Positions 1 through 64,000 of a DNA stretch of 64,000 nt are shown here, piece after piece (within the stretch, counting starts at the first letter, position 1; each line of letters starts with the position of its first letter). The DNA comes from Vampirovibrio chlorellavorus. GTDB taxonomy: Bacteria > Cyanobacteriota > Vampirovibrionia > Vampirovibrionales > Vampirovibrionaceae. Under the pieces are notes generated by a model. That model saw nothing but the letters and a program-made list of their open reading frames with translations. It did not search any database and was not told where the DNA came from. The translations under genes were made by a program, and so were the position numbers. The DNA lies in the NCBI GenBank assembly GCA_903866275.1, contig CAIPMU010000018.1, positions 62,001 through 126,000 on the forward strand. The letters run 5' to 3'.

Positions 1-896
1 TTCAGGAACTGAAACATCGCCAGGAAGTACCATTCCGGCTTGATGCCATCCGGGGCCGCCGCAAACGGATCGGCTTCGCTACCCAAACTCCAGGGTGCCA
101 GGGTGGCAAAGGCCGCCAGCAGGTTGAAAAACAACAACCAGACCATCACGTCTTTTAAGACGAAGGTCGGGAAGAAGTCTTCGTATTTCTTTTTCTCGGC
201 GGGTAGCTTTTTAAAGGATTCCGGCTCGGACATGCCGAGCGATTGCACCAGCCAGAGGTGTCCGCCCAGCAAGGCCATCAGGCCCAGCGGTAGCACAAAC
301 ACGTGAATGGTGAAGAATCGTGAAATCGTTGCCTGCGAAATTTGTGGCCCACCGCGCAGGATGTTGGCCAGGAACTCGCCGATAAAGGGTGTCTTTCCGG
401 CAATATCCAGACCAATCTTGGTGGCGAAGAAGGAGACTTCATCCCACGGCAACAGGTAGCCGGTAAAGCCAAAGCCCATCATCAGCACCAGCAGAATCAG
501 GCCCGTCCACCAAGTGATTTCTCGGGGGGGACGGTAGGCCTTCATGAAGTAGGCGCTGAACATGTGCAGGAACACCACACCAATCAGCAGGTTGGCCGCC
601 CAGCTGTGCAGGGAGCGGATAAACCAGCCGAACTCGACCTTGGTGGTCAACTTCAGGATCGACGCGTTGGCCGATCCCAGTTCCGGTATGTAATAGATGC
701 TGAGCAGAATCCCGGTGATGACCTGAATAGCGATCAACATGAAAGCCACCCCGCCCATGTAGTACCACACGCTGTGGGCGTGCATGGGGACTTTTTTCTT
801 GGCCGCAAAGGCGACCAGCGGGCTTAGCTGGAAGCGTTCATCGAGCCAAGCGTAGGATTTCTGAAATCCTTGCGAGTTTTTGATACTTTCAAGCAC
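1..896 (-). CDS. petB: b6-type cytochrome b, fused to a subunit-IV-like part, 3' end outside window
   Basis: Quinol-oxidising cytochrome b of a b6f/bc-like complex in the inner membrane. 298 codons are visible and the reading frame is still open at the window edge. Start is GTG at 896, overlapping the Rieske stop by 8 bp (GTGCTTGA), so the two are translationally coupled. Haem-ligand histidines are at residues 97, 111, 198 and 213. The 14- and 15-residue offsets match cytochrome b6, not mitochondrial b (14 and 14). The Qo motif PEWY is at 287-290, in the same polypeptide, where plants and Cyanobacteria have it in separate PetD. The Cys that binds haem ci in b6 (after the GG near residue 48) is replaced by Leu. 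Third gene of an operon with the Rieske and a multi-TM protein. Identity as cytochrome b is very safe; the physiological complex is inferred. Confidence 0.93.
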   Translation of the reverse strand, partial: MLESIKNSQGFQKSYAWLDERFQLSPLVAFAAKKKVPMHAHSVWYYMGGVAFMLIAIQVITGILLSIYYIPELGSANASILKLTTKVEFGWFIRSLHSWAANLLIGVVFLHMFSAYFMKAYRPPREITWWTGLILLVLMMGFGFTGYLLPWDEVSFFATKIGLDIAGKTPFIGEFLANILRGGPQISQATISRFFTIHVFVLPLGLMALLGGHLWLVQSLGMSEPESFKKLPAEKKKYEDFFPTFVLKDVMVWLLFFNLLAAFATLAPWSLGSEADPFAAAPDGIKPEWYFLAMFQFL

Positions 897-1398
897 GGGA
901 CACCACGATTTCATTTTTCACAACGGCAACGGCGAGAGCTTTCAGCGGCTTGGGCGGCGGCCCGGCAATATTCTTGCCGGTAGCGGGCTCGTAAGTGCCT
1001 CCGTGGCAGGCGCAATAAATTTTCTGCTTGTCTTCCTTGTATTGCACCGTGCAGCCCAAATGGGTGCATACGGCGCTGAAGGCGTGAAACTCACCGGCTG
1101 CGTCGCGGTAGATAATGGCGGGCTGACTGCCAAACTTAAAGTTTTTCGCCGTGCTGGGCGCCAGAGTATCCGGTGCGCCCAGCGAAACGCTGCTGATTTG
1201 CTCGGCTTCTTCCGAGCCGCCGGAGCTGCCCAGGTACTTGATGATGGGGTAGATCGTCATGCCGGTCCACAATACGCCCACACCGGCCAGCGCGCCTTTG
1301 ATAAAGGTGCGGCGACTGCAGGGTTTATCGGGGTTCAGGGAGCAAGCCGAGGGAGCTTCGTCCTGATGGGAATCAGTTTGGGGGGAATGATCATTCAT
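889..1398 (-). CDS. petC: Rieske iron-sulfur protein
   Basis: High-potential 2Fe-2S subunit that takes electrons from quinol at the Qo site of the adjacent cytochrome b. 169 aa from ATG 1398. A longer frame to 1467 exists, but only the 1398 start has an AAGGA Shine-Dalgarno (about 9 nt upstream). A twin-arginine motif SRRTFIK near residues 28-34 is followed by a hydrophobic segment, so the protein is probably Tat-inserted with an N-terminal anchor. Cluster-binding boxes are CTHLGC (111-116) and CACHGG (129-134; most Rieske proteins have CPCHGS), followed by the conserved PPPKPL loop. Lies 16 bp after the upstream membrane protein gene and overlaps cytochrome b by 8 bp. Confidence 0.95.
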   Translation of the reverse strand: MNDHSPQTDSHQDEAPSACSLNPDKPCSRRTFIKGALAGVGVLWTGMTIYPIIKYLGSSGGSEEAEQISSVSLGAPDTLAPSTAKNFKFGSQPAIIYRDAAGEFHAFSAVCTHLGCTVQYKEDKQKIYCACHGGTYEPATGKNIAGPPPKPLKALAVAVVKNEIVVSRA

Positions 1399-1414
1399 TG
1401 CAAATCGTCCTTCT

Positions 1415-2560
1415 TTAGACAATGCCTGAAACGGAAACCGCAGACGCATCTGCCGGGGGCTTTTCAAACGCGCTGTAGACCAGTCGGCTCAGCCAGATCA
1501 GGTATCCGGCCAGTAGCACCGTGGAAATCACAAACACGATGAGCAGATCCCATTGGGTGGACACCGGAATTTGCTCCGGCTTCAGGATGGGATGCAGGAT
1601 CATCACCCGCAGGAGGTGACGCATCACGACCATGCCCAGCACAGTCAGCAAACCAGCACCCACGGCGACCTGCATACTGCGCAGCCCACCGGAACGCCAA
1701 GCCATCAGCGCGCCCAACAAGGCCACCACGCTCAACACCGCTGAGGCGCCAAACACAACGGTTGCCACGAGATCGTGACCCATGTAGGCCGCCGTTGCCG
1801 CTTTGGGCAGGGAGAACATGAACCACAGGCCGGTCAGGAACTCCACCAGCGTGGCCCCTAAAAACAGTCCGGCTCCGTTGCGAATCCACCACTGGGAATA
1901 GGGTTTATTGCAATGATCGTAGTAGATCCCGAAGCAACCCATGCCCAGACCGGTCACGGCAAACGCGCCAATCATAAAGTGCAGGTAACGGGGAATCAAT
2001 TGCGGATCCGACAGGTTGAGGGCAAAGCCGTCCACGCCGCCTTGCGCCAGGGTGGGCCAGCGTTCCGGGCTGAGCATCAGGGTCATGTTGTTCACAAACA
2101 GGAACGCGATACCCGTGAACAAAGCAAACGCCAACCACAGCAACACCACGGATTTTGAACCAAACGCCGATTCTTTTAGTTTAAAAATATACAACAGGTA
2201 ATAAGCGCCCAGCAGGATGGCCAGCACCGACAACCACGGCCAGGCCATCAGCACGGATGAGGTGTAATATGCGGGGCCATACATCAATTGCAAAAACAAC
2301 AACGGCACAATGCCCTGTGTAATGGCAAAGGATAAAAATACAGGCAAACTGTACGCCAACCGCTTACCGGCCTGATAGGCAAAACCATCTTTATTTCGAT
2401 GGTTAAAACCCATTAATAGCGCGGCCACAGGCCCACTCGCCCACACCAGATTCATGGGCAAAGCGTGTAAGAAAAATCCGAGAACAATCAGGATTTGTAG
2501 CAGCCAAAAAGGCGCAGGAAAGGGAACTGGCTGATAGCCAGGAATAAATGGATTTGACAC
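1415..2560 (-). CDS. about 10-TM membrane protein of the Rieske/cytochrome b operon
   Basis: 381 aa, strongly hydrophobic, roughly ten membrane segments. First gene of the operon with the Rieske protein (16 bp gap) and cytochrome b, so it is probably an accessory or redox subunit of that complex. I do not recognise a named family. Histidines and arginines in or next to membrane helices (for example HALPMN, PRYLHFM and MRHLLRVM) could be haem ligands, which would suit a cytochrome-like quinone-reacting subunit, but no CXXCH haem-c site is present. Start is GTG 2560, with a weak GAAGAAG upstream. The role is inferred from context only. Confidence 0.72.
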   Translation of the reverse strand: MSNPFIPGYQPVPFPAPFWLLQILIVLGFFLHALPMNLVWASGPVAALLMGFNHRNKDGFAYQAGKRLAYSLPVFLSFAITQGIVPLLFLQLMYGPAYYTSSVLMAWPWLSVLAILLGAYYLLYIFKLKESAFGSKSVVLLWLAFALFTGIAFLFVNNMTLMLSPERWPTLAQGGVDGFALNLSDPQLIPRYLHFMIGAFAVTGLGMGCFGIYYDHCNKPYSQWWIRNGAGLFLGATLVEFLTGLWFMFSLPKAATAAYMGHDLVATVVFGASAVLSVVALLGALMAWRSGGLRSMQVAVGAGLLTVLGMVVMRHLLRVMILHPILKPEQIPVSTQWDLLIVFVISTVLLAGYLIWLSRLVYSAFEKPPADASAVSVSGIV

Positions 2561-2858
2561 GGCACCAATCTTCTTCAGTCAAACTATTACGAGAGCATAT
2601 TAATTGTAACTCCACTCTTGACAAATAATCAATAGACTGATTTTTTAAACTCTTTTTGAGAAGTCTTCTCAAGAAGATGCCTGCAACGCCGCTCCTTGAG
2701 CAAGCTCATCTAATGGGATGGAGTGGTTGTGAAAAAGAAAATTTAAAAATAGCGTTCTAAAATCCTGAAATTAAATTGGAATTAAAATTTTTTTTTATTA
2801 CTCACAGAGTTGATTATTGATTGATTACAAGTGAAACGCGAAAAGTGGTACTTTGACT
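2561..2858. other. AT-rich intergenic region
   Basis: About 300 bp of AT-rich DNA with long A/T runs near 2740-2800. It must hold the promoter of the minus-strand electron-transfer operon and the 3' end of the WG-repeat gene transcript. I see no convincing gene, tRNA or hairpin terminator in it. Confidence 0.5.
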
Positions 2859-3542
2859 TTAATAAAATTTGCCAAATACAGCTGTCACGCGACACCGAGC
2901 TAAGCCTTCGTGAAATTCACCCACCGCTGAACACTTGGGCGCTAAAAGATAATCACCATTTCTGTTAATGAGCCCCCACAGTTTAGGCGCTTTCTCGCTA
3001 GAAGACGCCCACGCCACACCATTGTTGAAATATGAAACTTCTGTAAATTTAGGAGGAATAAATTCATCGCTATCGCGATTCTTGTAATGATACGATAAGA
3101 ATTCTGTTTGTATCTTAATACCTTCTGGTGATTGATCGCCAGTATAAACCTGGCCTCTGGAAACCGGATTATCTTCATCAGGACGAAAACTAAGTTCATT
3201 AAAACATTGACTTGGATCAGGCCCTTTCAGTGTGAGTTTACCTTCTAGGTTAATTACGCCCATTTGGAAGGTGTTACAAGTATCATAACCAGGAGCCAAA
3301 ACGACGACATTCGCTTTACCAGAGCTGAAATTTTCGGCAGTCACAAACTGTGGAGGAATGACAAAACGGCCAGTTCTATCGACATACCCATATAACTCTT
3401 TTGTTGTACAAAAACCAACAATCAGCATACATAGAAGTACAAACAGAGCAACACCACTCAATCCAACAATGCCTGCGCCCAATGAGATAATGAAGGTGGT
3501 AAGCCCCATCGCTTTTCTAATTTGCTCACTCATTGAGTCCAT
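2859..3542 (-). CDS. WG-repeat membrane-anchored protein, function unknown
   Basis: 227 aa. One hydrophobic helix at about residues 14-43 is followed by an extracytoplasmic or soluble part with WG-type beta repeats: YGYVDRTGRFVIPPQF near 51 and LWGLINRNGDYLLAPK near 188, with a degenerate middle copy. Such repeats usually mediate binding in envelope proteins; no catalytic residues are evident. ATG 3542 has AAGGG about 9 nt upstream; a second Met three codons later has none. The gene and its flanks are clearly more AT-rich than the surroundings, which suggests later acquisition. No operon partner: the next minus-strand gene upstream (flbD, ending 3651) is about 110 bp away. Confidence 0.75.
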   Translation of the reverse strand: MDSMSEQIRKAMGLTTFIISLGAGIVGLSGVALFVLLCMLIVGFCTTKELYGYVDRTGRFVIPPQFVTAENFSSGKANVVVLAPGYDTCNTFQMGVINLEGKLTLKGPDPSQCFNELSFRPDEDNPVSRGQVYTGDQSPEGIKIQTEFLSYHYKNRDSDEFIPPKFTEVSYFNNGVAWASSSEKAPKLWGLINRNGDYLLAPKCSAVGEFHEGLARCRVTAVFGKFY

Positions 3543-3650
3543 GGATGTAAGCCCTTGAGTTAATTTCCTCCATTATAAAGAAGTATAACCAGTATTGCTA
3601 ACTTTCTTGAGCAATTTGAGCTTTCCCAAGTCATGAATTAGGCTGAGCAA

Positions 3651-3878
3651 CTAATGGGTCAGGCGCTCGCGGTCGTAAGGCGTTATGGCGGGGAGTTCCG
3701 AAACGATGCGGCGCTTGAAGAAGACGAAGCGATCAATGATGTCCGTGGGGGTGTCTTTCACCACGAGTTTTTCCCCGTTGGTGAGCGTTACCACCGTGTC
3801 CGGCGTGGCCTCTAGGGATAAAATCATGTCCGGGTTTAAAAAGAAAATGGAGCCGTTCAGGCGGGTGACTTCAATCAT
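3651..3878 (-). CDS. flbD: FlbD/SwrD family flagellar protein
   Basis: 75 aa. Residues 1-45 (MIEVTRLNG, then FFLNPDMI, then ETPDTVV-like [18 protein letters not shown]) match the small FlbD/SwrD family. In Firmicutes and spirochaetes this family is found in flagellar operons and supports motor torque or swarming. Here it overlaps the stop of clpB by 4 bp (ATGA), so it is translationally coupled to a chaperone gene and not to flagellar genes. This suggests the organism has, or had, flagella encoded elsewhere. The assignment is strong on sequence; the role in this setting is unknown. Confidence 0.85.
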
Positions 3879-6568
3879 GACAAACCTGCTTTCAATGAAC
3901 TGGTGGTTGCCGCGCCATCGGAAGGACTGGCGGCAGCCGGTTGCGTTTTAAAGTTTAACTGCTCGGGATGTTCTGAATCCAGCGTGGCCAGAATCTGATC
4001 GCCGTCGCGGAAAGCGCCCTTGAGGAGCGCATTGGCCAGCGGGTTTTCCACATACTTGCGAATCACCCGTTTCAGCGGGCGCGCCCCATACACGGGATCA
4101 TAACCCAGGGTGCCCAGCATTTCCTTGGCCTCCGGGGTGAGATCCAGTTGAATGTGCCGATCGCTGAGCATGTGGCGCAGGCGTTCCAGTTGAATATCCA
4201 CAATCTGGCGCAAATCTTCAGGCCGCAGGGCTTCAAAGAATACAATGTCATCCAGCCGGTTAATAAATTCGGGCCGGAAATGTCCGCGCACTTCCTCCAT
4301 GACCCGTTCCTGCTTGACGGTTTCATTCACCGGCTCGCCGAGCGTGCTCTTCATGCGGGCATTCAGAAAAATCGGGCTGCCAATGTTGCTGGTGAGAATA
4401 ATGACCGTGTTTTTAAAGTCTACGGTGCGCCCCTTGGAGTCGGTCAGGCGACCGTCATCCATCACTTGCAACAGCACGTTGAAAACATCCGGGTGAGCTT
4501 TCTCAATTTCATCGAACAGCACCACGCTGTAGGGCTTGCGGCGCACGGCCTCGGTCAGTTGGCCGCCTTCATCGTAGCCCACATAGCCGGGCGGCGCACC
4601 AATCAGTCGTGCCACGGCGTGCTTCTCCATGTACTCGCTCATGTCGATACGCACCACGTTGTTCTCATCGTTGAACAAATACTCGGAAAGCGCCTTGGTC
4701 AACTCGGTTTTACCCACGCCCGTGGGCCCTAAAAACAGGAACGCGCCAATGGGCCGATTCGGATCTTTCAGTCCGGCCCGCGCCCGCCGCACCGCTTCGG
4801 AAACCACGGTGACCGCAGGCTTTTGACCTACCACTCGGCGCTGGATAAATTCTTCCATGCGCAGCAGTTTGTCCACTTCGCTCTCAACCAGCTTGGTCAC
4901 GGGAATGCCCGTCCAGCGGCTGATCACTTCCGCAATGTCCGCTTCATCAATTTCTTCCTGCAAGAGCATGCGCTCGCCGTCCTGCGGGTGATGGCCCGGC
5001 TTGCTTTCCTCGCTGCTCAACTGGCGCTGTAACTCCGGCAGGCGGCCATACTTCAGCTCGGCCGCGCGCGCCAGATCAGTTTCCCGTTCCGCCTGATCGA
5101 TCTCCACTTTGACGCGCTCAATTTCTTCCTTGATGCGCTGGGTGATCTGGATCTCTTCTTTTTCGCGTTTCCAGCGGGTTTCAAAGGCGTCCTTGTTTCG
5201 GCGCAGTTCGGCAATTTCCAGCCCCAGTCGTTCCAGCCGTTCCCGCGAGGCTTCGTCCTGCTCTTTTTTGAGGGCTTCCTGCTCAATTTCCAGTTGCATC
5301 AGGTGGCGATTAATTTCATCCAGCTCTTGGGGCATGCTGTCAATTTCCATGCGGATTTTCGAAGCCGCCTCATCGATGAGATCGATGGCCTTGTCTGGCA
5401 AAAACCGATCGCTGATGTACCGCTGCGACAGCGTGGCCGCCGCAATAATCGCGGAATCCTTGATGCGCACCCCGTGATGCACTTCGTAGCGTTCTTTCAG
5501 CCCGCGTAAAATACTGATGGTTTCCTCGACGGATGGCTCATTCACCATCACCGGCTGAAAACGGCGTTCCAGTGCGGCATCTTTTTCGATGTACTTGCGG
5601 TACTCATTCAACGTGGTCGCGCCAATGCAATGCAGCTCCCCACGGGCCAACAAAGGTTTTAGGAGATTGCTGGCGTCCATCGAGCCTTCAGAGGCCCCAG
5701 CGCCGACGACGGTGTGCAATTCATCGATGAACAGGATAATATCCCCCTCAGCCGATTGCACTTCTTTCAGGACGGCTTTTAACCGCTCCTCAAACTCACC
5801 CCGATACTTGGCGCCCGCAATCAGGGCCCCCATATCGAGGGAGATGAGTTTGCGATCCTTCAGGCTTTCCGGCACGTCGCCGTTCACGATACGCAGGGCC
5901 AGCCCTTCCACGATGGCGGTCTTGCCCACGCCGGGTTCTCCAATCAGCACCGGGTTATTCTTGGTGCGACGACTCAGCACCTGCACCACCCGGCGGATTT
6001 CCTCTTGTCTGCCAATCACCGGGTCCAGTTTGCCGGTGCGGGCCACTTCGGTGAGGTCGCGGCCGTACTTTTGCAGGGCCTGATAGTTGTCTTCCGCGTT
6101 GGGGCTGTCCACGCTCTTGCCTCCCCGGATGGTTTTTAAAATGGCGTAAATATTATTCTTGGTGATGTTTTGGCGACGCAGTAAATCGGAGACTTCACCG
6201 CCGGTTTCCACCATGGCCAGCAACACGTGTTCGGTGCTGATGTACTGGTCCTTCAGGCGATCCGCTTCCAGCGCGGCTTCATCCATCAACTTTTTAAGCC
6301 GGGGGGTGATAAACACCTGTCCGTTTTCCAGTGAGGACACCGTGGCGCGGGTGCGCTTGGCCAGCGACGCCTCTAAATCGCCCCGCATGCTGCGGGCATC
6401 CACGTTCAGTTGGGAGAGGATCTGATTCACCACCCCTTTTTCGGCTTCCAGAATAGCCAGCAGGAGGTGCTCATCGTCCAGCTGGTTCTGCTCAAAGCGT
6501 CTCAGGATATTCTGCGCGTCGGCAAAGGTGTCCTGGGCTTGGGTTGTAAAGCGATTCAGATCTATCAT
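3875..6568 (-). CDS. clpB: ATP-dependent disaggregase ClpB
   Basis: 897 aa (family about 860). Hexameric AAA+ chaperone that extracts proteins from aggregates with DnaK/DnaJ/GrpE. Order: Clp N domain (1-145), first AAA module with Walker A GEPGVGKT (210-217) and Walker B LFIDELH, a coiled-coil middle domain (about 400-530), second AAA module with GPTGVGKT and [15 protein letters not shown], then the C-terminal D2-small domain. A Ser/Pro/Gly/His stretch (about 535-550) between the coiled coil and the second module, and a Ser/Thr/Ala-rich tail, account for the extra length. Transcribed leftwards with flbD overlapping its stop. No CIRCE-type element is visible upstream. Confidence 0.97.
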
Positions 6569-6814
6569 GGTGGTTCATAACCCCCGTACTCAATGGATTC
6601 TGGTCTGTCAGTCCATGCTGGTGGGATCCGTATCCCCCATTCAAACTGGCATGATTTGATTATCCCACTCAAGCCCATAAGGCAGTGAGAAATTTATGAT
6701 GATTTAATGTTCTGTCCTGTGCAATTCCTGAATTGGTTATGCTTTAGTCCCCTTTGTCCTGCATCATAGCCCCCAACCTTGCGGTACAATGAAAGTCATT
6801 TTCAAGGAACTCCA
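6569..6814. other. divergent promoter region clpB / GHL10 gene
   Basis: 246 bp between two divergent genes. TACAAT at 6785-6790 could be a -10 for the rightward gene, but it lies only about 25 bp before the ATG and has no good -35. No CIRCE (TTAGCACTC-N9-GAGTGCTAA) or other heat-shock operator was found for clpB. Confidence 0.35.
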
Positions 6815-8890
6815 ATGAAACGCCCCATGTCTCCGTCTCTTCTGCTTCATTTATCCGCCCCTCGCCAGGTGATCAATGGCCTGGTTTGTCTCGCCTTTAG
6901 CCTCGTGGGATGGTTTGGCATTGCGCCCCCTGTGGCTTACAGCGAGGCCTTGTCCCCTGCCGAGAATACCCCGGCCAGCATTTTGAATCCCCAGAAGCCC
7001 AATCGGCCCGAGTATCGTTTTCATATAGACGCCGTGGACCCCAGTGCGGCCAGTTACCCCAAAGGCGTGGGTTTCCCCGGTTTTCGCGGGGAGCAGCAAC
7101 TGATCATTTATACCCCGGCCTACGGGCGCACCACCGGCACCAACGCTGCCGGGCTCGAAATCATTGTGCAAGAAGGCGTGATTACCCAAGTGAACGACGC
7201 TGGCAACAGCGTGATCCCGGCCAATGGGCTGGTGGTGAGTGGCCATGGTTCAGCGGCCAACTGGCTGGCCCGCTTTGGGCAAGTGGGGGCTGTGGTTCAG
7301 CTGGAATCCACCAAAGCGATCCCACTGGCAACTCCTTCGCCCTCTACTGTGAGCGCCCCGAATCCTGATTCTGCCCCTAATGCGGATATTACAACTGGGG
7401 CCGCCGAAGTGGCCGCGCCGATTACTCCGCCCCCGGATCAAGTCATGATTCGGCTCACCCCGGCGGTGTTTCAGCATCAGATTGAGGCGGCGCTCAGGCT
7501 GGCCCAATCTCGACCTGCGGTGAACGAGGCGCATTATCAGGCAGCCCTGCAACAGGCCCAAACCTGCCAGACGGATGTGCTGAGCATGGGCAATGACACG
7601 GCCACCCCGGCATTGATGGAACGCGCGCAGCAGTGTGTGAATCTGGCGCAAGTGGCCTTTTACAACACCATCGCCAATCAACCGAATGAATTTCGTGGGG
7701 CGTGGCTGCGACCCACCAGTGCTAAACCCGAGGACGTGCGCCGGGTGATCGAGAGTCTTCAGCAGGCGCATATTCACCAGATTTTTCTGGAAACCTACTA
7801 TCAGGGGAAAACCACTTACCTCAGTTCGGTGATGGCCCAAATGGGCCTCAAGCAACATCCCCAGTTTGTGGGCAGCGACCCGGTGAAAGTCTGGGTCGAG
7901 GAAGCGCACCGGGCCGGGCTGAAAATCAACCTGTGGGCGCAAGTCTTCTTTGCTGGTAATCAAAACGAAAACGCAGAACAGTTTGGCCCCATCCTGACGG
8001 TGTACCCGCAATGGCGCAACATTCAACGCATGAATTTAAACGCGGGCGTGCCCATGCCCTCCCAGATTGAGCCGGGGCACTATTTTCTGGATCCGGCTAA
8101 CCCGCAGGTGCGCGATTATCTGCAAAAGCTGCTCCTGGAAATGGTCAGCCAGTATGACATTGACGGGCTGAATCTGGATTACATTCGCTACCCGGCCAGT
8201 GCGGCTTCGAATCGGGGCAATTATTTAGAGACTACTTGGGGCTATACCGAATCCGCCCGGCAGCAGTTTCGGAGCCTGATGGAACAGGAACGCCTCGCTG
8301 CCGCCGCCGAGTGTCTCAAAAAAGATCCGACTAATAAGACCGCCCTGGGTAAAGCCACCCCCAAAGTCAGCACCTCAGGTAAGCCCATCGGAAAGGTGAC
8401 GCCCTCAGCCAGCACTGATCCCAAGGATCTCACGCCCAACAGTCCCCTTTGGCCGAGTTGGGTGGCATGGCGCAAGGGACAGGTCACCAGCTTCGTACAA
8501 GAGATCTCCCAGAAGGCACATGCCATCAAGCCCACTTTGCTGATCTCGGCGGTGATCTTCCCCAGTATGGACCCCGTGTACGCCCAAAAATTACAGGATT
8601 ATCCTCGCTGGGCCAGCGAAGGTTACATTCAGGCCCTGACCCCCATTGGGTTTTCCACGATTCCGGCGCGGTTGCAATGGCAGGCGACCCAACTGCGCGC
8701 GCAGATTCAGGACAAGGTGCCGGTCTATGCGGGCATTTTTGGCATGTACAACCGCAATCATCCTGTGGAGCTGGTGCGTCAGATCGATGCCGCGCATCAG
8801 GCCGGGGTGGGAGGGATTGTGCTTTTCGATTGGTCACGCCTGAATGCTGATTACGATACCGCCCTGAAAGAAGGTCCGTTTCGGGAGTAG
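6815..8890 (+). CDS. secreted GHL10-type glycoside-hydrolase-like protein
   Basis: 691 aa from ATG 6815 (AAGGA 6 nt upstream; the upstream TTG at 6779 lacks a site). An N-terminal signal sequence (hydrophobic about 20-45) is followed by a domain with IIYTPAYGRTTGTNAAGLE and IPANGLVVSGHG, typical of the N-terminal part of cyanobacterial family-10 glycosidase-like proteins. Then comes a TIM-barrel-like GHL10/DUF4015-type domain from about 295: FRGAWLRP, then GLNLDYIRYP near 450, the hallmark strand. A Lys/Thr/Pro-rich insert (about 505-550) interrupts the barrel. Probably acts on envelope or extracellular polysaccharide; the substrate is unknown. Ends 37 bp from the convergent DUF952 gene. Confidence 0.85.
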   Translation: MKRPMSPSLLLHLSAPRQVINGLVCLAFSLVGWFGIAPPVAYSEALSPAENTPASILNPQKPNRPEYRFHIDAVDPSAASYPKGVGFPGFRGEQQLIIYTPAYGRTTGTNAAGLEIIVQEGVITQVNDAGNSVIPANGLVVSGHGSAANWLARFGQVGAVVQLESTKAIPLATPSPSTVSAPNPDSAPNADITTGAAEVAAPITPPPDQVMIRLTPAVFQHQIEAALRLAQSRPAVNEAHYQAALQQAQTCQTDVLSMGNDTATPALMERAQQCVNLAQVAFYNTIANQPNEFRGAWLRPTSAKPEDVRRVIESLQQAHIHQIFLETYYQGKTTYLSSVMAQMGLKQHPQFVGSDPVKVWVEEAHRAGLKINLWAQVFFAGNQNENAEQFGPILTVYPQWRNIQRMNLNAGVPMPSQIEPGHYFLDPANPQVRDYLQKLLLEMVSQYDIDGLNLDYIRYPASAASNRGNYLETTWGYTESARQQFRSLMEQERLAAAAECLKKDPTNKTALGKATPKVSTSGKPIGKVTPSASTDPKDLTPNSPLWPSWVAWRKGQVTSFVQEISQKAHAIKPTLLISAVIFPSMDPVYAQKLQDYPRWASEGYIQALTPIGFSTIPARLQWQATQLRAQIQDKVPVYAGIFGMYNRNHPVELVRQIDAAHQAGVGGIVLFDWSRLNADYDTALKEGPFRE

Positions 8891-8927
8891 CGCGGAAGTG
8901 CGACGGCGACGCTCGAACATTCAGCGC

Positions 8928-9290
8928 TCAGGAGCCCACGGGCTGTAAGGCCGGTTCTTCGGCTGGGAGCTCAAAACGGCCTGCAGCATTGCGTGTCAGG
9001 GTGAGTCGTACTGAGGCGGCATCCAGGTTGAGAATGCCGTAAATATGTGGGTACACATCACCGGTACTGGGTGAAGTTTCCCAGCGCACGGGTGGCCTGA
9101 GGCGAGTTGGATCGATTGCGAGAATCAGAACGGTCTGCGCGTCCTTGAAATAGGTATGGACCACCCGGTTTAATTGGGCCCAGGATGCGCCGTGAATGAA
9201 GCCTTCACGGGCAATGCTGTTCTCATAGAAATAGCCCCGTATTCTGGCAAGTGTCCAGGTTTCCGGGCGGGCTACAATATAGATTGTCAT
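8928..9290 (-). CDS. DUF952 family protein
   Basis: 120 aa. The pattern IYIVARPETW, EGFIHGA, VLILAIDPTRL, RWE, PHIYGILNLDA follows the DUF952 family (small cytosolic proteins with an ADP-ribosyltransferase-like fold, function unknown). The His of FIH and the late His-Ile-Tyr-Gly block, both conserved in the family, are present. Stands alone, convergent with the GHL10 gene and divergent from the bL25 gene. ATG 9290 is preceded by GGGAGAACACCG on the minus strand, a fair ribosome site. Confidence 0.88.
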   Translation of the reverse strand: MTIYIVARPETWTLARIRGYFYENSIAREGFIHGASWAQLNRVVHTYFKDAQTVLILAIDPTRLRPPVRWETSPSTGDVYPHIYGILNLDAASVRLTLTRNAAGRFELPAEEPALQPVGS

Positions 9291-9406
9291 CGGTGTTCTC
9301 CCGGTTTTGTTCCTTTATTCTGACGCCTCAAGCGGTTGCTGGCAATCAATCGACAGGGTGTCATTCAGGTGAACCATCAAGCCGGGAGTGTCAGCCTGTA
9401 TGGTTT

Positions 9407-9422
9407 ATCATCGTGCGATGAT
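9407..9422. promoter_or_regulatory. 16-bp palindrome before the bL25 gene
   Basis: ATCATCG-TG-CGATGAT is a perfect 7+2+7 dyad in the 272-bp divergent gap between the DUF952 and bL25-like genes, about 140 bp before the latter. It may be an operator or a small hairpin; no matching regulator is known to me. Confidence 0.3.
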
Positions 9423-9562
9423 GAACTGATTTGGCCGATTACAAAATAGTCTGCTAACCAGTCTGGCTATTGCCCAATTTGATGACTTGTTCTATGTTGA
9501 TCATGAGAGAGCTCTGCCGTTTGGTGGGGTTCCGGAGTTAACTGTGGGGAGAAATAGGAAGC

Positions 9563-9886
9563 ATGACCACCCAACACGAATTGAAAGTTGCCGAACGGGA
9601 TACCACGATTACGCCTCGTCATTTGCGTGAGGCGGGTTACATACCGGCCACTGTTTACGGGCATGGGGTTCCCAGCCAGAATGTGCAGTTGCGAGCCCAT
9701 GAATTCCAGCAATTGTTCATGCACGGCCAACGGGAATTTCAATTGACCGGTTTTATTTCCGGCCCGGCTAAATTGCAAAATCTCAACCGCGATGCGGTCA
9801 CGCAGAAGCCCATTTCGGTAGAGCTGCACCTGAACCCGCAAGCCAAGGGCAGACAGGCCACCAAAAAGGCAGCTCATTCTAAATAA
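9563..9886 (+). CDS. rplY: short bL25-like ribosomal protein (5S rRNA binding domain)
   Basis: 107 aa. The pattern HLREAGYIPATVYGHG (19-34), VQLRAHEFQQLF, then LNRDAVTQKPISVELH (76-91) matches the N-terminal beta-barrel of bL25/TL5/CTC, which binds loop E of 5S rRNA. It lacks the C-terminal CTC domain common in Cyanobacteria-like and Firmicute forms, so it resembles the short E. coli type (94 aa). The tail is basic (KGRQATKKAAHSK). Monocistronic, with a clear terminator at 9912-9950. The sequence is divergent, so it is called bL25-like, not certain. Confidence 0.75.
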   Translation: MTTQHELKVAERDTTITPRHLREAGYIPATVYGHGVPSQNVQLRAHEFQQLFMHGQREFQLTGFISGPAKLQNLNRDAVTQKPISVELHLNPQAKGRQATKKAAHSK

Positions 9887-9911
9887 GGATTGGCTGGTTT
9901 TACAGAAGAAT

Positions 9912-9950
9912 AAAAAAACGCTCAGCATGAATTTGTTCTGAGCGTTTTTT
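9912..9950. terminator. bidirectional rho-independent terminator
   Basis: AAAAAAACGCTCAG and CTGAGCGTTTTTT form a stem with a 12-nt loop, with A/T tracts on both sides. It lies between the convergent bL25-like gene and the APC permease and can serve both. Confidence 0.85.
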
Positions 9951-10013
9951 CATGGATCGGTTTCCATTTTGCAAATTTGCTTAGCCGAATGGATAAATCA
10001 CCGTTCTGAGCCT

Positions 10014-11474
10014 TTAGGATTCAGCAGGGCGGGTCTTTTTCCAAAGCCAGTAGACGGGCAGGCCCAGCAAGGTCAGACCGAGGCCCGCAATGCTGGTAAA
10101 AAACTTGGTGTGGTAAAAATCATGGGCAAAGCGGGTGGCGTAATCCGGGGTGAACCAGTCGCCAACCAGCAGGTAAAACGCGATAAACGCGGCTCCGGCC
10201 ATGTAAGCCACGGGCAAGGCGTAATCCCGGCGGGTGCGCATGTTGACCGCCTCCGGCATTTTACGGGCCAGCTTGAGCAAGCCTGCCATCGTGAGGATGT
10301 AGAACAACAGCGTGGCAAACACGATGTAATCCAGCAGTTGCCCGTACTGACCGGACAGCGCCAGCACCGAGGCCCAGATAAATTGCATCCATAGCGAAAA
10401 GTTGGGGGAGTGGGTGCGGGGATTCACTTCGCCAAACTGACGGAACAGTAGACCATCCTTGGCCATGGCGTAAAACACGCGGGCCCCGGCCAATAGCATC
10501 CCGTTCAGGCAACCAAAAGTCGAGATCAGGATGATCCCCGCCATAAGCATGACCCCCATGCCGGGAAACACGGTATTCATGGCCGCTGTGGCCACCCGGT
10601 CTTCGGGGGCTCCCATAATTTGGGGCAGTGTGAGCAGGTTGAGGTAGGCCAGATTCGCTGCGAGATAAAGGGCCACTACGGTTAGCGTGCCCCAGGTGAG
10701 CGCTTTGGGAAGGCTCTTGCCGGGTTCTTTCACTTCGCCGCCAATAAAAGTCACATAGTTCCACGCGTCGGAGGAAAACAGCGCCCCCACCGAGGCAAAG
10801 GCGAACAGGGTCAGCCAGTTCCCTTTGGCGGCTTGTGCGGCAGGCATACTCAGGCTCCAGTTGATGCTGCCGTCCCACAGGTGATGTCCCATGCCAAAAC
10901 CGATGAGAATCAGCAGGCCCAATGCCAGCACTTTGAGGGTGGTGAAAATATTTTGCAGGATGGCCCCGCTTTTAATCCCCGTGGAATTAAACAGGGTTAA
11001 GCCCAGCAGCACCAGCACCGCCAGCAAACTTTGCGAAGACACCGGCAAGGCCGCAGAGATCGGCGCCGCCGAAATGGCAGGCACCCACACGCTGAGGTAC
11101 TTGGTAAAGGCCACCGCCACTGCCGCCAGAAAGCCGGTTTGAATCACGGTGAGCAAGGACCAGCCGTATAAAAAGGCGGGAATTTCGCCCCAGGCTTCTT
11201 TCAGGAAGACATACTGCCCACCCGCGCGGGGCATATAAGCCGCCAGCTTCCCGTAGGAGCTTGCCGCCAGCAGCGTGAGCAAGCCTGCAAAGGCCCAAAT
11301 GGCGATCAGTAGGCCGCCGGTGCCCACGGTGCGGGCAATATCGGCGGAAACAATAAAAATGCCGGAACCCACCATGGAGCCCGCTACAATGCAGGACGCC
11401 GAAAACCAGCCCAGCGTGGGTTTTAGTTCAGGTTCTGGTGATAAATCAGAAAGGCTTTCGAATGAATTGCTCAT
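10014..11474 (-). CDS. APC-superfamily amino acid permease
   Basis: 486 aa from ATG 11474 (a GTG frame extends to 11543 but adds a non-membrane, Arg-rich leader with no ribosome site). About twelve membrane segments. The first carries GSMVGSGIFI, the helix-breaking substrate and sodium/proton site of LeuT-fold APC carriers (usually G-x-I-I-G-x-G-I-F). Likely imports or exchanges an amino acid or polyamine in the inner membrane; the substrate cannot be read from sequence. Followed by the bidirectional terminator at 9912-9950. The upstream DedA gene is about 100 bp away on the same strand. Confidence 0.88.
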   Translation of the reverse strand: MSNSFESLSDLSPEPELKPTLGWFSASCIVAGSMVGSGIFIVSADIARTVGTGGLLIAIWAFAGLLTLLAASSYGKLAAYMPRAGGQYVFLKEAWGEIPAFLYGWSLLTVIQTGFLAAVAVAFTKYLSVWVPAISAAPISAALPVSSQSLLAVLVLLGLTLFNSTGIKSGAILQNIFTTLKVLALGLLILIGFGMGHHLWDGSINWSLSMPAAQAAKGNWLTLFAFASVGALFSSDAWNYVTFIGGEVKEPGKSLPKALTWGTLTVVALYLAANLAYLNLLTLPQIMGAPEDRVATAAMNTVFPGMGVMLMAGIILISTFGCLNGMLLAGARVFYAMAKDGLLFRQFGEVNPRTHSPNFSLWMQFIWASVLALSGQYGQLLDYIVFATLLFYILTMAGLLKLARKMPEAVNMRTRRDYALPVAYMAGAAFIAFYLLVGDWFTPDYATRFAHDFYHTKFFTSIAGLGLTLLGLPVYWLWKKTRPAES

Positions 11475-11575
11475 ATTACCGGATTTTCTGCGATCTTGAA
11501 TGACCAAAAAATACCCCCTTCTATCGCTGAACCAGTCAGCCACATGAGAAAATGCAAATTACCACCAGCGAGGAT

Positions 11576-12250
11576 TTATTCCACGTCCGGGGTGCTGGCG
11601 GAAGATTGCTGCCCGAGTTTAATTTGATCTTCCCGGATATGCTTGAAGTGCCGCCACAGGTACAACACGCCCAGAATCACCAACACACCGATGATCACGG
11701 CATCAAACTTGTGCCAAATATCGCGGAAGGTGTCCAGGTTGTCGCCAAAGTAGACGCCCACCCAGACCAGTCCGTAGCTCCAGACCAGCGAACCGATAAA
11801 GGTATAAATCACAAAAGGCACAAAGTTGGCGTTCAAAATCCCGGCGGGCAGAGAAATAAAGGTGCGTACCACGGGCAACATCCGGCAGAGAAAGAAGGAC
11901 AGATCGCCGTATTTTTCCGTCCAGCGTTCGGCGGTGACTAAATCATGCTCGCTCAGCAGCAGGAACTTGCCGTACTTCAGCAGAAAATCGCGGCCACCCA
12001 TTTTGCCCAGCCAATAGGAAGGCACCGAGCCCAGCACACAGCCCACGGCCCCGGCCAAGGCCGCCAAATGGAAGTTGAGCTTGCCCTGTTGCACCATAAA
12101 ACCGGCATACGGCATGATGAATTCGCTGGGCAGGGGAATATTGGCGGATTCGACGGCCATCAGGAGGGCAATCCCCACGTATTGCAGAGACACAATGGTT
12201 TGGTGAATAAAGGTCATCACCATTTCCAGCAACGAATGAAAAAATGCCAT
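11576..12250 (-). CDS. DedA family membrane protein
   Basis: 224 aa. DedA/SNARE-associated (VTT-type) integral membrane protein; members help flip undecaprenyl phosphate or phospholipids and keep membrane potential. Diagnostic features: the E-x-(5)-P-x-P-S-E box in residues 34-42 (ESANIPLPSE), a G-rich helix AGAVGCVLGSVPSYWLG near 70, and the later RMLPVVRTF motif near 126 with its two essential Arg. ATG 12250 has GGAG 7-8 nt upstream. Lies between a PiT phosphate transporter and an APC permease, all leftward, with gaps of about 90-100 bp. Confidence 0.92.
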   Translation of the reverse strand: MAFFHSLLEMVMTFIHQTIVSLQYVGIALLMAVESANIPLPSEFIMPYAGFMVQQGKLNFHLAALAGAVGCVLGSVPSYWLGKMGGRDFLLKYGKFLLLSEHDLVTAERWTEKYGDLSFFLCRMLPVVRTFISLPAGILNANFVPFVIYTFIGSLVWSYGLVWVGVYFGDNLDTFRDIWHKFDAVIIGVLVILGVLYLWRHFKHIREDQIKLGQQSSASTPDVE

Positions 12251-12342
12251 GAACCGCTCCTAAAGCTAAATCGAGGGGAGTTTTTGGGGGAGGATGCTGC
12301 GACAAGGGCCAAGCCGTCACGTCTCCGGGTGTCGTGAAAAAA

Positions 12343-13395
12343 CTAGTGGGGAATGACCCAGTTGATCACATACATCAGCAGGCCGGAAAACAGGAAGGTC
12401 AGCGGGATGGTGAGCACCCATGCCCACAGGATGTTTCCCACTATGCTCCATTTTACCGCAGACAGTCGTTTTGTCGCGCCCACACCCATAATGGCCGAGG
12501 TGATGACATGCGTGGTGCTGAGCGGAATACCAAAGTGCGTGGCGCTTAAAATCACCGCAGAAGCCGTGGTTTCAGCGGCGAACCCGTGAATGGGCTGGAG
12601 CTTCAGCATTTTGTTGCCCAGGGTGTGGATAATTTTCCAGCCGCCGCTGAGCGTGCCTAGGGCAATCATGCTGGCGCAGGCGATAATCACCCACAGGGGC
12701 ACATGGAAACCGCCGGTCTGCGGGAAAAACCAATCGGGGAAATGCACGCCGGGCATTTTACTAAAGGTCAGCAGGGCCAGCGCGATAATCCCCATGGATT
12801 TCTGGGCGTCGTTGCTCCCGTGCGAGAGGGCCATAAACATGGCCGAAACCACCTGTAACTTGCCAAACACCGCGTTGATCTTCTGCAAGTGTACCCGGAA
12901 GACCATCCAGATTAAGCCGGTCATAATCAGGAAGCCGAAGACAAAGCCCAAAAAGGGCGAGGTGAACATGGGGAAGACCACCTTGGCAAAGACCACGGCC
13001 CAGGAAATATTTTGCGGCCCCTGATTGCTGGCGAAAAATGTGGCGCCCAAGAGCGAACCAATGAGGGCGTGTGAGGAACTACTGGGCAAGCCCCACCACC
13101 AGGTGAGCAGGTTCCAGGTGATGCCGCCAATCAGCGCGCACAGCACAATGGGCATGGTGATGGCATGCCCGTTCACCAGATCTTTCCCCACGGTGGCGGC
13201 GACTTCGGTGCTGAGCAGCGCCCCGGCGAAGTTAAAGGTCGCCCCAAACAGCACGGCGGTGCGCGGGGTCATCACCTTGGTGGCGACGAGGGTCGCAATG
13301 GCGTTGGCCGCATCGTGGAAGCCGTTGATATAGTCGAAAATCAGGGCCAAACTGATAATGGCCAGTAACATCAGAAAATCCGGGCCGAATTCCAT
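12343..13395 (-). CDS. pit: PiT-family inorganic phosphate transporter
   Basis: 350 aa, about ten membrane segments. Low-affinity phosphate (metal-phosphate)/proton or sodium symporter. The two family signature repeats are visible: NGFHDAANAIATLVAT at 24-39 and the inverted counterpart SHGSNDAQKSMGIIA near 192. A second conserved block GHAITMPIVLCALIGGITWN carries the usual G-x-x-W-N. ATG 13395 has TGGAGG about 11 nt before it. The DUF47 gene lies 83 bp upstream on the same strand, the usual PiT-DUF47 arrangement. Confidence 0.95.
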   Translation of the reverse strand: MEFGPDFLMLLAIISLALIFDYINGFHDAANAIATLVATKVMTPRTAVLFGATFNFAGALLSTEVAATVGKDLVNGHAITMPIVLCALIGGITWNLLTWWWGLPSSSSHALIGSLLGATFFASNQGPQNISWAVVFAKVVFPMFTSPFLGFVFGFLIMTGLIWMVFRVHLQKINAVFGKLQVVSAMFMALSHGSNDAQKSMGIIALALLTFSKMPGVHFPDWFFPQTGGFHVPLWVIIACASMIALGTLSGGWKIIHTLGNKMLKLQPIHGFAAETTASAVILSATHFGIPLSTTHVITSAIMGVGATKRLSAVKWSIVGNILWAWVLTIPLTFLFSGLLMYVINWVIPH

Positions 13396-13478
13396 CGATT
13401 AGCGCGCCTCCACAACGAAGGCGACAAGGCTCACAGCAGGCAGGGCGGTACGCGTCATGGCAATCAAGAGGAGGCCCA

Positions 13479-14111
13479 CTAGCTGTGTTTCAGGATGATT
13501 TGCAGCGCCACGTTGGCGGCATCCCGGTACTGGTCGGTGACATCTTCCAGCATTTCGTAGATGTCCTTGCGCAGGATCAGCTCCCGCACGTCTTCGATCT
13601 CGCTAAAGGAGCTGGCAATCAGCTGGCCCAGAACGACATCGCCCTGATCTTCCAGTTCGTGCAGAATGGCCGCCTTGGCGTTCACGGTTTTGGAATTCAG
13701 CTTGCCGGACAATTCCAGAATCACCGCGGACATGGCCTCGGCCTGCCGTTCAATGATTTCCACAAACTTGTTGAAATCGCCTTTGTAGGGGTGCATGTTG
13801 TGCGTTAGCAGGCGCACCGTGATTTTATCAATCAGCTTGGGAATGTGATACAGCGTCACCGCGAATTCCTGAATGTCTTCCCGGTCAAACGGCGTGATCA
13901 GCGTGCGGCAGATCTCCTGGGTGATGATCTCCAGAATCTTTTTGGCTTCTCGCTTGGAACGGCGAATGCCTTCGGAAGCGTCCTCAATGGCCTTGGCCTC
14001 GGCCTTCAGTTCCACCATGACCTTCAGCAGGCGGCAGCTCTGGTTGGCGTGCGCTTCCAGCTCCATGATCATCTTGATAAATTTATCTTCGCGGGGAAGG
14101 AGGTTCAACAT
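13479..14111 (-). CDS. DUF47/PhoU-like phosphate transport regulator
   Basis: 210 aa, all-helical DUF47 (TIGR00153-type) protein distantly related to PhoU. Begins LLPREDKFIKM and has the conserved EAKKILEII, TPFDREDI (about 78-85) and a C-terminal EMLEDVTDQYRDAAN block. Pairs with the following PiT transporter, whose activity or metal co-transport it is thought to modulate. A weak AAAGAG is the only ribosome-site candidate before ATG 14111. Confidence 0.93.
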   Translation of the reverse strand: MLNLLPREDKFIKMIMELEAHANQSCRLLKVMVELKAEAKAIEDASEGIRRSKREAKKILEIITQEICRTLITPFDREDIQEFAVTLYHIPKLIDKITVRLLTHNMHPYKGDFNKFVEIIERQAEAMSAVILELSGKLNSKTVNAKAAILHELEDQGDVVLGQLIASSFSEIEDVRELILRKDIYEMLEDVTDQYRDAANVALQIILKHS

Positions 14112-14221
14112 AGGGGATCGAGGCTCTTTGTCATCAAATTGTCACAATTCACGCGGGTTTCAAGTGTATTTTATGATCAAGGCCTGCTCTTAAATCAAGG
14201 GAATTTTGCAGAACTTATTCT

Positions 14222-15529
14222 TTAACTGATGGCCCGTTCGGCGGCGGCGAGGGTGCGCTCGATGTCTTCGTCCGTGTGGGCGAGCGAGAAGAAGCTGGCT
14301 TCAAACTGGGAGGGGGCGAGGTAGATGCCCTGATCCAGCATGCCCCAGAAGAAGCGGTTGAAGCGCTCGCGATCGAAACGGCACACATCGTTATAGGCTT
14401 TTACCGGGCCTTCGGTGAAGAACAAGGTCATCATGGCGCCCACGCGGTGGGCGGTGTGCGGAATTCCCTTCTTGTGGCAAATAGCGGCCAGCCCGTCGCC
14501 CAAGTGGGTGCTGATGACTTCCAGTCGCTCGTACACGCCGGGGGCTTGCAGCAGCTTCAAGGTCTCCAGACCCGCGGCCATGGCCAACGGATTGCCCGAG
14601 AGCGTGCCCGCCTGATACATGGGGCCGTCCGGGGCCACTTGGGCCATGATTTCTTGTTTGCCGCCGTAAGCGCCCACGGGGAGCCCACCGCCGATGATCT
14701 TGCCCAGACAGGTGATGTCGGGCGTAACGCCATACCGTTGTTGTGCGCCGCCCAAAGCCACCCGGAAACCGGTCATGACTTCATCAAAAATCAGGCAAGC
14801 CCCGGATTCATCCGCCAGACGGCGCAGGCCTTCCAGAAAGCCGGGCTCGGGAGGGACGCAACCCATGTTGCCCGCCACCGGTTCAATCAGAATGGCAGCG
14901 ACTTGCTCAGGGCAGGCTTTCAGCAGGGCTTCCACCGACTCGAGATCGTTAAAGTGGGCGTTCATGGTTTCGGACGCGGTGCTGGCGGGAACCCCGGCGC
15001 TGTCCGGCACGCCGTGGGTGGCTGCCCCGGAACCGGCCTTGACCAGCAGGTAATCGGAGTGGCCGTGGTAGCAACCTTCAAACTTGATGATTTTACTGCG
15101 GCCGGTGTAAGCTCGTGCGAGCCGAATGGCGCTCATGACCGCTTCAGTCCCGGAGTTGACGAAGCGCACTTTCTCAATCGATGGCACAAGATCGATGACC
15201 AATTGGCCCATTTCAGTTTCCATCAGTGTCGGCGCGCCAAAACTGGTGCCGCTTTCCGCGACAGCCTGAATGCGGCGAATCACCTGCGGGTGCGCATGTC
15301 CCAGAATGGCAGGCCCCCAGGTACCCACGTAATCAATGTATTGATTGTCGTCAATGTCCCACAGGTAGGCCCCCTTGGCTTTGTCCATAAATACCGGATT
15401 CCCACCCACGGAGCGGAAGGCTCGAACCGGGCTATTCACGCCACCGGGCAACACTTGCCGGGCCGCTGCAAAGGCTTCTTCAGAACGGGTACGGTTGCGT
15501 TTTTCTATCACGGGGCTGCTGGGAGTCAT
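14222..15529 (-). CDS. hemL: glutamate-1-semialdehyde 2,1-aminomutase
   Basis: 435 aa, full length. PLP enzyme of the C5 pathway converting glutamate-1-semialdehyde to 5-aminolevulinate for tetrapyrroles; this supplies haem for the cytochromes seen at the left edge. Signatures: [12 protein letters not shown] (27-38), [22 protein letters not shown] (126-140), ECYHGHSDY-like [10 protein letters not shown] (151-160), [10 protein letters not shown] (247-256), and the PLP lysine K277 in [20 protein letters not shown] 15529 has AAAGGA about 8 nt upstream. Monocistronic: the upstream transcript ends at the 15661-15691 terminator. Confidence 0.97.
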
Positions 15530-15660
15530 GGCGCTATCCTTTTACGTTAAAGGGGAATGTACTGATTTTACCCAAATCGCCGTCCATTACCAACTGATCG
15601 CAGCCACCCTGCATACACCTTGAACAGCGAGGTGGATCTTATAAGGAGGTTTTGGGCAAT

Positions 15661-15691
15661 AAAAAACCCGGAAATGTTTCCAATTTCCGGG
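15661..15691 (-). terminator. rho-independent terminator for the unknown gene ending 15872
   Basis: CCCGGAAAT and ATTTCCGGG form a perfect 9-bp stem with a 7-nt loop. On the minus strand the stem is followed by TTTTTT. It separates the Ala/Pro-rich unknown gene from hemL. A second small dyad, AGGCAA-AGC-TTGCCT, follows at about 15698-15713. The rest of the 15530-15871 gap shows no gene; hemL's promoter must lie before 15661. Confidence 0.85.
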
Positions 15692-15871
15692 CTGGGCAGG
15701 CAAAGCTTGCCTATCAGTCGCAGTTTAAAGCAATAGAAAAGGTGTTAAAAAATTGGATCGGTTTTGAAAGAATCGGTTTTGAAATTGAAGATAAATTCGT
15801 GTCGATTTAAGTTGCTGTTGTTAGCTGCCCCTCACAATTTGCTTTTCCGTAGGTCGTAATCCGCTCGTTAC

Positions 15872-16558
15872 TTAGGGGATTAAACTTAGCACCACTGGGT
15901 TCAACAAAGCCGGGTTCACCGCCAAGGCGGACGGTGCCACTACTGGGACGGCCAACAGTCCCAGTCCGGCTATCGGCAAGGCCAAGGTTGCTATACTGGC
16001 CATTGGCGGTTTTTTGTTTAAGTCCAGTTTGAACTGATTTGCCGTTTTCAGTGCGAGGTTTTGACCGCCCGTTAATGCCGTGGGGTTGCCTAACAGGATG
16101 GCTTCCATCGTTTTGAACGGGTTGGCTGCCTGAACGGTTGTCGCTTTTTGGGCGGCCGTCTGCACATCCTGCAAGGTCTGCACCGAGAGCCGCGCTGGGG
16201 CGGGCAATGCTGAGGACGTACTATCAGGGGTCAGTCTGGATTTTAAGGCCTGGAAAAACCTGCCCAGTCCCCCTCCGGATGCAGGCTTTTCCAGGGGTGC
16301 CGCATTTGCGGCGTTCACGATTTTTCCGCCTTTGGGCATTGAGCCCGCATCGGCGTTGGCTTTTTGAAAGACATCTTTTTCCAGTGTCGTGGGCGTTGGC
16401 AATTTGCTGGACAAGTCCCCAAATTTTGGGGCAGCCGCTGGCGCTGAGGCCAACCCGGTCGCGCCGGACTGAATGCCGGGGTTCCGCAAAAATCTCATGG
16501 CTTGTAACGCGTCCATCATGGCGCTGTATCCCGCTCCTTGGTTAACTTTCACTTCCAT
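15872..16558 (-). CDS. Ala/Pro-rich protein of unknown function
   Basis: 228 aa. No family recognised. A polar, low-complexity N-terminal two thirds is rich in Ala, Pro, Ser and Lys (no signal peptide). It is followed by a strongly hydrophobic C-terminal 45 residues (ASIATLALPIAGLGLLAVPVV and on to the end), which could be a tail anchor or an aggregation-prone segment. Codon use and GC look native and the frame is open over its full length with a dedicated terminator at 15661-15691. Upstream are two dyad elements (16577-16590 and 16620-16633), and a GAATAG-AA-CTATTC palindrome touches the start codon. Probably real, possibly tightly controlled. Confidence 0.6.
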   Translation of the reverse strand: MEVKVNQGAGYSAMMDALQAMRFLRNPGIQSGATGLASAPAAAPKFGDLSSKLPTPTTLEKDVFQKANADAGSMPKGGKIVNAANAAPLEKPASGGGLGRFFQALKSRLTPDSTSSALPAPARLSVQTLQDVQTAAQKATTVQAANPFKTMEAILLGNPTALTGGQNLALKTANQFKLDLNKKPPMASIATLALPIAGLGLLAVPVVAPSALAVNPALLNPVVLSLIP

Positions 16559-16559
16559 T

Positions 16560-16573
16560 GAATAGAACTATTC
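16560..16573. promoter_or_regulatory. palindrome abutting the start codon of the 16558 gene
   Basis: GAATAG-AA-CTATTC lies immediately upstream of the ATG at 16558 (minus strand) in the place of a Shine-Dalgarno sequence, which is absent. As RNA it could form a short start-proximal hairpin. Confidence 0.35.
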
Positions 16574-16576
16574 TAA

Positions 16577-16633
16577 CTGAGGATTCTCAGATTGGGAAAT
16601 AGAAATAAAAACAATTTTGTGAGAATTCCTCAG
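16577..16633. promoter_or_regulatory. pair of CTGAG-N4/5-CTCAG dyads
   Basis: CTGAGGATTCTCAG (16577-16590) and TGAGAATTCCTCAG (16620-16633) are each dyads, and together they form an imperfect 15/16-nt inverted repeat around an AT-rich 30-bp spacer. Their centres lie about 43 bp apart, near four helical turns. They sit 20-75 bp before the start of the minus-strand unknown gene, where promoter and operators are expected. Confidence 0.4.
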
Positions 16634-16721
16634 TTCAGCCTATTAGCGGGATTCAGCCCCTTGTTTACAATTCGTAATCTTTGCTTATTGTTTGATTGAC
16701 AAAAAGCATAATCCCCAAAAC

Positions 16722-16749
16722 AAAGGCCCTTCGTGTACAAAGGGCCTTT
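16722..16749 (-). terminator. terminator of dnaB
   Basis: AAAGGCCCTT and AAGGGCCTTT form a 10-bp stem. On the minus strand it is followed by the T-rich GTTTTGG. It lies 36-63 bp after the dnaB stop codon. Confidence 0.8.
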
Positions 16750-16784
16750 AGGGGGTGTATCCAAGACACTTTCAAAAAGTCTCT

Positions 16785-18203
16785 TTAAAATATTTGAACT
16801 TTGCGATCCGCGGGGTTGAGGAATCGGGTCAGGCTGTTGCGGAACAACAGGGAGACTTCGCCCACGGGGCCGTTCCGTTGCTTGGCGATAATAATATCGG
16901 CGGTGCCGGGGCGCTCGGTTTCCTTGTTGTAGTATTCGTCCCGGTAAATGAACATGACCAGGTCAGCATCCTGCTCGATGGAGCCGGATTCCCGCAAGTC
17001 GCTCAGCATGGGCTTTTTGTCCTGACGGCTCTCCACCGCGCGAGACAATTGGGACAGCGCCATCACAGGCACTTTCAGTTCTCGGGCCAAGCCTTTCAAA
17101 CCGCGCGAGATGGCGGAAATTTCCTGGGTGCGGTTGGCCTCGTTGCCCCCGCCGCCGGGTCCGGTCATCAGCTGCATGTAGTCAATCACAATCAGGCCCA
17201 GATCCCCACCGGATTCCATCTGGACTTTGCGGGCCTTGGCGCGCATTTCCATCACGGTCATGCCGGGAGTATCATCAATATAAATGGGGGCCTCACCCAG
17301 CTTGCCCATGGCTTGGGTCAATTTGGGAAATTCATGTTCGGCAATCTCGCCAGTCCGGATCTTCTGGGCGTCAATTTCCCCTTCAGAGCAAAGCATCCGG
17401 AGTACGAGCTGCTCCTTGCCCATCTCCAAACTGAACACCAGCACGGGCTTTTTCTCCCGCAGGGCCACATGGGTCACGATGTTCAAACAAAAGGCGGTTT
17501 TCCCCATCGAGGGACGGGCGGCCAGAATGATTAAATCCGATTTACAGAGGCCCGAGGTGTAGTTGTCCAGATCGTAAAACCCGGTGGAGACGCCCATTAA
17601 CTGGCCTTTGTTGTTGCAACGCTCCTCAATCTGATCCCAGGATTCCGGGAGGATGTCCTTGATGTGGATCAAATCGTTGGGCACGCCGTGCTGGGCCAGC
17701 TCAAAGACTTTCTGCTGGGCTTGATCGATGGCCTCTTCGGGGTCGACGGAAGGCTGGTAGCAGAGCCCCGCAATGTCATTGCCTGCAGTGATCAAGCGAC
17801 GCAACAGGGATTTGTTGCGAATGATTTTGGCGTAATAGGCAATGTTTTCGGCGGTGGCCACGGACATGGCCAAATCCATCAGGTAGGGGCGGCCCCCGGC
17901 GGCTTCCAGCGCCTCTTTGTCGTTCAGCATCTCGGAGACGGTGATGATGTCGATGGGCTCGCTTTTATTGTAGAGGTCGATCATGGCCTCAAAGATATGT
18001 TTGTGGGGGCCTCGATAGAAATCATCGGGCCGCAGGAGCTCCACAATGCGGTTAAAGGCATCCGGAGAAAAGAAGAGACCCCCCAGTACCGATTGCTCGG
18101 CTTCCACGCTGTGTGGGGGCAGGAGGCTCTCGACCAGCGACAGCCCGGAATCCCCGCTCATCAGGGCGGTGTCGCTTCCGGGGAAATTACGCTTGCTGGC
18201 CAT
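16785..18203 (-). CDS. dnaB: replicative DNA helicase DnaB
   Basis: 472 aa, full length. Hexameric 5'-3' helicase that unwinds DNA at the replication fork and binds primase through its N-terminal domain. N-terminal helical domain 30-130 (PPHSVEAEQSVLGG at 29-42), linker, then RecA-like domain with Walker A ARPSMGKT (229-236), LVFSLEMGKEQLV, Walker B LIVIDYMQL (about 333-341), and the arginine-finger region LSQLSRAVE and SDLRESGSIEQDAD. No intein is present. Monocistronic here: the usual rplI partner is not adjacent. An unusual nested inverted repeat lies about 130-165 bp upstream. Confidence 0.97.
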   Translation of the reverse strand: MASKRNFPGSDTALMSGDSGLSLVESLLPPHSVEAEQSVLGGLFFSPDAFNRIVELLRPDDFYRGPHKHIFEAMIDLYNKSEPIDIITVSEMLNDKEALEAAGGRPYLMDLAMSVATAENIAYYAKIIRNKSLLRRLITAGNDIAGLCYQPSVDPEEAIDQAQQKVFELAQHGVPNDLIHIKDILPESWDQIEERCNNKGQLMGVSTGFYDLDNYTSGLCKSDLIILAARPSMGKTAFCLNIVTHVALREKKPVLVFSLEMGKEQLVLRMLCSEGEIDAQKIRTGEIAEHEFPKLTQAMGKLGEAPIYIDDTPGMTVMEMRAKARKVQMESGGDLGLIVIDYMQLMTGPGGGGNEANRTQEISAISRGLKGLARELKVPVMALSQLSRAVESRQDKKPMLSDLRESGSIEQDADLVMFIYRDEYYNKETERPGTADIIIAKQRNGPVGEVSLLFRNSLTRFLNPADRKVQIF

Positions 18204-18331
18204 AAACGCTAACTCTCTATACTCTATTTCGTGTCGTGATTGGTTGGCTTCATTGTTTTGTTTCAGAACCCTCTGGGTTTGTTGGATTCAGCTTGATTCC
18301 GGACTGGGGGTGTGGATTATGTTCTTACGTT

Positions 18332-18369
18332 GGGTGACCATTGTTTTCAATGGTGTTACATGGTCACCC
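18332..18369. promoter_or_regulatory. nested inverted repeat upstream of dnaB
   Basis: GGGTGACCAT (18332-18341) and ATGGTCACCC (18360-18369) are perfect 10-bp arms. Inside, ACCATTG (18337-18343) and CAATGGT (18348-18354) form a second pair that shares the ACCAT bases, so the two hairpins exclude each other. It sits in the 526-bp divergent gap, 129 bp before the dnaB start. It could be a protein-binding site or an RNA switch. Confidence 0.45.
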
Positions 18370-18535
18370 GAAAAATGCCAGCAATAGCGTCCCAAGGCTC
18401 AGACGTTTTTTGTTTGCCTGAGCTGAGTGGAAACTGATCATAGCAAGATTGGCGAGCGAAAAGCGTTATTACGGTGATAGTTTTTACATACCAATTTTTC
18501 CGGGATTTTTCTGAGACAGGGCCGAGTTTCCGGTT

Positions 18536-18541
18536 TATAAT
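18536..18541 (+). promoter_or_regulatory. possible -10 box for the ArsC/Spx-like gene
   Basis: TATAAT at 18536-18541 in the divergent gap, about 190 bp before the ArsC-like start. The best -35 at the right distance (GAGACA, 17-bp spacer) is poor. The rest of the 18204-18729 gap shows no gene or tRNA. Confidence 0.3.
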
Positions 18542-18729
18542 GCCGGGCAAGATTTCAGGACGGACAGGCCGTGTTTTTAAAGATGCGGACTTTTAAGCAC
18601 CACTGCCATCATTAAAAAAATGTCAGAAGCCGTTCAGTTGGCACCCTCACGATTTCACTTGAAAAACTGGCCTTGCAAAATCGTTATTCATCCCATCAAT
18701 TGTTACTTGCCAAGAAAGGATTCTCCGAT

Positions 18730-19095
18730 ATGCCAACACTGGAAGTGGAACGCGTTTACTGGCTACCGTATTGCAGCACTTGCACCAAGGCGGATCAGTA
18801 TTTAAAGGACAAGGGCGCAACGGTGGCGCGGTATATCAACGTGAAAGAGGAACAGGTCAGCCGCGAAGAACTGGTTGCGTTGTGTGATGCACTGGGCGGT
18901 GTCGACAAGCTGTTCTCCAAGCGGGCGATGAAGTTTCGGGCCTGGGGCTTGCACGAGAAGAAGCTCAGTGATGAGGACATGCTGGGCTACATGCTGCAAG
19001 AATACACGTTTATCAAACGCCCGGTCGTGGTCACAAAGGATCAGAAGGTCCTGGCCGGATTCTCAGCCAAGCAGTACGACCAACTCTTCAAATAA
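18730..19095 (+). CDS. ArsC/Spx-like thioredoxin-fold protein
   Basis: 121 aa from ATG 18730 (AAAGGA about 9 nt upstream). ArsC-like reductase fold: beta strand RVYWLPYCSTCTKADQYL with a CXXC pair at about 13-16, then ARYINVKEEQVSREEL and a late FIKRPVVVTKDQKVLAGFSAKQYD block holding the family cis-Pro (RPVV). Arsenate reductases usually have one active Cys; CXXC is more like Spx/YffB redox regulators. It may therefore be a thiol-redox regulator or glutaredoxin-linked reductase. Monocistronic, ending about 390 bp before the next gene. Confidence 0.8.
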   Translation: MPTLEVERVYWLPYCSTCTKADQYLKDKGATVARYINVKEEQVSREELVALCDALGGVDKLFSKRAMKFRAWGLHEKKLSDEDMLGYMLQEYTFIKRPVVVTKDQKVLAGFSAKQYDQLFK

Positions 19096-19278
19096 CCCTG
19101 CTATTCCCTCATATAGCCAAGTCAGGACATCCTGATATTTGCAGAATCCCTTTCAAGGGCCTTCCTTATTGAGCCTCATTTCAGGCTTCATTATTTATTT
19201 TTTTATTTTTTCGCTGCCACACAAAATTCAAAGATCCAATCGAGTCAATTCGATTGGCTGGTTATACCAAATCCACCA

Positions 19279-19461
19279 ACTCGCCCTCTCTTCCAACTAA
19301 CTTGCCCTCTTTCCAAAAAGAGGCAACACCTCTTTTCCTAAGCCAAAGGGCGCCACAGCCACGCGAAAGAAAACCACACTTGGCGGGGTTTGGGGGCAAC
19401 ACTGCCCCCAATGGAGGGAGTTTGAGGGAGGCTAGCCTCCCTCAAGCCAACCAGCTAAACC
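19279..19461 (-). repeat. 3'-end structured repeat element, copy 1
   Basis: First of three related intergenic elements (others at 40602-40771 and 41411-41620). It begins 25 bp after the stop of the minus-strand TPR gene with GGTTTAGCTGGT (minus strand). Hairpins: TTGAGGGAGGC/GCCTCCCTCAA (19422-19445, fully palindromic), GGGGGCA-ACAC-TGCCCCC (19392-19409), and the terminator-like AAAAGAGG-CAACA-CCTCTTTT (19316-19336). The left part has two GCCCTCT-type half copies. No ORF convincingly codes through it. Confidence 0.9.
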
Positions 19462-19486
19462 TAAAACCCACAGGCAAAAAATTACT

Positions 19487-20440
19487 CTAAGGATGACAAT
19501 TACTCTGCAAAAAAGCCCACAGATTCCCCGCTTCGGAAGCCCCAGCTTGCACCACTTGCTCATAATACCGCGCCGCGCGAACATAATCATCGGCGACGCA
19601 ATAGACGGTGCTGAGGTTGTAGCGGGCTTGCGTGATATTGTCCGCATCCAGAAAGTTATCCTTGAGGCGTAAAGCCTGATGGCTGTTTCTCAGGGCGTTT
19701 TCCCAATCGCGTTGATGAATGGCCGCCGTGGAAAGCCCGACATAGGCATCGGCGAGCAGGATATTCTGCTGGATGGCCTGATTGTATTCGATGACGGCCT
19801 GGGCCCATTCCTTGCGATCGCTGTAATAGACGCCGCGATTGTAGTGACTGAGGGCGGTATTCACGGCGCTGTCCTGCACGGTTCGCACAAAGCGGGCGTT
19901 GGGCGTAAAGCTGACGGGCTGAATACCTGGTTCTGTCCCAGAGGGCGGTAAGATTGTTTCGTCTTGTCCGGTGGCTTTTCTGAGCTTTTCGATTGCTTCT
20001 GGGTCATTCAGCTCAGCGTCGGCCAGACTTTTATTGTTGAATACGGCGGAATCCGGTGCGATGTTGGATGCCACCGAAGCGGCCTGGGCGTTGCTCATGA
20101 TGGGGTGCTCAACGTGGGAGGCGGTGCCTGGCAAGATGGGTTCCGGGGCAATGACCACGGGATGCGTTTTTTTGTGCCTGCCCGATGAAACGGGCATGGC
20201 GTTGGAGGGGTTGTTAGAATCTGATGGGTCGATTCGGCTTCTATCCGTGTAAACTGGTTGCGTGGAGAACTCATTTGCGTCAGACGAGGAATCCGGCATG
20301 AACGGCTTGGCAAGGACTGAGCCCTGAAGCAGGCAAACGCTCAAGGCCAGCATTAAGACGGGATGAAAGCCGCGCTTCGCATTGGCGGCGGTCAACCCTC
20401 GCTGAAGGTGTTTATGGGGACATAGTATCCAGATTTTCAT
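19487..20440 (-). CDS. secreted TPR-repeat protein
   Basis: 317 aa. Basic N-terminus, then hydrophobic VLMLALSVCLLQGSVLA (about 28-44): a signal peptide ending at A-K-P. A Ser/Pro/Asn-rich linker (45-190) is followed by three tetratricopeptide repeats from about 195: ALSHYNRGVYYSDRKEWAQA, ADAYVGLSTAAIHQRDWENA, and ARYNLSTVYCVADDYVRAARYYEQ. Probably a periplasmic or outer-membrane scaffold protein with no enzymatic residues. Last gene before repeat copy 1. The guaA gene lies 63 bp away in the same direction and ends before this one starts in transcription order. Confidence 0.82.
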   Translation of the reverse strand: MKIWILCPHKHLQRGLTAANAKRGFHPVLMLALSVCLLQGSVLAKPFMPDSSSDANEFSTQPVYTDRSRIDPSDSNNPSNAMPVSSGRHKKTHPVVIAPEPILPGTASHVEHPIMSNAQAASVASNIAPDSAVFNNKSLADAELNDPEAIEKLRKATGQDETILPPSGTEPGIQPVSFTPNARFVRTVQDSAVNTALSHYNRGVYYSDRKEWAQAVIEYNQAIQQNILLADAYVGLSTAAIHQRDWENALRNSHQALRLKDNFLDADNITQARYNLSTVYCVADDYVRAARYYEQVVQAGASEAGNLWAFLQSNCHP

Positions 20441-20503
20441 ATCCTGACGAACTCCGTTGGTGCGAGCCGTCGGGATAGAAGGGTTAATAGCGGCGTTCGG
20501 CTG

Positions 20504-22462
20504 CTACTCCCACTCCACTGTGGCCGGGGGCTTGCTGGTGATGTCGTACAGGATTAAGTCTACATTAGGCTGGCTGCCCAACGCGTCAACCAGATTGCGG
20601 ATAAATTGCAGCGGGAGTTCGTCCAGCAGGGCTGCGGGCCGGGCGGTCATATAATCGCTGGTGATCACGGCGCGCAACACAAAGGAGTGCTTGAAGCGGC
20701 CGCCACTGTGAATATCGGTATCCACCGGGATCATCACGGTAAAGAGCTGGCTAATGCGGTCATGCAGGTTTTCAGCGCGGAAGGCGTCGGTGACCATGCC
20801 ATCCAGCACACGCAATTTTTCCAGTGTGACCTCGTTCAGGTGCGTGGTGGTGATGGTTTTAATTTCGCGAGGCAGGGGTTTCTCATTGAGCAGCAAGGCC
20901 ACCCGGTTTACCGCGTGAATGCGGTTGGGGATTTTTTGAGCCAGCGCGCGGATCTCCGGCCAGGTCAGTTTAAAGAGATCCCCTTTGAGGGCGGCGCAAT
21001 AGCGATAGCTGCGGGCATCGCCTTGCACACCCACGCTCTGGATAGGCAGCAAGACAGCTTGTACGCCTGCTTCAGCCGCCAGCACCTGCAGGTTGCGATT
21101 GGCACTGTCGTACTCGTCGGTCAGGTAGGGGGTATCCGAGCAGAGTACCCGAATGGCCAGGCCTGGCCCGGGGAAAGGATGGCGCATCACCAGTTCTTCG
21201 GGCAGGCCCAGAATGCGGCCAACCTTGCGGACTTCGTCCTTGTGCCAGTCGCGGTTGGGCTCAATGATCAGGCCTTTCTTGCGCTGTTCCTGAATCAGGG
21301 GAACGTCGTTGTGGTGCGTCTTGATGGTGTGCGCCTGACTGCTTACATCCCGGTTGCCACTCTCGATGAGATCGGGGCGCAGGGTGCCCTGCGCGATAAA
21401 GGTATCGTTCAGGTTCAGGCCACTGCGCTGAATCGCGTCGGTGACCAGATGGTAAAACACGTCGCCAATAATGCGGCGTTTGATTTCGGGGTCGGTCACA
21501 TGGCGCAGGGGGCCAACGGTTTTGCCATCGATCTCCGTGGTGGCGTTCAGGAAGGTCTGTTCCGCGTCGACGCGCTCCAGATGTTTCAGGCCGATGGCTT
21601 TCAGGGCTTCGCAGACCAGATCGCTCTCCGATTCCCGCATCATGCCGGAATCGATGTGTACCGCGAAGACTTGTTCCGGGCGCAGGGCTTTCACCAGCAG
21701 GGCGGCGGTCACGCTGGAATCCACACCGCCGCTGACCAGGACGAATACGTTCTTGTCGCCCACTTGCGCGCGAATGGCATCCAGCGATTCATTCAGCCGA
21801 TCGCCCAGCGCGTGGCTACCGGTCAGTCCGCAGACTTTATAGAGAAAGTTCTCCAGCATGCGGCCCCCATTCACGCTGAGTTCCACCTCCGGGTGAAACT
21901 GCACCCCGTAAATGCGGGCTTTGGGGTTCTGGATGGCGGCCACCACATCGTGGTCATGGCTGTTTACGGAGCGCCCGACGATTTCAAAGCCGGGAGCGGG
22001 TTCGCCCACGCTGTCCCCGTGGCTCATCAGCACATGTTGCAGGGGGTCCAGCCCATCAAACAGGAGGCAATCCGGCTTTACGGTGACTTCCGTTTCGCCG
22101 TATTCCTTGGTGGGAGAGGGCAGGACTGTGCCACCGAAGTGACGGTTCAGGAGTTGCATCCCGTAGCAAATGCCAAATACGGGCAGGCCCAGTTCAAAAA
22201 TGGCGGGATCGCATTGCGGGGCGTCTGCTTCGTAAACACTATTGGGGCCCCCGGAGAGAATAATCCCGGAGAAGTCACCCTTGAGAAAATCCGCCTTCAC
22301 ATCCACCGGGAAGATGGCGGTGTCCACGTTTAATTCCCGCACCCGACGGTCGATCACCTTGGTATACTGCGCGCCACAGTCCAGCAGGGCAATTTTTTCA
22401 ACTTTTTTGGGGGCGCTGGCGGGGGATTGGTTCTGTTGGGCTTGGGGGGCGGTGGCGGTCAC
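20504..22462 (-). CDS. guaA: GMP synthase, long (eukaryote-type) form
   Basis: 652 aa against about 510-525 in most bacteria. Glutamine-hydrolysing GMP synthetase: XMP + Gln + ATP to GMP. Class I amidotransferase domain with Cys99 (GICYGMQ), His190 and Glu192 (QFHPE). PP-loop ATP pyrophosphatase SGGVDSS at 244-250, then HPFPGPGLAIR (428-438). After VGVQGDARSYRYCAALKG an extra block of about 100 residues (493-593) precedes VLRAVITSDYMTA, and the canonical end DITSKPPATVEWE is kept. The insert occupies the same place as in human-type GMPS (contains IPNRIHAVNRV-like and an HDRISQ segment). Possibly retained or transferred; functional because all catalytic motifs are intact. Confidence 0.95.
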   Translation of the reverse strand: MTATAPQAQQNQSPASAPKKVEKIALLDCGAQYTKVIDRRVRELNVDTAIFPVDVKADFLKGDFSGIILSGGPNSVYEADAPQCDPAIFELGLPVFGICYGMQLLNRHFGGTVLPSPTKEYGETEVTVKPDCLLFDGLDPLQHVLMSHGDSVGEPAPGFEIVGRSVNSHDHDVVAAIQNPKARIYGVQFHPEVELSVNGGRMLENFLYKVCGLTGSHALGDRLNESLDAIRAQVGDKNVFVLVSGGVDSSVTAALLVKALRPEQVFAVHIDSGMMRESESDLVCEALKAIGLKHLERVDAEQTFLNATTEIDGKTVGPLRHVTDPEIKRRIIGDVFYHLVTDAIQRSGLNLNDTFIAQGTLRPDLIESGNRDVSSQAHTIKTHHNDVPLIQEQRKKGLIIEPNRDWHKDEVRKVGRILGLPEELVMRHPFPGPGLAIRVLCSDTPYLTDEYDSANRNLQVLAAEAGVQAVLLPIQSVGVQGDARSYRYCAALKGDLFKLTWPEIRALAQKIPNRIHAVNRVALLLNEKPLPREIKTITTTHLNEVTLEKLRVLDGMVTDAFRAENLHDRISQLFTVMIPVDTDIHSGGRFKHSFVLRAVITSDYMTARPAALLDELPLQFIRNLVDALGSQPNVDLILYDITSKPPATVEWE

Positions 22463-22672
22463 GGGCGATTTCCTTCTGGGCGGCTGGCATCGGTAAAATG
22501 ACTGGCGTTTTTCATGGCGGCGGGTCAGAGATGGCCCGAAGGCTTGGGACTCAGTGTCATGAAAAAACGAAATTTTGGTTAGATTATAGCCTGAAGGAAG
22601 CCCCGCATGGAAAGGGCTTCTGAAAAAAGTGGGCGGGATGGGTGTTCCAAAGTTCGCCTTGCAAGGTCGTTT

Positions 22673-23398
22673 TTAAGCGAACAGCAACTTGTGCCGCAGA
22701 AGTTTTCCCAACAGGATGGCCGGGTTGCCGTCACGATCAAAGGCCGAAAAGCGGGGCACCGTAAAGCGGTGATCGCTGGCTTTCCACGGGCGGGTTTCCA
22801 CGGTCATGCCATAGGCGTAGGGGGTTTCTGCCATCATGTCCACCACCCGCTGATCATATTCGCCCCAGGGGTAGGCCATCACGGGCAGGTAGGCGTTTGG
22901 GAACAGTTCGCTCAGGATGCGGTGGGATTCGTGCAGCTCAAAGCGCAGCTCTTCGTCGTTTAGCTCCGGGAAGTGTCGGTGCAGCATCCCGTGACTGCCC
23001 AGGGTCATGTAAGGTGAGTCTGCCAAAGTCTGCATTTGCTCGATGGACATCAGTTGATCCCGCTCGGCTTCGGGTAGATCACCCTGATCCCAGACGTTGG
23101 TGCCGGAAAAACGACCGGGCAGCACAAACACAGTGGCTGGGCAGCGTTCTTGTTCCAGCACCGGCAGGGCTTCTTCCAGATTGTTCACATAGCCATCGTC
23201 AAAGGTCAGCACCACGCAGCGATCGCTGTTGGCCGTGGGATTGGAGGTACTCAAGGCTTCGCGCAGGGAAATGATGTTGAAACCGAGCAGACGAATCGTG
23301 CGAATAAAGCGGCTCAGGCCCTTGGGGGTGATGCTGATAATTTGGCGCGAGGGATGACGAAATTGGGCTTCGACGTGATGAAAGTTGAAGATTAACAT
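22673..23398 (-). CDS. polysaccharide deacetylase (NodB/CE4 family)
   Basis: 241 aa, no signal peptide. CE4 metal-dependent deacetylase acting on N-acetylated sugars. Motif 1 LTFDDGYVNNLEE (64-76) gives the Asp pair. Motif 2 SHGMLHRHF supplies the two zinc His. Motif 3 AYPWGEYDQRVV is near 175. The later motifs are degenerate, as in many capsule-associated members. It lies 68 bp after the GT4-GT2 fusion on the same strand, so it probably modifies the polysaccharide made by this locus or a lipid-linked intermediate. Lacks an export signal, so action on a cytoplasmic precursor is possible. Confidence 0.9.
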   Translation of the reverse strand: MLIFNFHHVEAQFRHPSRQIISITPKGLSRFIRTIRLLGFNIISLREALSTSNPTANSDRCVVLTFDDGYVNNLEEALPVLEQERCPATVFVLPGRFSGTNVWDQGDLPEAERDQLMSIEQMQTLADSPYMTLGSHGMLHRHFPELNDEELRFELHESHRILSELFPNAYLPVMAYPWGEYDQRVVDMMAETPYAYGMTVETRPWKASDHRFTVPRFSAFDRDGNPAILLGKLLRHKLLFA

Positions 23399-23466
23399 AT
23401 CGGGCAGGACTCCAGAAAAAGGGGCAAAAATGACTTTGATTGAACCGTTGAAAGCAAGTTGGAAAA

Positions 23467-25851
23467 TTATCGAGCGTGGGTTTGGGTGGGCTCAATATGC
23501 AGGTTGCTGGTAGAAGAAAGTCGGGACTGAATACGACCCGCCCAGACCGGGCCAATCAAGGTTTGAGTGATGCCTTGCACCAGCCAGCGCGTGGTGGACA
23601 TCCAGTTAAAGCGGGATTGAATGCTGAGCTTGGCGAGCAGTCCCTTTTTGCCACTGAAAAATTCAACCGACACATGGTGGGCGTTTGCCGACTGATGCGG
23701 CGTGGCAGGGCTTATCGCAGGCGAAGCCGTGTCGGTTGCAGGGGTGCTCTTGTCTTCCCGGTATTCCTGAAAGAGGCGCAGGGCATGGGCAAAGAAGTTG
23801 TACATCAGAAAGCGGAAGAACAGATTGCGTTGTTGCAACTGACGCAGGTGATGAAGCTTGGCCGGGCTTAGAATGCCTTGCAGGTTGTCCAGAATGGATA
23901 ACTCAGCGCTTAGGGCCTGCTCATAATTTTGCAAGACCTGACGACAACGGCCCGACATGCTTTGACGATACAGCACCAGACGCTCTCCGGTGGAGAACGC
24001 CGGGTAGTGCTGGCAGGCTTCGATGAAAAAGACCCGGTCTTCGTGGTAGCAACCCGGTTTAAAGCCGCCGACGGCTTCGACGATTTGGCGATGCACCAGC
24101 GTTGTGCTGGGCAAAAAGAGTCCTTCCTCATCCAGTACCGCCTGGGCGCAATCCCCGTTCAGGTGGGGCATGGGCGGCTGATGAATCAGCGCGTCCTGAT
24201 CATTCACGGCAAAGTAGCCACTGGTTACCAGACAGGCTGGTTGATCCGGGGTGGTGTGCTGGTGAATGATTCTCAGTTCTCGTTCCAGTTTGTTGGACAG
24301 CCACTGATCGTCCGCATCCAGAAACGCGATCCACTCGCCCTGAGCTTGTTCAAAGGCGTGATTTCTGGCGACGGCCACACCCTGATTGGGCTGACTGATC
24401 ACTTTGAGTCTGTCATCCCGGATTCGGCTTAGCTGGGACAGGGTGTTATCCGTGGATCCGTCATCCACCAGAATCAGCTCCAGACGATCGTGACTCTGAC
24501 CGAGCACGGAGGCGACGGCTCGCAAAATGGTGGCTTCCCCGTTGAAAACGGGCAAAATGACCGAAACCAGCGGCTTCATGTGGTCGTATACACGGGTGAG
24601 CTGGTCCATGAAGCGTTCAATCCCGAAGTCGGCGGCACGGGCCTGAAGCGCCTGTTGCAAGGCTTCCCGATCTGCAGGTTCAAGGGACAGCAACTGTTGG
24701 ACTTTCTGGCTCAGGCTGTTGACGTCATACACCGGGGCCAGTAAGTGCCGGGTGGCAGGCTGATTCAGAATCTCCTGAGGGCCGCCGCAATCGTAGGCCA
24801 CTACCGGCACTCCTGCGGCCATGGCCTCAACCAGACCCAAGCCAAAGCCTTCCCGGCTGGCGGGATGCACGACGACGTCTGCCAGAGAAAGCAAGGCCGG
24901 AATGTCGTTGCATAAGCCAATGTAACGGAAGTTGGGCAGATCCGCGCTGGCTTTCAGCATGGCGCCTTCCAAGGGGCCTTCTCCGGCCATGATAAAGCAA
25001 GGCACGGGCTGGCCGGTTTCCTGTGCGGCCTGCGTGACCAGTTTGGCCATTGCTACAAAGTCCAGCGGGTTTTTGTTGGAGTCCAGCCGATTGAAATAGA
25101 CCACCCGTCGAGATTGAGGCGAGGTGGGAATGGCCCAACGTCTGGCCAGGTTCAGTCCATCAGCAGCGTTGACCTTTTCTTGCCAGGCGGCAACAGGCAT
25201 GCCGTTGTGTAGCACCTTTGCCCGGTTCTCTTTGGGTAGGTAGCCTTCCTCGATCAGGCGCTGGTGTTCCACATTGCTAACCACCAGCATGGCATCCATA
25301 CGGCGGGCCGTTTCCCGGAACAAAAATCGGGTGAAATGCTTGAAGGCCCGTTTCAGGGGATTGGTGACCCCTGCCAGACTAAATAGGGTGCCATACCCAT
25401 GAAAGGTATAGACCACCGGATAGCCCAAGACTTGCAAGAGCACATTCTCCAGCAGGCCCATGTGGACATGAATGACATCCGGCTTTTCCTGTTTCAGCAG
25501 GCGAAGTGTTTCCAGAAAGCTGGGCAGATCGAAACTGCGGAGAAATGATTGGGCAAAAAACGTGCGATTGGGCAGGCCAAACAGCGGAACATCCAGTGCT
25601 TCCATTTGCTGATACAAGGGGCCGCCCGCCGAGCAGACCACCACCGGCTGAAAGTTTGGATGTTTTTCCAGTAGTTGGGTGGTTTGTAACAGGTACCTTT
25701 CTATACCGCCCATTACGGCAAAATCCTGATACAGCATCATGATTTTCAGGGGCCGCAGGGATTCTGGCTGCTGTGCACCCTCTGTCTGAACAGATTGATG
25801 TGCCAACAGTTTTAAGAATTGGGGCGATAAGGGGGGCATTGGATTGTTCAC
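23467..25851 (-). CDS. GT4-GT2 fused glycosyltransferase
   Basis: 794 aa from GTG 25851 (GCAGG 6-7 nt upstream; a TTG two codons earlier sits on that site). N-terminal half (about 35-425) is a GT-B family 4 enzyme: GGIERYLLQ, VIHVHMG, YTFHGYG, VSNVEHQR and the E-x7-E motif EGFGLGLVEAMAAG near 340. C-terminal half (about 430-700) is a GT-A family 2 enzyme: VSVILPVFNGEATI, LVDDGSTDNT and FLDADDQW with its DxD. The final 100 residues are linker-like and basic. Two sequential sugar additions from one polypeptide are likely. Same strand as the deacetylase, divergent from the export operon. Confidence 0.92.
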   Translation of the reverse strand: MNNPMPPLSPQFLKLLAHQSVQTEGAQQPESLRPLKIMMLYQDFAVMGGIERYLLQTTQLLEKHPNFQPVVVCSAGGPLYQQMEALDVPLFGLPNRTFFAQSFLRSFDLPSFLETLRLLKQEKPDVIHVHMGLLENVLLQVLGYPVVYTFHGYGTLFSLAGVTNPLKRAFKHFTRFLFRETARRMDAMLVVSNVEHQRLIEEGYLPKENRAKVLHNGMPVAAWQEKVNAADGLNLARRWAIPTSPQSRRVVYFNRLDSNKNPLDFVAMAKLVTQAAQETGQPVPCFIMAGEGPLEGAMLKASADLPNFRYIGLCNDIPALLSLADVVVHPASREGFGLGLVEAMAAGVPVVAYDCGGPQEILNQPATRHLLAPVYDVNSLSQKVQQLLSLEPADREALQQALQARAADFGIERFMDQLTRVYDHMKPLVSVILPVFNGEATILRAVASVLGQSHDRLELILVDDGSTDNTLSQLSRIRDDRLKVISQPNQGVAVARNHAFEQAQGEWIAFLDADDQWLSNKLERELRIIHQHTTPDQPACLVTSGYFAVNDQDALIHQPPMPHLNGDCAQAVLDEEGLFLPSTTLVHRQIVEAVGGFKPGCYHEDRVFFIEACQHYPAFSTGERLVLYRQSMSGRCRQVLQNYEQALSAELSILDNLQGILSPAKLHHLRQLQQRNLFFRFLMYNFFAHALRLFQEYREDKSTPATDTASPAISPATPHQSANAHHVSVEFFSGKKGLLAKLSIQSRFNWMSTTRWLVQGITQTLIGPVWAGRIQSRLSSTSNLHIEPTQTHAR

Positions 25852-26428
25852 ATTCAACCTGCAGGGTAATGATTGGTAAGGTGTGAGGAGGTGTCAGGAT
25901 AATTTCAAGGACGTTTGAATGCTGAATGGCTGGGTGAGGATAGTCTGTTCAGGATAATTCAGGTTTATCGCTAGGATTCATTCAACACATCTACTTCTAC
26001 TCATTAAAAGAGTACCACTCGCAAAATTGCGCGCCAATCGAATAACGTGTATTTTTAGTAATAATTTTTTGTAGCGTCAAAGCCTGCTGGCTGAATTGCC
26101 ATTGATGGCATGCATTGTCGGGTTATTTTGGGTATATAATTTGTCTGTTTTAAAAAACATTGTTTGATTGGGTTGTTATCTAAGCAAATTTTTCATGGGG
26201 TCGGAGTTTAGTTACGCAGCATCTCATGTTGTCTTGTATTGAGGACTGCCCAGGCCCTACTGGGGTCAGTCATTCCGGAGAGCATTCTGTGAGAGCTTCC
26301 TGTTCATCATTAGTCAGGTTTACCCGGGCGGCTGGATGCCTCTCAATGGGCCCCCGTCCCCGGTATGGTTCGTCTCACTCAAATTGATTTGGAATGTCTA
26401 TCGCTTTAGTAATCACAGGTATTTTGGA
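25852..26428. other. long divergent regulatory region of the polysaccharide locus
   Basis: 577 bp without a gene between two divergent polysaccharide operons. AT-rich up to about 26200. It holds a TGCCAT-TG-ATGGCA dyad (26097-26110) and a TATAAT (26135-26140) for the rightward operon, leaving a leader of nearly 290 nt. An ATG at 26336 in frame with the export gene lacks a ribosome site. Confidence 0.5.
26097..26140 (+). promoter_or_regulatory. candidate promoter and operator of the export operon
   Basis: Dyad TGCCAT-TG-ATGGCA at 26097-26110, then TTGTCG (26115-26120) and TATAAT (26135-26140). The 14-bp spacer is shorter than ideal, so the promoter may need an activator bound at the dyad. The inference is weak. 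Confidence 0.35.
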
Positions 26429-27574
26429 ATGACTCAACGTCGCATTGCTTCTGTTTCCCGCCTGCTTTTTAGTGACACACCGTTGTTGCGCCAGGGGCGT
26501 CAACGCGTCGTGGCAATGAGTCTGCTGATCAGTCTCACGCTGTGCGGCGGATTAGGCAGTGTATCCGGTGTTTTTGCCGAAACCCTGAGCGGCCGGTTAC
26601 AGTTTGCCGAGGGCACTTACCGCATCAACGTTGGGGATGTGCTCAGTGTGAATGTTTACAACCAGAACGATCTGTCCAGTGCCGGCATTCTGGTGCGCGC
26701 CGATGGCAATGCGTCTTTTAACGGCGTGGGTGAGCTGCATGTGGCAGGCAAAACCATTCGCGAAGCCACCGAGCTGCTGGAGAGTCAGGTGCAGGAACTG
26801 GTACGGGATCCCCGAATTACCCTGACCGTCACCGAGAGTCATCCCCCTTCGATTTATCTGGCCGGTGCCGTGATGCATCCCGGTATGCTGCAAAATTATA
26901 CTGGCGGGAGCGCCTCGGGTAATGGCGACTCGTCTTCGGCGAGCACCGGTGGCGGTAAGGCCAGCCAGATGGACTTCAGGCTGTCCAGTGTGCTGGCTGC
27001 CAGCGGGGGCGTTAAATTGAATGCCGATCTGGCCAACATTATGATCACGCGGGACGGGCAGGCCTTTAAAACCGTGAACCTCTGGCCCATGCTGAAGCAG
27101 GGCGACACGGAAAACGATCTCATGCTTCAGAATGGCGACGCCATTTATATCCCTGAACTCCCGGAGCAAGCCCTGGATGATGCCACCTATCGTCTGTTGC
27201 TGACTTCGGCCATTGGTCCTAAAACTTTCCCTGTGCGTGTTCTCGGTGAAGTGAAAGCCCCCGGTGTTTACGAAATGAACGGAACCTCGCCGTTCCTCAA
27301 TTCACTGATTGCCAAAGGTGGTGGGTATAACGTGGGTGCGAATCGTAAAGTGATCGCCTTGCGCCGCTTTACCAGCGAGGACAAATTTTCGACGCTGATG
27401 ATTAACCCCACGCAGAACGATTTCATGTTGCGTCCCAATGATGTGATCTATGTCTCAGAGTTGAAGACCTACCAGTTGGGTCGTTACAACGACAACGTGA
27501 GCAAAATCCTGTCGCCCTTCACCAATATCAGTTCCGCCTTTATTGGTTTCTCCTTAATTCGTCGGGTGAAGTAA
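26429..27574 (+). CDS. polysaccharide export protein (Wza/GumB family)
   Basis: 381 aa from ATG 26429 (AGGT about 8 nt upstream; the longer frame from 26336 is not supported). Signal peptide about residues 26-50 (SLLISLTLCGGL, then VFAE). Poly-export domain: YRINVGDVLSVNVYNQNDLS, then VRADGNASFNGVGELHVAGKTIREA (split here at the motif). This is followed by two SLBB-type beta-grasp domains (SIYLAGAVMHPGML and FPVRVLGEVKAPGVYEMNGT). A Gly/Ser-rich insert (about 165-185) interrupts the first SLBB. Forms the periplasm/outer-membrane channel for exopolysaccharide; first gene of the rightward operon. No lipobox Cys is obvious. Confidence 0.9.
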   Translation: MTQRRIASVSRLLFSDTPLLRQGRQRVVAMSLLISLTLCGGLGSVSGVFAETLSGRLQFAEGTYRINVGDVLSVNVYNQNDLSSAGILVRADGNASFNGVGELHVAGKTIREATELLESQVQELVRDPRITLTVTESHPPSIYLAGAVMHPGMLQNYTGGSASGNGDSSSASTGGGKASQMDFRLSSVLAASGGVKLNADLANIMITRDGQAFKTVNLWPMLKQGDTENDLMLQNGDAIYIPELPEQALDDATYRLLLTSAIGPKTFPVRVLGEVKAPGVYEMNGTSPFLNSLIAKGGGYNVGANRKVIALRRFTSEDKFSTLMINPTQNDFMLRPNDVIYVSELKTYQLGRYNDNVSKILSPFTNISSAFIGFSLIRRVK

Positions 27575-27679
27575 GCCAAAGACCCACTGCGTTAAACCTT
27601 TTCTGTACTACTTGGATTTTATTGTTCCCGATTGACTGCATTTTAAAATTTTCCCCACTCTTATTAGAGGAACCTGTTC

Positions 27680-30325
27680 ATGGCCATTGCCCCATCTGAA
27701 ATTCAGCCCCCCCGATCCTTCCTGAGTCGCAACCTTGGCCTGATGATTGCCTCGGGTCTGATCGTGACGATCTGGATGCTTTTGTATACCTTCACCATGC
27801 ATCAGTCCAACTACAAGGCTGAGGCGACGGTGATCATCAAGGACTCGGCCATTACCAATCGCTATGTGGAGCCTGAGCAATACTATGCGATGCAGACCAC
27901 CTCGTCCACCTCGTCCAACCCGGTGCTCAACACGATGGGGATTCTCAAATCCCAGCCCATTAGCAATGCCCTGTGGGCTTACTTTAGTACCCGCCATCCG
28001 CAAGAACTCAAACGCCTGAAGATTAAAACCCAGAAACAGTGGAACAGTTTTTATCAGGATGGTTCCGGCTTTATCAAGTCGAAGAACCAGCAAGGGACCG
28101 ATTTGATCACCATTCAGTTTGCCTGGAGCAATCCGGTGTTAGCGCAGGAAGCCCTGGGCGTTGTGGTAAAAGCCTTTCAGGATTCCAGCCGGGACTTGAA
28201 CAAGGAAGAACAGATCATCCGTACCCTCTTCCTCAGCAAGCAGATGGCCGGGGTAGAAGCGCAACTGGAAGCTATTCGTGCCCAAAAAAGCGCCTATGAA
28301 AGTCAGAACGCCACTGTGAATATCCGTCGGGAGAGCGATGATTTAGCAGGTTCTCGCATGGAGCTGGAAAACAAGCTGGCCCAGTTGCAAGCGCAAATGC
28401 AGGGCAAGGAGAAAATGGCCCAGCGTTACCGAAAAATGTTGAACATGAACAACGAGCAGGCCCTGCATGCCGCTGCCCTCGGACAGGATAGCACCATGAA
28501 CCGTTTGCAGGACGAACTGTATCGTCTGGAACAACAGGCTTCCCTGCTTAGTTCCTCGCTAACGGACAGCAACCCTAAGGTGCGGGAAATCTACGCCCAG
28601 ATCGATCAGGTTCAAGCTAGCATTGAGAGCCATCAGGCGCGGGTGATGCGTCCCTTTGGGAAAACTCATGCCCGTGGCGAAGCCATCGTGAGCGATGCCA
28701 CTCGCAATGGCCTCATCAACGACATGTTGAGGGCCCAGGGTGATATTCAGGATCTCAACGCCCAGGCCAGCGTCCTGCGTCGTCGGCTGGGTGAAGTGAA
28801 CAGCCACATCCGCAAGTTTCCCGGCACCGAACAAGGATTGGCCAGCCTGGAACAACAGGAAAACACCCTGAGCAGCGCGCTGGACCATTTGCGTCAGCGG
28901 GTGCTGGAAGGCAAGATGAAAGAGGCCCAGACCCTCAGTAACGTGTTTATCGTGGATCCCCCGCGTTTGCCGGATCATGCCAGTTTCCCCAATCGCAACC
29001 ATCTGGTGGTCCTGAGTCTGGTGATGGGTCTGGCCGCCGCGTTGGCCAGTGCATTCCTCAAGGAGCAACTCTTTGCCAGAGCTGGAAAAAATAGCGCTTT
29101 CCCGCATGAGTCTGCCTATGGGTTTGCAGAGGACGGGATGGCCTATACCGAGGCCGAACTGGAACACCTTCAGGCCATGGCCACCCCCCCCACGCTGGAA
29201 GCGGCTGCTCGTTCAGGACATTACACGCAACCGCCTTTTTCCAACTTCTCTCAACAGGCTGGTGGGCATTATTGGGTGACCCCCACTGAACGCCATCCGC
29301 AACCGGGACCGTTTGACCAGCATGCCCCCGCTGCCAGACCGATGGCCCAGGTGCATGACCCGGTGGTGGGTTCCTTGTTTGATACCTTAATTGATCCGGC
29401 GCTGAATGCTATGATGCCCTCTGTATCCCGTGAGCTTGCCCCCACACAGCCTCAACCACAGGAAACCATTCGCCGGGATTTAACCGGCCCGCTGCCTCAT
29501 CCCGCCCAACGGTCGGCCATGGCGCCGCTTCGGGAAGTCTCACCGGTGGCCCTGGCCGCAACTTCGACGCCGATCGCACCTCCGCCCGCTTCAGTCACCC
29601 AAGCGACCCGTTTGCCGGATGAACTGTTAATGCCCCCTCAGGCTGATGAAACGAATCTGGCTCCGGTTGCACTGCCTTCGGTTGATCCTGATCAATCCCC
29701 CCGTATCCCCTTGTCCAATGAATCCACATTCACTCCGGCGCAAGGCGTACCGGTGATGCATGCGGCCCCTTCGGCTGCGTCAGCATCAAAGGCAGGGCAT
29801 GAGGCTGTATTTTCGAGTGATCCCCTGTCCGTGGAGATCATGCCTGCTGGCATGGCCTCGGTGCATGCGTCCGGGTTGAGCCACCTGGCCACCGAGATGG
29901 ACACGCAGCCAGTCGAATCCAATGAATCGCAAACCCGGACAGTTCCGTTACCGCGCAAGGCGGGCGGCAGAATTCCCGCGTTTCTGCTGGATGACAACAC
30001 GCTGAACGTAGAAAGTGAAACACTGACTCACCCGGATGAGACGGGCGCTATAAGCGAGAACACCTACAAAGCCCCGCCGCCACCCTACGATCTGGTGCCC
30101 CGCAAAGTGCGCGCGACCACGCCACCGGTGATGGATGAAGAATACTTTCAGGAGCTTCCCCCGTTGCCGCCAACGCCCACCGCGCCGGATTATCCGCCCA
30201 TGCCCCAGTTCGTGCCCACCGAATTTTTAAAGCGTCGCAGAAAACCCTTCTTTAAGAGCATCCTCAGCGGAAAAAAACAGCAACCCGAATTGACCCTGCC
30301 CGGCGCGCCTAACCCCCACCGTTAG
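27680..30325 (+). CDS. chain-length/co-polymerase protein (Wzz/GumC type) with long Pro-rich tail
   Basis: 881 aa. TM helix 19-40, Wzz domain, periplasmic coiled coil (about 190-420, with QLEAIRAQKSAYESQ and RLQDELYRLEQQ), second TM near 437-458 (VVLSLVMGLAAALASAF). This topology is that of inner-membrane polysaccharide co-polymerases that set chain length. After the second TM come about 420 residues of Pro/Ala/Ser/Thr-rich cytoplasmic tail ending in a basic stretch (LKRRRKPFFKSIL). No Walker A tyrosine-kinase module is present, although GumC/CpsD-type fusions often have one there. ATG 27680 has GAGGA about 9 nt upstream. Confidence 0.88.
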   Translation: MAIAPSEIQPPRSFLSRNLGLMIASGLIVTIWMLLYTFTMHQSNYKAEATVIIKDSAITNRYVEPEQYYAMQTTSSTSSNPVLNTMGILKSQPISNALWAYFSTRHPQELKRLKIKTQKQWNSFYQDGSGFIKSKNQQGTDLITIQFAWSNPVLAQEALGVVVKAFQDSSRDLNKEEQIIRTLFLSKQMAGVEAQLEAIRAQKSAYESQNATVNIRRESDDLAGSRMELENKLAQLQAQMQGKEKMAQRYRKMLNMNNEQALHAAALGQDSTMNRLQDELYRLEQQASLLSSSLTDSNPKVREIYAQIDQVQASIESHQARVMRPFGKTHARGEAIVSDATRNGLINDMLRAQGDIQDLNAQASVLRRRLGEVNSHIRKFPGTEQGLASLEQQENTLSSALDHLRQRVLEGKMKEAQTLSNVFIVDPPRLPDHASFPNRNHLVVLSLVMGLAAALASAFLKEQLFARAGKNSAFPHESAYGFAEDGMAYTEAELEHLQAMATPPTLEAAARSGHYTQPPFSNFSQQAGGHYWVTPTERHPQPGPFDQHAPAARPMAQVHDPVVGSLFDTLIDPALNAMMPSVSRELAPTQPQPQETIRRDLTGPLPHPAQRSAMAPLREVSPVALAATSTPIAPPPASVTQATRLPDELLMPPQADETNLAPVALPSVDPDQSPRIPLSNESTFTPAQGVPVMHAAPSAASASKAGHEAVFSSDPLSVEIMPAGMASVHASGLSHLATEMDTQPVESNESQTRTVPLPRKAGGRIPAFLLDDNTLNVESETLTHPDETGAISENTYKAPPPPYDLVPRKVRATTPPVMDEEYFQELPPLPPTPTAPDYPPMPQFVPTEFLKRRRKPFFKSILSGKKQQPELTLPGAPNPHR

Positions 30326-30419
30326 GGTAAGGCACTCTCTGATTCAGCCGCCGGCTTCACTGCCTGAATTAACCTGCTACCCTATCCGCCCTGAAACGCT
30401 GAAAGTAGACCCTGATCCA

Positions 30420-32111
30420 ATGAGTTTCCCGCGTAAGGCTACCTCACCGGCTTCCCTGAATGTCCCCCATCCGGGCAGTCATACCGGTGCGGGGGTACAA
30501 AATGGATTTCAATCCGAATGGCCTCAGGGGCTCTGGATTGCAATCACGGTGCTGGTCTTGCTGGTGCCCTTGATTGGCTATGTATTGTTGCCCCGTCTGG
30601 GTATCAACACGCTGGGCGAAATGCTGAACCTCAAACTGATGGTGGCTTTGGTGGGGTTGCTGGTGGGTGGCGCGATCTATTGGGCCTACCTGCGGTGGGC
30701 CTTACCCCGGCCAGTGGTCTTGCTGGGCTTTATCATGCTGGCCTGGCCACTCGTGGATTACTGCAACGAACAGCTCATGCAACTCGGCCTGAACATTCAC
30801 TTGCGCCCGCTGTTGATATTGGGGCTGGGGCTGCCCGCCCTCTGGCTGGGCTTGCAGTCGTTTCGCTTGCTGTGGAAACAACTCCCCGGTGTGTGGATTT
30901 ATTTGCTGTTTATTGGCTGGATTACCCTGTATGCATTTTTATATAATGCCAACGCCAGCGACCCCAGACTGGGGGGCGGTGAGGACGCCATTTTCTCCGA
31001 AGGTTCGGTGAGCTTTGTGCAATGGACGGCCTACATGTACTGCCTGCTGGGCATGGCGTTGGCCGGGGTGACAGTGTTCAAGGCCAAAAATTATCAGCGT
31101 CTTTTCGATCAACTCAACATCGCCCTGCTGTGGGTGAGTAGTCTGGAAGCCCTGATCACCATTGCCGGTTACCCCATCGGCTGGTTTACCATTTTTCTGG
31201 ATGGCTTCACCCGATCGATCGGGATTTTTACCCATCCTAATCCCTTTGCCCATCATATGGGTGTCCTGATGATCTATCTGCTGGGGTTGTTCTGCTATTA
31301 TCAGGGTTACCGTAAGGCACGGGTTCCCGGATGGTTGTTGTTTGCCGGATTGCTGGTCAATTTTTGCGCTTTCTTGCTCGGGCTTTCCAAGACGGCTCTG
31401 GGCGTTTTTGTGCTGTGCGCCACGGTGGTGTTTTTAATGAATCTGGCGGTGCCTGCCGTGCGTCGTAGTTTCGGGAAAATCGTGCTGACCCTCATCGTGC
31501 TGATGCCTTTAGGGATCGTGGGCTTTCAAGCCCTCTCCGGGCAGAGTTTTATGGGCCTGCTGGAGTCCCGGATTGATCAAACGCAAAGTCTCACCTGGCG
31601 GGTGATTGTGTGGCAGGACCTGATCGCGGATATTAATAGCACCACCGTATGGTTGGGTCACGGATTTACCGCCGCCAACGATACGGTGTTTCGTCTCACG
31701 TTTAATGATGCAAAAGATGCGCAACCCTTGATGATGGTTCACAATGCCTATATCGCCCTGCTGTATGACTTTGGCCTGACCGGCTATCTCATGTTTGCGG
31801 CCGCCCTGACCTTTTTGTGGCAAGGGCTCTATCAGTGGTTCAATGCCACCCACCCCGGACAACGCAGTCTGCATGCCACCATTGTGGCGCTGGTGATCTA
31901 TTTTATGGTGGTGTGCGGCTTTGATGAAATGTCTTACATGTTCGATGCCCCCATGCTGTTCTGGGCCTTGGTCACCCTGTTGGCCAGCGTGGCGTTTCGG
32001 GAACAGCAGGATGAACGTCGCCGCCGCATTCATGCTTCTGATCACGCTCAGTCCGTTCTGCGTCAATCGTTGTATCCGTCGGCTCCTGTTTTTGCCGGAG
32101 GGCTGAAATGA
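30420..32111 (+). CDS. O-antigen ligase/polymerase-type membrane protein (Wzy)
   Basis: 563 aa, about 12 membrane helices plus a large periplasmic loop. The Wzy_C/O-antigen-ligase pattern is visible late in the protein: SRIDQTQSLTWRVIVWQDLIADI, GHGF, and VHNAYIALLYDFGLTGYL (the His and Asn of VHN are usually essential). Polymerises lipid-linked repeat units or ligates chains. No ribosome site is evident before ATG 30420. The stop overlaps the flippase start by 4 bp (ATGA at 32108), showing coupling. Third gene of the export operon. Confidence 0.88.
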   Translation: MSFPRKATSPASLNVPHPGSHTGAGVQNGFQSEWPQGLWIAITVLVLLVPLIGYVLLPRLGINTLGEMLNLKLMVALVGLLVGGAIYWAYLRWALPRPVVLLGFIMLAWPLVDYCNEQLMQLGLNIHLRPLLILGLGLPALWLGLQSFRLLWKQLPGVWIYLLFIGWITLYAFLYNANASDPRLGGGEDAIFSEGSVSFVQWTAYMYCLLGMALAGVTVFKAKNYQRLFDQLNIALLWVSSLEALITIAGYPIGWFTIFLDGFTRSIGIFTHPNPFAHHMGVLMIYLLGLFCYYQGYRKARVPGWLLFAGLLVNFCAFLLGLSKTALGVFVLCATVVFLMNLAVPAVRRSFGKIVLTLIVLMPLGIVGFQALSGQSFMGLLESRIDQTQSLTWRVIVWQDLIADINSTTVWLGHGFTAANDTVFRLTFNDAKDAQPLMMVHNAYIALLYDFGLTGYLMFAAALTFLWQGLYQWFNATHPGQRSLHATIVALVIYFMVVCGFDEMSYMFDAPMLFWALVTLLASVAFREQQDERRRRIHASDHAQSVLRQSLYPSAPVFAGGLK

Positions 32112-33709
32112 GTCTGCAACAACGTTACGCCATTGGCATGCTCAGTGGTGCAGGCAGTGTGGCCTTGCGCACCGCCCTGAATATTCTGGTGGTGCCCATG
32201 CTCATCGCCAAATTGGGGCTGGATGTGTTTGGGCTGTATATCGTTTTAATTGCCATACTGGAAGTGGCGACGTTTTTGGATTTAGGAGCCACCAGCGCTT
32301 TAGTCACCCTGCTGGGTAGCGAAACCAATGACCTGGCCCGACGGTCGCTGATGAAGGTGGGGCATGTCTGGTTCGGGGTACTTACCCTGCTGTTTGGCCT
32401 GTCCGGATTTTTACTGCGCGATCAGTTGGGCTCGCTCTTTCATATCGACGGGGCCATGCAGGCCATGGCTGCCACCGCCTTCCTGCTGATGCTGGGTGAA
32501 GCGATGCTCTCGCTTTATATGTGCTACGCCCGATCGATTCTGCTGTCGCATTGCGCTCACCAGTGGAGCAATGTGGCGGATTCCGCGTCTAATCTGCTGG
32601 CCAATCTGGGGAGTCTGGCGGCGTTGTTGGCCGGGTTCGGACTGGTGGAAATTATGGCCATTCGGCTGTTGGCCGCCGGGGTGCGTGTGGTCTTACTCAT
32701 TTGGCAAACCCTCAAACTGGAGCCCCTGGCGTTTCGTCCCGGCGTCCCGCTGGATCGTGACAGTTTACAACATGTGGCTCGCCTCAGCGGGCATGCCATG
32801 ATGATCAATTTCAGCATCATCATTTCCCATAAGATCGATGATCTGGTGATCGCCCACTTTTTGCCCCTGAGTGCGGTGGGCATTTACGAGATTGTGTTCC
32901 GCTTTTTGGGGGTCACCTTGCAAGTCGGCCTTAAATTGTCGGAAGGGCTTTACGCCTACTTTGCCCGGCTGGCCATTCACCGGGAAGTTCAGGAGGCTCG
33001 CCCGTTTTTCCTGCACAAGAGCGCCTTCCTGAATATCACCACCCTGCTCATGCTCTTGCCCATCGTGGTGTTTTACCCGGAACTCTTTACCCTGTTCTCG
33101 GCGGGCAAAATCCCCATGAGGGAAACGCTGCCTATTCTGGCCGTGGCTCTGCCCTGCACCCTGAGCGCCGTCTTGCAAATGCCGGCCAATGCCTGGCTAT
33201 TTACCTGGGGGCATCAGCGCTTTGTGACTATCACCAGCCTGGTCGCGGCCATGGCGAATTTGTGCCTCAGCATCATACTGGTTCAGCATCTGGGTATTGT
33301 GGGCGTGGCGTTGGGGACGCTCATTCCGCAGCTGATTCAGCACCAGTGGGGGCTGATTGGTAAGACCTGCCAATCGCTGGGCATTGGCCTGCTGGAATAT
33401 CTTCGAGCTGTTCATTTTAGTGCGGTTTGGCCCTTACTCGTTGCGCTGGGCTGGATGATCCTCTGGCGGCCTATCGTGCCCCTGAGCCAACCGGTCTTGC
33501 ATAGTATTTTGCCCGCCGTGGGCATGATTGCATGCAGTGCCGCTTTTATTGGAGCAGTCGTCTGGTTTCGATTCAATGCCACGGCGGATGATTTAAAGAT
33601 GCTGGAGCCGGTCAACCGGTTTTTTGATTCCGTTTTATCTAGAATGAACAAGCCCAAGCCCAAGGATTCCATTCTGCACCCTGCCATTAACCCGGAACAT
33701 GTTTCATGA
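32108..33709 (+). CDS. polysaccharide flippase (Wzx/MOP superfamily)
   Basis: 533 aa, 12-14 membrane segments. MOP-exporter-type flippase that turns undecaprenyl-linked repeat units to the periplasmic face. The N-terminal helix LRTALNILVVPMLIAKLGLDVFGLYIV and the DLGATSALVTLLG segment are typical of Wzx/RfbX proteins; no MATE drug-site signature is seen. Basic C-terminal tail. Overlaps the polymerase before it and the glycosyltransferase after it by 4 bp each, so the three are one translational unit. Confidence 0.88.
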   Translation: MSLQQRYAIGMLSGAGSVALRTALNILVVPMLIAKLGLDVFGLYIVLIAILEVATFLDLGATSALVTLLGSETNDLARRSLMKVGHVWFGVLTLLFGLSGFLLRDQLGSLFHIDGAMQAMAATAFLLMLGEAMLSLYMCYARSILLSHCAHQWSNVADSASNLLANLGSLAALLAGFGLVEIMAIRLLAAGVRVVLLIWQTLKLEPLAFRPGVPLDRDSLQHVARLSGHAMMINFSIIISHKIDDLVIAHFLPLSAVGIYEIVFRFLGVTLQVGLKLSEGLYAYFARLAIHREVQEARPFFLHKSAFLNITTLLMLLPIVVFYPELFTLFSAGKIPMRETLPILAVALPCTLSAVLQMPANAWLFTWGHQRFVTITSLVAAMANLCLSIILVQHLGIVGVALGTLIPQLIQHQWGLIGKTCQSLGIGLLEYLRAVHFSAVWPLLVALGWMILWRPIVPLSQPVLHSILPAVGMIACSAAFIGAVVWFRFNATADDLKMLEPVNRFFDSVLSRMNKPKPKDSILHPAINPEHVS

Positions 33710-34809
33710 GTCTTGATACGACATTCAGCCCGGAACGCTCATCCGAAGCGGTCAACCCGACACCGCTGGTGTCCATTATCATGCCCAGCTACAATGCGGG
33801 GAAATACATTGCGCGGGCCATTCAGTCCGTGCTTGAGCAAAGCTACCCGCACTGGGAGCTGATCATTGTGGATGATGCTTCCACGGACAACACCGAATCG
33901 GTAGTGGGCCAGTTCACCGATGCCCGCATTCAGTATCATCAGGTTGCCCGCATCGGGCATCCCGCCGGGGTGAGAAATACCGCTTTGCGTCTGGCCACTG
34001 GCGATCTGATCGCGTTTCTGGATTCGGACGATCTATACTTCCCGGACACGCTGACCAAGCTACTGCGCCCGCTGCAAACCAATCCCGCGCTGAATGCGGT
34101 GTATGGGTTTGCCTTTAACATGGATGAGCATGAGAACACATTGCCTCAGGGCGTGGAACTGTTGCCCGTGGCCCAGGCCAAGCTCGCGGCAGGCGAGTCG
34201 CCCTATGTGTTGCCCCCGACTTATAGCCATAGCTGGGAAAGCATCGTCACCGGGCAGATCAGTTGCATGCTGGCCGGGCTGATGATCCGCCGCGCCACAT
34301 GGGAGCAGGTCGGTTTCTTCAACGAAACCCTGTGCGGGCCGGAAGATTACGAATTCTATGTGCGCATGTTCCTGCATGATTATGAGAGCGTGTACTGCCT
34401 GAGCGATTATGTGTACAAGTACCGTATCCACTCGGCCAGCCTGACCAAGGCCCCCGAGCATTGTCAGCGGGTGCTGACCAGCTGCCTGAAAATCATGGAC
34501 TGGATGTTCACCGAGGCGGCATTGCCGGAAGCGGCCCATGCTTTTAAATCATTGGCTTATCTGGACTGTTATCGCTATCTGGCGCGGGAACGCTTGTTGA
34601 ACCATCAGCCCGCCATCTGCCGTCAGATTATTGCCCAGGCCGTGCAAGATCGGCATATTCAGCCTCGGGATCTCCTGCGGGGTTTTGCGCCCTTGTGGAT
34701 TCGTTCTTTTCTCCCCACCGGTTGGGATACCCTTCTGGTGCAACTCCGTTGCCAGTGGCGACGGATGAAAAACGCTCAGTCTCTCCAAACACCCTTGCGG
34801 GTGAATTGA
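33706..34809 (+). CDS. family 2 glycosyltransferase
   Basis: 367 aa. GT-A fold enzyme: VSIIMPSYNAGKYIARAIQSVL (24-45 region), IIVDDASTDNTESV, LIAFLDSDDLYFP with the DxD metal site, then GPEDYEFYVRM giving the ED base motif near 206. Cytosolic; adds one sugar of the repeat unit from a nucleotide sugar, identity unknown. Start ATG overlaps the flippase stop by 4 bp. The C-terminal 120 residues are helical with no membrane anchor. Confidence 0.93.
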   Translation: MSLDTTFSPERSSEAVNPTPLVSIIMPSYNAGKYIARAIQSVLEQSYPHWELIIVDDASTDNTESVVGQFTDARIQYHQVARIGHPAGVRNTALRLATGDLIAFLDSDDLYFPDTLTKLLRPLQTNPALNAVYGFAFNMDEHENTLPQGVELLPVAQAKLAAGESPYVLPPTYSHSWESIVTGQISCMLAGLMIRRATWEQVGFFNETLCGPEDYEFYVRMFLHDYESVYCLSDYVYKYRIHSASLTKAPEHCQRVLTSCLKIMDWMFTEAALPEAAHAFKSLAYLDCYRYLARERLLNHQPAICRQIIAQAVQDRHIQPRDLLRGFAPLWIRSFLPTGWDTLLVQLRCQWRRMKNAQSLQTPLRVN

Positions 34810-34827
34810 TAAAGGAACGCATTGCCC

Positions 34828-36060
34828 ATGTCCGTGAGCGATCTGCTCGAAACCCCGTCAGGGGAAAAGACAACCGAAGCCAACGGTTCCCTAGACAAGC
34901 CTGGCCGCTTGCCCTTGGTCGAACCGCCCCCCTATCAGGTTACGGTTATTCGGTCTCTGGCTGAATTTGCCCCTCTGCGCCAACCCTGGGATGCCTTTAT
35001 GAAGGCCAGTGGCTTACAGAACCTTTGCCTTTCGCACGGGTGGCTGCAGACCTGGCTTAGTCATTTCCCGCCGGATGAGTTGCTGATTATTCTGGTGCGC
35101 GATGCCCGAGGCGAGTGGGTGGGCGTGGCCCCCCTGCAAATCAAGCGCAGTCGCAATGGCTTGACGCATCGCCTGTTGCGTGCCGTGGAGTGGATTGGCA
35201 CCAACCCCAGCGTGTTTGACTGGATGCAGTTCATGATTCACCCACACGCCAACCCTGCCGAAGTCATTTCGGCCATGGCGGGTGTGATTCGGCAGGCCCA
35301 ATGGGATCTGCTGGAGCTGAAGTTCTGCCTGAACCATGAGCAACTGGAGCTGCTGGCGGATGCCCTGCCCGGCGCGGATCGTGAAGAAATCCTGCAAACC
35401 AACAGCATTCCCTATCTGGCGCTACCTGCCACGGTGGCCGACTATGAGCCCACCCGTCGCAAGAAGACCCGGCTGGAAGTGAACCGCCATAAAAACCGCT
35501 TTGCCAAGGAATTTGGCACCCCACCTCACCTCGATTTTTTACCTGCCGGGGAACCCAGTAACGCGATTTTAACCCGCTTTTTTGCCGGGCACATCAAGTA
35601 CTGGGCCGAACGGGGGCAAAAGAGCGATTTTCAACGCTTCCCCAAGCTGTTTCAGTTTTATAAGGACATGCTGAGCTATGCCCAAACCGAATGCCAGCCC
35701 GAAGACCCGCAGCTGTTGCTCTCGGTGCTGTCTGTGGCTGATCATCAACTGAGTTATCATCTGGGCTTTTGGCAAGGCAACGCCTACCTGAGCCATATCA
35801 CCCACTACAATCAGGGCTTCAAGGGCTACAGTCCCGGTACGATTCATATGGACGAGCTGGTGTTTGACACGCTGAAGCGGGCCAATGGCCGCGCGGGCAT
35901 TGAGTTTGAATTTGGTCGGGGTGACGAGCCCTATAAGAAAATGTGGACACAAACCAAAAAGCCGCTGTGGCAACTGCGCAGCTTTCGCAACCCCGTAAGT
36001 GCCGCCCTGTGGCAAATTGATGTCATACTGAAGACACTCCTGAAAAAGGGCTCTGAATGA
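34828..36060 (+). CDS. GNAT-type acyl/aminoacyl transferase (CelD/FemAB-like), first of two
   Basis: 410 aa from ATG 34828 (AAAGGA 11 nt upstream; a TTG at 34822 is only 5 nt from it and is the alternative). Twin GNAT-like folds of the BcsL/CelD (Acetyltransf_6) group: WDAFMKASGLQNLCLSHGWLQTW at the start, ATVADYEPTRRKKTRLEVNRH in the centre, and a late YSPGTIHMDELVF, EFGRGDEPYKKMW block. These proteins acylate polysaccharides or lipid-linked sugars. Followed with a 4-bp overlap by a second member. Confidence 0.82.
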   Translation: MSVSDLLETPSGEKTTEANGSLDKPGRLPLVEPPPYQVTVIRSLAEFAPLRQPWDAFMKASGLQNLCLSHGWLQTWLSHFPPDELLIILVRDARGEWVGVAPLQIKRSRNGLTHRLLRAVEWIGTNPSVFDWMQFMIHPHANPAEVISAMAGVIRQAQWDLLELKFCLNHEQLELLADALPGADREEILQTNSIPYLALPATVADYEPTRRKKTRLEVNRHKNRFAKEFGTPPHLDFLPAGEPSNAILTRFFAGHIKYWAERGQKSDFQRFPKLFQFYKDMLSYAQTECQPEDPQLLLSVLSVADHQLSYHLGFWQGNAYLSHITHYNQGFKGYSPGTIHMDELVFDTLKRANGRAGIEFEFGRGDEPYKKMWTQTKKPLWQLRSFRNPVSAALWQIDVILKTLLKKGSE

Positions 36061-37100
36061 TCACACCGCCTCTTGAACCATTGGATTTTTCCAAGCAGAA
36101 TAATGCCTCAACGGTCCTGCCCTTTAGCGGGCAGTCGATCGATTTTCCCTACGAAACTGCGTTGTTTCAGCAGTGCTGGTGGCGTCATCTGGCCTCCAAG
36201 TTTGATATTCCCGTGAAGATGGGCGATCTGCTGATCTGCAATAAGCCCTTGGTCAAAGGATTGATTAAACTCCGGGAAGCCCGTGTGGCGGGCTGGAATA
36301 ATGCCTGGCATCAGGATTTCACTCAACAGCGCGTGACGGAGCTGGAAGAGTTGGCCCACACCAGTGGCTGGGATTATTTTCGCCTGATCTGGCGTAATGA
36401 TCGTGAACACCTGCAAGCACTGGATGCGTTGCAGCAAACCGGTTTGCTCTGGTTGCAAAAGCCAGCGCCCACCCAATACTGGATCGATTTAAGTCAGGGT
36501 TTTGAGGCCTACCTGAGCACCCTCAGTGCCAACGGTCGTAAAAGCCTCCGCAAGAAAGCGCGGCGCAGTTTGCCGTTGAATCCGGAACTGGTGCCTTGTC
36601 ACACGGATGCAGAAATCGACGCCTTTTTCACCGAGTTTTTCCCGCACCACTTTGCCTACTGGGATGAAAAAGCGGGCGGCAGTTATTTCCATGATGTGGA
36701 AGAGCAGCAGTTCATCATCCACTGGGCCAAGGCCCTGAACCAGACCGGCGAACTCCTGCTGGATCGATTGGTGATGAACGGGGAAACCGTGAACATGAGC
36801 ATGGCCATTCGTACCGGCGATTCGGTGTACTGGCTGCTGACCCTCAACACGGGTCGCCTGCTGGAAGCCACACCGGGCATGGTGGGACTCTACATGCGAC
36901 TGGAGCATCTGGCTGCACAAGGTGTGAAACGCTTCGAAATGGGTTCCGGCGATTATTTTTACAAGGTGCAATCCGCCAACCGCCAGGAAACCTGCCAAGA
37001 ACTGATCGTCTGCAACCCTCGTTCGCTGAAGGGTCGTCTGTATTATCAGTGGGCCAAGCGCCAAAAACATCAGGCCGCTCCGGTTGCTTCGGAAGAATAG
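36057..37100 (+). CDS. GNAT-type acyl/aminoacyl transferase (CelD/FemAB-like), second of two
   Basis: 347 aa, overlaps the preceding gene by 4 bp. The same superfamily is shown by the central motif LSANGRKSLRKKARRSL (near 160), the strand LLLDRLVMNGETVNMSMAIR and the end VKRFEMGSGDYFYKVQ, which parallels FGRGDEPYKKMW of its neighbour. Low similarity elsewhere, so an old divergence and probably a different acceptor. Last gene of the export operon; no strong terminator follows. Likely adds an acyl or aminoacyl group to the repeat unit. Confidence 0.82.
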   Translation: MITPPLEPLDFSKQNNASTVLPFSGQSIDFPYETALFQQCWWRHLASKFDIPVKMGDLLICNKPLVKGLIKLREARVAGWNNAWHQDFTQQRVTELEELAHTSGWDYFRLIWRNDREHLQALDALQQTGLLWLQKPAPTQYWIDLSQGFEAYLSTLSANGRKSLRKKARRSLPLNPELVPCHTDAEIDAFFTEFFPHHFAYWDEKAGGSYFHDVEEQQFIIHWAKALNQTGELLLDRLVMNGETVNMSMAIRTGDSVYWLLTLNTGRLLEATPGMVGLYMRLEHLAAQGVKRFEMGSGDYFYKVQSANRQETCQELIVCNPRSLKGRLYYQWAKRQKHQAAPVASEE

Positions 37101-37258
37101 TTAGGGTCGAATAGTCAGGCTCAACTCATCAAAAAAAATCATCAAATCAGGCGCGGGAATAGCCGGTCGATTTTGAAGATTTCGTTGCGCTGCCCGATTT
37201 GAAAAACCGGGCTAAAATGGAGTGAGATAGGCGAGTGATTTTTAGGGAGCGTGCGCGG

Positions 37259-38020
37259 ATGCGAGACAAGCGGATATTATTTCATTGGGCGTTAAGGGTG
37301 AGTATGATCGGCCTCACCGGGGCGTGGCTCATGCCGGGTGCTGAGGCGCAAATTATTATGCCCGAACTGCCCCAGATCATGGTCAGTATTCCCCTGACCG
37401 ATGCTGCCAAACCGCTCCCGGAAGAGCCCCCGGCGCTGCAGGCAGAACCTGCCTCCACGCCTGTAAAATCGAATGCGGAAAAATCGGTCGAGTCGGATCC
37501 TCCTCAATCTGTCCCGGCACAGAGCGACCGAAAGCCTGAGCCCATGAGCGTGCCGGTTGCGCCTGCAACTGTTATTCCGTCTCCTTCCGCCCACACCGGT
37601 CCGGTGGCCAGTGTACTGGATTTAACGAAAGCTCAAAAGGCCAAACTCAAAGCCCTGCGCAAAAATTTCGTGGCGGACAATCAGGCGGCCTTCGATAGCC
37701 TGCGCATTAAACGCTACCTGATCAAGCAGCTCAAGGCCCCACAAGAAGCACTGCAACGCAGTCAGCTTCAGTCAGAAGTACAGCAGGAATTGGCTTTGCT
37801 CAAACGGAAAAAAGAAGCCACCCTGCAATATATTCTCAGTGCAGAGCAATACAGCAAACTGCAAGCCCACCGGTTAAAGCTGCAAGCCGAGAAAACCACT
37901 CACAAGGCGCAAGAGCGACTGCATGTATCCAGCAAGGCCGAAACCCCAAAAGCGGCCGAAAAACACGCCGACCAAAAAATATCCCGCGAGATTAAAAATC
38001 TGCCCAGGCATTTGTTTTAG
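37259..38020 (+). CDS. secreted Spy/CpxP-like (LTXXQ) protein
   Basis: 253 aa from ATG 37259 (AGGGAG about 9 nt upstream; the GTG at 37235 is less likely). Signal peptide LRVSMIGLTGAWLMPGAEA ends near residue 31, then a Pro-rich spacer (35-118). The helical domain has LDLTKAQKAKLKALRKNF (about 122-139) and LSAEQYSKLQAHRLKLQ (about 197-213), the two LTxxQ-like motifs of periplasmic Spy/CpxP stress chaperones. A charged Lys/Glu/His tail follows. Probably a periplasmic chaperone or envelope stress sensor. 10 bp from the convergent MFS gene. Confidence 0.7.
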   Translation: MRDKRILFHWALRVSMIGLTGAWLMPGAEAQIIMPELPQIMVSIPLTDAAKPLPEEPPALQAEPASTPVKSNAEKSVESDPPQSVPAQSDRKPEPMSVPVAPATVIPSPSAHTGPVASVLDLTKAQKAKLKALRKNFVADNQAAFDSLRIKRYLIKQLKAPQEALQRSQLQSEVQQELALLKRKKEATLQYILSAEQYSKLQAHRLKLQAEKTTHKAQERLHVSSKAETPKAAEKHADQKISREIKNLPRHLF

Positions 38021-38030
38021 AGCCAATTCC

Positions 38031-39350
38031 CTACGATGTCGTTTTGAGGTAATGTGCGCCTTCGGGGATGCCAATGCGGGGCATCTCCCAGGCAAAAATG
38101 CCAGCGCCTACCAGACAGAGGGTGCCGCCAAAGATCAGGGTGGGGGTGAGTCCCCAGTGGGTGGCCATGGTCCCAATCAGCAGGCCGCCAAACGGGGTGA
38201 TGCCCAGAAAAGACATGGCATACAGGCTCATCACCCGGCCGCGTTTGCTTTCCTCCGCCCAGGTTTGCAGCAGGATGTTGCTACAGGCCATCTGCATCAT
38301 CATCCCCAAACCCAGCAGGAACGATAACATCAGCGATAACCACAGCACTCGGGAGAGGGAGAATATAATCAGGGTGAGTCCGAAGAGGGTGGGCGCCCGG
38401 TAAATCAAACGTTCCAGCCCCTGTTCATCTGGCCGGGAGGCCAGATACAAGGCCCCTGCCAATGCGCCTGCGCCCACGGCACCCATCAGAAAGCCCAGCG
38501 TTTCCGGGCCGCCATGCAGGACAGTGCGCACGTAGACCGGCACCAGCACGGAATAGGGCAGGCCCACGAGACTCACCAGCGCCACCAGCCCCAGAATGTT
38601 TCTCAGGGCAGGGGTGTGATAGACGTAGGCGACGCCCTCCCGTAAACTATGCCAGTAACCCACGGTATGCGCCACGGGTTTGTAAGGTTTCAGGTGAATT
38701 TGACTTAAGGCGATGATCACGGCGCTGTAGCTGAGCCCGTTGAGCAGAAAGCACCAGCCTTCCCCCCATTGGGCAATGGCCAGACCCGCCAGAGCAGGCC
38801 CAACCAGTCTCGCCCCGTTAAAGACCGAGGCATTCAGGGAGATGGCGTTGCTGAGATCGCGACGATCTTCCAGTAAGTCGGGCACAAAAGCCTGCCGGAT
38901 GGGGGTATCCACGCCGGTCACTATGCCCAGACAGCCGCCGAGCAGAAAGAGGTGCCAGACCTGAACCTGCCCGGTGAGGGTTAAAGCGGCCAGAATCAAA
39001 GCCTGAAGCATGGCCAGGCTTTGGGTGGCCATGAGTAACTTGCGACGATCCAGCCGATCCGAGAGGCCCCCGGCCAGCGGGGAAATAATAAAACCCGGCC
39101 CGTTGCTGACAAAGGCCATCAGGCCCAGCAGGAAGGGGCTGTGGGTTAAGCGATAGAGCAGCCAGCTCATGGCCATCTGTTGCATCCATGTGCCCAACAG
39201 GGAAACCAGTTGCCCGGACACAAAGAGGCGGAAGTTGCGATGTACCAGCGCACGAAAGGTTTTTCGCCACCCGCTGATCGGGGAGGCAGGCTGTGATGGT
39301 CCCGCGTGATTGACGGGTGACGTTGCATTGTGTGGGTTCATGTCGGGCAT
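38031..39350 (-). CDS. MFS transporter (EntS/MFS_3 type)
   Basis: 439 aa, 12 membrane segments. Major facilitator exporter: cytoplasmic loop 2-3 motif GGLSDRLDRRKLLM (about 95-108) with the conserved Asp/Arg pattern, and DTPIRQAFVPDLLEDRRDLSNAISLNAS-type block typical of the enterobactin-exporter-like MFS_3 group (given here in part: RQAFVPDLL, NAISLN, RLVGPALAG). Likely exports a small hydrophobic molecule or siderophore; the substrate is unknown. ATG 39350 has GAGAGG about 10 nt upstream. Confidence 0.92.
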   Translation of the reverse strand: MPDMNPHNATSPVNHAGPSQPASPISGWRKTFRALVHRNFRLFVSGQLVSLLGTWMQQMAMSWLLYRLTHSPFLLGLMAFVSNGPGFIISPLAGGLSDRLDRRKLLMATQSLAMLQALILAALTLTGQVQVWHLFLLGGCLGIVTGVDTPIRQAFVPDLLEDRRDLSNAISLNASVFNGARLVGPALAGLAIAQWGEGWCFLLNGLSYSAVIIALSQIHLKPYKPVAHTVGYWHSLREGVAYVYHTPALRNILGLVALVSLVGLPYSVLVPVYVRTVLHGGPETLGFLMGAVGAGALAGALYLASRPDEQGLERLIYRAPTLFGLTLIIFSLSRVLWLSLMLSFLLGLGMMMQMACSNILLQTWAEESKRGRVMSLYAMSFLGITPFGGLLIGTMATHWGLTPTLIFGGTLCLVGAGIFAWEMPRIGIPEGAHYLKTTS

Positions 39351-39462
39351 GAAACGGAAGCCTCTCTCCTGCCATTATAAGGGGAATCGCCCGGCAAAGG
39401 CGAAAGCCAGCCGAAGGTGGCTCGACTCTCTGGCCAAAATATAGCGCTGGAATAAAATGGCT

Positions 39463-40245
39463 TTAGTTGCTTGCCTGAGTCAGTGCGGGCGTTTTACTCC
39501 CCAGAAAGGCTTCCCAGCGGGTGACCAGAGCCACGGGGGTTTCAATCATGGGGTAATGGCCCGCCTTGGGCAAGGCTTCGAGGGTGGATTGGGGGAACCA
39601 TTTGGCAATGGTGTTTTCCATCAGCTCTAACGTGATCACGGGGTCTTGCGCGCCTACCAGCACCAGAAAGGGGGTGATCAAACCGGCCACTTGCTCTTCA
39701 AAATGGGTCAAAGACCAGGCGGTCAGGTAGGCATCAAAGGCCTCGGGGGTGGTTTGAGCCAGGGAGCGTTGGGCCATGGTTTTCCCAAAAGCAGGGGTCA
39801 ACTGGTTGCCGGTGGTATACATCAGGATGGTTTCACGGTTTTGGGCGTTATCCCGTGCCCCGCGAAAGAGGGCCATAGTGTCCCCATCCATCGGAAATCC
39901 ACTGGCTGGCACTGGCGTCAGGCCTACCAGGGCCGTCACGCGATCCGGGGCATGGGCGGCAATCCATTGAATGGCCATTCCCCCCATGGAATGCCCAATC
40001 AGGCTAAAGCGTTCCCAACCCAGGGCCTCGGCCAGATCCAGCGCATCCTGCCCGATTTCGGGAATACTAAAATCGCCGTTCAGGTGGGTCGATTGCCCAT
40101 AACCCCGATAATCCATAAAGGCATAGGTATAAGTATCCAGATCCAGAAAGGGTTTAACGGGATCAAAGGCGGAGCCATCCCCGAACCAGCCGTGAAGGAC
40201 AATGACGTTGTGAGGACCATGACCCAAACATTGATAACCAATCAT
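39463..40245 (-). CDS. alpha/beta hydrolase
   Basis: 260 aa from ATG 40245 (GAAGGG 9 nt upstream; the longer TTG frame is not supported). Cytosolic alpha/beta-hydrolase fold: oxyanion HGW (near 18), strand MDYRGYGQS, nucleophile elbow GHSMGGM (Ser near 84), acid Asp in VLVGAQDPVI, and catalytic His in PKAGHYPMIETP near 240. Resembles MhpC/BioH-type carboxyl-ester or C-C hydrolases; the substrate cannot be told. Single gene. Confidence 0.92.
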   Translation of the reverse strand: MIGYQCLGHGPHNVIVLHGWFGDGSAFDPVKPFLDLDTYTYAFMDYRGYGQSTHLNGDFSIPEIGQDALDLAEALGWERFSLIGHSMGGMAIQWIAAHAPDRVTALVGLTPVPASGFPMDGDTMALFRGARDNAQNRETILMYTTGNQLTPAFGKTMAQRSLAQTTPEAFDAYLTAWSLTHFEEQVAGLITPFLVLVGAQDPVITLELMENTIAKWFPQSTLEALPKAGHYPMIETPVALVTRWEAFLGSKTPALTQASN

Positions 40246-40601
40246 GTCGTAGTTCCCTTCGTTCAACGATGCCAAAAATATCGAAGCCTGATTGTAATGC
40301 GTTGTCAGTGCAACATGGATTCACCGCCATTTTTTCATTGGCATTCATTCAATCAGGTGTTTAACTAAAGTTACCTATGCCCCATTGTATCAGCTTCATA
40401 GCATACACTCACCCCACTGTATCCCCTTGTGAATCATCAAACAGAATCAATAGGGTTCAAAATAATCCCGGTTTTCAAGAAGACTCTCATGATTAATTCA
40501 AATTTCTGTCCCGATTAAAAAATCGGTTCCCCAAGCAAACAAATTAACAATCAACCAGCCAACCCACTCTCTGGATTTCAAAATAGTCTCAACTCACTCT
40601 C
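40246..40601. other. intergenic region left of repeat copy 2
   Basis: About 355 bp with no gene. It contains the promoter of the hydrolase gene (minus strand; no clear boxes) and a CCGATT-AAAA-AATCGG hairpin at 40511-40526 that a leftward transcript leaving repeat copy 2 would meet. Confidence 0.4.
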
Positions 40602-40771
40602 CCAACCAACTCGCCCACTCGCCAAAAAGAGGCAAAGCCTCTTTTCCTAAACCAAAGGGCGCCACAGCCACGCAACAGAAAACAACACTTGGCGGGGTTT
40701 GGGGGCAACACTGCCCCCAATGGAGGGAGTTTGAGGGAGGCTAGCCTCCCTCAAGACCCACCAGCTAAACC
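40602..40771 (-). repeat. 3'-end structured repeat element, copy 2
   Basis: Nearly identical to copy 1 from 40622 on. Starts 16 bp after the peroxiredoxin stop (minus strand) with the same GGTTTAGCTGGT. Hairpins: TTGAGGGAGGC/GCCTCCCTCAA (40731-40754), GGGGGCA-ACAC-TGCCCCC (40701-40718) and AAAAGAGGC-AAA-GCCTCTTTT (40625-40645). The last loop is AAA, where copy 1 has CAACA within a shorter stem. Confidence 0.9.
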
Positions 40772-40787
40772 CGAAAACGCAAAAAAC

Positions 40788-41252
40788 CTACTTCAGCGCC
40801 TGAATCACATCAGCCAATTCACTATTGGGCGGCAGCCCCTGCTTGGAATAGCGAATAATGCCGGTTTTATCAATGATGTAGACGGTGCGTTGAATGCCTT
40901 TGCCGTCTTCTTTCAGGGCATGGTAAGCCTTGGCCATAGAGCGATCGGCATCGACGAGGATGGGAAACTCATAGCCCTGAGCGGCACGGAAGCGTTCATG
41001 GCTTTCCACGGAGTCGGGGTTGGAGCCAATAAACTGGGTGTTCAGCTGGCGGAACATTTCGGTGTCATCCCGGAGGGCGCAGAGTTGCTGGGTGCAACCG
41101 GGGGTTTGATCTTTCGGGTAGAAAACGATGATCAGGTTTTTGCCTTTAAAATCGGAGAGTTTGACTTGCAGACCACCGGTGGCAGGCAGGTCAAAATCGG
41201 GGGCTTGCAGGCCGACGGGTAGGGGTTGATAGGTTTCAACAATCGTCATCAT
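40788..41252 (-). CDS. bcp: peroxiredoxin, BCP/PrxQ type
   Basis: 154 aa from the ATG at 41252, placed 6 nt after AGGGAG; the ATG at 41258 would sit on the ribosome site. Thiol peroxidase that reduces H2O2 and organic peroxides using thioredoxin. APDFDLPATGG near the start, KNLIIVFYPKDQTPGCTQQLCALRD gives (in part) PGCT with the peroxidatic Cys and, five residues on, the resolving Cys of atypical 2-Cys PrxQ. The catalytic Arg lies in the later FPILVDAD-RSM region. Single gene followed by repeat copy 2. Confidence 0.95.
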   Translation of the reverse strand: MMTIVETYQPLPVGLQAPDFDLPATGGLQVKLSDFKGKNLIIVFYPKDQTPGCTQQLCALRDDTEMFRQLNTQFIGSNPDSVESHERFRAAQGYEFPILVDADRSMAKAYHALKEDGKGIQRTVYIIDKTGIIRYSKQGLPPNSELADVIQALK

Positions 41253-41410
41253 ACACATCTCCCTGATTATTGTAAAAATGGATAGAGGGTTGTTTGTTCG
41301 CGTATCCTAGCACAATCCCAGCCATACCGCTGTAACCAAGGTGCTAATTTTCCAGAGCCATCACTAACCCATCAGGTAATTCAATGTAGTTACCCGAAGC
41401 TTAAAAATTC

Positions 41411-41620
41411 CCACTAACCTGCCCTCTCTCCCAAAAGAGGCAAAGCGTCCCATCCATCCGCCCTCTCTCCAAAAAGAGGCTTTGCCTCTTTTCCTAAGCC
41501 AAAAGGCGCACCTGCGCCCACCAGAAAAACGATCTTTGGCGGGGTTTGGGGGGCGCCAGCTGCCCCCCAATGGAGGGCGTTTGAGGGAGGCTAGCCTCCC
41601 TCAAGCCAACCAGCTAAACC
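41411..41620 (-). repeat. 3'-end structured repeat element, copy 3 (diverged, extended)
   Basis: Begins 7 bp after the CBS-protein stop (minus strand) with GGTTTAGCTGGT. Hairpins: TTGAGGGAGGC/GCCTCCCTCAA (41581-41604), a lengthened GGGGGGC/GCCCCCC (41548-41568) and AAAAGAGGC-TTT-GCCTCTTTT (41472-41492). Here the middle has its own GGCGCA-CC-TGCGCC stem that copies 1 and 2 lack. The left end carries an additional partial unit (CCCTCTCTCCCAAAAGAGGC, 41422-41441). Differences fall in loops or keep pairing. The 41253-41410 remainder is the peroxiredoxin promoter region, with no gene. Confidence 0.88.
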
Positions 41621-41627
41621 TGAAACC

Positions 41628-42044
41628 CTAACGATTCACCACCAACAACCGAAGAATATCGGAGGTACTCACCACCCCCACCAGCTGATTCTCGGCATCG
41701 GCCACAAACAACCGGTGAATGTGCTTTTGATGCATCAGGGTAATGGCGGTCTGGACGGTATCTGTGTCCATCACATACAGTGGGGGATTCTGATTCATCA
41801 GTTCGCGCACCAGAATGTGTTGCGGATCGCGTTTGGCTTGCAGGGTTTTCAGAAAACGCAAGCTGGCAATGTCGCTTTTGGAGATAACACCGCTGTAGAT
41901 GGTTTTATCCGCAGAGCGCACGGGCAGGGCACTGATGTTGCATTGATCCAGCAATTGCACGGCCAGGAAAACAGAATCGGTTTCGTTCACTTCCCGAATG
42001 GTGGCCGATTTCATGATTTGCTGGATGGGTTGACGGTAGACCAA
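41628..42044 (-). CDS. CBS-domain pair protein
   Basis: 138 aa from TTG 42044 (AAAGGG 8 nt upstream; the later ATG at 42014 would cut into the first CBS strand). Two CBS motifs: IQQIMKSATIREVNETDSVFLAVQLL to ISKSDIAS (first, 8-62) and VRELMNQNPPLYVMDTDTV to GVVSTSDILRLL (second, 75-136) (quoted in part). Forms a Bateman module that binds adenosine nucleotides; no partner domain is attached, so it probably regulates another protein. Stop is 7 bp before repeat copy 3 in transcription order. Confidence 0.92.
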   Translation of the reverse strand: MVYRQPIQQIMKSATIREVNETDSVFLAVQLLDQCNISALPVRSADKTIYSGVISKSDIASLRFLKTLQAKRDPQHILVRELMNQNPPLYVMDTDTVQTAITLMHQKHIHRLFVADAENQLVGVVSTSDILRLLVVNR

Positions 42045-42086
42045 GTGTGTGACCCTTTCCCGGATAGCTCAAATCAATGCGGAGGG

Positions 42087-42668
42087 TCAGATGCGCTTGT
42101 AGCCCAGGCCCCAGAGGTTCAGGCCATCGACTTGCACTTTGACGTCCTTGAAGCCCACTTCCTGCATACGACGCCCGAGGGTGTGTCCGGTGAAGCCGGT
42201 TTTGTGGGCCATGTAGTGATGACCATCACGCAGGGAGGGCCGAAAGCCGTAGAGAATATCGATTGCGGAGACAGGCCCGGAGGGTGAGACGTAGAGAGGC
42301 TCTTCCAGATTGCCCTCGGCTATATGTTTGGCGACCGCTTGCAGGTTGGGGGTGGCCACATAGACAAAGCCATCGGGCTTGAGCACCCGAAAAAATTCCC
42401 GGAAGGCCAGCGGGACTTCATGCGCCCAGAGGTGTTCGATGTTGTGGGATGACCAGATGGCATCCACCGAGGCGTCTTGCACAAGGCTCATGTTGGTGAT
42501 GTCACCGACAATATCCGGTTGCACGGAAGGATCAATGTCTAACCGCACTTCTTTCCAGCCGTCGTTGCGAAAATGGGGGTGTAGGTTATTGGGGTTCGGT
42601 TGACCACAACCCACGTGCAATACGGTTTTAACCTCATTAGAAACTTGATTCGGCACAACTGTAGACAT
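42087..42668 (-). CDS. class I SAM-dependent methyltransferase
   Basis: 193 aa from ATG 42668 (AAGGGAA about 8 nt upstream). Rossmann methyltransferase, Methyltransf_11-like: motif I TVLHVGCGQPNPNN (about 15-28), acidic loop RLDIDPSVQPDIVGDI, motif with SVDAIWSSHNIEHL (about 67-80) and FFRVLKPDGFVYVATP (about 93-108). Close in style to methyltransferases in polysaccharide or lipid clusters. Substrate unknown. 43 bp from the CBS gene on the same strand. Confidence 0.9.
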   Translation of the reverse strand: MSTVVPNQVSNEVKTVLHVGCGQPNPNNLHPHFRNDGWKEVRLDIDPSVQPDIVGDITNMSLVQDASVDAIWSSHNIEHLWAHEVPLAFREFFRVLKPDGFVYVATPNLQAVAKHIAEGNLEEPLYVSPSGPVSAIDILYGFRPSLRDGHHYMAHKTGFTGHTLGRRMQEVGFKDVKVQVDGLNLWGLGYKRI

Positions 42669-42699
42669 GGCACTTTCCCTTCCCAATCACAATAGATTC

Positions 42700-42705
42700 A
42701 GTATA
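42700..42705 (-). promoter_or_regulatory. candidate -10 box of the methyltransferase gene
   Basis: TATACT on the minus strand, 32 bp before the start codon. A TTTTTC-A-GAAAAA dyad (42711-42723) occupies the spacer and -35 side; no good -35 hexamer. Weak evidence. Confidence 0.3.
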
Positions 42706-42912
42706 ACGATTTTTTCAGAAAAACGCACGAGCAACCGGACAGGCTGACCGGCGTGGGGCAGGTGTTGGGTTTGTGACGGCTGAGCACACAATTCATGCTT
42801 TTCAATGTGGGTCGTCTGGGGTAAATTAGACGCGTTGGTTTCATCGTTAGGACTCAGGGGGTACCAGGCTGCGCCAGCACCCGGTTTTTCAGGGTGAATG
42901 GACCGGATCCTT

Positions 42913-42940
42913 CTGAAATACGCTGAAATAATCTGAAATA
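42913..42940 (+). repeat. three CTGAAATA repeats, 10-bp period
   Basis: CTGAAATA occurs exactly at 42913-42920, 42923-42930 and 42933-42940, followed each time by a variable dinucleotide (CG, AT, TG). The period is one DNA turn, so a protein could bind all three on the same face. They end 22 bp before ATG 42962 of the ankyrin gene. Confidence 0.6.
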
Positions 42941-42961
42941 TGAACAGTGCGGACAAATCAA

Positions 42962-44194
42962 ATGCTCAATCTCGTGTCGGCTTATCGCGTTCCCAAGGGT
43001 GTAGACACTCCCGTTATCGGGGATAGATTGCCTCACTCACCAAAATTTAACCCTGAGTTAATGGGTGCTCCGGTGGATGCGTTTCAAGGTAACACGCATG
43101 GACGCATTCAATTTTGGGGCAGTAAAAGGGTCAATAGTGAGACTTCCTCGGGGGCTTCCTCTTCTAAAAAAGCACGGCATGGTGACCCAGAACATCCGGC
43201 TACGTCGGCCGTGCTTTCAATTTCAAATTCTGAGTATGGTGATTTTTTTCTGAATCTATACCTGCACCCGGATCTCGCGTTGGCTTGTGAAAAAATACGG
43301 AGTGGCAAAATTCCTGTGAATGCTTATGAAGCTAATCCCAGGCCAGGCTTGATTCCCTTTACCGTGTTTCAGGAGTATTTGCGATCTGATCCGGAGTATC
43401 ATTATCCGGAGGTCTTGGTGGCTATGATTGAAGCTGGTGCAGACCTGAACAAGTCCGACGCAGAAGGTGATTATCCGATTCATCAGGCAGCCCGCCTTTG
43501 GGATGCAGAGGCGATTGACCACTTAGTCAATGCGGGTGCTGATGTTAATCAAGCCGATCGAGATGGTTTCACGGCGCTACATTTTGCGATTAAGGGTAAC
43601 CGGCTTCATATCGTGCATAAACTGATGGCATCCGGCGCTAATCTGGAAGCTCAGAATACCTATGGTGACACGCCTCTTTTCTGTGCCATTGAAAATGGTT
43701 ATGTTCATAGTGCGAAGGCCTTGCTCCAGCATCAGGCCAACGTGTATGCCGTGAATCAAATGGATCAGTTACCGATTGTGTATGCCTTGGAGCGGGCGGA
43801 AATTTTTGAGGGGTTCAAGTCCTATCCACTGGGGCGGCTGGTTGATTTATTGCTGGAGCATGGCGCCTGCTTTCCGGATGACGCTGCCCGGCAGCGGTAC
43901 ATCCGGTTGTTGCAAACGTCAACCTTCCCACGTGATTCCGAACCCCCTTCAACGGCGCCGGCCATCAAGCGGTTTCTGCAGCATGTATCCGCCGATCCTG
44001 AAACACTGACGGTGTTCAGGATGCCGAAATCTGCAGACTACCCGGAACCATTCAGGCAGGCGGCTTTATCCCTGTTCCGGGATGAGGTTGAAAAGGTGGG
44101 CCCCGGCCATCCTTTATTCAGCATGTATGGACAGGCTAAAAAACGGCTGCCGGTTCTTACAGAAGATAAGATAATTCCATCTTTGACTGATTGA
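42962..44194 (+). CDS. ankyrin-repeat protein
   Basis: 410 aa from ATG 42962; a GTG at 42947 is the alternative, and neither has a strong ribosome site. No signal peptide. A Ser/Gly-rich N-terminal part (1-100) is followed by four to five ankyrin repeats from about 160 to 290, for example EGDYPIHQAARLWDAEAIDHL, RDGFTALHFAIKGNRLHIVH and YGDTPLFCAIENGYVHSAKAL (quoted in part). A helical C-terminal region (300-410) shows no known domain. Such proteins act as interaction scaffolds or, in predatory and symbiotic bacteria, as effectors; the latter is speculation here. Unusual CTGAAATA repeats lie directly upstream. Confidence 0.85.
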   Translation: MLNLVSAYRVPKGVDTPVIGDRLPHSPKFNPELMGAPVDAFQGNTHGRIQFWGSKRVNSETSSGASSSKKARHGDPEHPATSAVLSISNSEYGDFFLNLYLHPDLALACEKIRSGKIPVNAYEANPRPGLIPFTVFQEYLRSDPEYHYPEVLVAMIEAGADLNKSDAEGDYPIHQAARLWDAEAIDHLVNAGADVNQADRDGFTALHFAIKGNRLHIVHKLMASGANLEAQNTYGDTPLFCAIENGYVHSAKALLQHQANVYAVNQMDQLPIVYALERAEIFEGFKSYPLGRLVDLLLEHGACFPDDAARQRYIRLLQTSTFPRDSEPPSTAPAIKRFLQHVSADPETLTVFRMPKSADYPEPFRQAALSLFRDEVEKVGPGHPLFSMYGQAKKRLPVLTEDKIIPSLTD

Positions 44195-44333
44195 AAACCC
44201 TCTGTGAATGCGAATGTTTAGCCATTATTGTAGCTCTTCCTCACACAAATCAAGTGAATTGGCGTTTGCTTAATAGCTAACTCTTTGCTATGTTCAATTT
44301 CGGGGATTTCACTCAACTTGAGAGGAATACTAA

Positions 44334-44828
44334 ATGGATGCTGTTCATATTCACCTGATGTTAAATCACTTGCCAGTATTGGCAACCCCCCTCGGGTTTA
44401 TACTGCTCCTGTTTGGTTTCGTTTGGAAAAACAGGACATTAAGGACTACCGCACTAGGCCTGTTTGTTTTGGCAGCGGTTGCTGTCATCCCGGTTTATCT
44501 GACTGGCGAACCCGCGGAGGAAGTGGTTGAATCCCTGCCCGGTGTCCAGGAGGGCATTATTGATCAGCATAGTGATTTAGGAAAACTGGGCTTCATTGGG
44601 TCAGGTGTGCTGGGTTTATTGGCGTTAGTGGTGCTCATCCGCTATCGCGGCAAGTCCGAGTTTCCTGTTCAAGCGGGTATCCTGCTTTTGGCTACATCAG
44701 CGATTTCTTGTGGCGTATTGATTCAAACGGCATACCTGGGAGGACAAGTGCGCCATACAGAGATTCGTGCGGGCAGTGTGACCCCAGTGCAAGCAGTGAA
44801 CGAAAAAGAAAACGAAGCGCGCGAGTAA
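44334..44828 (+). CDS. four-TM DUF2231-like membrane protein
   Basis: 164 aa, AGAGGA 8 nt before ATG 44334. Four membrane segments. The start HIHLMLNHLPVLATPLGFILL and the end AYLGGQVRHTEIR are the hallmarks of a group of DUF2231-type small membrane proteins. Their conserved His (HxHLxxNHxP, and RHTE) suggest haem or metal binding near quinone or cytochrome systems. Function unknown. Monocistronic; the 250 bp after it hold no gene I can support. Confidence 0.75.
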   Translation: MDAVHIHLMLNHLPVLATPLGFILLLFGFVWKNRTLRTTALGLFVLAAVAVIPVYLTGEPAEEVVESLPGVQEGIIDQHSDLGKLGFIGSGVLGLLALVVLIRYRGKSEFPVQAGILLLATSAISCGVLIQTAYLGGQVRHTEIRAGSVTPVQAVNEKENEARE

Positions 44829-45082
44829 TCAAAATACTTGCAAAGGGACTCTTAATAGAAAGCTATTTAGTGCTTGATGGACTGTGTTGCTGCAAAAATT
44901 GCGCGAAGGGATGGATGCCTGGAAATACGGCATGACCCCCTGCTTAAACTCGGGTCAAATTTTCCAATGGCCAGGGGAGGGAGACACCCAACCTATTAGG
45001 GGTCGCTGCAACTAGAGATTTTCCAGTCGAATGACCTCCATACGTCAGTAAATGACATAAGCACCACTTAAACTGACAGGAA

Positions 45083-45679
45083 TTACCAGCTAAACCAGGA
45101 TGGATCGTAAGCACCGGGGCCGAATCCGCAGCAGCTGTTGACGCTGCCAGCTTTAACTTTGCCACGGGTGGTGATAAAACCATTGTAATACAGTTCCAGT
45201 TGAACAGCCTTGAGTGGCCCATCTGCGATGGATGTGGTGTTGTTTCTGCCGTCTGGGTCGAATCGAAAATCAATCGTGTTTAAGTTGCTTGTGCCTGCAA
45301 AAGTGAAGTTGCTAAGCCAGAGCACTCCCCCATTATGTAACCAGATACAGGGTGTGCCGGCGCCACAGGTGCTGGAGGTTCCTAAAGGCGTTGAGTCAAT
45401 GACTGTTCCCGAGGTGTCATAAGCAATATAGTTCATGTAAGGTGTTAAGCTAGCTGCCTTGCTTGATGCGCTGATGATGCCGTCATTTTGGGCTTCTTGA
45501 AAAGCCGTGGTGATCATGACGGCGACTTCCTGGGCTTTGGCGTTATTTGCCGAGACCTGTTGAGTGATCATCAGTTTATTGATGGTAAAGGTACCAATGA
45601 CTCCCAAAATAGCAATTGCAATGAGCAGTTCCGCCAGTGTAAAACCTTTTGGGTGTTTTGAGATTTTAGGGGCGTACAT
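45083..45679 (-). CDS. type IV pilin-like protein, tandem copy A
   Basis: 198 aa. Class III-like leader of 12 residues ending in Gly, then the prepilin site G-FTLAELLIAIAILGVIGTF (11-30): leader peptidase cleaves after Gly12 and methylates Phe; Glu17 (fifth position of the mature protein) is present. C-terminal globular part has Cys pairs (TCGAGTPC and SCCGFGP). Minor pilin or pseudopilin of a type IV pilus or type II secretion-like machine. The copy at 45751 is nearly the same, except around residues 72-122. AAAGGA 8-9 nt before the ATG. Confidence 0.9.
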   Translation of the reverse strand: MYAPKISKHPKGFTLAELLIAIAILGVIGTFTINKLMITQQVSANNAKAQEVAVMITTAFQEAQNDGIISASSKAASLTPYMNYIAYDTSGTVIDSTPLGTSSTCGAGTPCIWLHNGGVLWLSNFTFAGTSNLNTIDFRFDPDGRNNTTSIADGPLKAVQLELYYNGFITTRGKVKAGSVNSCCGFGPGAYDPSWFSW

Positions 45680-45750
45680 TAGACTGTCCTTTAATAAGGT
45701 GTACTGATTTTATACAACGGGCGGAAATGACTGCCCTAATCGCGTCTTAT

Positions 45751-46350
45751 CTACCAGCTAAACCAGGATGGATCGAGAGCAGTATTGGGGCCGAATCCGC
45801 AGCAGCTGTTGAGGGTGCCAGTTTTAACTTTGCCACGGGTGGTAATAAAACCATTGTAATACAGTTCCAGTTGAACAGCCTTGAGTGGCCCATCTGCGAT
45901 GGATGTGGTGTTGTTTCTGCCGTCTGGGTCGAATCGAAAATCAATCGCGTTTAAGTTGCTTGTGCCTGCAAAAGTGTAGTTGTTCAGCAAGAGCACTCCC
46001 CCATTATGTAACCAGATACAGGGTGTGCCTGCGACACAGGTGCTGGAGGCGTTTGAAGGCACATTATCAATGACCGTTCCCGATGTGTCTAAAGAAAGAT
46101 AGTTCATGTAAGGTGTTAAGTCAGCTGGCTTGGTGGATGCGCTTATGATGCCGTCATTTTGGGCTTTTTGAAAAGCCGTGGAGATCATGGCGGCGACTTC
46201 CTGGGCTTTGGCGTTATTTGCCGAGGCCTGTTGAGTGACCATCAGTTTATTGATGGTAAAGGTGCCAATGACTCCCAAAAGGGCAACGGCAATGAGCAGT
46301 TCCGCCAGTGTAAAACCTTTTGGGTGTTTTGAGATTTTATGGGCGTACAT
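45751..46350 (-). CDS. type IV pilin-like protein, tandem copy B
   Basis: 199 aa, tandem paralogue of the 45083-45679 gene, 71 bp upstream of it. Same leader (G-FTLAELLIAVALLGVIGTF), the same DPDGRNN and IADGPLKAVQLELYYNGF blocks and the same final DPSWFSW. The segment between residues 72 and 122 differs far more than the ends, and even the non-coding leader with AAAGGA is duplicated. Together the pair suggests recent duplication with local diversification of the exposed face. Probably co-transcribed from upstream of 46350. Confidence 0.9.
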   Translation of the reverse strand: MYAHKISKHPKGFTLAELLIAVALLGVIGTFTINKLMVTQQASANNAKAQEVAAMISTAFQKAQNDGIISASTKPADLTPYMNYLSLDTSGTVIDNVPSNASSTCVAGTPCIWLHNGGVLLLNNYTFAGTSNLNAIDFRFDPDGRNNTTSIADGPLKAVQLELYYNGFITTRGKVKTGTLNSCCGFGPNTALDPSWFSW

Positions 46351-46696
46351 TAGGCTGTCCTTTCATAAGGGTTACTGACTTTATTATAAATTCAATTGGC
46401 TCGAATGGAAGGGTTGAGTTCAGTGGGCGGGTGGTTGCATTGGGCATTGCACGGCTTTGGCCTTGAGGCAAGCGTACCTGTGAGAAGATCTTGCCCCTGA
46501 GCCAATCTCCTGCTATTGTGAGGTGCATTATTATCCCTGAAGTTGCGTTGGGTAAAATGTCCTTCGTGCCTGGCGGAACTGATTGTTCATTCCTTCTTTG
46601 CCGCTGTGGCGTAATCTCCGGTATAGATTTTACCCTCAGGCTGGCTTGATTTTGGAATCCCCAACCCCTCTTAATCCCTGCAAGGAGAGTTCACCC
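46351..46696. other. divergent gap pilins / lysC
   Basis: 346 bp without a supported gene. I looked for a lysine riboswitch before lysC and found no recognisable core. A weak A/T-rich stretch near 46376-46390 may carry the pilin promoter. No hairpin terminator is seen. Confidence 0.4.
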
Positions 46697-47977
46697 ATGT
46701 CTCCCAGAAGCGCTTCCCCCATCATCGTGCAAAAATTTGGCGGCAGTTCCGTGGCGGATGCCGAGAAGATTAAGAACGTGGCCCGCATTATTGTGAATAC
46801 CCACGATCAGGGGTTTCGCACCGTGGCCGTCATTTCCGCGATGGGCGATTCCACGGATGATTTGGTGGACTTGGCCGCTGCGCTTTCTCCCAATCCCAGC
46901 GGCCGGGAGTACGATGCCCTGCTGGCTACCGGCGAAATGATTTCTGTGGCGGCGATGGCGATGGCCATCAACGCGATGGGCTACAAGGCGGTGGGGATGA
47001 ACGGCCAGCAGGCCGGTGTTCATACTGAGGATTTACACAATCGGGCTCGCATTCTGGAGATCAAGACTGAAGCCATCGAGAACGCTCTGAATGAGGGTTA
47101 TATTGTTCTCGTTACCGGCTTTCAGGGCATCAACAGTAAGGGGGATATTACCACCTTGGGCCGTGGCGGTTCGGATACCTCGGCGGTGGCCCTGACTGGC
47201 GCGCTCAACGCCGAGCGCTGCGATATTTACACCGATGTGCGCGGCGTCTACTCCACCGACCCGCGGGTGGTGCCGGAAGCCATCAAGATTGATCAGATCT
47301 CTTACATTGAAATGATGGAGTTGGCTCGTGTGGGCGCTCAAGTGCTCCATCCCCGCGCCGTGGAACTGGCCCGGCAGGGAAATATCAAGCTTTGCAAGCG
47401 CAGTACATTTGAACTAGAGGATTGCGGCACCATGATGATCGGCGAAGTGGCCACAGACAGTAACAACGGCGTCACCGGGATTGCCTGTGACAACAGCCAG
47501 GCCCGCTTGGCCATGATCGGCTGCCCGGACAACCCCGGCGTGGCCGCCGAGATCTTCGGCAGTCTGGCCCACGAGAACATCAGCGTGGATATGATTATTC
47601 AGTCGCTAGGCCGCCGGGAAGGCACCAACGACATCGCCTTCACCATCAACAGCGTGGATATTCACGATGCCACCCGCGTGCTGGAAGCGGTCAAGGCCAA
47701 AATCGGTGCGGATAATATCGCCATTGATAAAGAGATCGCCAAGGTGAGCATTGTGGGTGCGGGCATGATTGATCGCCCCGGGATTGCCGCCGATATGTTT
47801 GACGCGCTGGCCGAAGCCTGCATCAATATCAAGATGATCTCCACCTCCGAGATTAAAATCAGCTGCCTGGTGGAAAAAGACCAGGGCCATGATGCCGTGC
47901 GCAGCATCCACAAAAAATTCTTCCCTCACGCCCACACCCAACAAGGCGTGCTGCTGAATGAGAAAGTGGGCTACTAG
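46697..47977 (+). CDS. lysC: aspartate kinase
   Basis: 426 aa from ATG 46697 (AAGGAG about 9 nt upstream; the upstream 38 codons of the open frame are non-conserved). Phosphorylates aspartate as the first step to Lys, Met and Thr. N-terminal kinase domain: VQKFGGSSVADAEKI (11-25), TGEMISVAAMAMAI, LGRGGSDTSAVALTGAL, VYSTDPRVVPEA. Two ACT domains at the C-terminus (about 265-420), which give lysine/threonine feedback control. Single gene with its own terminator at 48015-48041. Confidence 0.97.
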   Translation: MSPRSASPIIVQKFGGSSVADAEKIKNVARIIVNTHDQGFRTVAVISAMGDSTDDLVDLAAALSPNPSGREYDALLATGEMISVAAMAMAINAMGYKAVGMNGQQAGVHTEDLHNRARILEIKTEAIENALNEGYIVLVTGFQGINSKGDITTLGRGGSDTSAVALTGALNAERCDIYTDVRGVYSTDPRVVPEAIKIDQISYIEMMELARVGAQVLHPRAVELARQGNIKLCKRSTFELEDCGTMMIGEVATDSNNGVTGIACDNSQARLAMIGCPDNPGVAAEIFGSLAHENISVDMIIQSLGRREGTNDIAFTINSVDIHDATRVLEAVKAKIGADNIAIDKEIAKVSIVGAGMIDRPGIAADMFDALAEACINIKMISTSEIKISCLVEKDQGHDAVRSIHKKFFPHAHTQQGVLLNEKVGY

Positions 47978-48014
47978 GGAGCCGCCCCGCTATATTATCA
48001 GTCCCCAATATTTT

Positions 48015-48041
48015 AAAGGCCACCCCAGCGGTGGCCTTTTT
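48015..48041 (+). terminator. terminator of lysC
   Basis: AAAGGCCACC and GGTGGCCTTT form a 10-bp stem with a short CCAGC-type loop followed by TTTTTG, 38 bp after the lysC stop. Confidence 0.92.
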
Positions 48042-48129
48042 GTTGTATCAAAACGAATCGGGTCAAAAAAAATTCAAGTTTAAAACAATGCGGTCGATAG
48101 TATAGCAGCTCCGCTAGATTGAAGGATGT

Positions 48130-48792
48130 ATGCGTTTGGAAATGCAGAATCCAAAAGATATTCCATGGATTAAACCGGATCCGCCGAAACTATCGAAGGC
48201 CCATCAAAAACGTTGGGCGTCTTTGGTTTCGATTTTGTATCACCCGCAAGCCGCCTGGAAAATTATTCTCAGTGAGAACCCCTACACCGATTATATGTTT
48301 TGGCTGATTTTATATATTTCCAGTCTGGTTTTGTCGGCGGTAGTCGTCGTTCAGTTAGGGGTAGCATTTCATAGAGACCTTATTCAGTATGCTTTGGTTT
48401 TAGGCTTACTCACGTTTCTGAATGTGATAATGCTTTCTCTGGCCAGTCTCATCTATGGAGCCGTGGGGCAGTGGGTGGGTTACTGGTTAGGCGGTTCAGG
48501 CGGTTTTAAAAAGATGCTGACCATAGCAATGTGGGCAGGGTTGCCCATTGTCTACAATGATGCACTCTGTTGGATGGTTTTACTGCTGGGTGGAGAACCC
48601 CTCAGAGGCATTTATGATTCCTTTGGACCTAAAAGTTTAGGGACGCAAGGTCTAATGCTCTTCTGGGTGACGATGGTAGCTGGGTTTGGGTTTGCCGAGG
48701 CCCATCAAGTGTCTATTAAAAAAGGCCTGATTATTTCCGCAGTGGTGACGTTGCCCATACCAATGCTTGTAATCATATTAAATAAGCAGTGA
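48130..48792 (+). CDS. Yip1-like multi-TM membrane protein
   Basis: 220 aa. Cytoplasmic N-terminus with PHQKRWASLVSILYHPQAAWK-like segment (residues 24-44), then five membrane helices. The PxxaW...L start and the WxxGLPIVYNDALCW segment resemble bacterial YIP1-domain proteins (PF04893), a membrane family of unknown role. Match is moderate. AAGGA lies only 3 nt before ATG 48130; a second Met four codons on lacks a site. Lies between lysC and atpC, with terminators on both sides, so it is its own unit. Confidence 0.6.
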   Translation: MRLEMQNPKDIPWIKPDPPKLSKAHQKRWASLVSILYHPQAAWKIILSENPYTDYMFWLILYISSLVLSAVVVVQLGVAFHRDLIQYALVLGLLTFLNVIMLSLASLIYGAVGQWVGYWLGGSGGFKKMLTIAMWAGLPIVYNDALCWMVLLLGGEPLRGIYDSFGPKSLGTQGLMLFWVTMVAGFGFAEAHQVSIKKGLIISAVVTLPIPMLVIILNKQ

Positions 48793-48808
48793 TGCCCTGG
48801 TGCGAATG

Positions 48809-48850
48809 AAAAAAGCCGCCATCCGATTAAAATCAGAGTGCGGCTTTTTT
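48809..48850. terminator. bidirectional terminator between the Yip1-like gene and atpC
   Basis: AAAAAAGCCGC and GCGGCTTTTTT stem, with a loop of about 20 nt. A and T tracts on both sides serve both convergent transcripts. Confidence 0.88.
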
Positions 48851-48868
48851 GTATATAGGATGGCGCTT

Positions 48869-49267
48869 CTACCGAGAACTCGTCTCGGCCAGCTTTAAGC
48901 GAACCAGTGCGCGGGCCAGGGCTTTTTGAGCCGTGGTCACTTCGCTGCGGTCTTTCTTGGCTTTCAGCTTGGCTTCGGCGCGGGCTTTGGCCTCCTGGGC
49001 GCGGGCGGTATCAATTTCATTGCCCAGCTCGGCCACATCCGACAACACGGTGATCCGCTTGCCGTCTGTGTTGAGCAATCCGCCCATCACCGCCAGCGGG
49101 TGTTTCTTGCCTTCCTTGACGTAGGACAGCACACCAATTTCCAATGGGGTAACCAGCGGAATATGGTTTTGCAGGATGCCAATTTCACCGTCGGTGGTTT
49201 TGCAGTAAATCGCTTCGACTTCTTCTTCCACCACAATGCGCTCGGGCGTCACGATTTTTAGTAACAT
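48869..49267 (-). CDS. atpC: ATP synthase F1 epsilon subunit
   Basis: 132 aa. Central-stalk subunit of F1 that regulates hydrolysis. N-terminal beta sandwich (LKIVTPERIVVEEEVEAI, DGEIGILQNHIPLVTPL) and C-terminal helical hairpin (IDTARAQEAKARAEAKLKAK in part). AAAGGAG 9 nt before the ATG. It lies 21 bp after atpD and ends the two-gene operon. Confidence 0.97.
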   Translation of the reverse strand: MLLKIVTPERIVVEEEVEAIYCKTTDGEIGILQNHIPLVTPLEIGVLSYVKEGKKHPLAVMGGLLNTDGKRITVLSDVAELGNEIDTARAQEAKARAEAKLKAKKDRSEVTTAQKALARALVRLKLAETSSR

Positions 49268-49288
49268 CGCGTCGATTCTCCTTTGCGC

Positions 49289-50794
<1,506 letters not shown>

Positions 50795-50944
50795 TCAAAA
50801 TACGAAAAAACCTTGCCAATGCCGGGTCAGCGGGAAAGCCTTGCGGATGCATGATCCCTGACTACAGCATATATGAGCCTATCTTGCCATAAAAACGACT
50901 TTCGTCAAATAGTTAGAGCTGGTCCCGCGAGTCGGGTTTTCCAT

Positions 50945-50973
50945 TTGGTGCCCGTGCCCGAATCGTCTATAAT
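50945..50973 (+). promoter_or_regulatory. sigma-70-type promoter
   Basis: TTGGTG (50945-50950), 17-bp spacer, TATAAT (50968-50973). It predicts a start about 50 nt before ATG 51028. Good match. Confidence 0.65.
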
Positions 50974-51027
50974 GAAACCGACCCGAGTTAGCCCAGTTAG
51001 AGTGTCGCCTTTGGGGAGTCGAATCGT

Positions 51028-52041
51028 ATGTCTCAGTTGTTTCAGATGCCTCCGTTTTCCAAGCGTTCCAGTGGTTCATGTGAAATTACCGCGCGAATCG
51101 GAGGAGGTGAGAGACGTTTTCTCCTTCAGTGTGCGGGTTTAACCCTGATGGCGCTCAGTCCGGCTTTGGCTCCTGCCCATGCCCAGATGAATAACCTTGT
51201 CCAGTTGCAGTCTCAGGTGGGCCAGACGTTGGATCAGGCCCCCAATCAGTCCCCGTTGCCACCGGGTTCCGGGGTGAACGCTGCCTCAGAGGCTGCTCGC
51301 AATCGCTATGCGAACCCGCCATTGACAGTGTTGTCGCCCCCTCCCGGCCGAGTTTTACCGGCTACACCGGCTAGCCCCAATACTTCCCCCTCTTCGGCTT
51401 CTGCCCTTAAAATCCAGGCAGGCAGCCAGAAAGTGCCTATTGGCACCATGTTGACGATTGCCTTCAGCACCCCGATGGATTCCAAAATTACCAACGCGGG
51501 GGATGTTTTCACGGCGGTTTTAACCCGCGATTTTATGGCTCAGGGCAAAAACAGCGAGCGCCGGATGATTTTACCGGCGGGCACGATGGTGCGTGGACGG
51601 GTGGATCAGGTCAAACGGCCTACGTTTTTTAGTCACGGTGGCGCAATCTTTTTGGCGTTTGATCACGTGGTTCTGCCGTCCGGGGAATTGTTGCCCCTGA
51701 CCCTGAATCTGTCCACGGAGAACACTCTTGTGAATCAGCAAGGCGCCCTCTACAGCGATCCCGGTATTGGTAAAAAGGTCGAACTGGGTGCCGAGGCAGG
51801 GCGAAAAACCTTTGTCGGTATCACGGACCAAGGGTATCAGACCGGCAAGCAGATTGCCGGGGGGCTTGGAAGTTTGGTCACGGTGCCTGCCGCGGTGATT
51901 GGTGGCGCTTTGGCGGGTACGGCGGTGACCACCGGCAAGGCTGCCGTTGCCGTGGTTGGTCGTGGTGAAAGCATGGTGATCAAACCCGGCGATACTGTGA
52001 CCATTGACTTTGGTGGCTCTTTTACCTTGCCTGCTGAATAA
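51028..52041 (+). CDS. secreted envelope protein of unknown function
   Basis: 337 aa. Signal peptide: basic start, hydrophobic LTLMALSPALAPAHA, cleavage before Q-M-N (about residue 52). A Pro/Ser-rich linker (about 65-125) leads to a beta-rich domain: VPIGTMLTIAFSTPMDSKI, DVFTAVLTRDFM, LPAGTMVRGRVDQV and FDHVVLPSGELLPL. The pattern of set-point loops and the phrase LPAGT-x-V-x-G-x-V resemble the beta-barrel of TrbI/VirB10-like proteins and the related conjugal or envelope barrels, but other T4SS parts are absent and the match is not conclusive. A Gly/Ala-rich helix (about 275-312) follows. GGGGAG 8-9 nt before the ATG. Confidence 0.65.
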   Translation: MSQLFQMPPFSKRSSGSCEITARIGGGERRFLLQCAGLTLMALSPALAPAHAQMNNLVQLQSQVGQTLDQAPNQSPLPPGSGVNAASEAARNRYANPPLTVLSPPPGRVLPATPASPNTSPSSASALKIQAGSQKVPIGTMLTIAFSTPMDSKITNAGDVFTAVLTRDFMAQGKNSERRMILPAGTMVRGRVDQVKRPTFFSHGGAIFLAFDHVVLPSGELLPLTLNLSTENTLVNQQGALYSDPGIGKKVELGAEAGRKTFVGITDQGYQTGKQIAGGLGSLVTVPAAVIGGALAGTAVTTGKAAVAVVGRGESMVIKPGDTVTIDFGGSFTLPAE

Positions 52042-52105
52042 TCGTTATTTGCCGAATAAGCGCCGAAACTTTTGATGATCAGAAGTGATCTATCAGTGAT
52101 TGGGT

Positions 52106-52132
52106 TTGGCTGCAATTAGACAGAGGTATAAT
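52106..52132 (+). promoter_or_regulatory. candidate promoter of small-protein gene 1
   Basis: TTGGCT (52106-52111) and TATAAT (52127-52132) with a short 15-bp spacer. It gives a leader of about 205 nt that contains a GGAGAATTCC / GGAATCTCC imperfect hairpin (about 52201-52243). Confidence 0.45.
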
Positions 52133-52346
52133 TTATTCTGTAAACGGCAGAGGTTAAAATAGACTGAGTCGATCCTCGATTTGCGTCCAATCGGTTTTCA
52201 GGAGAATTCCGATAATCCCTCTGAATGCCACAGGAATCTCCACAAAAAGAAACAAAAAACATAAAAAATCCCAGGAGATAGGACTTCTGTTCTGCAACAT
52301 GGTATTAGTTTTATTGATAGAGATATTGGTTAAGGAGGTATTCAAG

Positions 52347-52643
52347 ATGCATAAAGCCTTAAAAATGGGTATGTTGAGCGTGCTTTTGGCTGGTAGTCTC
52401 CTGTCGGTTGCCCCGGCTGCTCTTGCAGATGGTGGCACCACCCACAGAGTGACTGGTAAGAGTTTTGCTGCGGGTGCCCTTTCACTGATCATCTGGCCCG
52501 GCATTGGTCAGGCGGTGAATGGTACGCCTGGGGATAAAGTGGCCACTCATGCAGTGATTGGTCTTCTGCCTCCGTTCCGCTTCTGGTCCGGTTGGGATGC
52601 CCTGGTCAACCGTACCGGTGGATACTGGCACGGCCGCATTTAA
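52347..52643 (+). CDS. small secreted protein, tandem copy 1
   Basis: 98 aa from ATG 52347, with a very strong AAGGAGGT 8 nt upstream. Signal peptide LSVLLAGSLLSVAPAALA, cleavage about residue 27. The mature part of about 70 residues has the hydrophobic stretch ALSLIIWPGIGQAVN, then HAVIGLLPPFRFWSGWD and an invariant NRTGGYWHGRI end. I do not know the family. Its neighbour at 52879 matches 61 of the last 68 residues. Own terminator at 52664-52701. The strong ribosome site suggests high expression. Confidence 0.85.
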   Translation: MHKALKMGMLSVLLAGSLLSVAPAALADGGTTHRVTGKSFAAGALSLIIWPGIGQAVNGTPGDKVATHAVIGLLPPFRFWSGWDALVNRTGGYWHGRI

Positions 52644-52663
52644 TTCATTCTTTTTTAGAGTCG

Positions 52664-52701
52664 AAAACAACCCGTTTCTTTTATCAGAGCGGGTTGTTTT
52701 T
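52664..52701 (+). terminator. terminator of small-protein gene 1
   Basis: AAAACAACCCG and CGGGTTGTTTTTG stem with a 15-nt loop. Confidence 0.9.
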
Positions 52702-52878
52702 GTTTGATCATCTTCTATCCCGCCAGATAATCTTCCTAGCAGGCGTTCCCTGATTTGAAAACTGCGCTTATGGGCAATGGCTTGTTTCAACGCTTGAGAT
52801 GATAATCAACCTAACCCATTTTAATTAGATTTTTAAAAACATCACTTGTTAGATGTCGTTGGTAGGAGGATACATTTC

Positions 52879-53172
52879 ATGCATCAATCATTGAAATTGG
52901 GCTTGGCCAGTCTGGTGCTGGCGGGCGTACTCACGACGGTGCCCCCTTCGGCAATGGCCGCGGGCACGACCCACAAAATCACCGGGAAAAGTGTTTTGGC
53001 GGGTGCGCTTTCGCTGATTATCTGGCCGGGCATTGGTCAGGCGGTGAACGGTAATCCGGGGGATAAGGTGGCCACACACGCCGTGATTGGTCTGTTTCCA
53101 CCGTTCCGATTCTGGTCTGGCTGGGACGGGTTGGTGAATCGCACCGGTGGCTACTGGCACGGTCGAATCTAG
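52879..53172 (+). CDS. small secreted protein, tandem copy 2
   Basis: 97 aa from ATG 52879, with TAGGAGG about 9 nt upstream. Paralogue of 52347-52643. The mature regions are 61/68 identical from the shared TTH to the end, while the signal peptides differ (here LASLVLAGVLTTVPPSAMA). Contains the same ALSLIIWPGIGQAVN and PPFRFWSGWD blocks. Even the terminator stem (AACAACCCG) is repeated after it, so the whole cistron was duplicated. Probably a surface or periplasmic protein; function unknown. Confidence 0.85.
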   Translation: MHQSLKLGLASLVLAGVLTTVPPSAMAAGTTHKITGKSVLAGALSLIIWPGIGQAVNGNPGDKVATHAVIGLFPPFRFWSGWDGLVNRTGGYWHGRI

Positions 53173-53189
53173 CGAAAGAACTCTGTTTG

Positions 53190-53225
53190 AAAAACAACCC
53201 GCCCAGAACCGGACGGGTTGTTTTT
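53190..53225. terminator. bidirectional terminator between small-protein gene 2 and dnaJ
   Basis: AAAAACAACCCG and CGGGTTGTTTTTG stem with a 12-nt loop, symmetric A/T tracts. Same stem as the terminator of copy 1. Confidence 0.9.
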
Positions 53226-53293
53226 GTTGATTAGAGATTGAGTGATCCAATTGAACCTTGCTGGGTTTTAAATCGACTGAAATCGAGAAGTGG

Positions 53294-54460
53294 CTAGCCG
53301 CCCGCAAGGACTTCCTTCACCTTGCCCATAAAGGAGGCACTGTGCTTGGACTTGTCCCTGGCATCTTTCGAATTTTTGTCCTGCTGGAGTTCGTTGAGCT
53401 TTTGCAGCAGTTTTTTTTCTTCGCCGCTGAGGTGGGTGGGAATGTTGACCTGCACTTCCACATAGTGCTCACCCCGTTTGTTGTTGTTGTTCAGGTGAGG
53501 CACGCCAGCGCCTTTCAGGGTGAAGACATGGCCGTTTTTGGTGCCCGCCGGAATCTTGATTTTTTCCGTGCCGTCCAGTGTATTGACTTCCACTTCGCCG
53601 CCCAGGGCCATGATGGGGTAACTAACCTCATGCAGGGAGTAGATATGATAGCCGTCACGTTTGAATTCGCTGTGGGGCTTGATCTTCAGGACGACATACA
53701 GATCGCCGGGTGGTCCGCCCTTGATGCCCGCGTCTCCTTCGTTGGCGACTCGCAAGCGGGTTCCCTGGTCTACGCCGGGAGGAATGACAATAGATCGTTT
53801 GGTCTCAACGGCTTTGCGTCCCTGACCGTGGCATTCCTTGCAGGGGTTGACGATGATATTCCCGGTACCCTGACAGTTGGGGCAGCCGGTAATTTGCGTG
53901 AAATGACCAATAATGGTTTGGGTGGTCTGGCGAACCTGGCCTTGACCGCCACAGGTGGTGCAGGTGCTGGGGCCTGAGCCGGGGGAAGAGCCGCTCCCTT
54001 CACAGGGGTCACACTGCTCCAGATGGTTGAAGGTGATTTCCTGCTTGGTGCCAAATACGGCTTCCGTGAAGTCGAGCGCCAGATCCATACGCAGGTCGTT
54101 GCCTTGTTGCGGCCCGCCACGACGACGGCCACCACCGCCTCCGCCAAAGCCCCCCCCGAAGAACGAGGCGAAGATGTCACCCAGATCCGGGAAGCTGTCA
54201 GAGAAGTCGTATTGTGGCTGGTACCCACCGCTTTTCAGGCCTTCATGGCCGTAGTTGTCGTAGACCTGACGTTTATTGGCGTCGGATAAAACATCGTAGG
54301 CTTCGCCCAGTTCCTTGAACTGGCTTTCGGCATCGGGACTGCTGTTGGTGTCCGGGTGGCATTCCTTGGCCTTTTTGCGGAAGGCTCGTTTCACTTCCTC
54401 TGCCGAGGCGGTGCGGGCGACGCCTAGAACGTCGTAGTAATCTCGCCGGGTGGTGCTCAT
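53294..54460 (-). CDS. dnaJ: chaperone DnaJ
   Basis: 388 aa, full length class A J protein that stimulates DnaK ATPase and delivers clients. J domain 6-70 with HPD in CHPDTN, Gly/Phe-rich linker ([17 protein letters not shown], about 99-115), four zinc-finger CXXCXGXG repeats ([32 protein letters not shown], about 150-220), then the two beta substrate-binding domains and dimerisation tail. Lies 256 bp downstream of grpE on the same strand; dnaK is not in between. Confidence 0.98.
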
Positions 54461-54618
54461 GGGTTGATGCTCTTTCCAAATTGTCCGGTAAATACAGGCG
54501 GTTTGCCGGGCCGCACAAGATTGATCATGTTAGGGGATTAAACCAGCTTCTCTAAGGAGGGTGGGATCGAATCGGGCAGTCCTTCAGGGCTGACAATGCT
54601 CGCTTCATTTGAACCTTG

Positions 54619-54624
54619 ATTATA
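54619..54624 (-). promoter_or_regulatory. candidate -10 box of dnaJ
   Basis: TATAAT on the minus strand, about 160 bp before the dnaJ start, in the grpE-dnaJ gap. The -35 region is weak. It hints that dnaJ can be expressed separately from grpE. Confidence 0.4.
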
Positions 54625-54716
54625 CAACGGTGCCGTAGAGAGAAAATTGCAATTTGACCCAGGGAACTATTAAAACCGTCGGTTGTCAGGGTTCATAGGA
54701 TTGAGACGTTCAGGGC

Positions 54717-55388
54717 TTAGGCCTGACTGAACGGGTTCGCCCGGTTTTCGGCTTCCGCTTGCAGGGATTCTGCGCTGGGCAAGTCCGCGGGTTCTGCATC
54801 CGGGTTGCCGGTGGATACCACCACCATTGCGGGCCGAATGACTTTATCATGCAACTGATAGCCGCTCTGGGCTTCGTACATGTTGCTGTTTTCCGGGAAC
54901 TCTGCGCTGGGCATACGGTTCACGGCTTCGTGGAATTGCGGATCAAAAGGCTCGCCAATGGCCTTGATCTTGCGAACGCCCATCGCATCCAGGCCGTCGA
55001 GGAGCTGTTTCTGAATCATGCTAAAGCTTTTGTAGAGCACTTGTGGGTCTGAATTTTCAGTGAGGCTGGCAGTGGCCCGTTCCAGGTTATCCAGAACCGG
55101 CAGTAGCTCCAGGGCGCTTTTTTGTGCGCCATACTTCACCATGGATTCCTGTTCTTCCCGGCTGCGTTTGCGGTAGTTGTCGAAGTCTGCGGCCAGACGG
55201 GTGAACTGATCCTGTAATTGCTGCGCTTTGGCTTGCCAGTCTTCTCCGGCGGGGGGCACGCCAGCTGATGTCGACTCGGGTTCAGCGGCTCCGTTTACAG
55301 TCTCTGTATCCTGCGTTTCAGCGTGTTCGGTTTGCACCCCCGAAGGGCTTTCAGGGCTAATTTCCGCTTGAGAGGTCTTGTTGAACAT
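54717..55388 (-). CDS. grpE: nucleotide exchange factor GrpE
   Basis: 223 aa from ATG 55388 (AAGGA 8 nt upstream; a longer frame to 55505 adds non-conserved residues). Dimeric DnaK exchange factor: acidic, Ser/Thr-rich N-terminus (1-55), long coiled coil with RLAADFDNYRKRSREEQES (about 66-84), ALELLPVLDNLERA, then the C-terminal beta domain ending QSGYQLHDKVIRPAMVVVS. C-terminal extension of about 25 acidic residues. Confidence 0.97.
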   Translation of the reverse strand: MFNKTSQAEISPESPSGVQTEHAETQDTETVNGAAEPESTSAGVPPAGEDWQAKAQQLQDQFTRLAADFDNYRKRSREEQESMVKYGAQKSALELLPVLDNLERATASLTENSDPQVLYKSFSMIQKQLLDGLDAMGVRKIKAIGEPFDPQFHEAVNRMPSAEFPENSNMYEAQSGYQLHDKVIRPAMVVVSTGNPDAEPADLPSAESLQAEAENRANPFSQA

Positions 55389-55875
55389 GGGGTCGTTCCT
55401 TATGCAATCTGCAATGCTGGTATCAATACGCCGGACCCTCTGGCTGTGAGGGAGCGTGGATTCCCGTCTGAACACGCCATAGACTGGCCACTGTAAGTCT
55501 GACAAGAGGGTAGAGTGTAAGAATCTGACCCATTATAGCAAGCGCCGGAACTGTTTCCTTCTATTCTTAAGCTTTTTTTAAGACTCTGTAGCACTTAAAA
55601 CTCAACTTGAAAGTCGGATGTTGGCATGCGGGCGCTTTAGTGTTATTTCATGTAGACGCGTGCGAATGGCGTTCATCACGAGACTCAAACTGGCGCATGT
55701 CAATCTGTTTGGGGCCTTGGCCACAGAAATTGTCGCATGTACAATAACTTCGATGATTGTAACAATCTATTCACATTTCAAATGTGGATAGCAACAGGAA
55801 TGGTTCACCGTTCTTTAGTCAGTATTCCAATTTGCTAGAACAATGCGTTACCAGTATTAAAGGGGCATTCACTTT
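55389..55875. other. divergent gap grpE / Gln-Met-rich gene
   Basis: 487 bp without a supported gene. It contains two neighbouring palindromes at 55755-55767 and 55772-55786 close to the rightward gene. No heat-shock CIRCE element was seen for grpE. Confidence 0.45.
55755..55786. promoter_or_regulatory. two adjacent palindromes
   Basis: GATTGT-A-ACAATC (55755-55767) and CACATTT-C-AAATGTG (55772-55786), only 4 bp apart, both perfect. They lie 90-120 bp before ATG 55876. Likely protein-binding sites. Confidence 0.45.
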
Positions 55876-57108
55876 ATGGCTACACCCGTCAACTTTCAAC
55901 CACCGCAGCCCTATACACCTGGGCAGACCAGTGTTTCCACACCGCCTGCCGGAGAAACTGCGCTGGTTTTGAATATCAACTCTCCGTTGATTACGCATGG
56001 CAATGGTGTAACCCCCACCCCGGCTGCGCAAGCTTGTGCTACACCTGCCAGCGATCTGTTTCAGCGAAAAACGAACGCCTCCTTCGCTCCCAACCCCAAT
56101 AGCAGCCCCGCGCAACAACTACAAGATGCCTATGCCAACGCCCTGACCATCCGAAACGACGCGGAGCAAGCCCGAACCAACTTTCTGAATCTGGCCAGCC
56201 AATTGGAAAATCAAGCCTTAAGCAAACCCGCTCAACCTGCTATCGGCCCCACACTCCCCCCTTCCAGTAATCCCTTTACCCAGTCCGCGCAACCCTTGCA
56301 GTCTGCTACCCTTGCGCCCGCTCCTGCGTTTCAGGCACCGGCCCCTCCCTTGCCCCAGCCGGACCCCACCCAGCAATTCCAGCAACAGTTGCAAGCGCTT
56401 CAGCAACAGCAACCGGCTCAAATCCAGCAACCTGCCTATGACCCCGCTTTACAGCAACAACTGATGCAGCAGCCTCAAATGATGGATCCAATGCAGCAAC
56501 AGATGTTGCAACAGCAAATGATGCAACAACAGGCGGCCATGCAACAGCCTCAAATGATGGATCCAATGCAACAACAGATGTTGCAACAACAAATGATGCA
56601 GCAGCCACAAGCGTTTTCGGGTGCTAATATCAACGACCTGAACACCATGATTGCCCAGCCCCGGACACCGGATGAAAAATTGAATGCCTTGAACGCCATT
56701 GCGGTCAATCAGCTTGGCGATCGTCAGACCTATGAACTGCTGAAGCAGGAAGTGGCGAACCCAATGCAGGGTGTTCCCCCGGAAGCCGCCACCGCCATTC
56801 GTCAAGCGGCCCTGATTGCTCTGGGCTCCCTGAACGGTAGCCCGGTCAACGCCCGAGTGCCTGGCAACCAGCTCTACGGTATGGATGCTATCAAGCAAAT
56901 CCTCACCAACAAGAACGAGAACCCGCTGGTAAAAGCATCAGCCGTGGCCTCTCTGGGTTATATGAACCGTCCGCAGGATGCGGCCATTCAGGACTTGCTC
57001 CGGTTAGCCAGCAAGGACAGTAACCCCGATGTGAAAAATGCAGTGGCTCAGGTCACCGCAGGCCAGATGATTGCGCCGGGTCAAGTCGCCGCCACCCCGG
57101 CAGTCTAG
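55876..57108 (+). CDS. Gln/Met-rich protein with C-terminal HEAT-like repeats
   Basis: 410 aa, no signal peptide. Pro/Ala-rich N-terminus (1-170). A low-complexity Gln/Met region (about 170-250) has two copies of QPQMMDPMQQQMLQQQMMQQ, repeated also at the DNA level (56467-56610). The C-terminal helical part (255-400) has HEAT/PBS-like repeats such as AIRQAALIALGSLNG and VKASAVASLGYMNRPQDAA. No enzyme motif. Possibly a cytoplasmic scaffold; Gln-rich stretches could promote self-assembly. AAAGGGG about 10 nt upstream. Own terminator at 57211-57244. Confidence 0.78.
   Translation: MATPVNFQPPQPYTPGQTSVSTPPAGETALVLNINSPLITHGNGVTPTPAAQACATPASDLFQRKTNASFAPNPNSSPAQQLQDAYANALTIRNDAEQARTNFLNLASQLENQALSKPAQPAIGPTLPPSSNPFTQSAQPLQSATLAPAPAFQAPAPPLPQPDPTQQFQQQLQALQQQQPAQIQQPAYDPALQQQLMQQPQMMDPMQQQMLQQQMMQQQAAMQQPQMMDPMQQQMLQQQMMQQPQAFSGANINDLNTMIAQPRTPDEKLNALNAIAVNQLGDRQTYELLKQEVANPMQGVPPEAATAIRQAALIALGSLNGSPVNARVPGNQLYGMDAIKQILTNKNENPLVKASAVASLGYMNRPQDAAIQDLLRLASKDSNPDVKNAVAQVTAGQMIAPGQVAATPAV
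56467..56610 (+). repeat. in-gene tandem repeat (Gln/Met unit)
   Basis: Two near-identical DNA units of about 60 bp (CAGCCTCAAATGATGGATCC at 56471-56490 and again at 56546-56565), separated by a short ATGCAACAACAGGCGGCC-type spacer. Prone to slippage, so copy number may vary between strains. Confidence 0.75.
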
Positions 57109-57210
57109 TTCCTGATTACCCTTGAGGCCTGAACGGATGTATCCGGGCTAATCTGTAAGATTTGCTTTTGGGTCATTATTCATCAGCCTCTCCGTCCAAC
57201 CATTTTGCTG

Positions 57211-57244
57211 AAACCCGGAAGTCCATGCAGGATTTCCGGGTTTT
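57211..57244 (+). terminator. terminator of the Gln/Met-rich gene
   Basis: AAACCCGGAA and TTTCCGGGTTTT stem with a 10-12-nt loop, 103 bp after the stop. Confidence 0.82.
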
Positions 57245-57249
57245 AAGGC

Positions 57250-57279
57250 TTGTCATTATACACTATATCTATTATAATG
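57250..57279 (+). promoter_or_regulatory. strong sigma-70 promoter with overlapping dyad
   Basis: TTGTCA (57250-57255), exact 17-bp spacer, TATAAT (57273-57278). CATTATA (57254-57260) and TATAATG (57273-57279) form an inverted repeat spanning both boxes, so a repressor could occlude it. Leader of about 235 nt to ATG 57522, with a small CCAGTC/GACTGG hairpin at 57411-57433. Confidence 0.75.
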
Positions 57280-57521
57280 ACACTAGATAAGGTTATGATC
57301 TGTCCATTTTCAGGTCGATCCATTTTTCAGGTGCTCATCGCAAAATATAAATACGGTCATTCATCATTTGGTAGCAGTCAAGCTCGACCGGGTGTCATTG
57401 TTCGTCTGGTCCAGTCGAAGGGCTTTTGACTGGTGGGATTCAAGCAAATGGAGACATCCATCTGAGACATTTTTGTCTCGCTGTGTTAGTGACTCGTGCT
57501 TTTAAGCCAGAACAGGATATT

Positions 57522-59081
57522 ATGCGTATTCAGCAACTTGCTGCTAGCCTGATTCCCGGATGTCATCGTCCGGGCCTGAATCTGGTCTGGGGTTTATTGA
57601 CGCTGATTCTTCTGGGGCTTGGCGGCTCGGCACAGGCGGCAATGTTGATTGTTCAGAAGGTGCATTTTCAGGAAGTTCATTCGGCGACAAAGCTCGTTCT
57701 GGAGATGAACGGAACGCCTCGCTCGCTAGCCGTCAGCGATCGCCAAGGGCAGCCCATGACGGTGAGTTTTCAGGGTGGCGCTGGTGCTTGCAAGCTCCCC
57801 CTCAATCATCGGTTTACCTGGCCTAATCTTAGCGGGGTCTATGTCGAGCATCGTCAAGGCCGGGTGACAGTTTTCATCAAGCGTAATCTCATTGGCACCG
57901 TCAGTGTGGCCAGAGAGCCTCGGCGGGTCGTGATTGCTATTCCGCATGCGGTGGTTTCCGCAAAGTCACCGGCTCCCGTGCCGTCGGTTGCGGTCTCTGC
58001 TCCACGTCCTGCGGTGAGCGAGGCGACCGCCAACAGCTCGGAGGATTTGTCTGAAGGGCTCCGTTATGCCCGATTTATGCAGCGTAGTGCGCACGGTCCG
58101 GTGCAAATCAGTGTGCTGGAAATTGATCCCCATTACCCTGGCCTGGAGATTCTGCCTGCTCTGGCATCCAACCGTATGGGGGCCAAGAGTAACGTGGGTA
58201 ATATTGTCGCCAGCAATCAGGCCGTTGCCGGGATTAATGGTTCCTTTTTCAAGCAGGATGTGGGTATTCCGCTGGGGATGATGATGATCAATCAGGAGTT
58301 GATCTCCGGTCCGATTTACGACCGGGTGGCATTGGGCATCAACGCCAACAACGATCTGGTTATGTCTCGCATTCGGCTGGCTGGGGAGTTAACCCTGCCC
58401 GATGGTCAAAAGGTACCATTGCACAACATCAACCAACCCCGTATTAGCCCGGAGAGTACCGTGGTCTATTCTTCACGCTGGGGCTCTGTGGCTCCCGCAG
58501 TGCCCAAGCTGGGTTTTCAGGTGCAGATTCGAAACAGTCGAGTGACGCTGGTATCAACCACGACCCCGTTGCCCATTCCACGCGATGGTGTGGTGATCTC
58601 TGGTCCCGGTACGCCATCGCTGGCTCGTTTGGCTGCGTTATCGCCCAACCAGAACATACAGCTCAATCTCTATACCCTCCCGGATTGGTCCGGGATGAAG
58701 CATGCCATTGGCGGCGGTCCCTGGCTGGTGCATGGCGGGCAACCGTATATCGATATTCAAGCGCAGCATTTTACGTCTCGCAGTTTGGGATTTCGGGAGC
58801 CTCGGACCGCCGTGGGGATTACGGCCAGCGGTAAAATGTTGCTGGTGACCGTGGACGGCCGACGTAAAAATGTCTCCGTCGGGATGACCTTGAGCGAGCT
58901 GGCCACCTTAATGCAGCAACTGGGCGCGGTAGACGCCATGAATCTGGATGGGGGCAGCTCTACCCAGATGTCGATCTATGGCAAGATTGTAAACCGCCCC
59001 TCATCGGGCAATGTGGGGGTGAGTAACTCCTTGATCATTCGTAAAACCGGTGCCGAACGGGTGGCGGTCAAGCCGAACTAA
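57522..59081 (+). CDS. AMIN-domain phosphodiester glycosidase family protein
   Basis: 519 aa from ATG 57522 (CAGGA 5-6 nt upstream; the open frame reaches back to 57426). Signal peptide LLTLILLGLGGSAQA (about 20-40). An AMIN-like beta domain (VQKVHFQEVHSATKLVLEM and GRVTVFIKR) is followed by a NAGPA/PF09992 domain from about 190: RYARFMQRS, AGINGSFFKQDVGIPLGMMM, then GGGPWLVHGG, FREPRTAVGIT, DGRRKNVSVGMTLSELA and the hallmark MNLDGGSST near 491. The domain hydrolyses GlcNAc-phosphodiesters; here perhaps it trims exported glycans or wall teichoic-like polymers in the periplasm. First of three consecutive AMIN-type proteins. Confidence 0.88.
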   Translation: MRIQQLAASLIPGCHRPGLNLVWGLLTLILLGLGGSAQAAMLIVQKVHFQEVHSATKLVLEMNGTPRSLAVSDRQGQPMTVSFQGGAGACKLPLNHRFTWPNLSGVYVEHRQGRVTVFIKRNLIGTVSVAREPRRVVIAIPHAVVSAKSPAPVPSVAVSAPRPAVSEATANSSEDLSEGLRYARFMQRSAHGPVQISVLEIDPHYPGLEILPALASNRMGAKSNVGNIVASNQAVAGINGSFFKQDVGIPLGMMMINQELISGPIYDRVALGINANNDLVMSRIRLAGELTLPDGQKVPLHNINQPRISPESTVVYSSRWGSVAPAVPKLGFQVQIRNSRVTLVSTTTPLPIPRDGVVISGPGTPSLARLAALSPNQNIQLNLYTLPDWSGMKHAIGGGPWLVHGGQPYIDIQAQHFTSRSLGFREPRTAVGITASGKMLLVTVDGRRKNVSVGMTLSELATLMQQLGAVDAMNLDGGSSTQMSIYGKIVNRPSSGNVGVSNSLIIRKTGAERVAVKPN

Positions 59082-59501
59082 TTCGTGGGTAGGCCCTTAT
59101 AGCGGATTGGTCATCAAGGGGCTTGTTTAGCCTGTCGCTGGTCTTCGACTCGATTTCAGGATTCTTTCGGGCGATGTTGTCGGGTTCGAAATCAAGGCAG
59201 ACTGTTCAGGGATGGAGCGCATCTGTACCCCCATTCCCGGCTAAACCCACGGGTGATAAAAAATGGTATACTGTTGACTGCTATAGAGAACTTCCGTCCT
59301 AGTAAGCGGCGTGGGGTGATCTGGCAATCGACGAGATTTGGAAACGGGTACCCTTTCCTGCTTGTCTTCAGATTCATAAGCGGTTGTGAGTGACTTTAAA
59401 CAGTATTGGGAAAGCTGCTGCCCCCCGGTTTGCGTGGTTTGGCGATCAGTGTACCTGCGTTGATGTGGATTTCGTTGAGTAAAGGGCTTGCTGAGTTGTT
59501 G
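59082..59501. other. gap before the second AMIN-type gene
   Basis: 420 bp with no supported gene. An extended -10 element TGGTATACT (59264-59272) is the best promoter candidate. The region 59176-59190 has GGTTCGAA resembling a tRNA T loop but no matching stems. Confidence 0.4.
59264..59272 (+). promoter_or_regulatory. extended -10 promoter candidate
   Basis: TGGTATACT fits TGn-TATAAT-type extended -10 elements; no good -35, which such promoters can lack. It lies 230 bp before ATG 59502. Confidence 0.4.
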
Positions 59502-61034
59502 ATGAAGTACTCCAAGGCGTTCAGAGTTCGAACTGTTGAGGCTGTGAGATTCTCCTTGATCTGGGGTTTGGCTGGTTCGTTTTTGCTGTTGCCCCTTGCC
59601 GGGATGGCCTGGGCCAAGGAAGCCCGTCTGCAAGGGATTCATTATCAACCGGAAGGGATGGTCATTCAGCTGGCTGGAGGCAGTCTTAAGGCGCCCGAAA
59701 TTGAGACCTGGCCGAATCAACGGGATGGCGTGAAGACGGAGCAGATTATTGTGCGCTTGCCAGGCTACACCGGTGAATTAGAAGCCCTGCAAAAAGAAGC
59801 GCTGGCTGAAATTAGCGGACATCCCGAAGTGAAGCAGCTCTGGATTACCCCATTCGGTACCGATCCGAAAGCACTACAGGGCACGCAGGTGTTGCTGGAA
59901 GTGGAAACCCGGCCGGATCTGCCCGAGTTTACCCCACAGGTTCTCTCCCAGGGGGAGGAACAGTGGGTGATTACACTGGAATCGGTGGCTACGCAACCCC
60001 GCCGCTTGCCCCCTTCTAAACGGAATGATCAATTGGCCCGGAATGATGACGTAAAATCGGCGCCAACTCACCCGAATGCCGTTGCTGAGAGTGAGCCTTC
60101 GAACGGTCGGGAAACCGCAAGCCTGCTGACAGAGCTGAATCAGTCCCGTCAAAAACAGGCGGCTCTGGGTGCTCAACTGGCGGCAGCCCAGCAAGCGCTG
60201 AAAGACAGTCAGGCGCGGGAAGAGGCGTTGCAGGATCGGCTGAACGGCTATGAAAATATTTTGCAGGATGCCGGGGTAGACCCCAGTGCGGAAGAGCGAC
60301 TCGAGTCAGCGGCTGTCATTCAAAATTTGAGAAGTGCCCTGATGCGTGTGGCTCAGAAGTTGAAAACCGCCGAAGCCGCGCTGGCGGATCGTCAAAATTC
60401 GCCGTCGGTTGGAGCATCTGCGTTGGCCAGTACACCCAAGGCCGCTTCGGATGCCGCAGTGAAAGACAGGCTACCGGCTCCTGTTCAGTCGGTTGCTGTG
60501 CCACCCATCGCCACGTTAGGCATGGTGGGCCCCGCTGTGGCCGGACAATCTTCGGGAATGAGTCCATTGAAGCTATCGCCCGTGCCGGGCAAGCCGGGCG
60601 CGGTCGAGCCTGTGCCTGTTGCCAAGAAGGTGACCCGTGTGTACATGGCTACCGGTCTGGATTCCGATCAGGAGAACCATCTGATTCAGTCGTTGCAGGC
60701 TGAGCCTCATTCGGGCAACCGCTATTTAAAGCTGGCCGATTTTTATGTGGCCAAGGGACAATGGTCCAAGGCCAAAAGTACCTTGCTGATGCTCTCACGG
60801 ATGCAGCCGGAGAACGTGCAAGGTTTTTACTACCTGACGTTGCTGTACCTGCATGAGCAAAATCAGAAAGCCGCCGCGTTTGCCTTGACGCAGTACGCGC
60901 AAAAAAATCCGCGGGATACGCAGGGCATTGCCCTGTTAAGGCAAGCTTTAAAGTCCAGCGGTAATTTGCCGCCAATGCCTCGGTTCAAGTCAGCGACAGG
61001 TCAGGCGGGATCACCGCCCATGCCCCTGCACTGA
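59502..61034 (+). CDS. secreted AMIN-like/coiled-coil/TPR protein
   Basis: 510 aa from ATG 59502, the start that gives a normal signal peptide (basic MKYSKAFRVR, hydrophobic IWGLAGSFLLLPLAGMAWA); the frame is open back to a TTG at 59406. AMIN-like beta region (residues 40-160), coiled coil with LLTELNQSRQKQAALGAQL (about 203-240), Pro/Ala linker, then two to three TPRs at the C-terminus: NRYLKLADFYVAKGQWSKA and VQGFYYLTLLYLHEQNQKA. No catalytic site. Domain order parallels the following gene, so the two may be paralogues or partners at the peptidoglycan. Confidence 0.75.
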   Translation: MKYSKAFRVRTVEAVRFSLIWGLAGSFLLLPLAGMAWAKEARLQGIHYQPEGMVIQLAGGSLKAPEIETWPNQRDGVKTEQIIVRLPGYTGELEALQKEALAEISGHPEVKQLWITPFGTDPKALQGTQVLLEVETRPDLPEFTPQVLSQGEEQWVITLESVATQPRRLPPSKRNDQLARNDDVKSAPTHPNAVAESEPSNGRETASLLTELNQSRQKQAALGAQLAAAQQALKDSQAREEALQDRLNGYENILQDAGVDPSAEERLESAAVIQNLRSALMRVAQKLKTAEAALADRQNSPSVGASALASTPKAASDAAVKDRLPAPVQSVAVPPIATLGMVGPAVAGQSSGMSPLKLSPVPGKPGAVEPVPVAKKVTRVYMATGLDSDQENHLIQSLQAEPHSGNRYLKLADFYVAKGQWSKAKSTLLMLSRMQPENVQGFYYLTLLYLHEQNQKAAAFALTQYAQKNPRDTQGIALLRQALKSSGNLPPMPRFKSATGQAGSPPMPLH

Positions 61035-61127
61035 AGCCGTCTTTTGTCTGGTCTGCGAGGGATTGAAATGGAAACTCCCCCCTAATGTCCGAATACCGAT
61101 ACAATTGAAACAGGCTGATGAATTCAG

Positions 61128-61187
61128 TTGCCATGAATCCAAAGCGATCAATCCAAGTGCCAAGAATGGCTACGAATTGCCATGAAT
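61128..61187 (+). repeat. 11-bp direct repeat before the giant coiled-coil gene
   Basis: TTGCCATGAAT at 61128-61138 and 61177-61187, 49 bp apart, in the 174-bp gap upstream of TTG 61209. May be a regulator site; low information. Confidence 0.35.
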
Positions 61188-61208
61188 GACGAATAAGGAT
61201 CAAAGCCC

Positions 61209-64000
61209 TTGTTAAACCATAAAAATCTATTTACCCTGGCCAAGCATGTGACCGTCGCAAGTCTGACCGGTTTGATGTTGGCTGTGCCGGGTGCCCCTCT
61301 GTTGGCCTTCGCTGCCGATGGCATGTTGCACAATATTCGCTTTGATTCCAATAGTCGGCACTTTTTGATTGATACCACCGGCTCGGTTAAAGCTACGGTG
61401 AATACCCTGATTATTGCCGGGCGCAAACGGGTGATTATCGATCTGGACAATGCCGATATTGCGGAAGATTTACCCCGCGATGCCGAGCTGCTCAGTGCCT
61501 TGTCCGCGCGGATGTCGACGGTTCGGAATGTGACTGTGAACCAGTACGGCGGCAATGGCCGCCCGATTGTGCGGGTGCTGCTGGACTTACAGGGTGATCC
61601 TGGTGCTATTCGCCTGATTCGGAATCAGGGACCCCAGATTGAACTGGAGCTGAACGATTACGCCTCGGTGAGCGGTAACTATTACAACCCGCCTCCGGTA
61701 GAGCCTCGGGTGACAACCAATCCGGAACCGAGCGTGACCTCTCGTCCCGTTGCTGTTAGTCATCCCGTTAAACCGGTTGAGATTAACGCATCACGGGAGC
61801 CCGTAAAGCGTCCCGAACGCCTTTCATTGGCTCAACCGACGGTGGCTGCGGAGCGACTTCCTGTTCGCCCCTCTGAGCCGGAGACCGTGAGTCGTTCTGC
61901 CTATGAGCGCAGTCTGCAACTGCAACAGGATCAGAAAAGACAGATTGAAGCCTTGCAAAAGTCGCTTCGGCAAGCGCAAGGCACCACGCCATCGACAACG
62001 GGTAATGAGGCGGAACTGGTGCAGTTAAAGCGCACCTTGCTCAATATGAACCGGCAGTACGATCAGCTGGTCATGAACAATCAGAGTTTGACCTTGCAAC
62101 TGAAGCAGGCCAAACAGAACGTAGCCAGTGAACTCAAGGTGAGTGATCTGAAAGCGGAGCTGGAAAGTGTCAATCTGTCTAATGAACAGTTGAGGCGGGA
62201 TTTAAAGGCCGCGAACACTCAAGCTACCCAGTTGCAGGAGCAGTTGACCGCTGCAACCAAAAGTGCAGTCAGCCCCAAGTCGAATGAGTTGCAACCGGAC
62301 GATTTGCAATTGGCAGACGTCAAACGCAGTCTGGTGGTGTTGAATCAACGCTATGAGCTCTTGAAAGCGGATCACGATCAGCAGGCGGAGCAGATGCAAC
62401 AGCTGACGCTGGAAAAAGTATCTTTGAGCCAGCAATTGACGCAGGCCCAAAAGGATTTGGCAAAGGCCAAGCCCGGTTCGGCTAAAGCGCAGGCCTCAGA
62501 GACACAATTACAAGCGTTGCGCCAACAACTGTCCCAGTCCCAGCAGGCCATGAGTGATTCCAGGCAGACTATGCAAACGCAGAATCAGGAAATTGCCGAT
62601 CTGCGCGCCCGGATTAATTCAGTGAAGACTGGCATGGACGAGGCTTTCAAGGCGCAAATCAGTGAGCTGGAAAAATCCAATACCCAGAAGGATGCCGCAC
62701 TGGTTGCGCTGCGGGCACAGTTATCCGCCAGTTTGTCCAGTAGCGCCAAGGCTTCCAAAACTGAACCGGGTGCGGAAACGCTGGCGCAGTTGTCCAGCCT
62801 GAAGTCGCAGGTGGAGACTCTGAATCGTCAGATTGCGGAAAAAAATAGCCAGATTCAGGGTTTAAACCAGCAGGTGGCCCTGGCGACAGCCCGCCCCGCT
62901 GTTTCAACCAAACAAGATCTTCAACAAAAAGATGTCCGCATTATGGCGCTGGAACAGGCTTTGGTTCAATCCCGCCAGCAATCCGATAAACAGGCTGCTG
63001 AGGCGGTTGTCACAGCGCAGACCTTGGCTGGGCTGAACAGTAAATTGGCCCAGTTGCAGGATGAGCATCAGGCGTTGAGTGATGCCAAAGCGCAGATCCT
63101 GACCTTGCAGGCAAAACTCACGCAGGCACCGGGGCCGCAAAATCAGGACCACGACGTGCAACTAACCGCAGCGCATCAGGAATTGGCTGCGATTCGACTG
63201 GAACTGGATCGCCTGAAGGCTGAACAGAAAGCGCAGGCGTCAGCAGCATCGAGCGCTCAGGTTGCCAATGCCCAACAGCAGGAAACCATTGCCCGCTTGA
63301 CGCGTGAAAACCAGCAGTTCAATCAACAGGTACAGACGTTGAATGGGCAACTCAAGCAGGCTCAGCAACAGGCTGAACTGCTCTCAAAAACCCCGACACC
63401 CGCTGTCCAGCCCGAGGTTTTGTCGGCCTTGCAAATTCAGGTTAGCAGCCTGCAAGCCAAGGTGACCGCTCTGACATCGCAGGCTGAGCAGGCCCAGCGC
63501 CAATTGTCGCAAGCCAGAACGGAAGCGACGCAAGCCAAAGTTGATCTCTCACAGGCCCGGACTGAAATCGCGAAAGCCCAGGCCGAAGCCGCGCAGGCGA
63601 AAGGGGCGCTTAAACTGGCGCAGGCGACTGCGGCCAAAGTAAAACCTGCCACTACCCCGATTGCCAGTGGTGGCAGTGCCACCCTGCAAAAACAGGTAAA
63701 CGACCTTAATCAGCAACTCAGTAGTTTGCACCGTGAAAACGATGAGTTGAAAACGGCGTTGGCCAGTAAATCGAGTATGGCCAACAAAAGCCCCGTGACC
63801 AATCCCAACGCAGAGGCCGCCTATCTGGATGCCAAGGCGGAGATGCAGGCCAAGCGGTTGTCGGATGCGCTGGACAAGTTCAAGCAGGCCCTGTTGCTGG
63901 ATCCCAATAACGGGCGTTATGTGATTGATTACAGTGTGGCCCTCTCCGAAGATCTGGAGTATGCCGAGGCCATCGATGTCCTGCGCCATTATTTGCAGCA
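61209..64000 (+). CDS. very large AMIN/coiled-coil/TPR secreted protein, 3' end outside window
   Basis: At least 930 codons; still open at the window edge. TTG start at 61209 with AAGGA 9 nt upstream. Signal peptide VTVASLTGLMLAVPGAPLLAFA. AMIN domain (about 38-155): LHNIRFDSNSRHFLIDTTG, RKRVIIDLDNADI and RPIVRVLLDL. A Pro-rich linker (160-230) is followed by about 600 residues of nearly pure coiled coil, rich in Gln, Ala, Leu and Lys, and then TPR-like repeats at the end (AKRLSDALDKFKQALLLDPNNGRYVIDYSVAL in part). Likely a periplasm-spanning filament or scaffold bound to peptidoglycan. Same domain order as the 59502 gene. Confidence 0.85.
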   Translation, partial: MLNHKNLFTLAKHVTVASLTGLMLAVPGAPLLAFAADGMLHNIRFDSNSRHFLIDTTGSVKATVNTLIIAGRKRVIIDLDNADIAEDLPRDAELLSALSARMSTVRNVTVNQYGGNGRPIVRVLLDLQGDPGAIRLIRNQGPQIELELNDYASVSGNYYNPPPVEPRVTTNPEPSVTSRPVAVSHPVKPVEINASREPVKRPERLSLAQPTVAAERLPVRPSEPETVSRSAYERSLQLQQDQKRQIEALQKSLRQAQGTTPSTTGNEAELVQLKRTLLNMNRQYDQLVMNNQSLTLQLKQAKQNVASELKVSDLKAELESVNLSNEQLRRDLKAANTQATQLQEQLTAATKSAVSPKSNELQPDDLQLADVKRSLVVLNQRYELLKADHDQQAEQMQQLTLEKVSLSQQLTQAQKDLAKAKPGSAKAQASETQLQALRQQLSQSQQAMSDSRQTMQTQNQEIADLRARINSVKTGMDEAFKAQISELEKSNTQKDAALVALRAQLSASLSSSAKASKTEPGAETLAQLSSLKSQVETLNRQIAEKNSQIQGLNQQVALATARPAVSTKQDLQQKDVRIMALEQALVQSRQQSDKQAAEAVVTAQTLAGLNSKLAQLQDEHQALSDAKAQILTLQAKLTQAPGPQNQDHDVQLTAAHQELAAIRLELDRLKAEQKAQASAASSAQVANAQQQETIARLTRENQQFNQQVQTLNGQLKQAQQQAELLSKTPTPAVQPEVLSALQIQVSSLQAKVTALTSQAEQAQRQLSQARTEATQAKVDLSQARTEIAKAQAEAAQAKGALKLAQATAAKVKPATTPIASGGSATLQKQVNDLNQQLSSLHRENDELKTALASKSSMANKSPVTNPNAEAAYLDAKAEMQAKRLSDALDKFKQALLLDPNNGRYVIDYSVALSEDLEYAEAIDVLRHYLQ

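Follow-up and report, generated by a model that had tools for sequence, protein, structure and literature searches.

To our knowledge, triplex motifs of bacteria have been known since 2000 without an assigned function, and we know of no gene-related placement for those of E. coli. Intrastrand triplex motifs are divided into a pyrimidine-motif and a purine-motif class (PMC4666352), and G/C-rich triplex motifs are abundant in cyanobacteria (PMC4666352). According to Hoyne & Maher (2002), as cited in PMC4666352, the E. coli motifs have no promoter or terminator activity. C-G-C pyrimidine triplexes prefer acid pH (PMC4666352). In Xanthomonas, there is a precedent for strand-biased non-B repeats near stop codons (PMC4692102), and the REPs of E. 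coli often mark the 3' ends of mRNAs (PMC2817692, PMC3116915, PMC3733652).

The window, i.e. the whole 64-kb stretch of DNA that was analysed (C18:62001-126000), contains three copies of a structured element; their coordinates are covariance-model (CM) matches converted to window positions. All three lie on the minus strand, each 3' of a minus-strand stop codon, and thus the model matches and stop positions bear out the initial annotation, which had placed three same-orientation copies behind the TPR, peroxiredoxin and CBS genes. The fixed hairpin order described there was also found in all three copies, each of which possesses the 24-nt palindrome TTGAGGGAGGCTAGCCTCCCTCAA, a G5-6/C5-6 stem and a terminator-like AAAAGAGG/CCTCTTTT stem. 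It overlooked a key part of the anatomy, namely the mirror-image third strands after hairpins 1 and 2. The features are as follows (TM1 and TM2, triplex motifs 1 and 2).

19297..19461, minus strand: copy 1, 3' of the TPR gene (stop 19487-19489); CM 191.3 bits, BLAST 92% to copy 2
19422..19445, minus strand: copy 1 hairpin 1 (TM1 duplex), 24-nt palindrome
19413..19420, minus strand: copy 1 TM1 third strand, minus-strand CTCCCTCC, mirror of the hairpin 3' arm
19390..19411, minus strand: copy 1 hairpin 2 (TM2 duplex); third strand CCCC just 3', past AAA
19316..19336, minus strand: copy 1 hairpin 3, terminator-like AAAAGAGG/CCTCTTTT
40606..40771, minus strand: copy 2, 3' of the peroxiredoxin gene (stop 40788-40790); CM 199.4 bits, BLAST query
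40731..40754, minus strand: copy 2 hairpin 1 (TM1 duplex)
40722..40729, minus strand: copy 2 TM1 third strand
40699..40720, minus strand: copy 2 hairpin 2 (TM2 duplex)
40625..40645, minus strand: copy 2 hairpin 3, transcript-sense loop TTT
41453..41620, minus strand: copy 3, 3' of the CBS-domain gene (stop 41628-41630); CM 158.8 bits, 83% to copy 2
41581..41604, minus strand: copy 3 hairpin 1 (TM1 duplex)
41572..41579, minus strand: copy 3 TM1 third strand, single T-to-G change
41546..41570, minus strand: copy 3 hairpin 2, long form
41472..41492, minus strand: copy 3 hairpin 3, inverted loop (transcript-sense AAA)
41410..41449, minus strand: incomplete second terminator-hairpin module, 3' end of copy 3 (repeat family D5)

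In these copies, hairpin 1 starts 25-43 nt past the stop codon. The duplicated terminator module of copy 3 (41410-41449) matches 41449-41488, and the internal repeats D3-D6 of the window show 77-97% identity. Two further repeats were observed in the window, a tandem pair of ~199-aa paralogues (45116-46086; 92% DNA identity across 300 nt) and a 209-nt direct repeat (52434-53171; 80% identity, 529 nt spacing).

The element begins with a T-rich 5' end containing stop codons, which is followed by TM1, TM2, a linker of ~60 nt and the terminator-like hairpin with T5. TM1 consists of the hairpin GAGGGAGG/CCTCCCTC and the mirror third strand CTCCCTCC, the 3' arm of hairpin 1 being followed by AAA and then by its own mirror image (CCTCCCTC-AAA-CTCCCTCC). 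TM2 consists of a GGGG/CCCC stem and a CCCC third strand in the analogous arrangement CCCC-AAA-CCCC. With a GGAGGGAG-type duplex, a 4-nt loop, an AAA loop and 8 triads, which are GCC or ATT in nearly all copies, TM1 lies within the ITxF criteria (stem 6-15, loops 1-6); TM2, with just 4-5 C triads, lies below them. Judged by its base order, the purine-pyrimidine-pyrimidine arrangement is able to fold into an intrastrand triplex of the pyrimidine class; for the complementary strand, the corresponding fold is of the purine class. Conservation within the element is highest in hairpins 1 and 2, neither of which has a U-tract. Hairpin 3 carries T5, yet the T-run is paired inside its own stem, and the terminator scan did not call this hairpin as a terminator.

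A BLAST search of the host genome (3.0 Mb, 20 contigs) yielded ~40 copies. With the covariance model R1, which was built on the 37-copy alignment A1, 45 copies of ~166 nt each were counted at a score of at least 46 bits. The genome-wide model search that the initial annotation had proposed thus shows a family well beyond three members, and copy number and structure (RNA fold z = -3.2) are far beyond chance. Gene calls came from a codon-usage script, supplemented by manual checks for missed small ORFs. In sense orientation behind a gene were 43 of the 45 copies, 42 of which start at most ~110 nt past the stop of the upstream gene; L029 is the second tandem copy behind the gene that also precedes L004. 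The two others (L016 and L017) have no same-strand upstream gene, and with these gene calls none of the 45 copies was antisense after a stop. Hairpin 1 starts 8-75 nt past the stop (median 34), and on average the element is set off from the stop by 10% of the free spacer (z -7.7 vs uniform). The tabulated distances and strands therefore speak against a scatter without respect to stop codons or strand, which had been named as the outcome that would count against a 3'-end module.

Downstream genes lie on the same strand in 17 cases and on the opposite strand in 13, and convergent gene pairs may bear one copy apiece, facing each other (L039; L026/L040; L046). T-runs of at least 5 within 12 nt of the stop occurred in 11 of 31 element genes vs 4 of 68 others (p 4e-4), so that a T-tract probably forms the 5' end of the element. 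At L011 and L020, the stop codon is supplied by the element itself. No shared function was found among the host genes upstream of the elements. Two aberrant loci were observed. L045 (C14:107906-108080), behind rpsU, is degenerate: a terminator AAAAAGCCC..GGGGGCTTTTTTT stands in place of the triplex part, and the 3' hairpin module is retained. At L307:1342-1400, two element 5' ends stand head to head and form one long palindrome (GGTTTAGCTGATTGGTATTAGGGGGCAAGCCCCCTAATACCAATCAGCTAAACC), which is possibly a by-product of DNA-level hairpin processing.

Standard pairs occupy 96.6% of the pair cells in alignment A1, and slid registers fall to 43-74%. Double changes at 10 pairs amount to 48 cells vs 15 in shuffles that ignore relatedness among the 37 copies. 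The covariation read from three copies by the initial annotation thus holds on 37; as a proof of selection it does not suffice. The AAA and TTT loops of hairpin 3 are reverse complements, which means that some copies (L027, L041) underwent inversion of the whole hairpin at the DNA level, and such DNA-level events add to the apparent covariation. Palindromes are, moreover, able to self-correct through template switching, the mutational process to which stem covariation is usually ascribed. For both reasons, two-strand covariation alone is no proof of selection. A possible pseudoknot between the hairpin-2 loop and a downstream GCCA/GGCA was also checked; both sides are swapped in 3 copies, and two subfamilies explain much of this.

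Palindrome self-correction cannot yield a third-strand change in triplex register. In 36 copies, the third strand showed 95.5% identity to the mirror of the stem arm vs 48% to a direct copy. Across four sets of sequences, shuffles failed to attain the mirror score in 3. In three triads all three strands switch together between ATT and GCC, L042 being the clean case with two positions swapped. The third strand as an alternative Watson-Crick partner of the 5' arm was rejected, as variable copies match reverse(Y) and not Y. Maintenance of a triplex-capable fold is well supported, although the independent third-strand changes are few and the shuffles ignore relatedness.

Judged by their sequences, the repeat families in the 3' spacers of congeners and the sister genus differ from that of the host yet share its design. 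The family of the congeners G003 and G004 reads CAAGGGGC..GCCCCTTG-ACCCC-ACTGGAGGGGG..CCCCCTCCAG-ACCTCCC with the mirror CCCTCC-AGA-CCTCCC and is for the most part sense-oriented 3' of stop codons, at a typical distance of 7-56 nt. This family is nearly invariant, so that the permutation test, in which 94 of 2000 shuffles attained the observed score, is not informative. Palindromes of the type GTCATTCCCGCGNNNGCGGGAATCC were observed downstream of many of these elements and at some host loci (L226-L242, L039 flanks). The sister genus G005 contains a third family (~270 bp, 24 matches), whose loci (L308-L327, end CGCTTGCTGTGCGCC..GCCGCTA) have a fixed orientation opposite to the anchor gene. Its third strand tracks the stem (TCTCC-AAA-CCTCT, CCCTC-AAA-CTCCC, TCCCC-AAA-CCCCT, TTCCC-AAA-CCCTC, CCCTC-TTCA-CTCCC), which excludes a mere alternative Watson-Crick partner; mirror identity was 85% and 98% vs 44% and 91% for the direct register, and none of 2000 shuffles reached the observed value. 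Third-strand changes in this family and in the one clean host copy follow the Hoogsteen and not the Watson-Crick register. The G005 copies lie in 3' spacers mostly antisense to the anchor gene, and in tandem contexts 7 antisense and 0 sense copies were counted with a gene model trained on 16 ORFs. Common to the families are therefore the DNA motif and its address, not the transcribed strand. That the host and sister-genus families keep the triplex pattern while mutating suggests that the fold matters at gene ends.

The hairpin-2 core pattern matches many phyla, mostly cyanobacteria, Bacteroidota and Alphaproteobacteria, with dozens of copies in one Ruminococcus MAG from rabbit gut. The element of this MAG (L048-L126, CANQWR01 contigs) has three hairpins, is triplex-like and reads GGGGGC..GCCCCC-TGAACCCCC-ATTGGGGGC..GCCCCC-AAACCCCC-GTCGGGGGG..CCCCCC-GAACCCCCC. 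No strand or stop-codon rule was found for this family (15 ++, 11 --, 5 +-, 2 -+), and placement therefore does not follow from the motif.

By BLAST, the host family was not detected in 38 relatives, except for one short match in G005. For 20 of the genes upstream of an element, orthologs exist in G003 and G004, and none of the 20 orthologous 3' ends carries the element, which makes the host copies recent gains. With regard to hot spots common to several species, only 1 of 10 host orthologs of G003/G004 element genes bears an element. In several host loci (L006, L012, L028) a terminator-like hairpin lies 3' of the element, and at L006 the stretch adjoining this terminator (ACGCATTG ... AAAGCCCG) is common to the host and the empty site of G003, so that the element was inserted between stop and terminator; at L024 the order is reversed, with the element behind the terminator. 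The 3' spacers of the relatives are too diverged for a base-exact empty site in which a target duplication could be recognized. The ends of the element (5' GGTTTAGCTG vs 3' GGGCGAGTTTT) are not complementary, i.e. terminal inverted repeats are absent. What was observed directly is absence at orthologous sites; mobility of the element is inferred. Y1 transposase (PF01797; controls positive), reverse transcriptase and IS110 were not found in the host; a derivative of a retroelement or group II intron and IS110-driven targeting were therefore rejected.

The Rho RNA-binding domain (PF07497) was found neither in the host nor in 28 relatives of its class (29 genomes screened, 22 of good quality; controls positive 9/14). 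Cyanobacteria are without Rho (PMC13289151), and should the host prove to be a cyanobacterial relative, Rho loss seems to reach beyond the photosynthetic members.

We consider the element to be a dispersed, lineage-specific, non-coding 3'-end cassette of two triplex-capable hairpins and a terminator-like hairpin that would aid 3'-end formation or protection, and we give this role, which location, terminator-like hairpin and Rho-less host point to, about an even chance. The cassette has spread to ~45 sites just past stop codons, in sense and usually ahead of the native terminator, a position at which its transcription as 3' UTR is to be expected. When the gene end is transcribed, the triplex-capable blocks might fold in unwound DNA and/or nascent RNA, causing RNA polymerase to stall and protecting the newly made 3' end against exonucleases; release of the transcript would fall to the last hairpin together with the native terminator. 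Such a process would suit a Rho-less clade. The second family of the congeners, with the same place and orientation, and the third strand of the sister-genus family, which appears to change in step, are consistent with this role. Several points count against it: the stem-paired, uncalled T-run of hairpin 3, native terminators downstream that make the element's own terminator redundant, the acid-pH preference of C-G-C pyrimidine triplexes (PMC4666352), and E. coli motifs without terminator activity in Hoyne & Maher (2002) as cited in PMC4666352. The mostly antisense G005 family further implies that an RNA-strand-specific role is not general. That same opposite strand use would fit a DNA-level device, in which triplex/H-DNA or a cruciform at transcription-unit ends absorbs supercoiling or blocks collisions irrespective of the strand transcribed. 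Triplex-capable DNA in 3' spacers is the only property common to all three families, and the hairpin 3 inversions (TTT vs AAA loop) show palindrome extrusion or recombination at the DNA level. However, a strand-symmetric device has no need for the strict one-way orientation within each family, and we regard it as distinctly unlikely.

Somewhat doubtful, though conceivable, is a selfish miniature mobile element without host function, whose transposase targets the stop-codon/3'-UTR region one way and whose structure serves transposition or its own neutrality. The recent lineage-specific burst with absence at orthologous sites, the sharp position preference, the lack of a shared function among host genes and the stop codons supplied by L011 and L020, as if inserted into the CDS end, would fit such an element, whereas terminal inverted repeats are absent and none of the three mobility types searched (Y1 transposase, reverse transcriptase, IS110) was found. 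Mobility itself explains neither the third-strand covariation nor the common design and location of different families in relatives. A plain mobile intrinsic terminator, with the triplex look as a by-product of G/C-rich palindromes, could account for the terminal GAGGC/GCCTC hairpin with T5 and for the 3'-end position in a Rho-less host. It is highly improbable, since the best conserved hairpins 1 and 2 lack a U-tract, native terminators persist 3' of the element, and the mirror third strand lies far above the direct-repeat register, with shuffles falling short in 3 of 4 sets. Going beyond the 3'-end cassette of the host, this Rho-less clade might repeatedly invent or recruit triplex-forming 3'-end cassettes, the Hoogsteen covariation reflecting selection on the triplex itself; we hold this to be rather unlikely. 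If true, triple helices would be a working part of bacterial transcript ending. With three related families, natural sets of variants are at hand for a direct test.

The statement of the initial annotation that nothing known matches was wrong in kind, considering the intrastrand triplex motifs of bacteria (PMC4666352) and the stop-proximal, strand-biased repeats of Xanthomonas (PMC4692102). Rfam 15 gave no match over the gathering score for the whole window and several loci. Its suggestion of a REP-like element also fails. REP, BIME and REPIN sequences (PMC2817692, PMC3116915, PMC3733652) are likewise palindromic, intergenic and dispersed, but REPs have 20-40 nt, whereas the host element is several times longer (166 nt), has a single orientation and comes without a RAYT/Y1 transposase. 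A GTAG or CGTC tag beside the hairpin is absent, the conserved flank being CTGRTTGGTCTT; with neither this tag nor PF01797, membership in the REP/RAYT group was rejected. MITEs and the pneumococcal BOX and RUP elements are also small, non-coding, dispersed and modular; unlike MITEs, the host element has no terminal inverted repeats, and no Y1 transposase was found. With Rho-independent terminators it shares a G/C stem and T5, but its T-run is stem-paired and belongs to the last of three structures. The GGGAATC repeats of Xanthomonas and Nostoc (PMC4692102) differ as heptamer tandem repeats that form a quadruplex instead of a triplex, have no terminator hairpin and, in Xcc, share the coding strand with the aligned ORF in only ~30% of cases. 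What the 45-copy survey supports is the description as a dispersed, lineage-specific, strictly oriented structured element located in 3' UTRs. Its closest relatives in design are BoxC/PIT/TM_ECO (Holder et al. 2015, PMC4666352), which also combine a duplex hairpin with a same-strand third strand and, like the bacterial intrastrand triplex motifs in general, are G/C-rich and intergenic with lineage-variable copy number. The TM_ECO subtype CCCTCNCCCN3-6GGGNGAGGGN3GGGNGAGGG was rejected for the host element, as the block order differs (PMC4666352), with purine-pyrimidine-pyrimidine blocks along the sense strand of the host element. TM_ECO has ~37 nt in pyrimidine-purine-purine order, whereas the host element comprises 166 nt with two purine-pyrimidine-pyrimidine motifs and a terminator-like hairpin; TM_ECO shows no strand bias and no distance rule and lies more often upstream of ORFs (PMC4666352), whereas the host element is tied to stop codons. 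The triplex motifs described here are thus set apart from TM_ECO by a strict address and direction and by a third strand that changes with the stem in triplex register.
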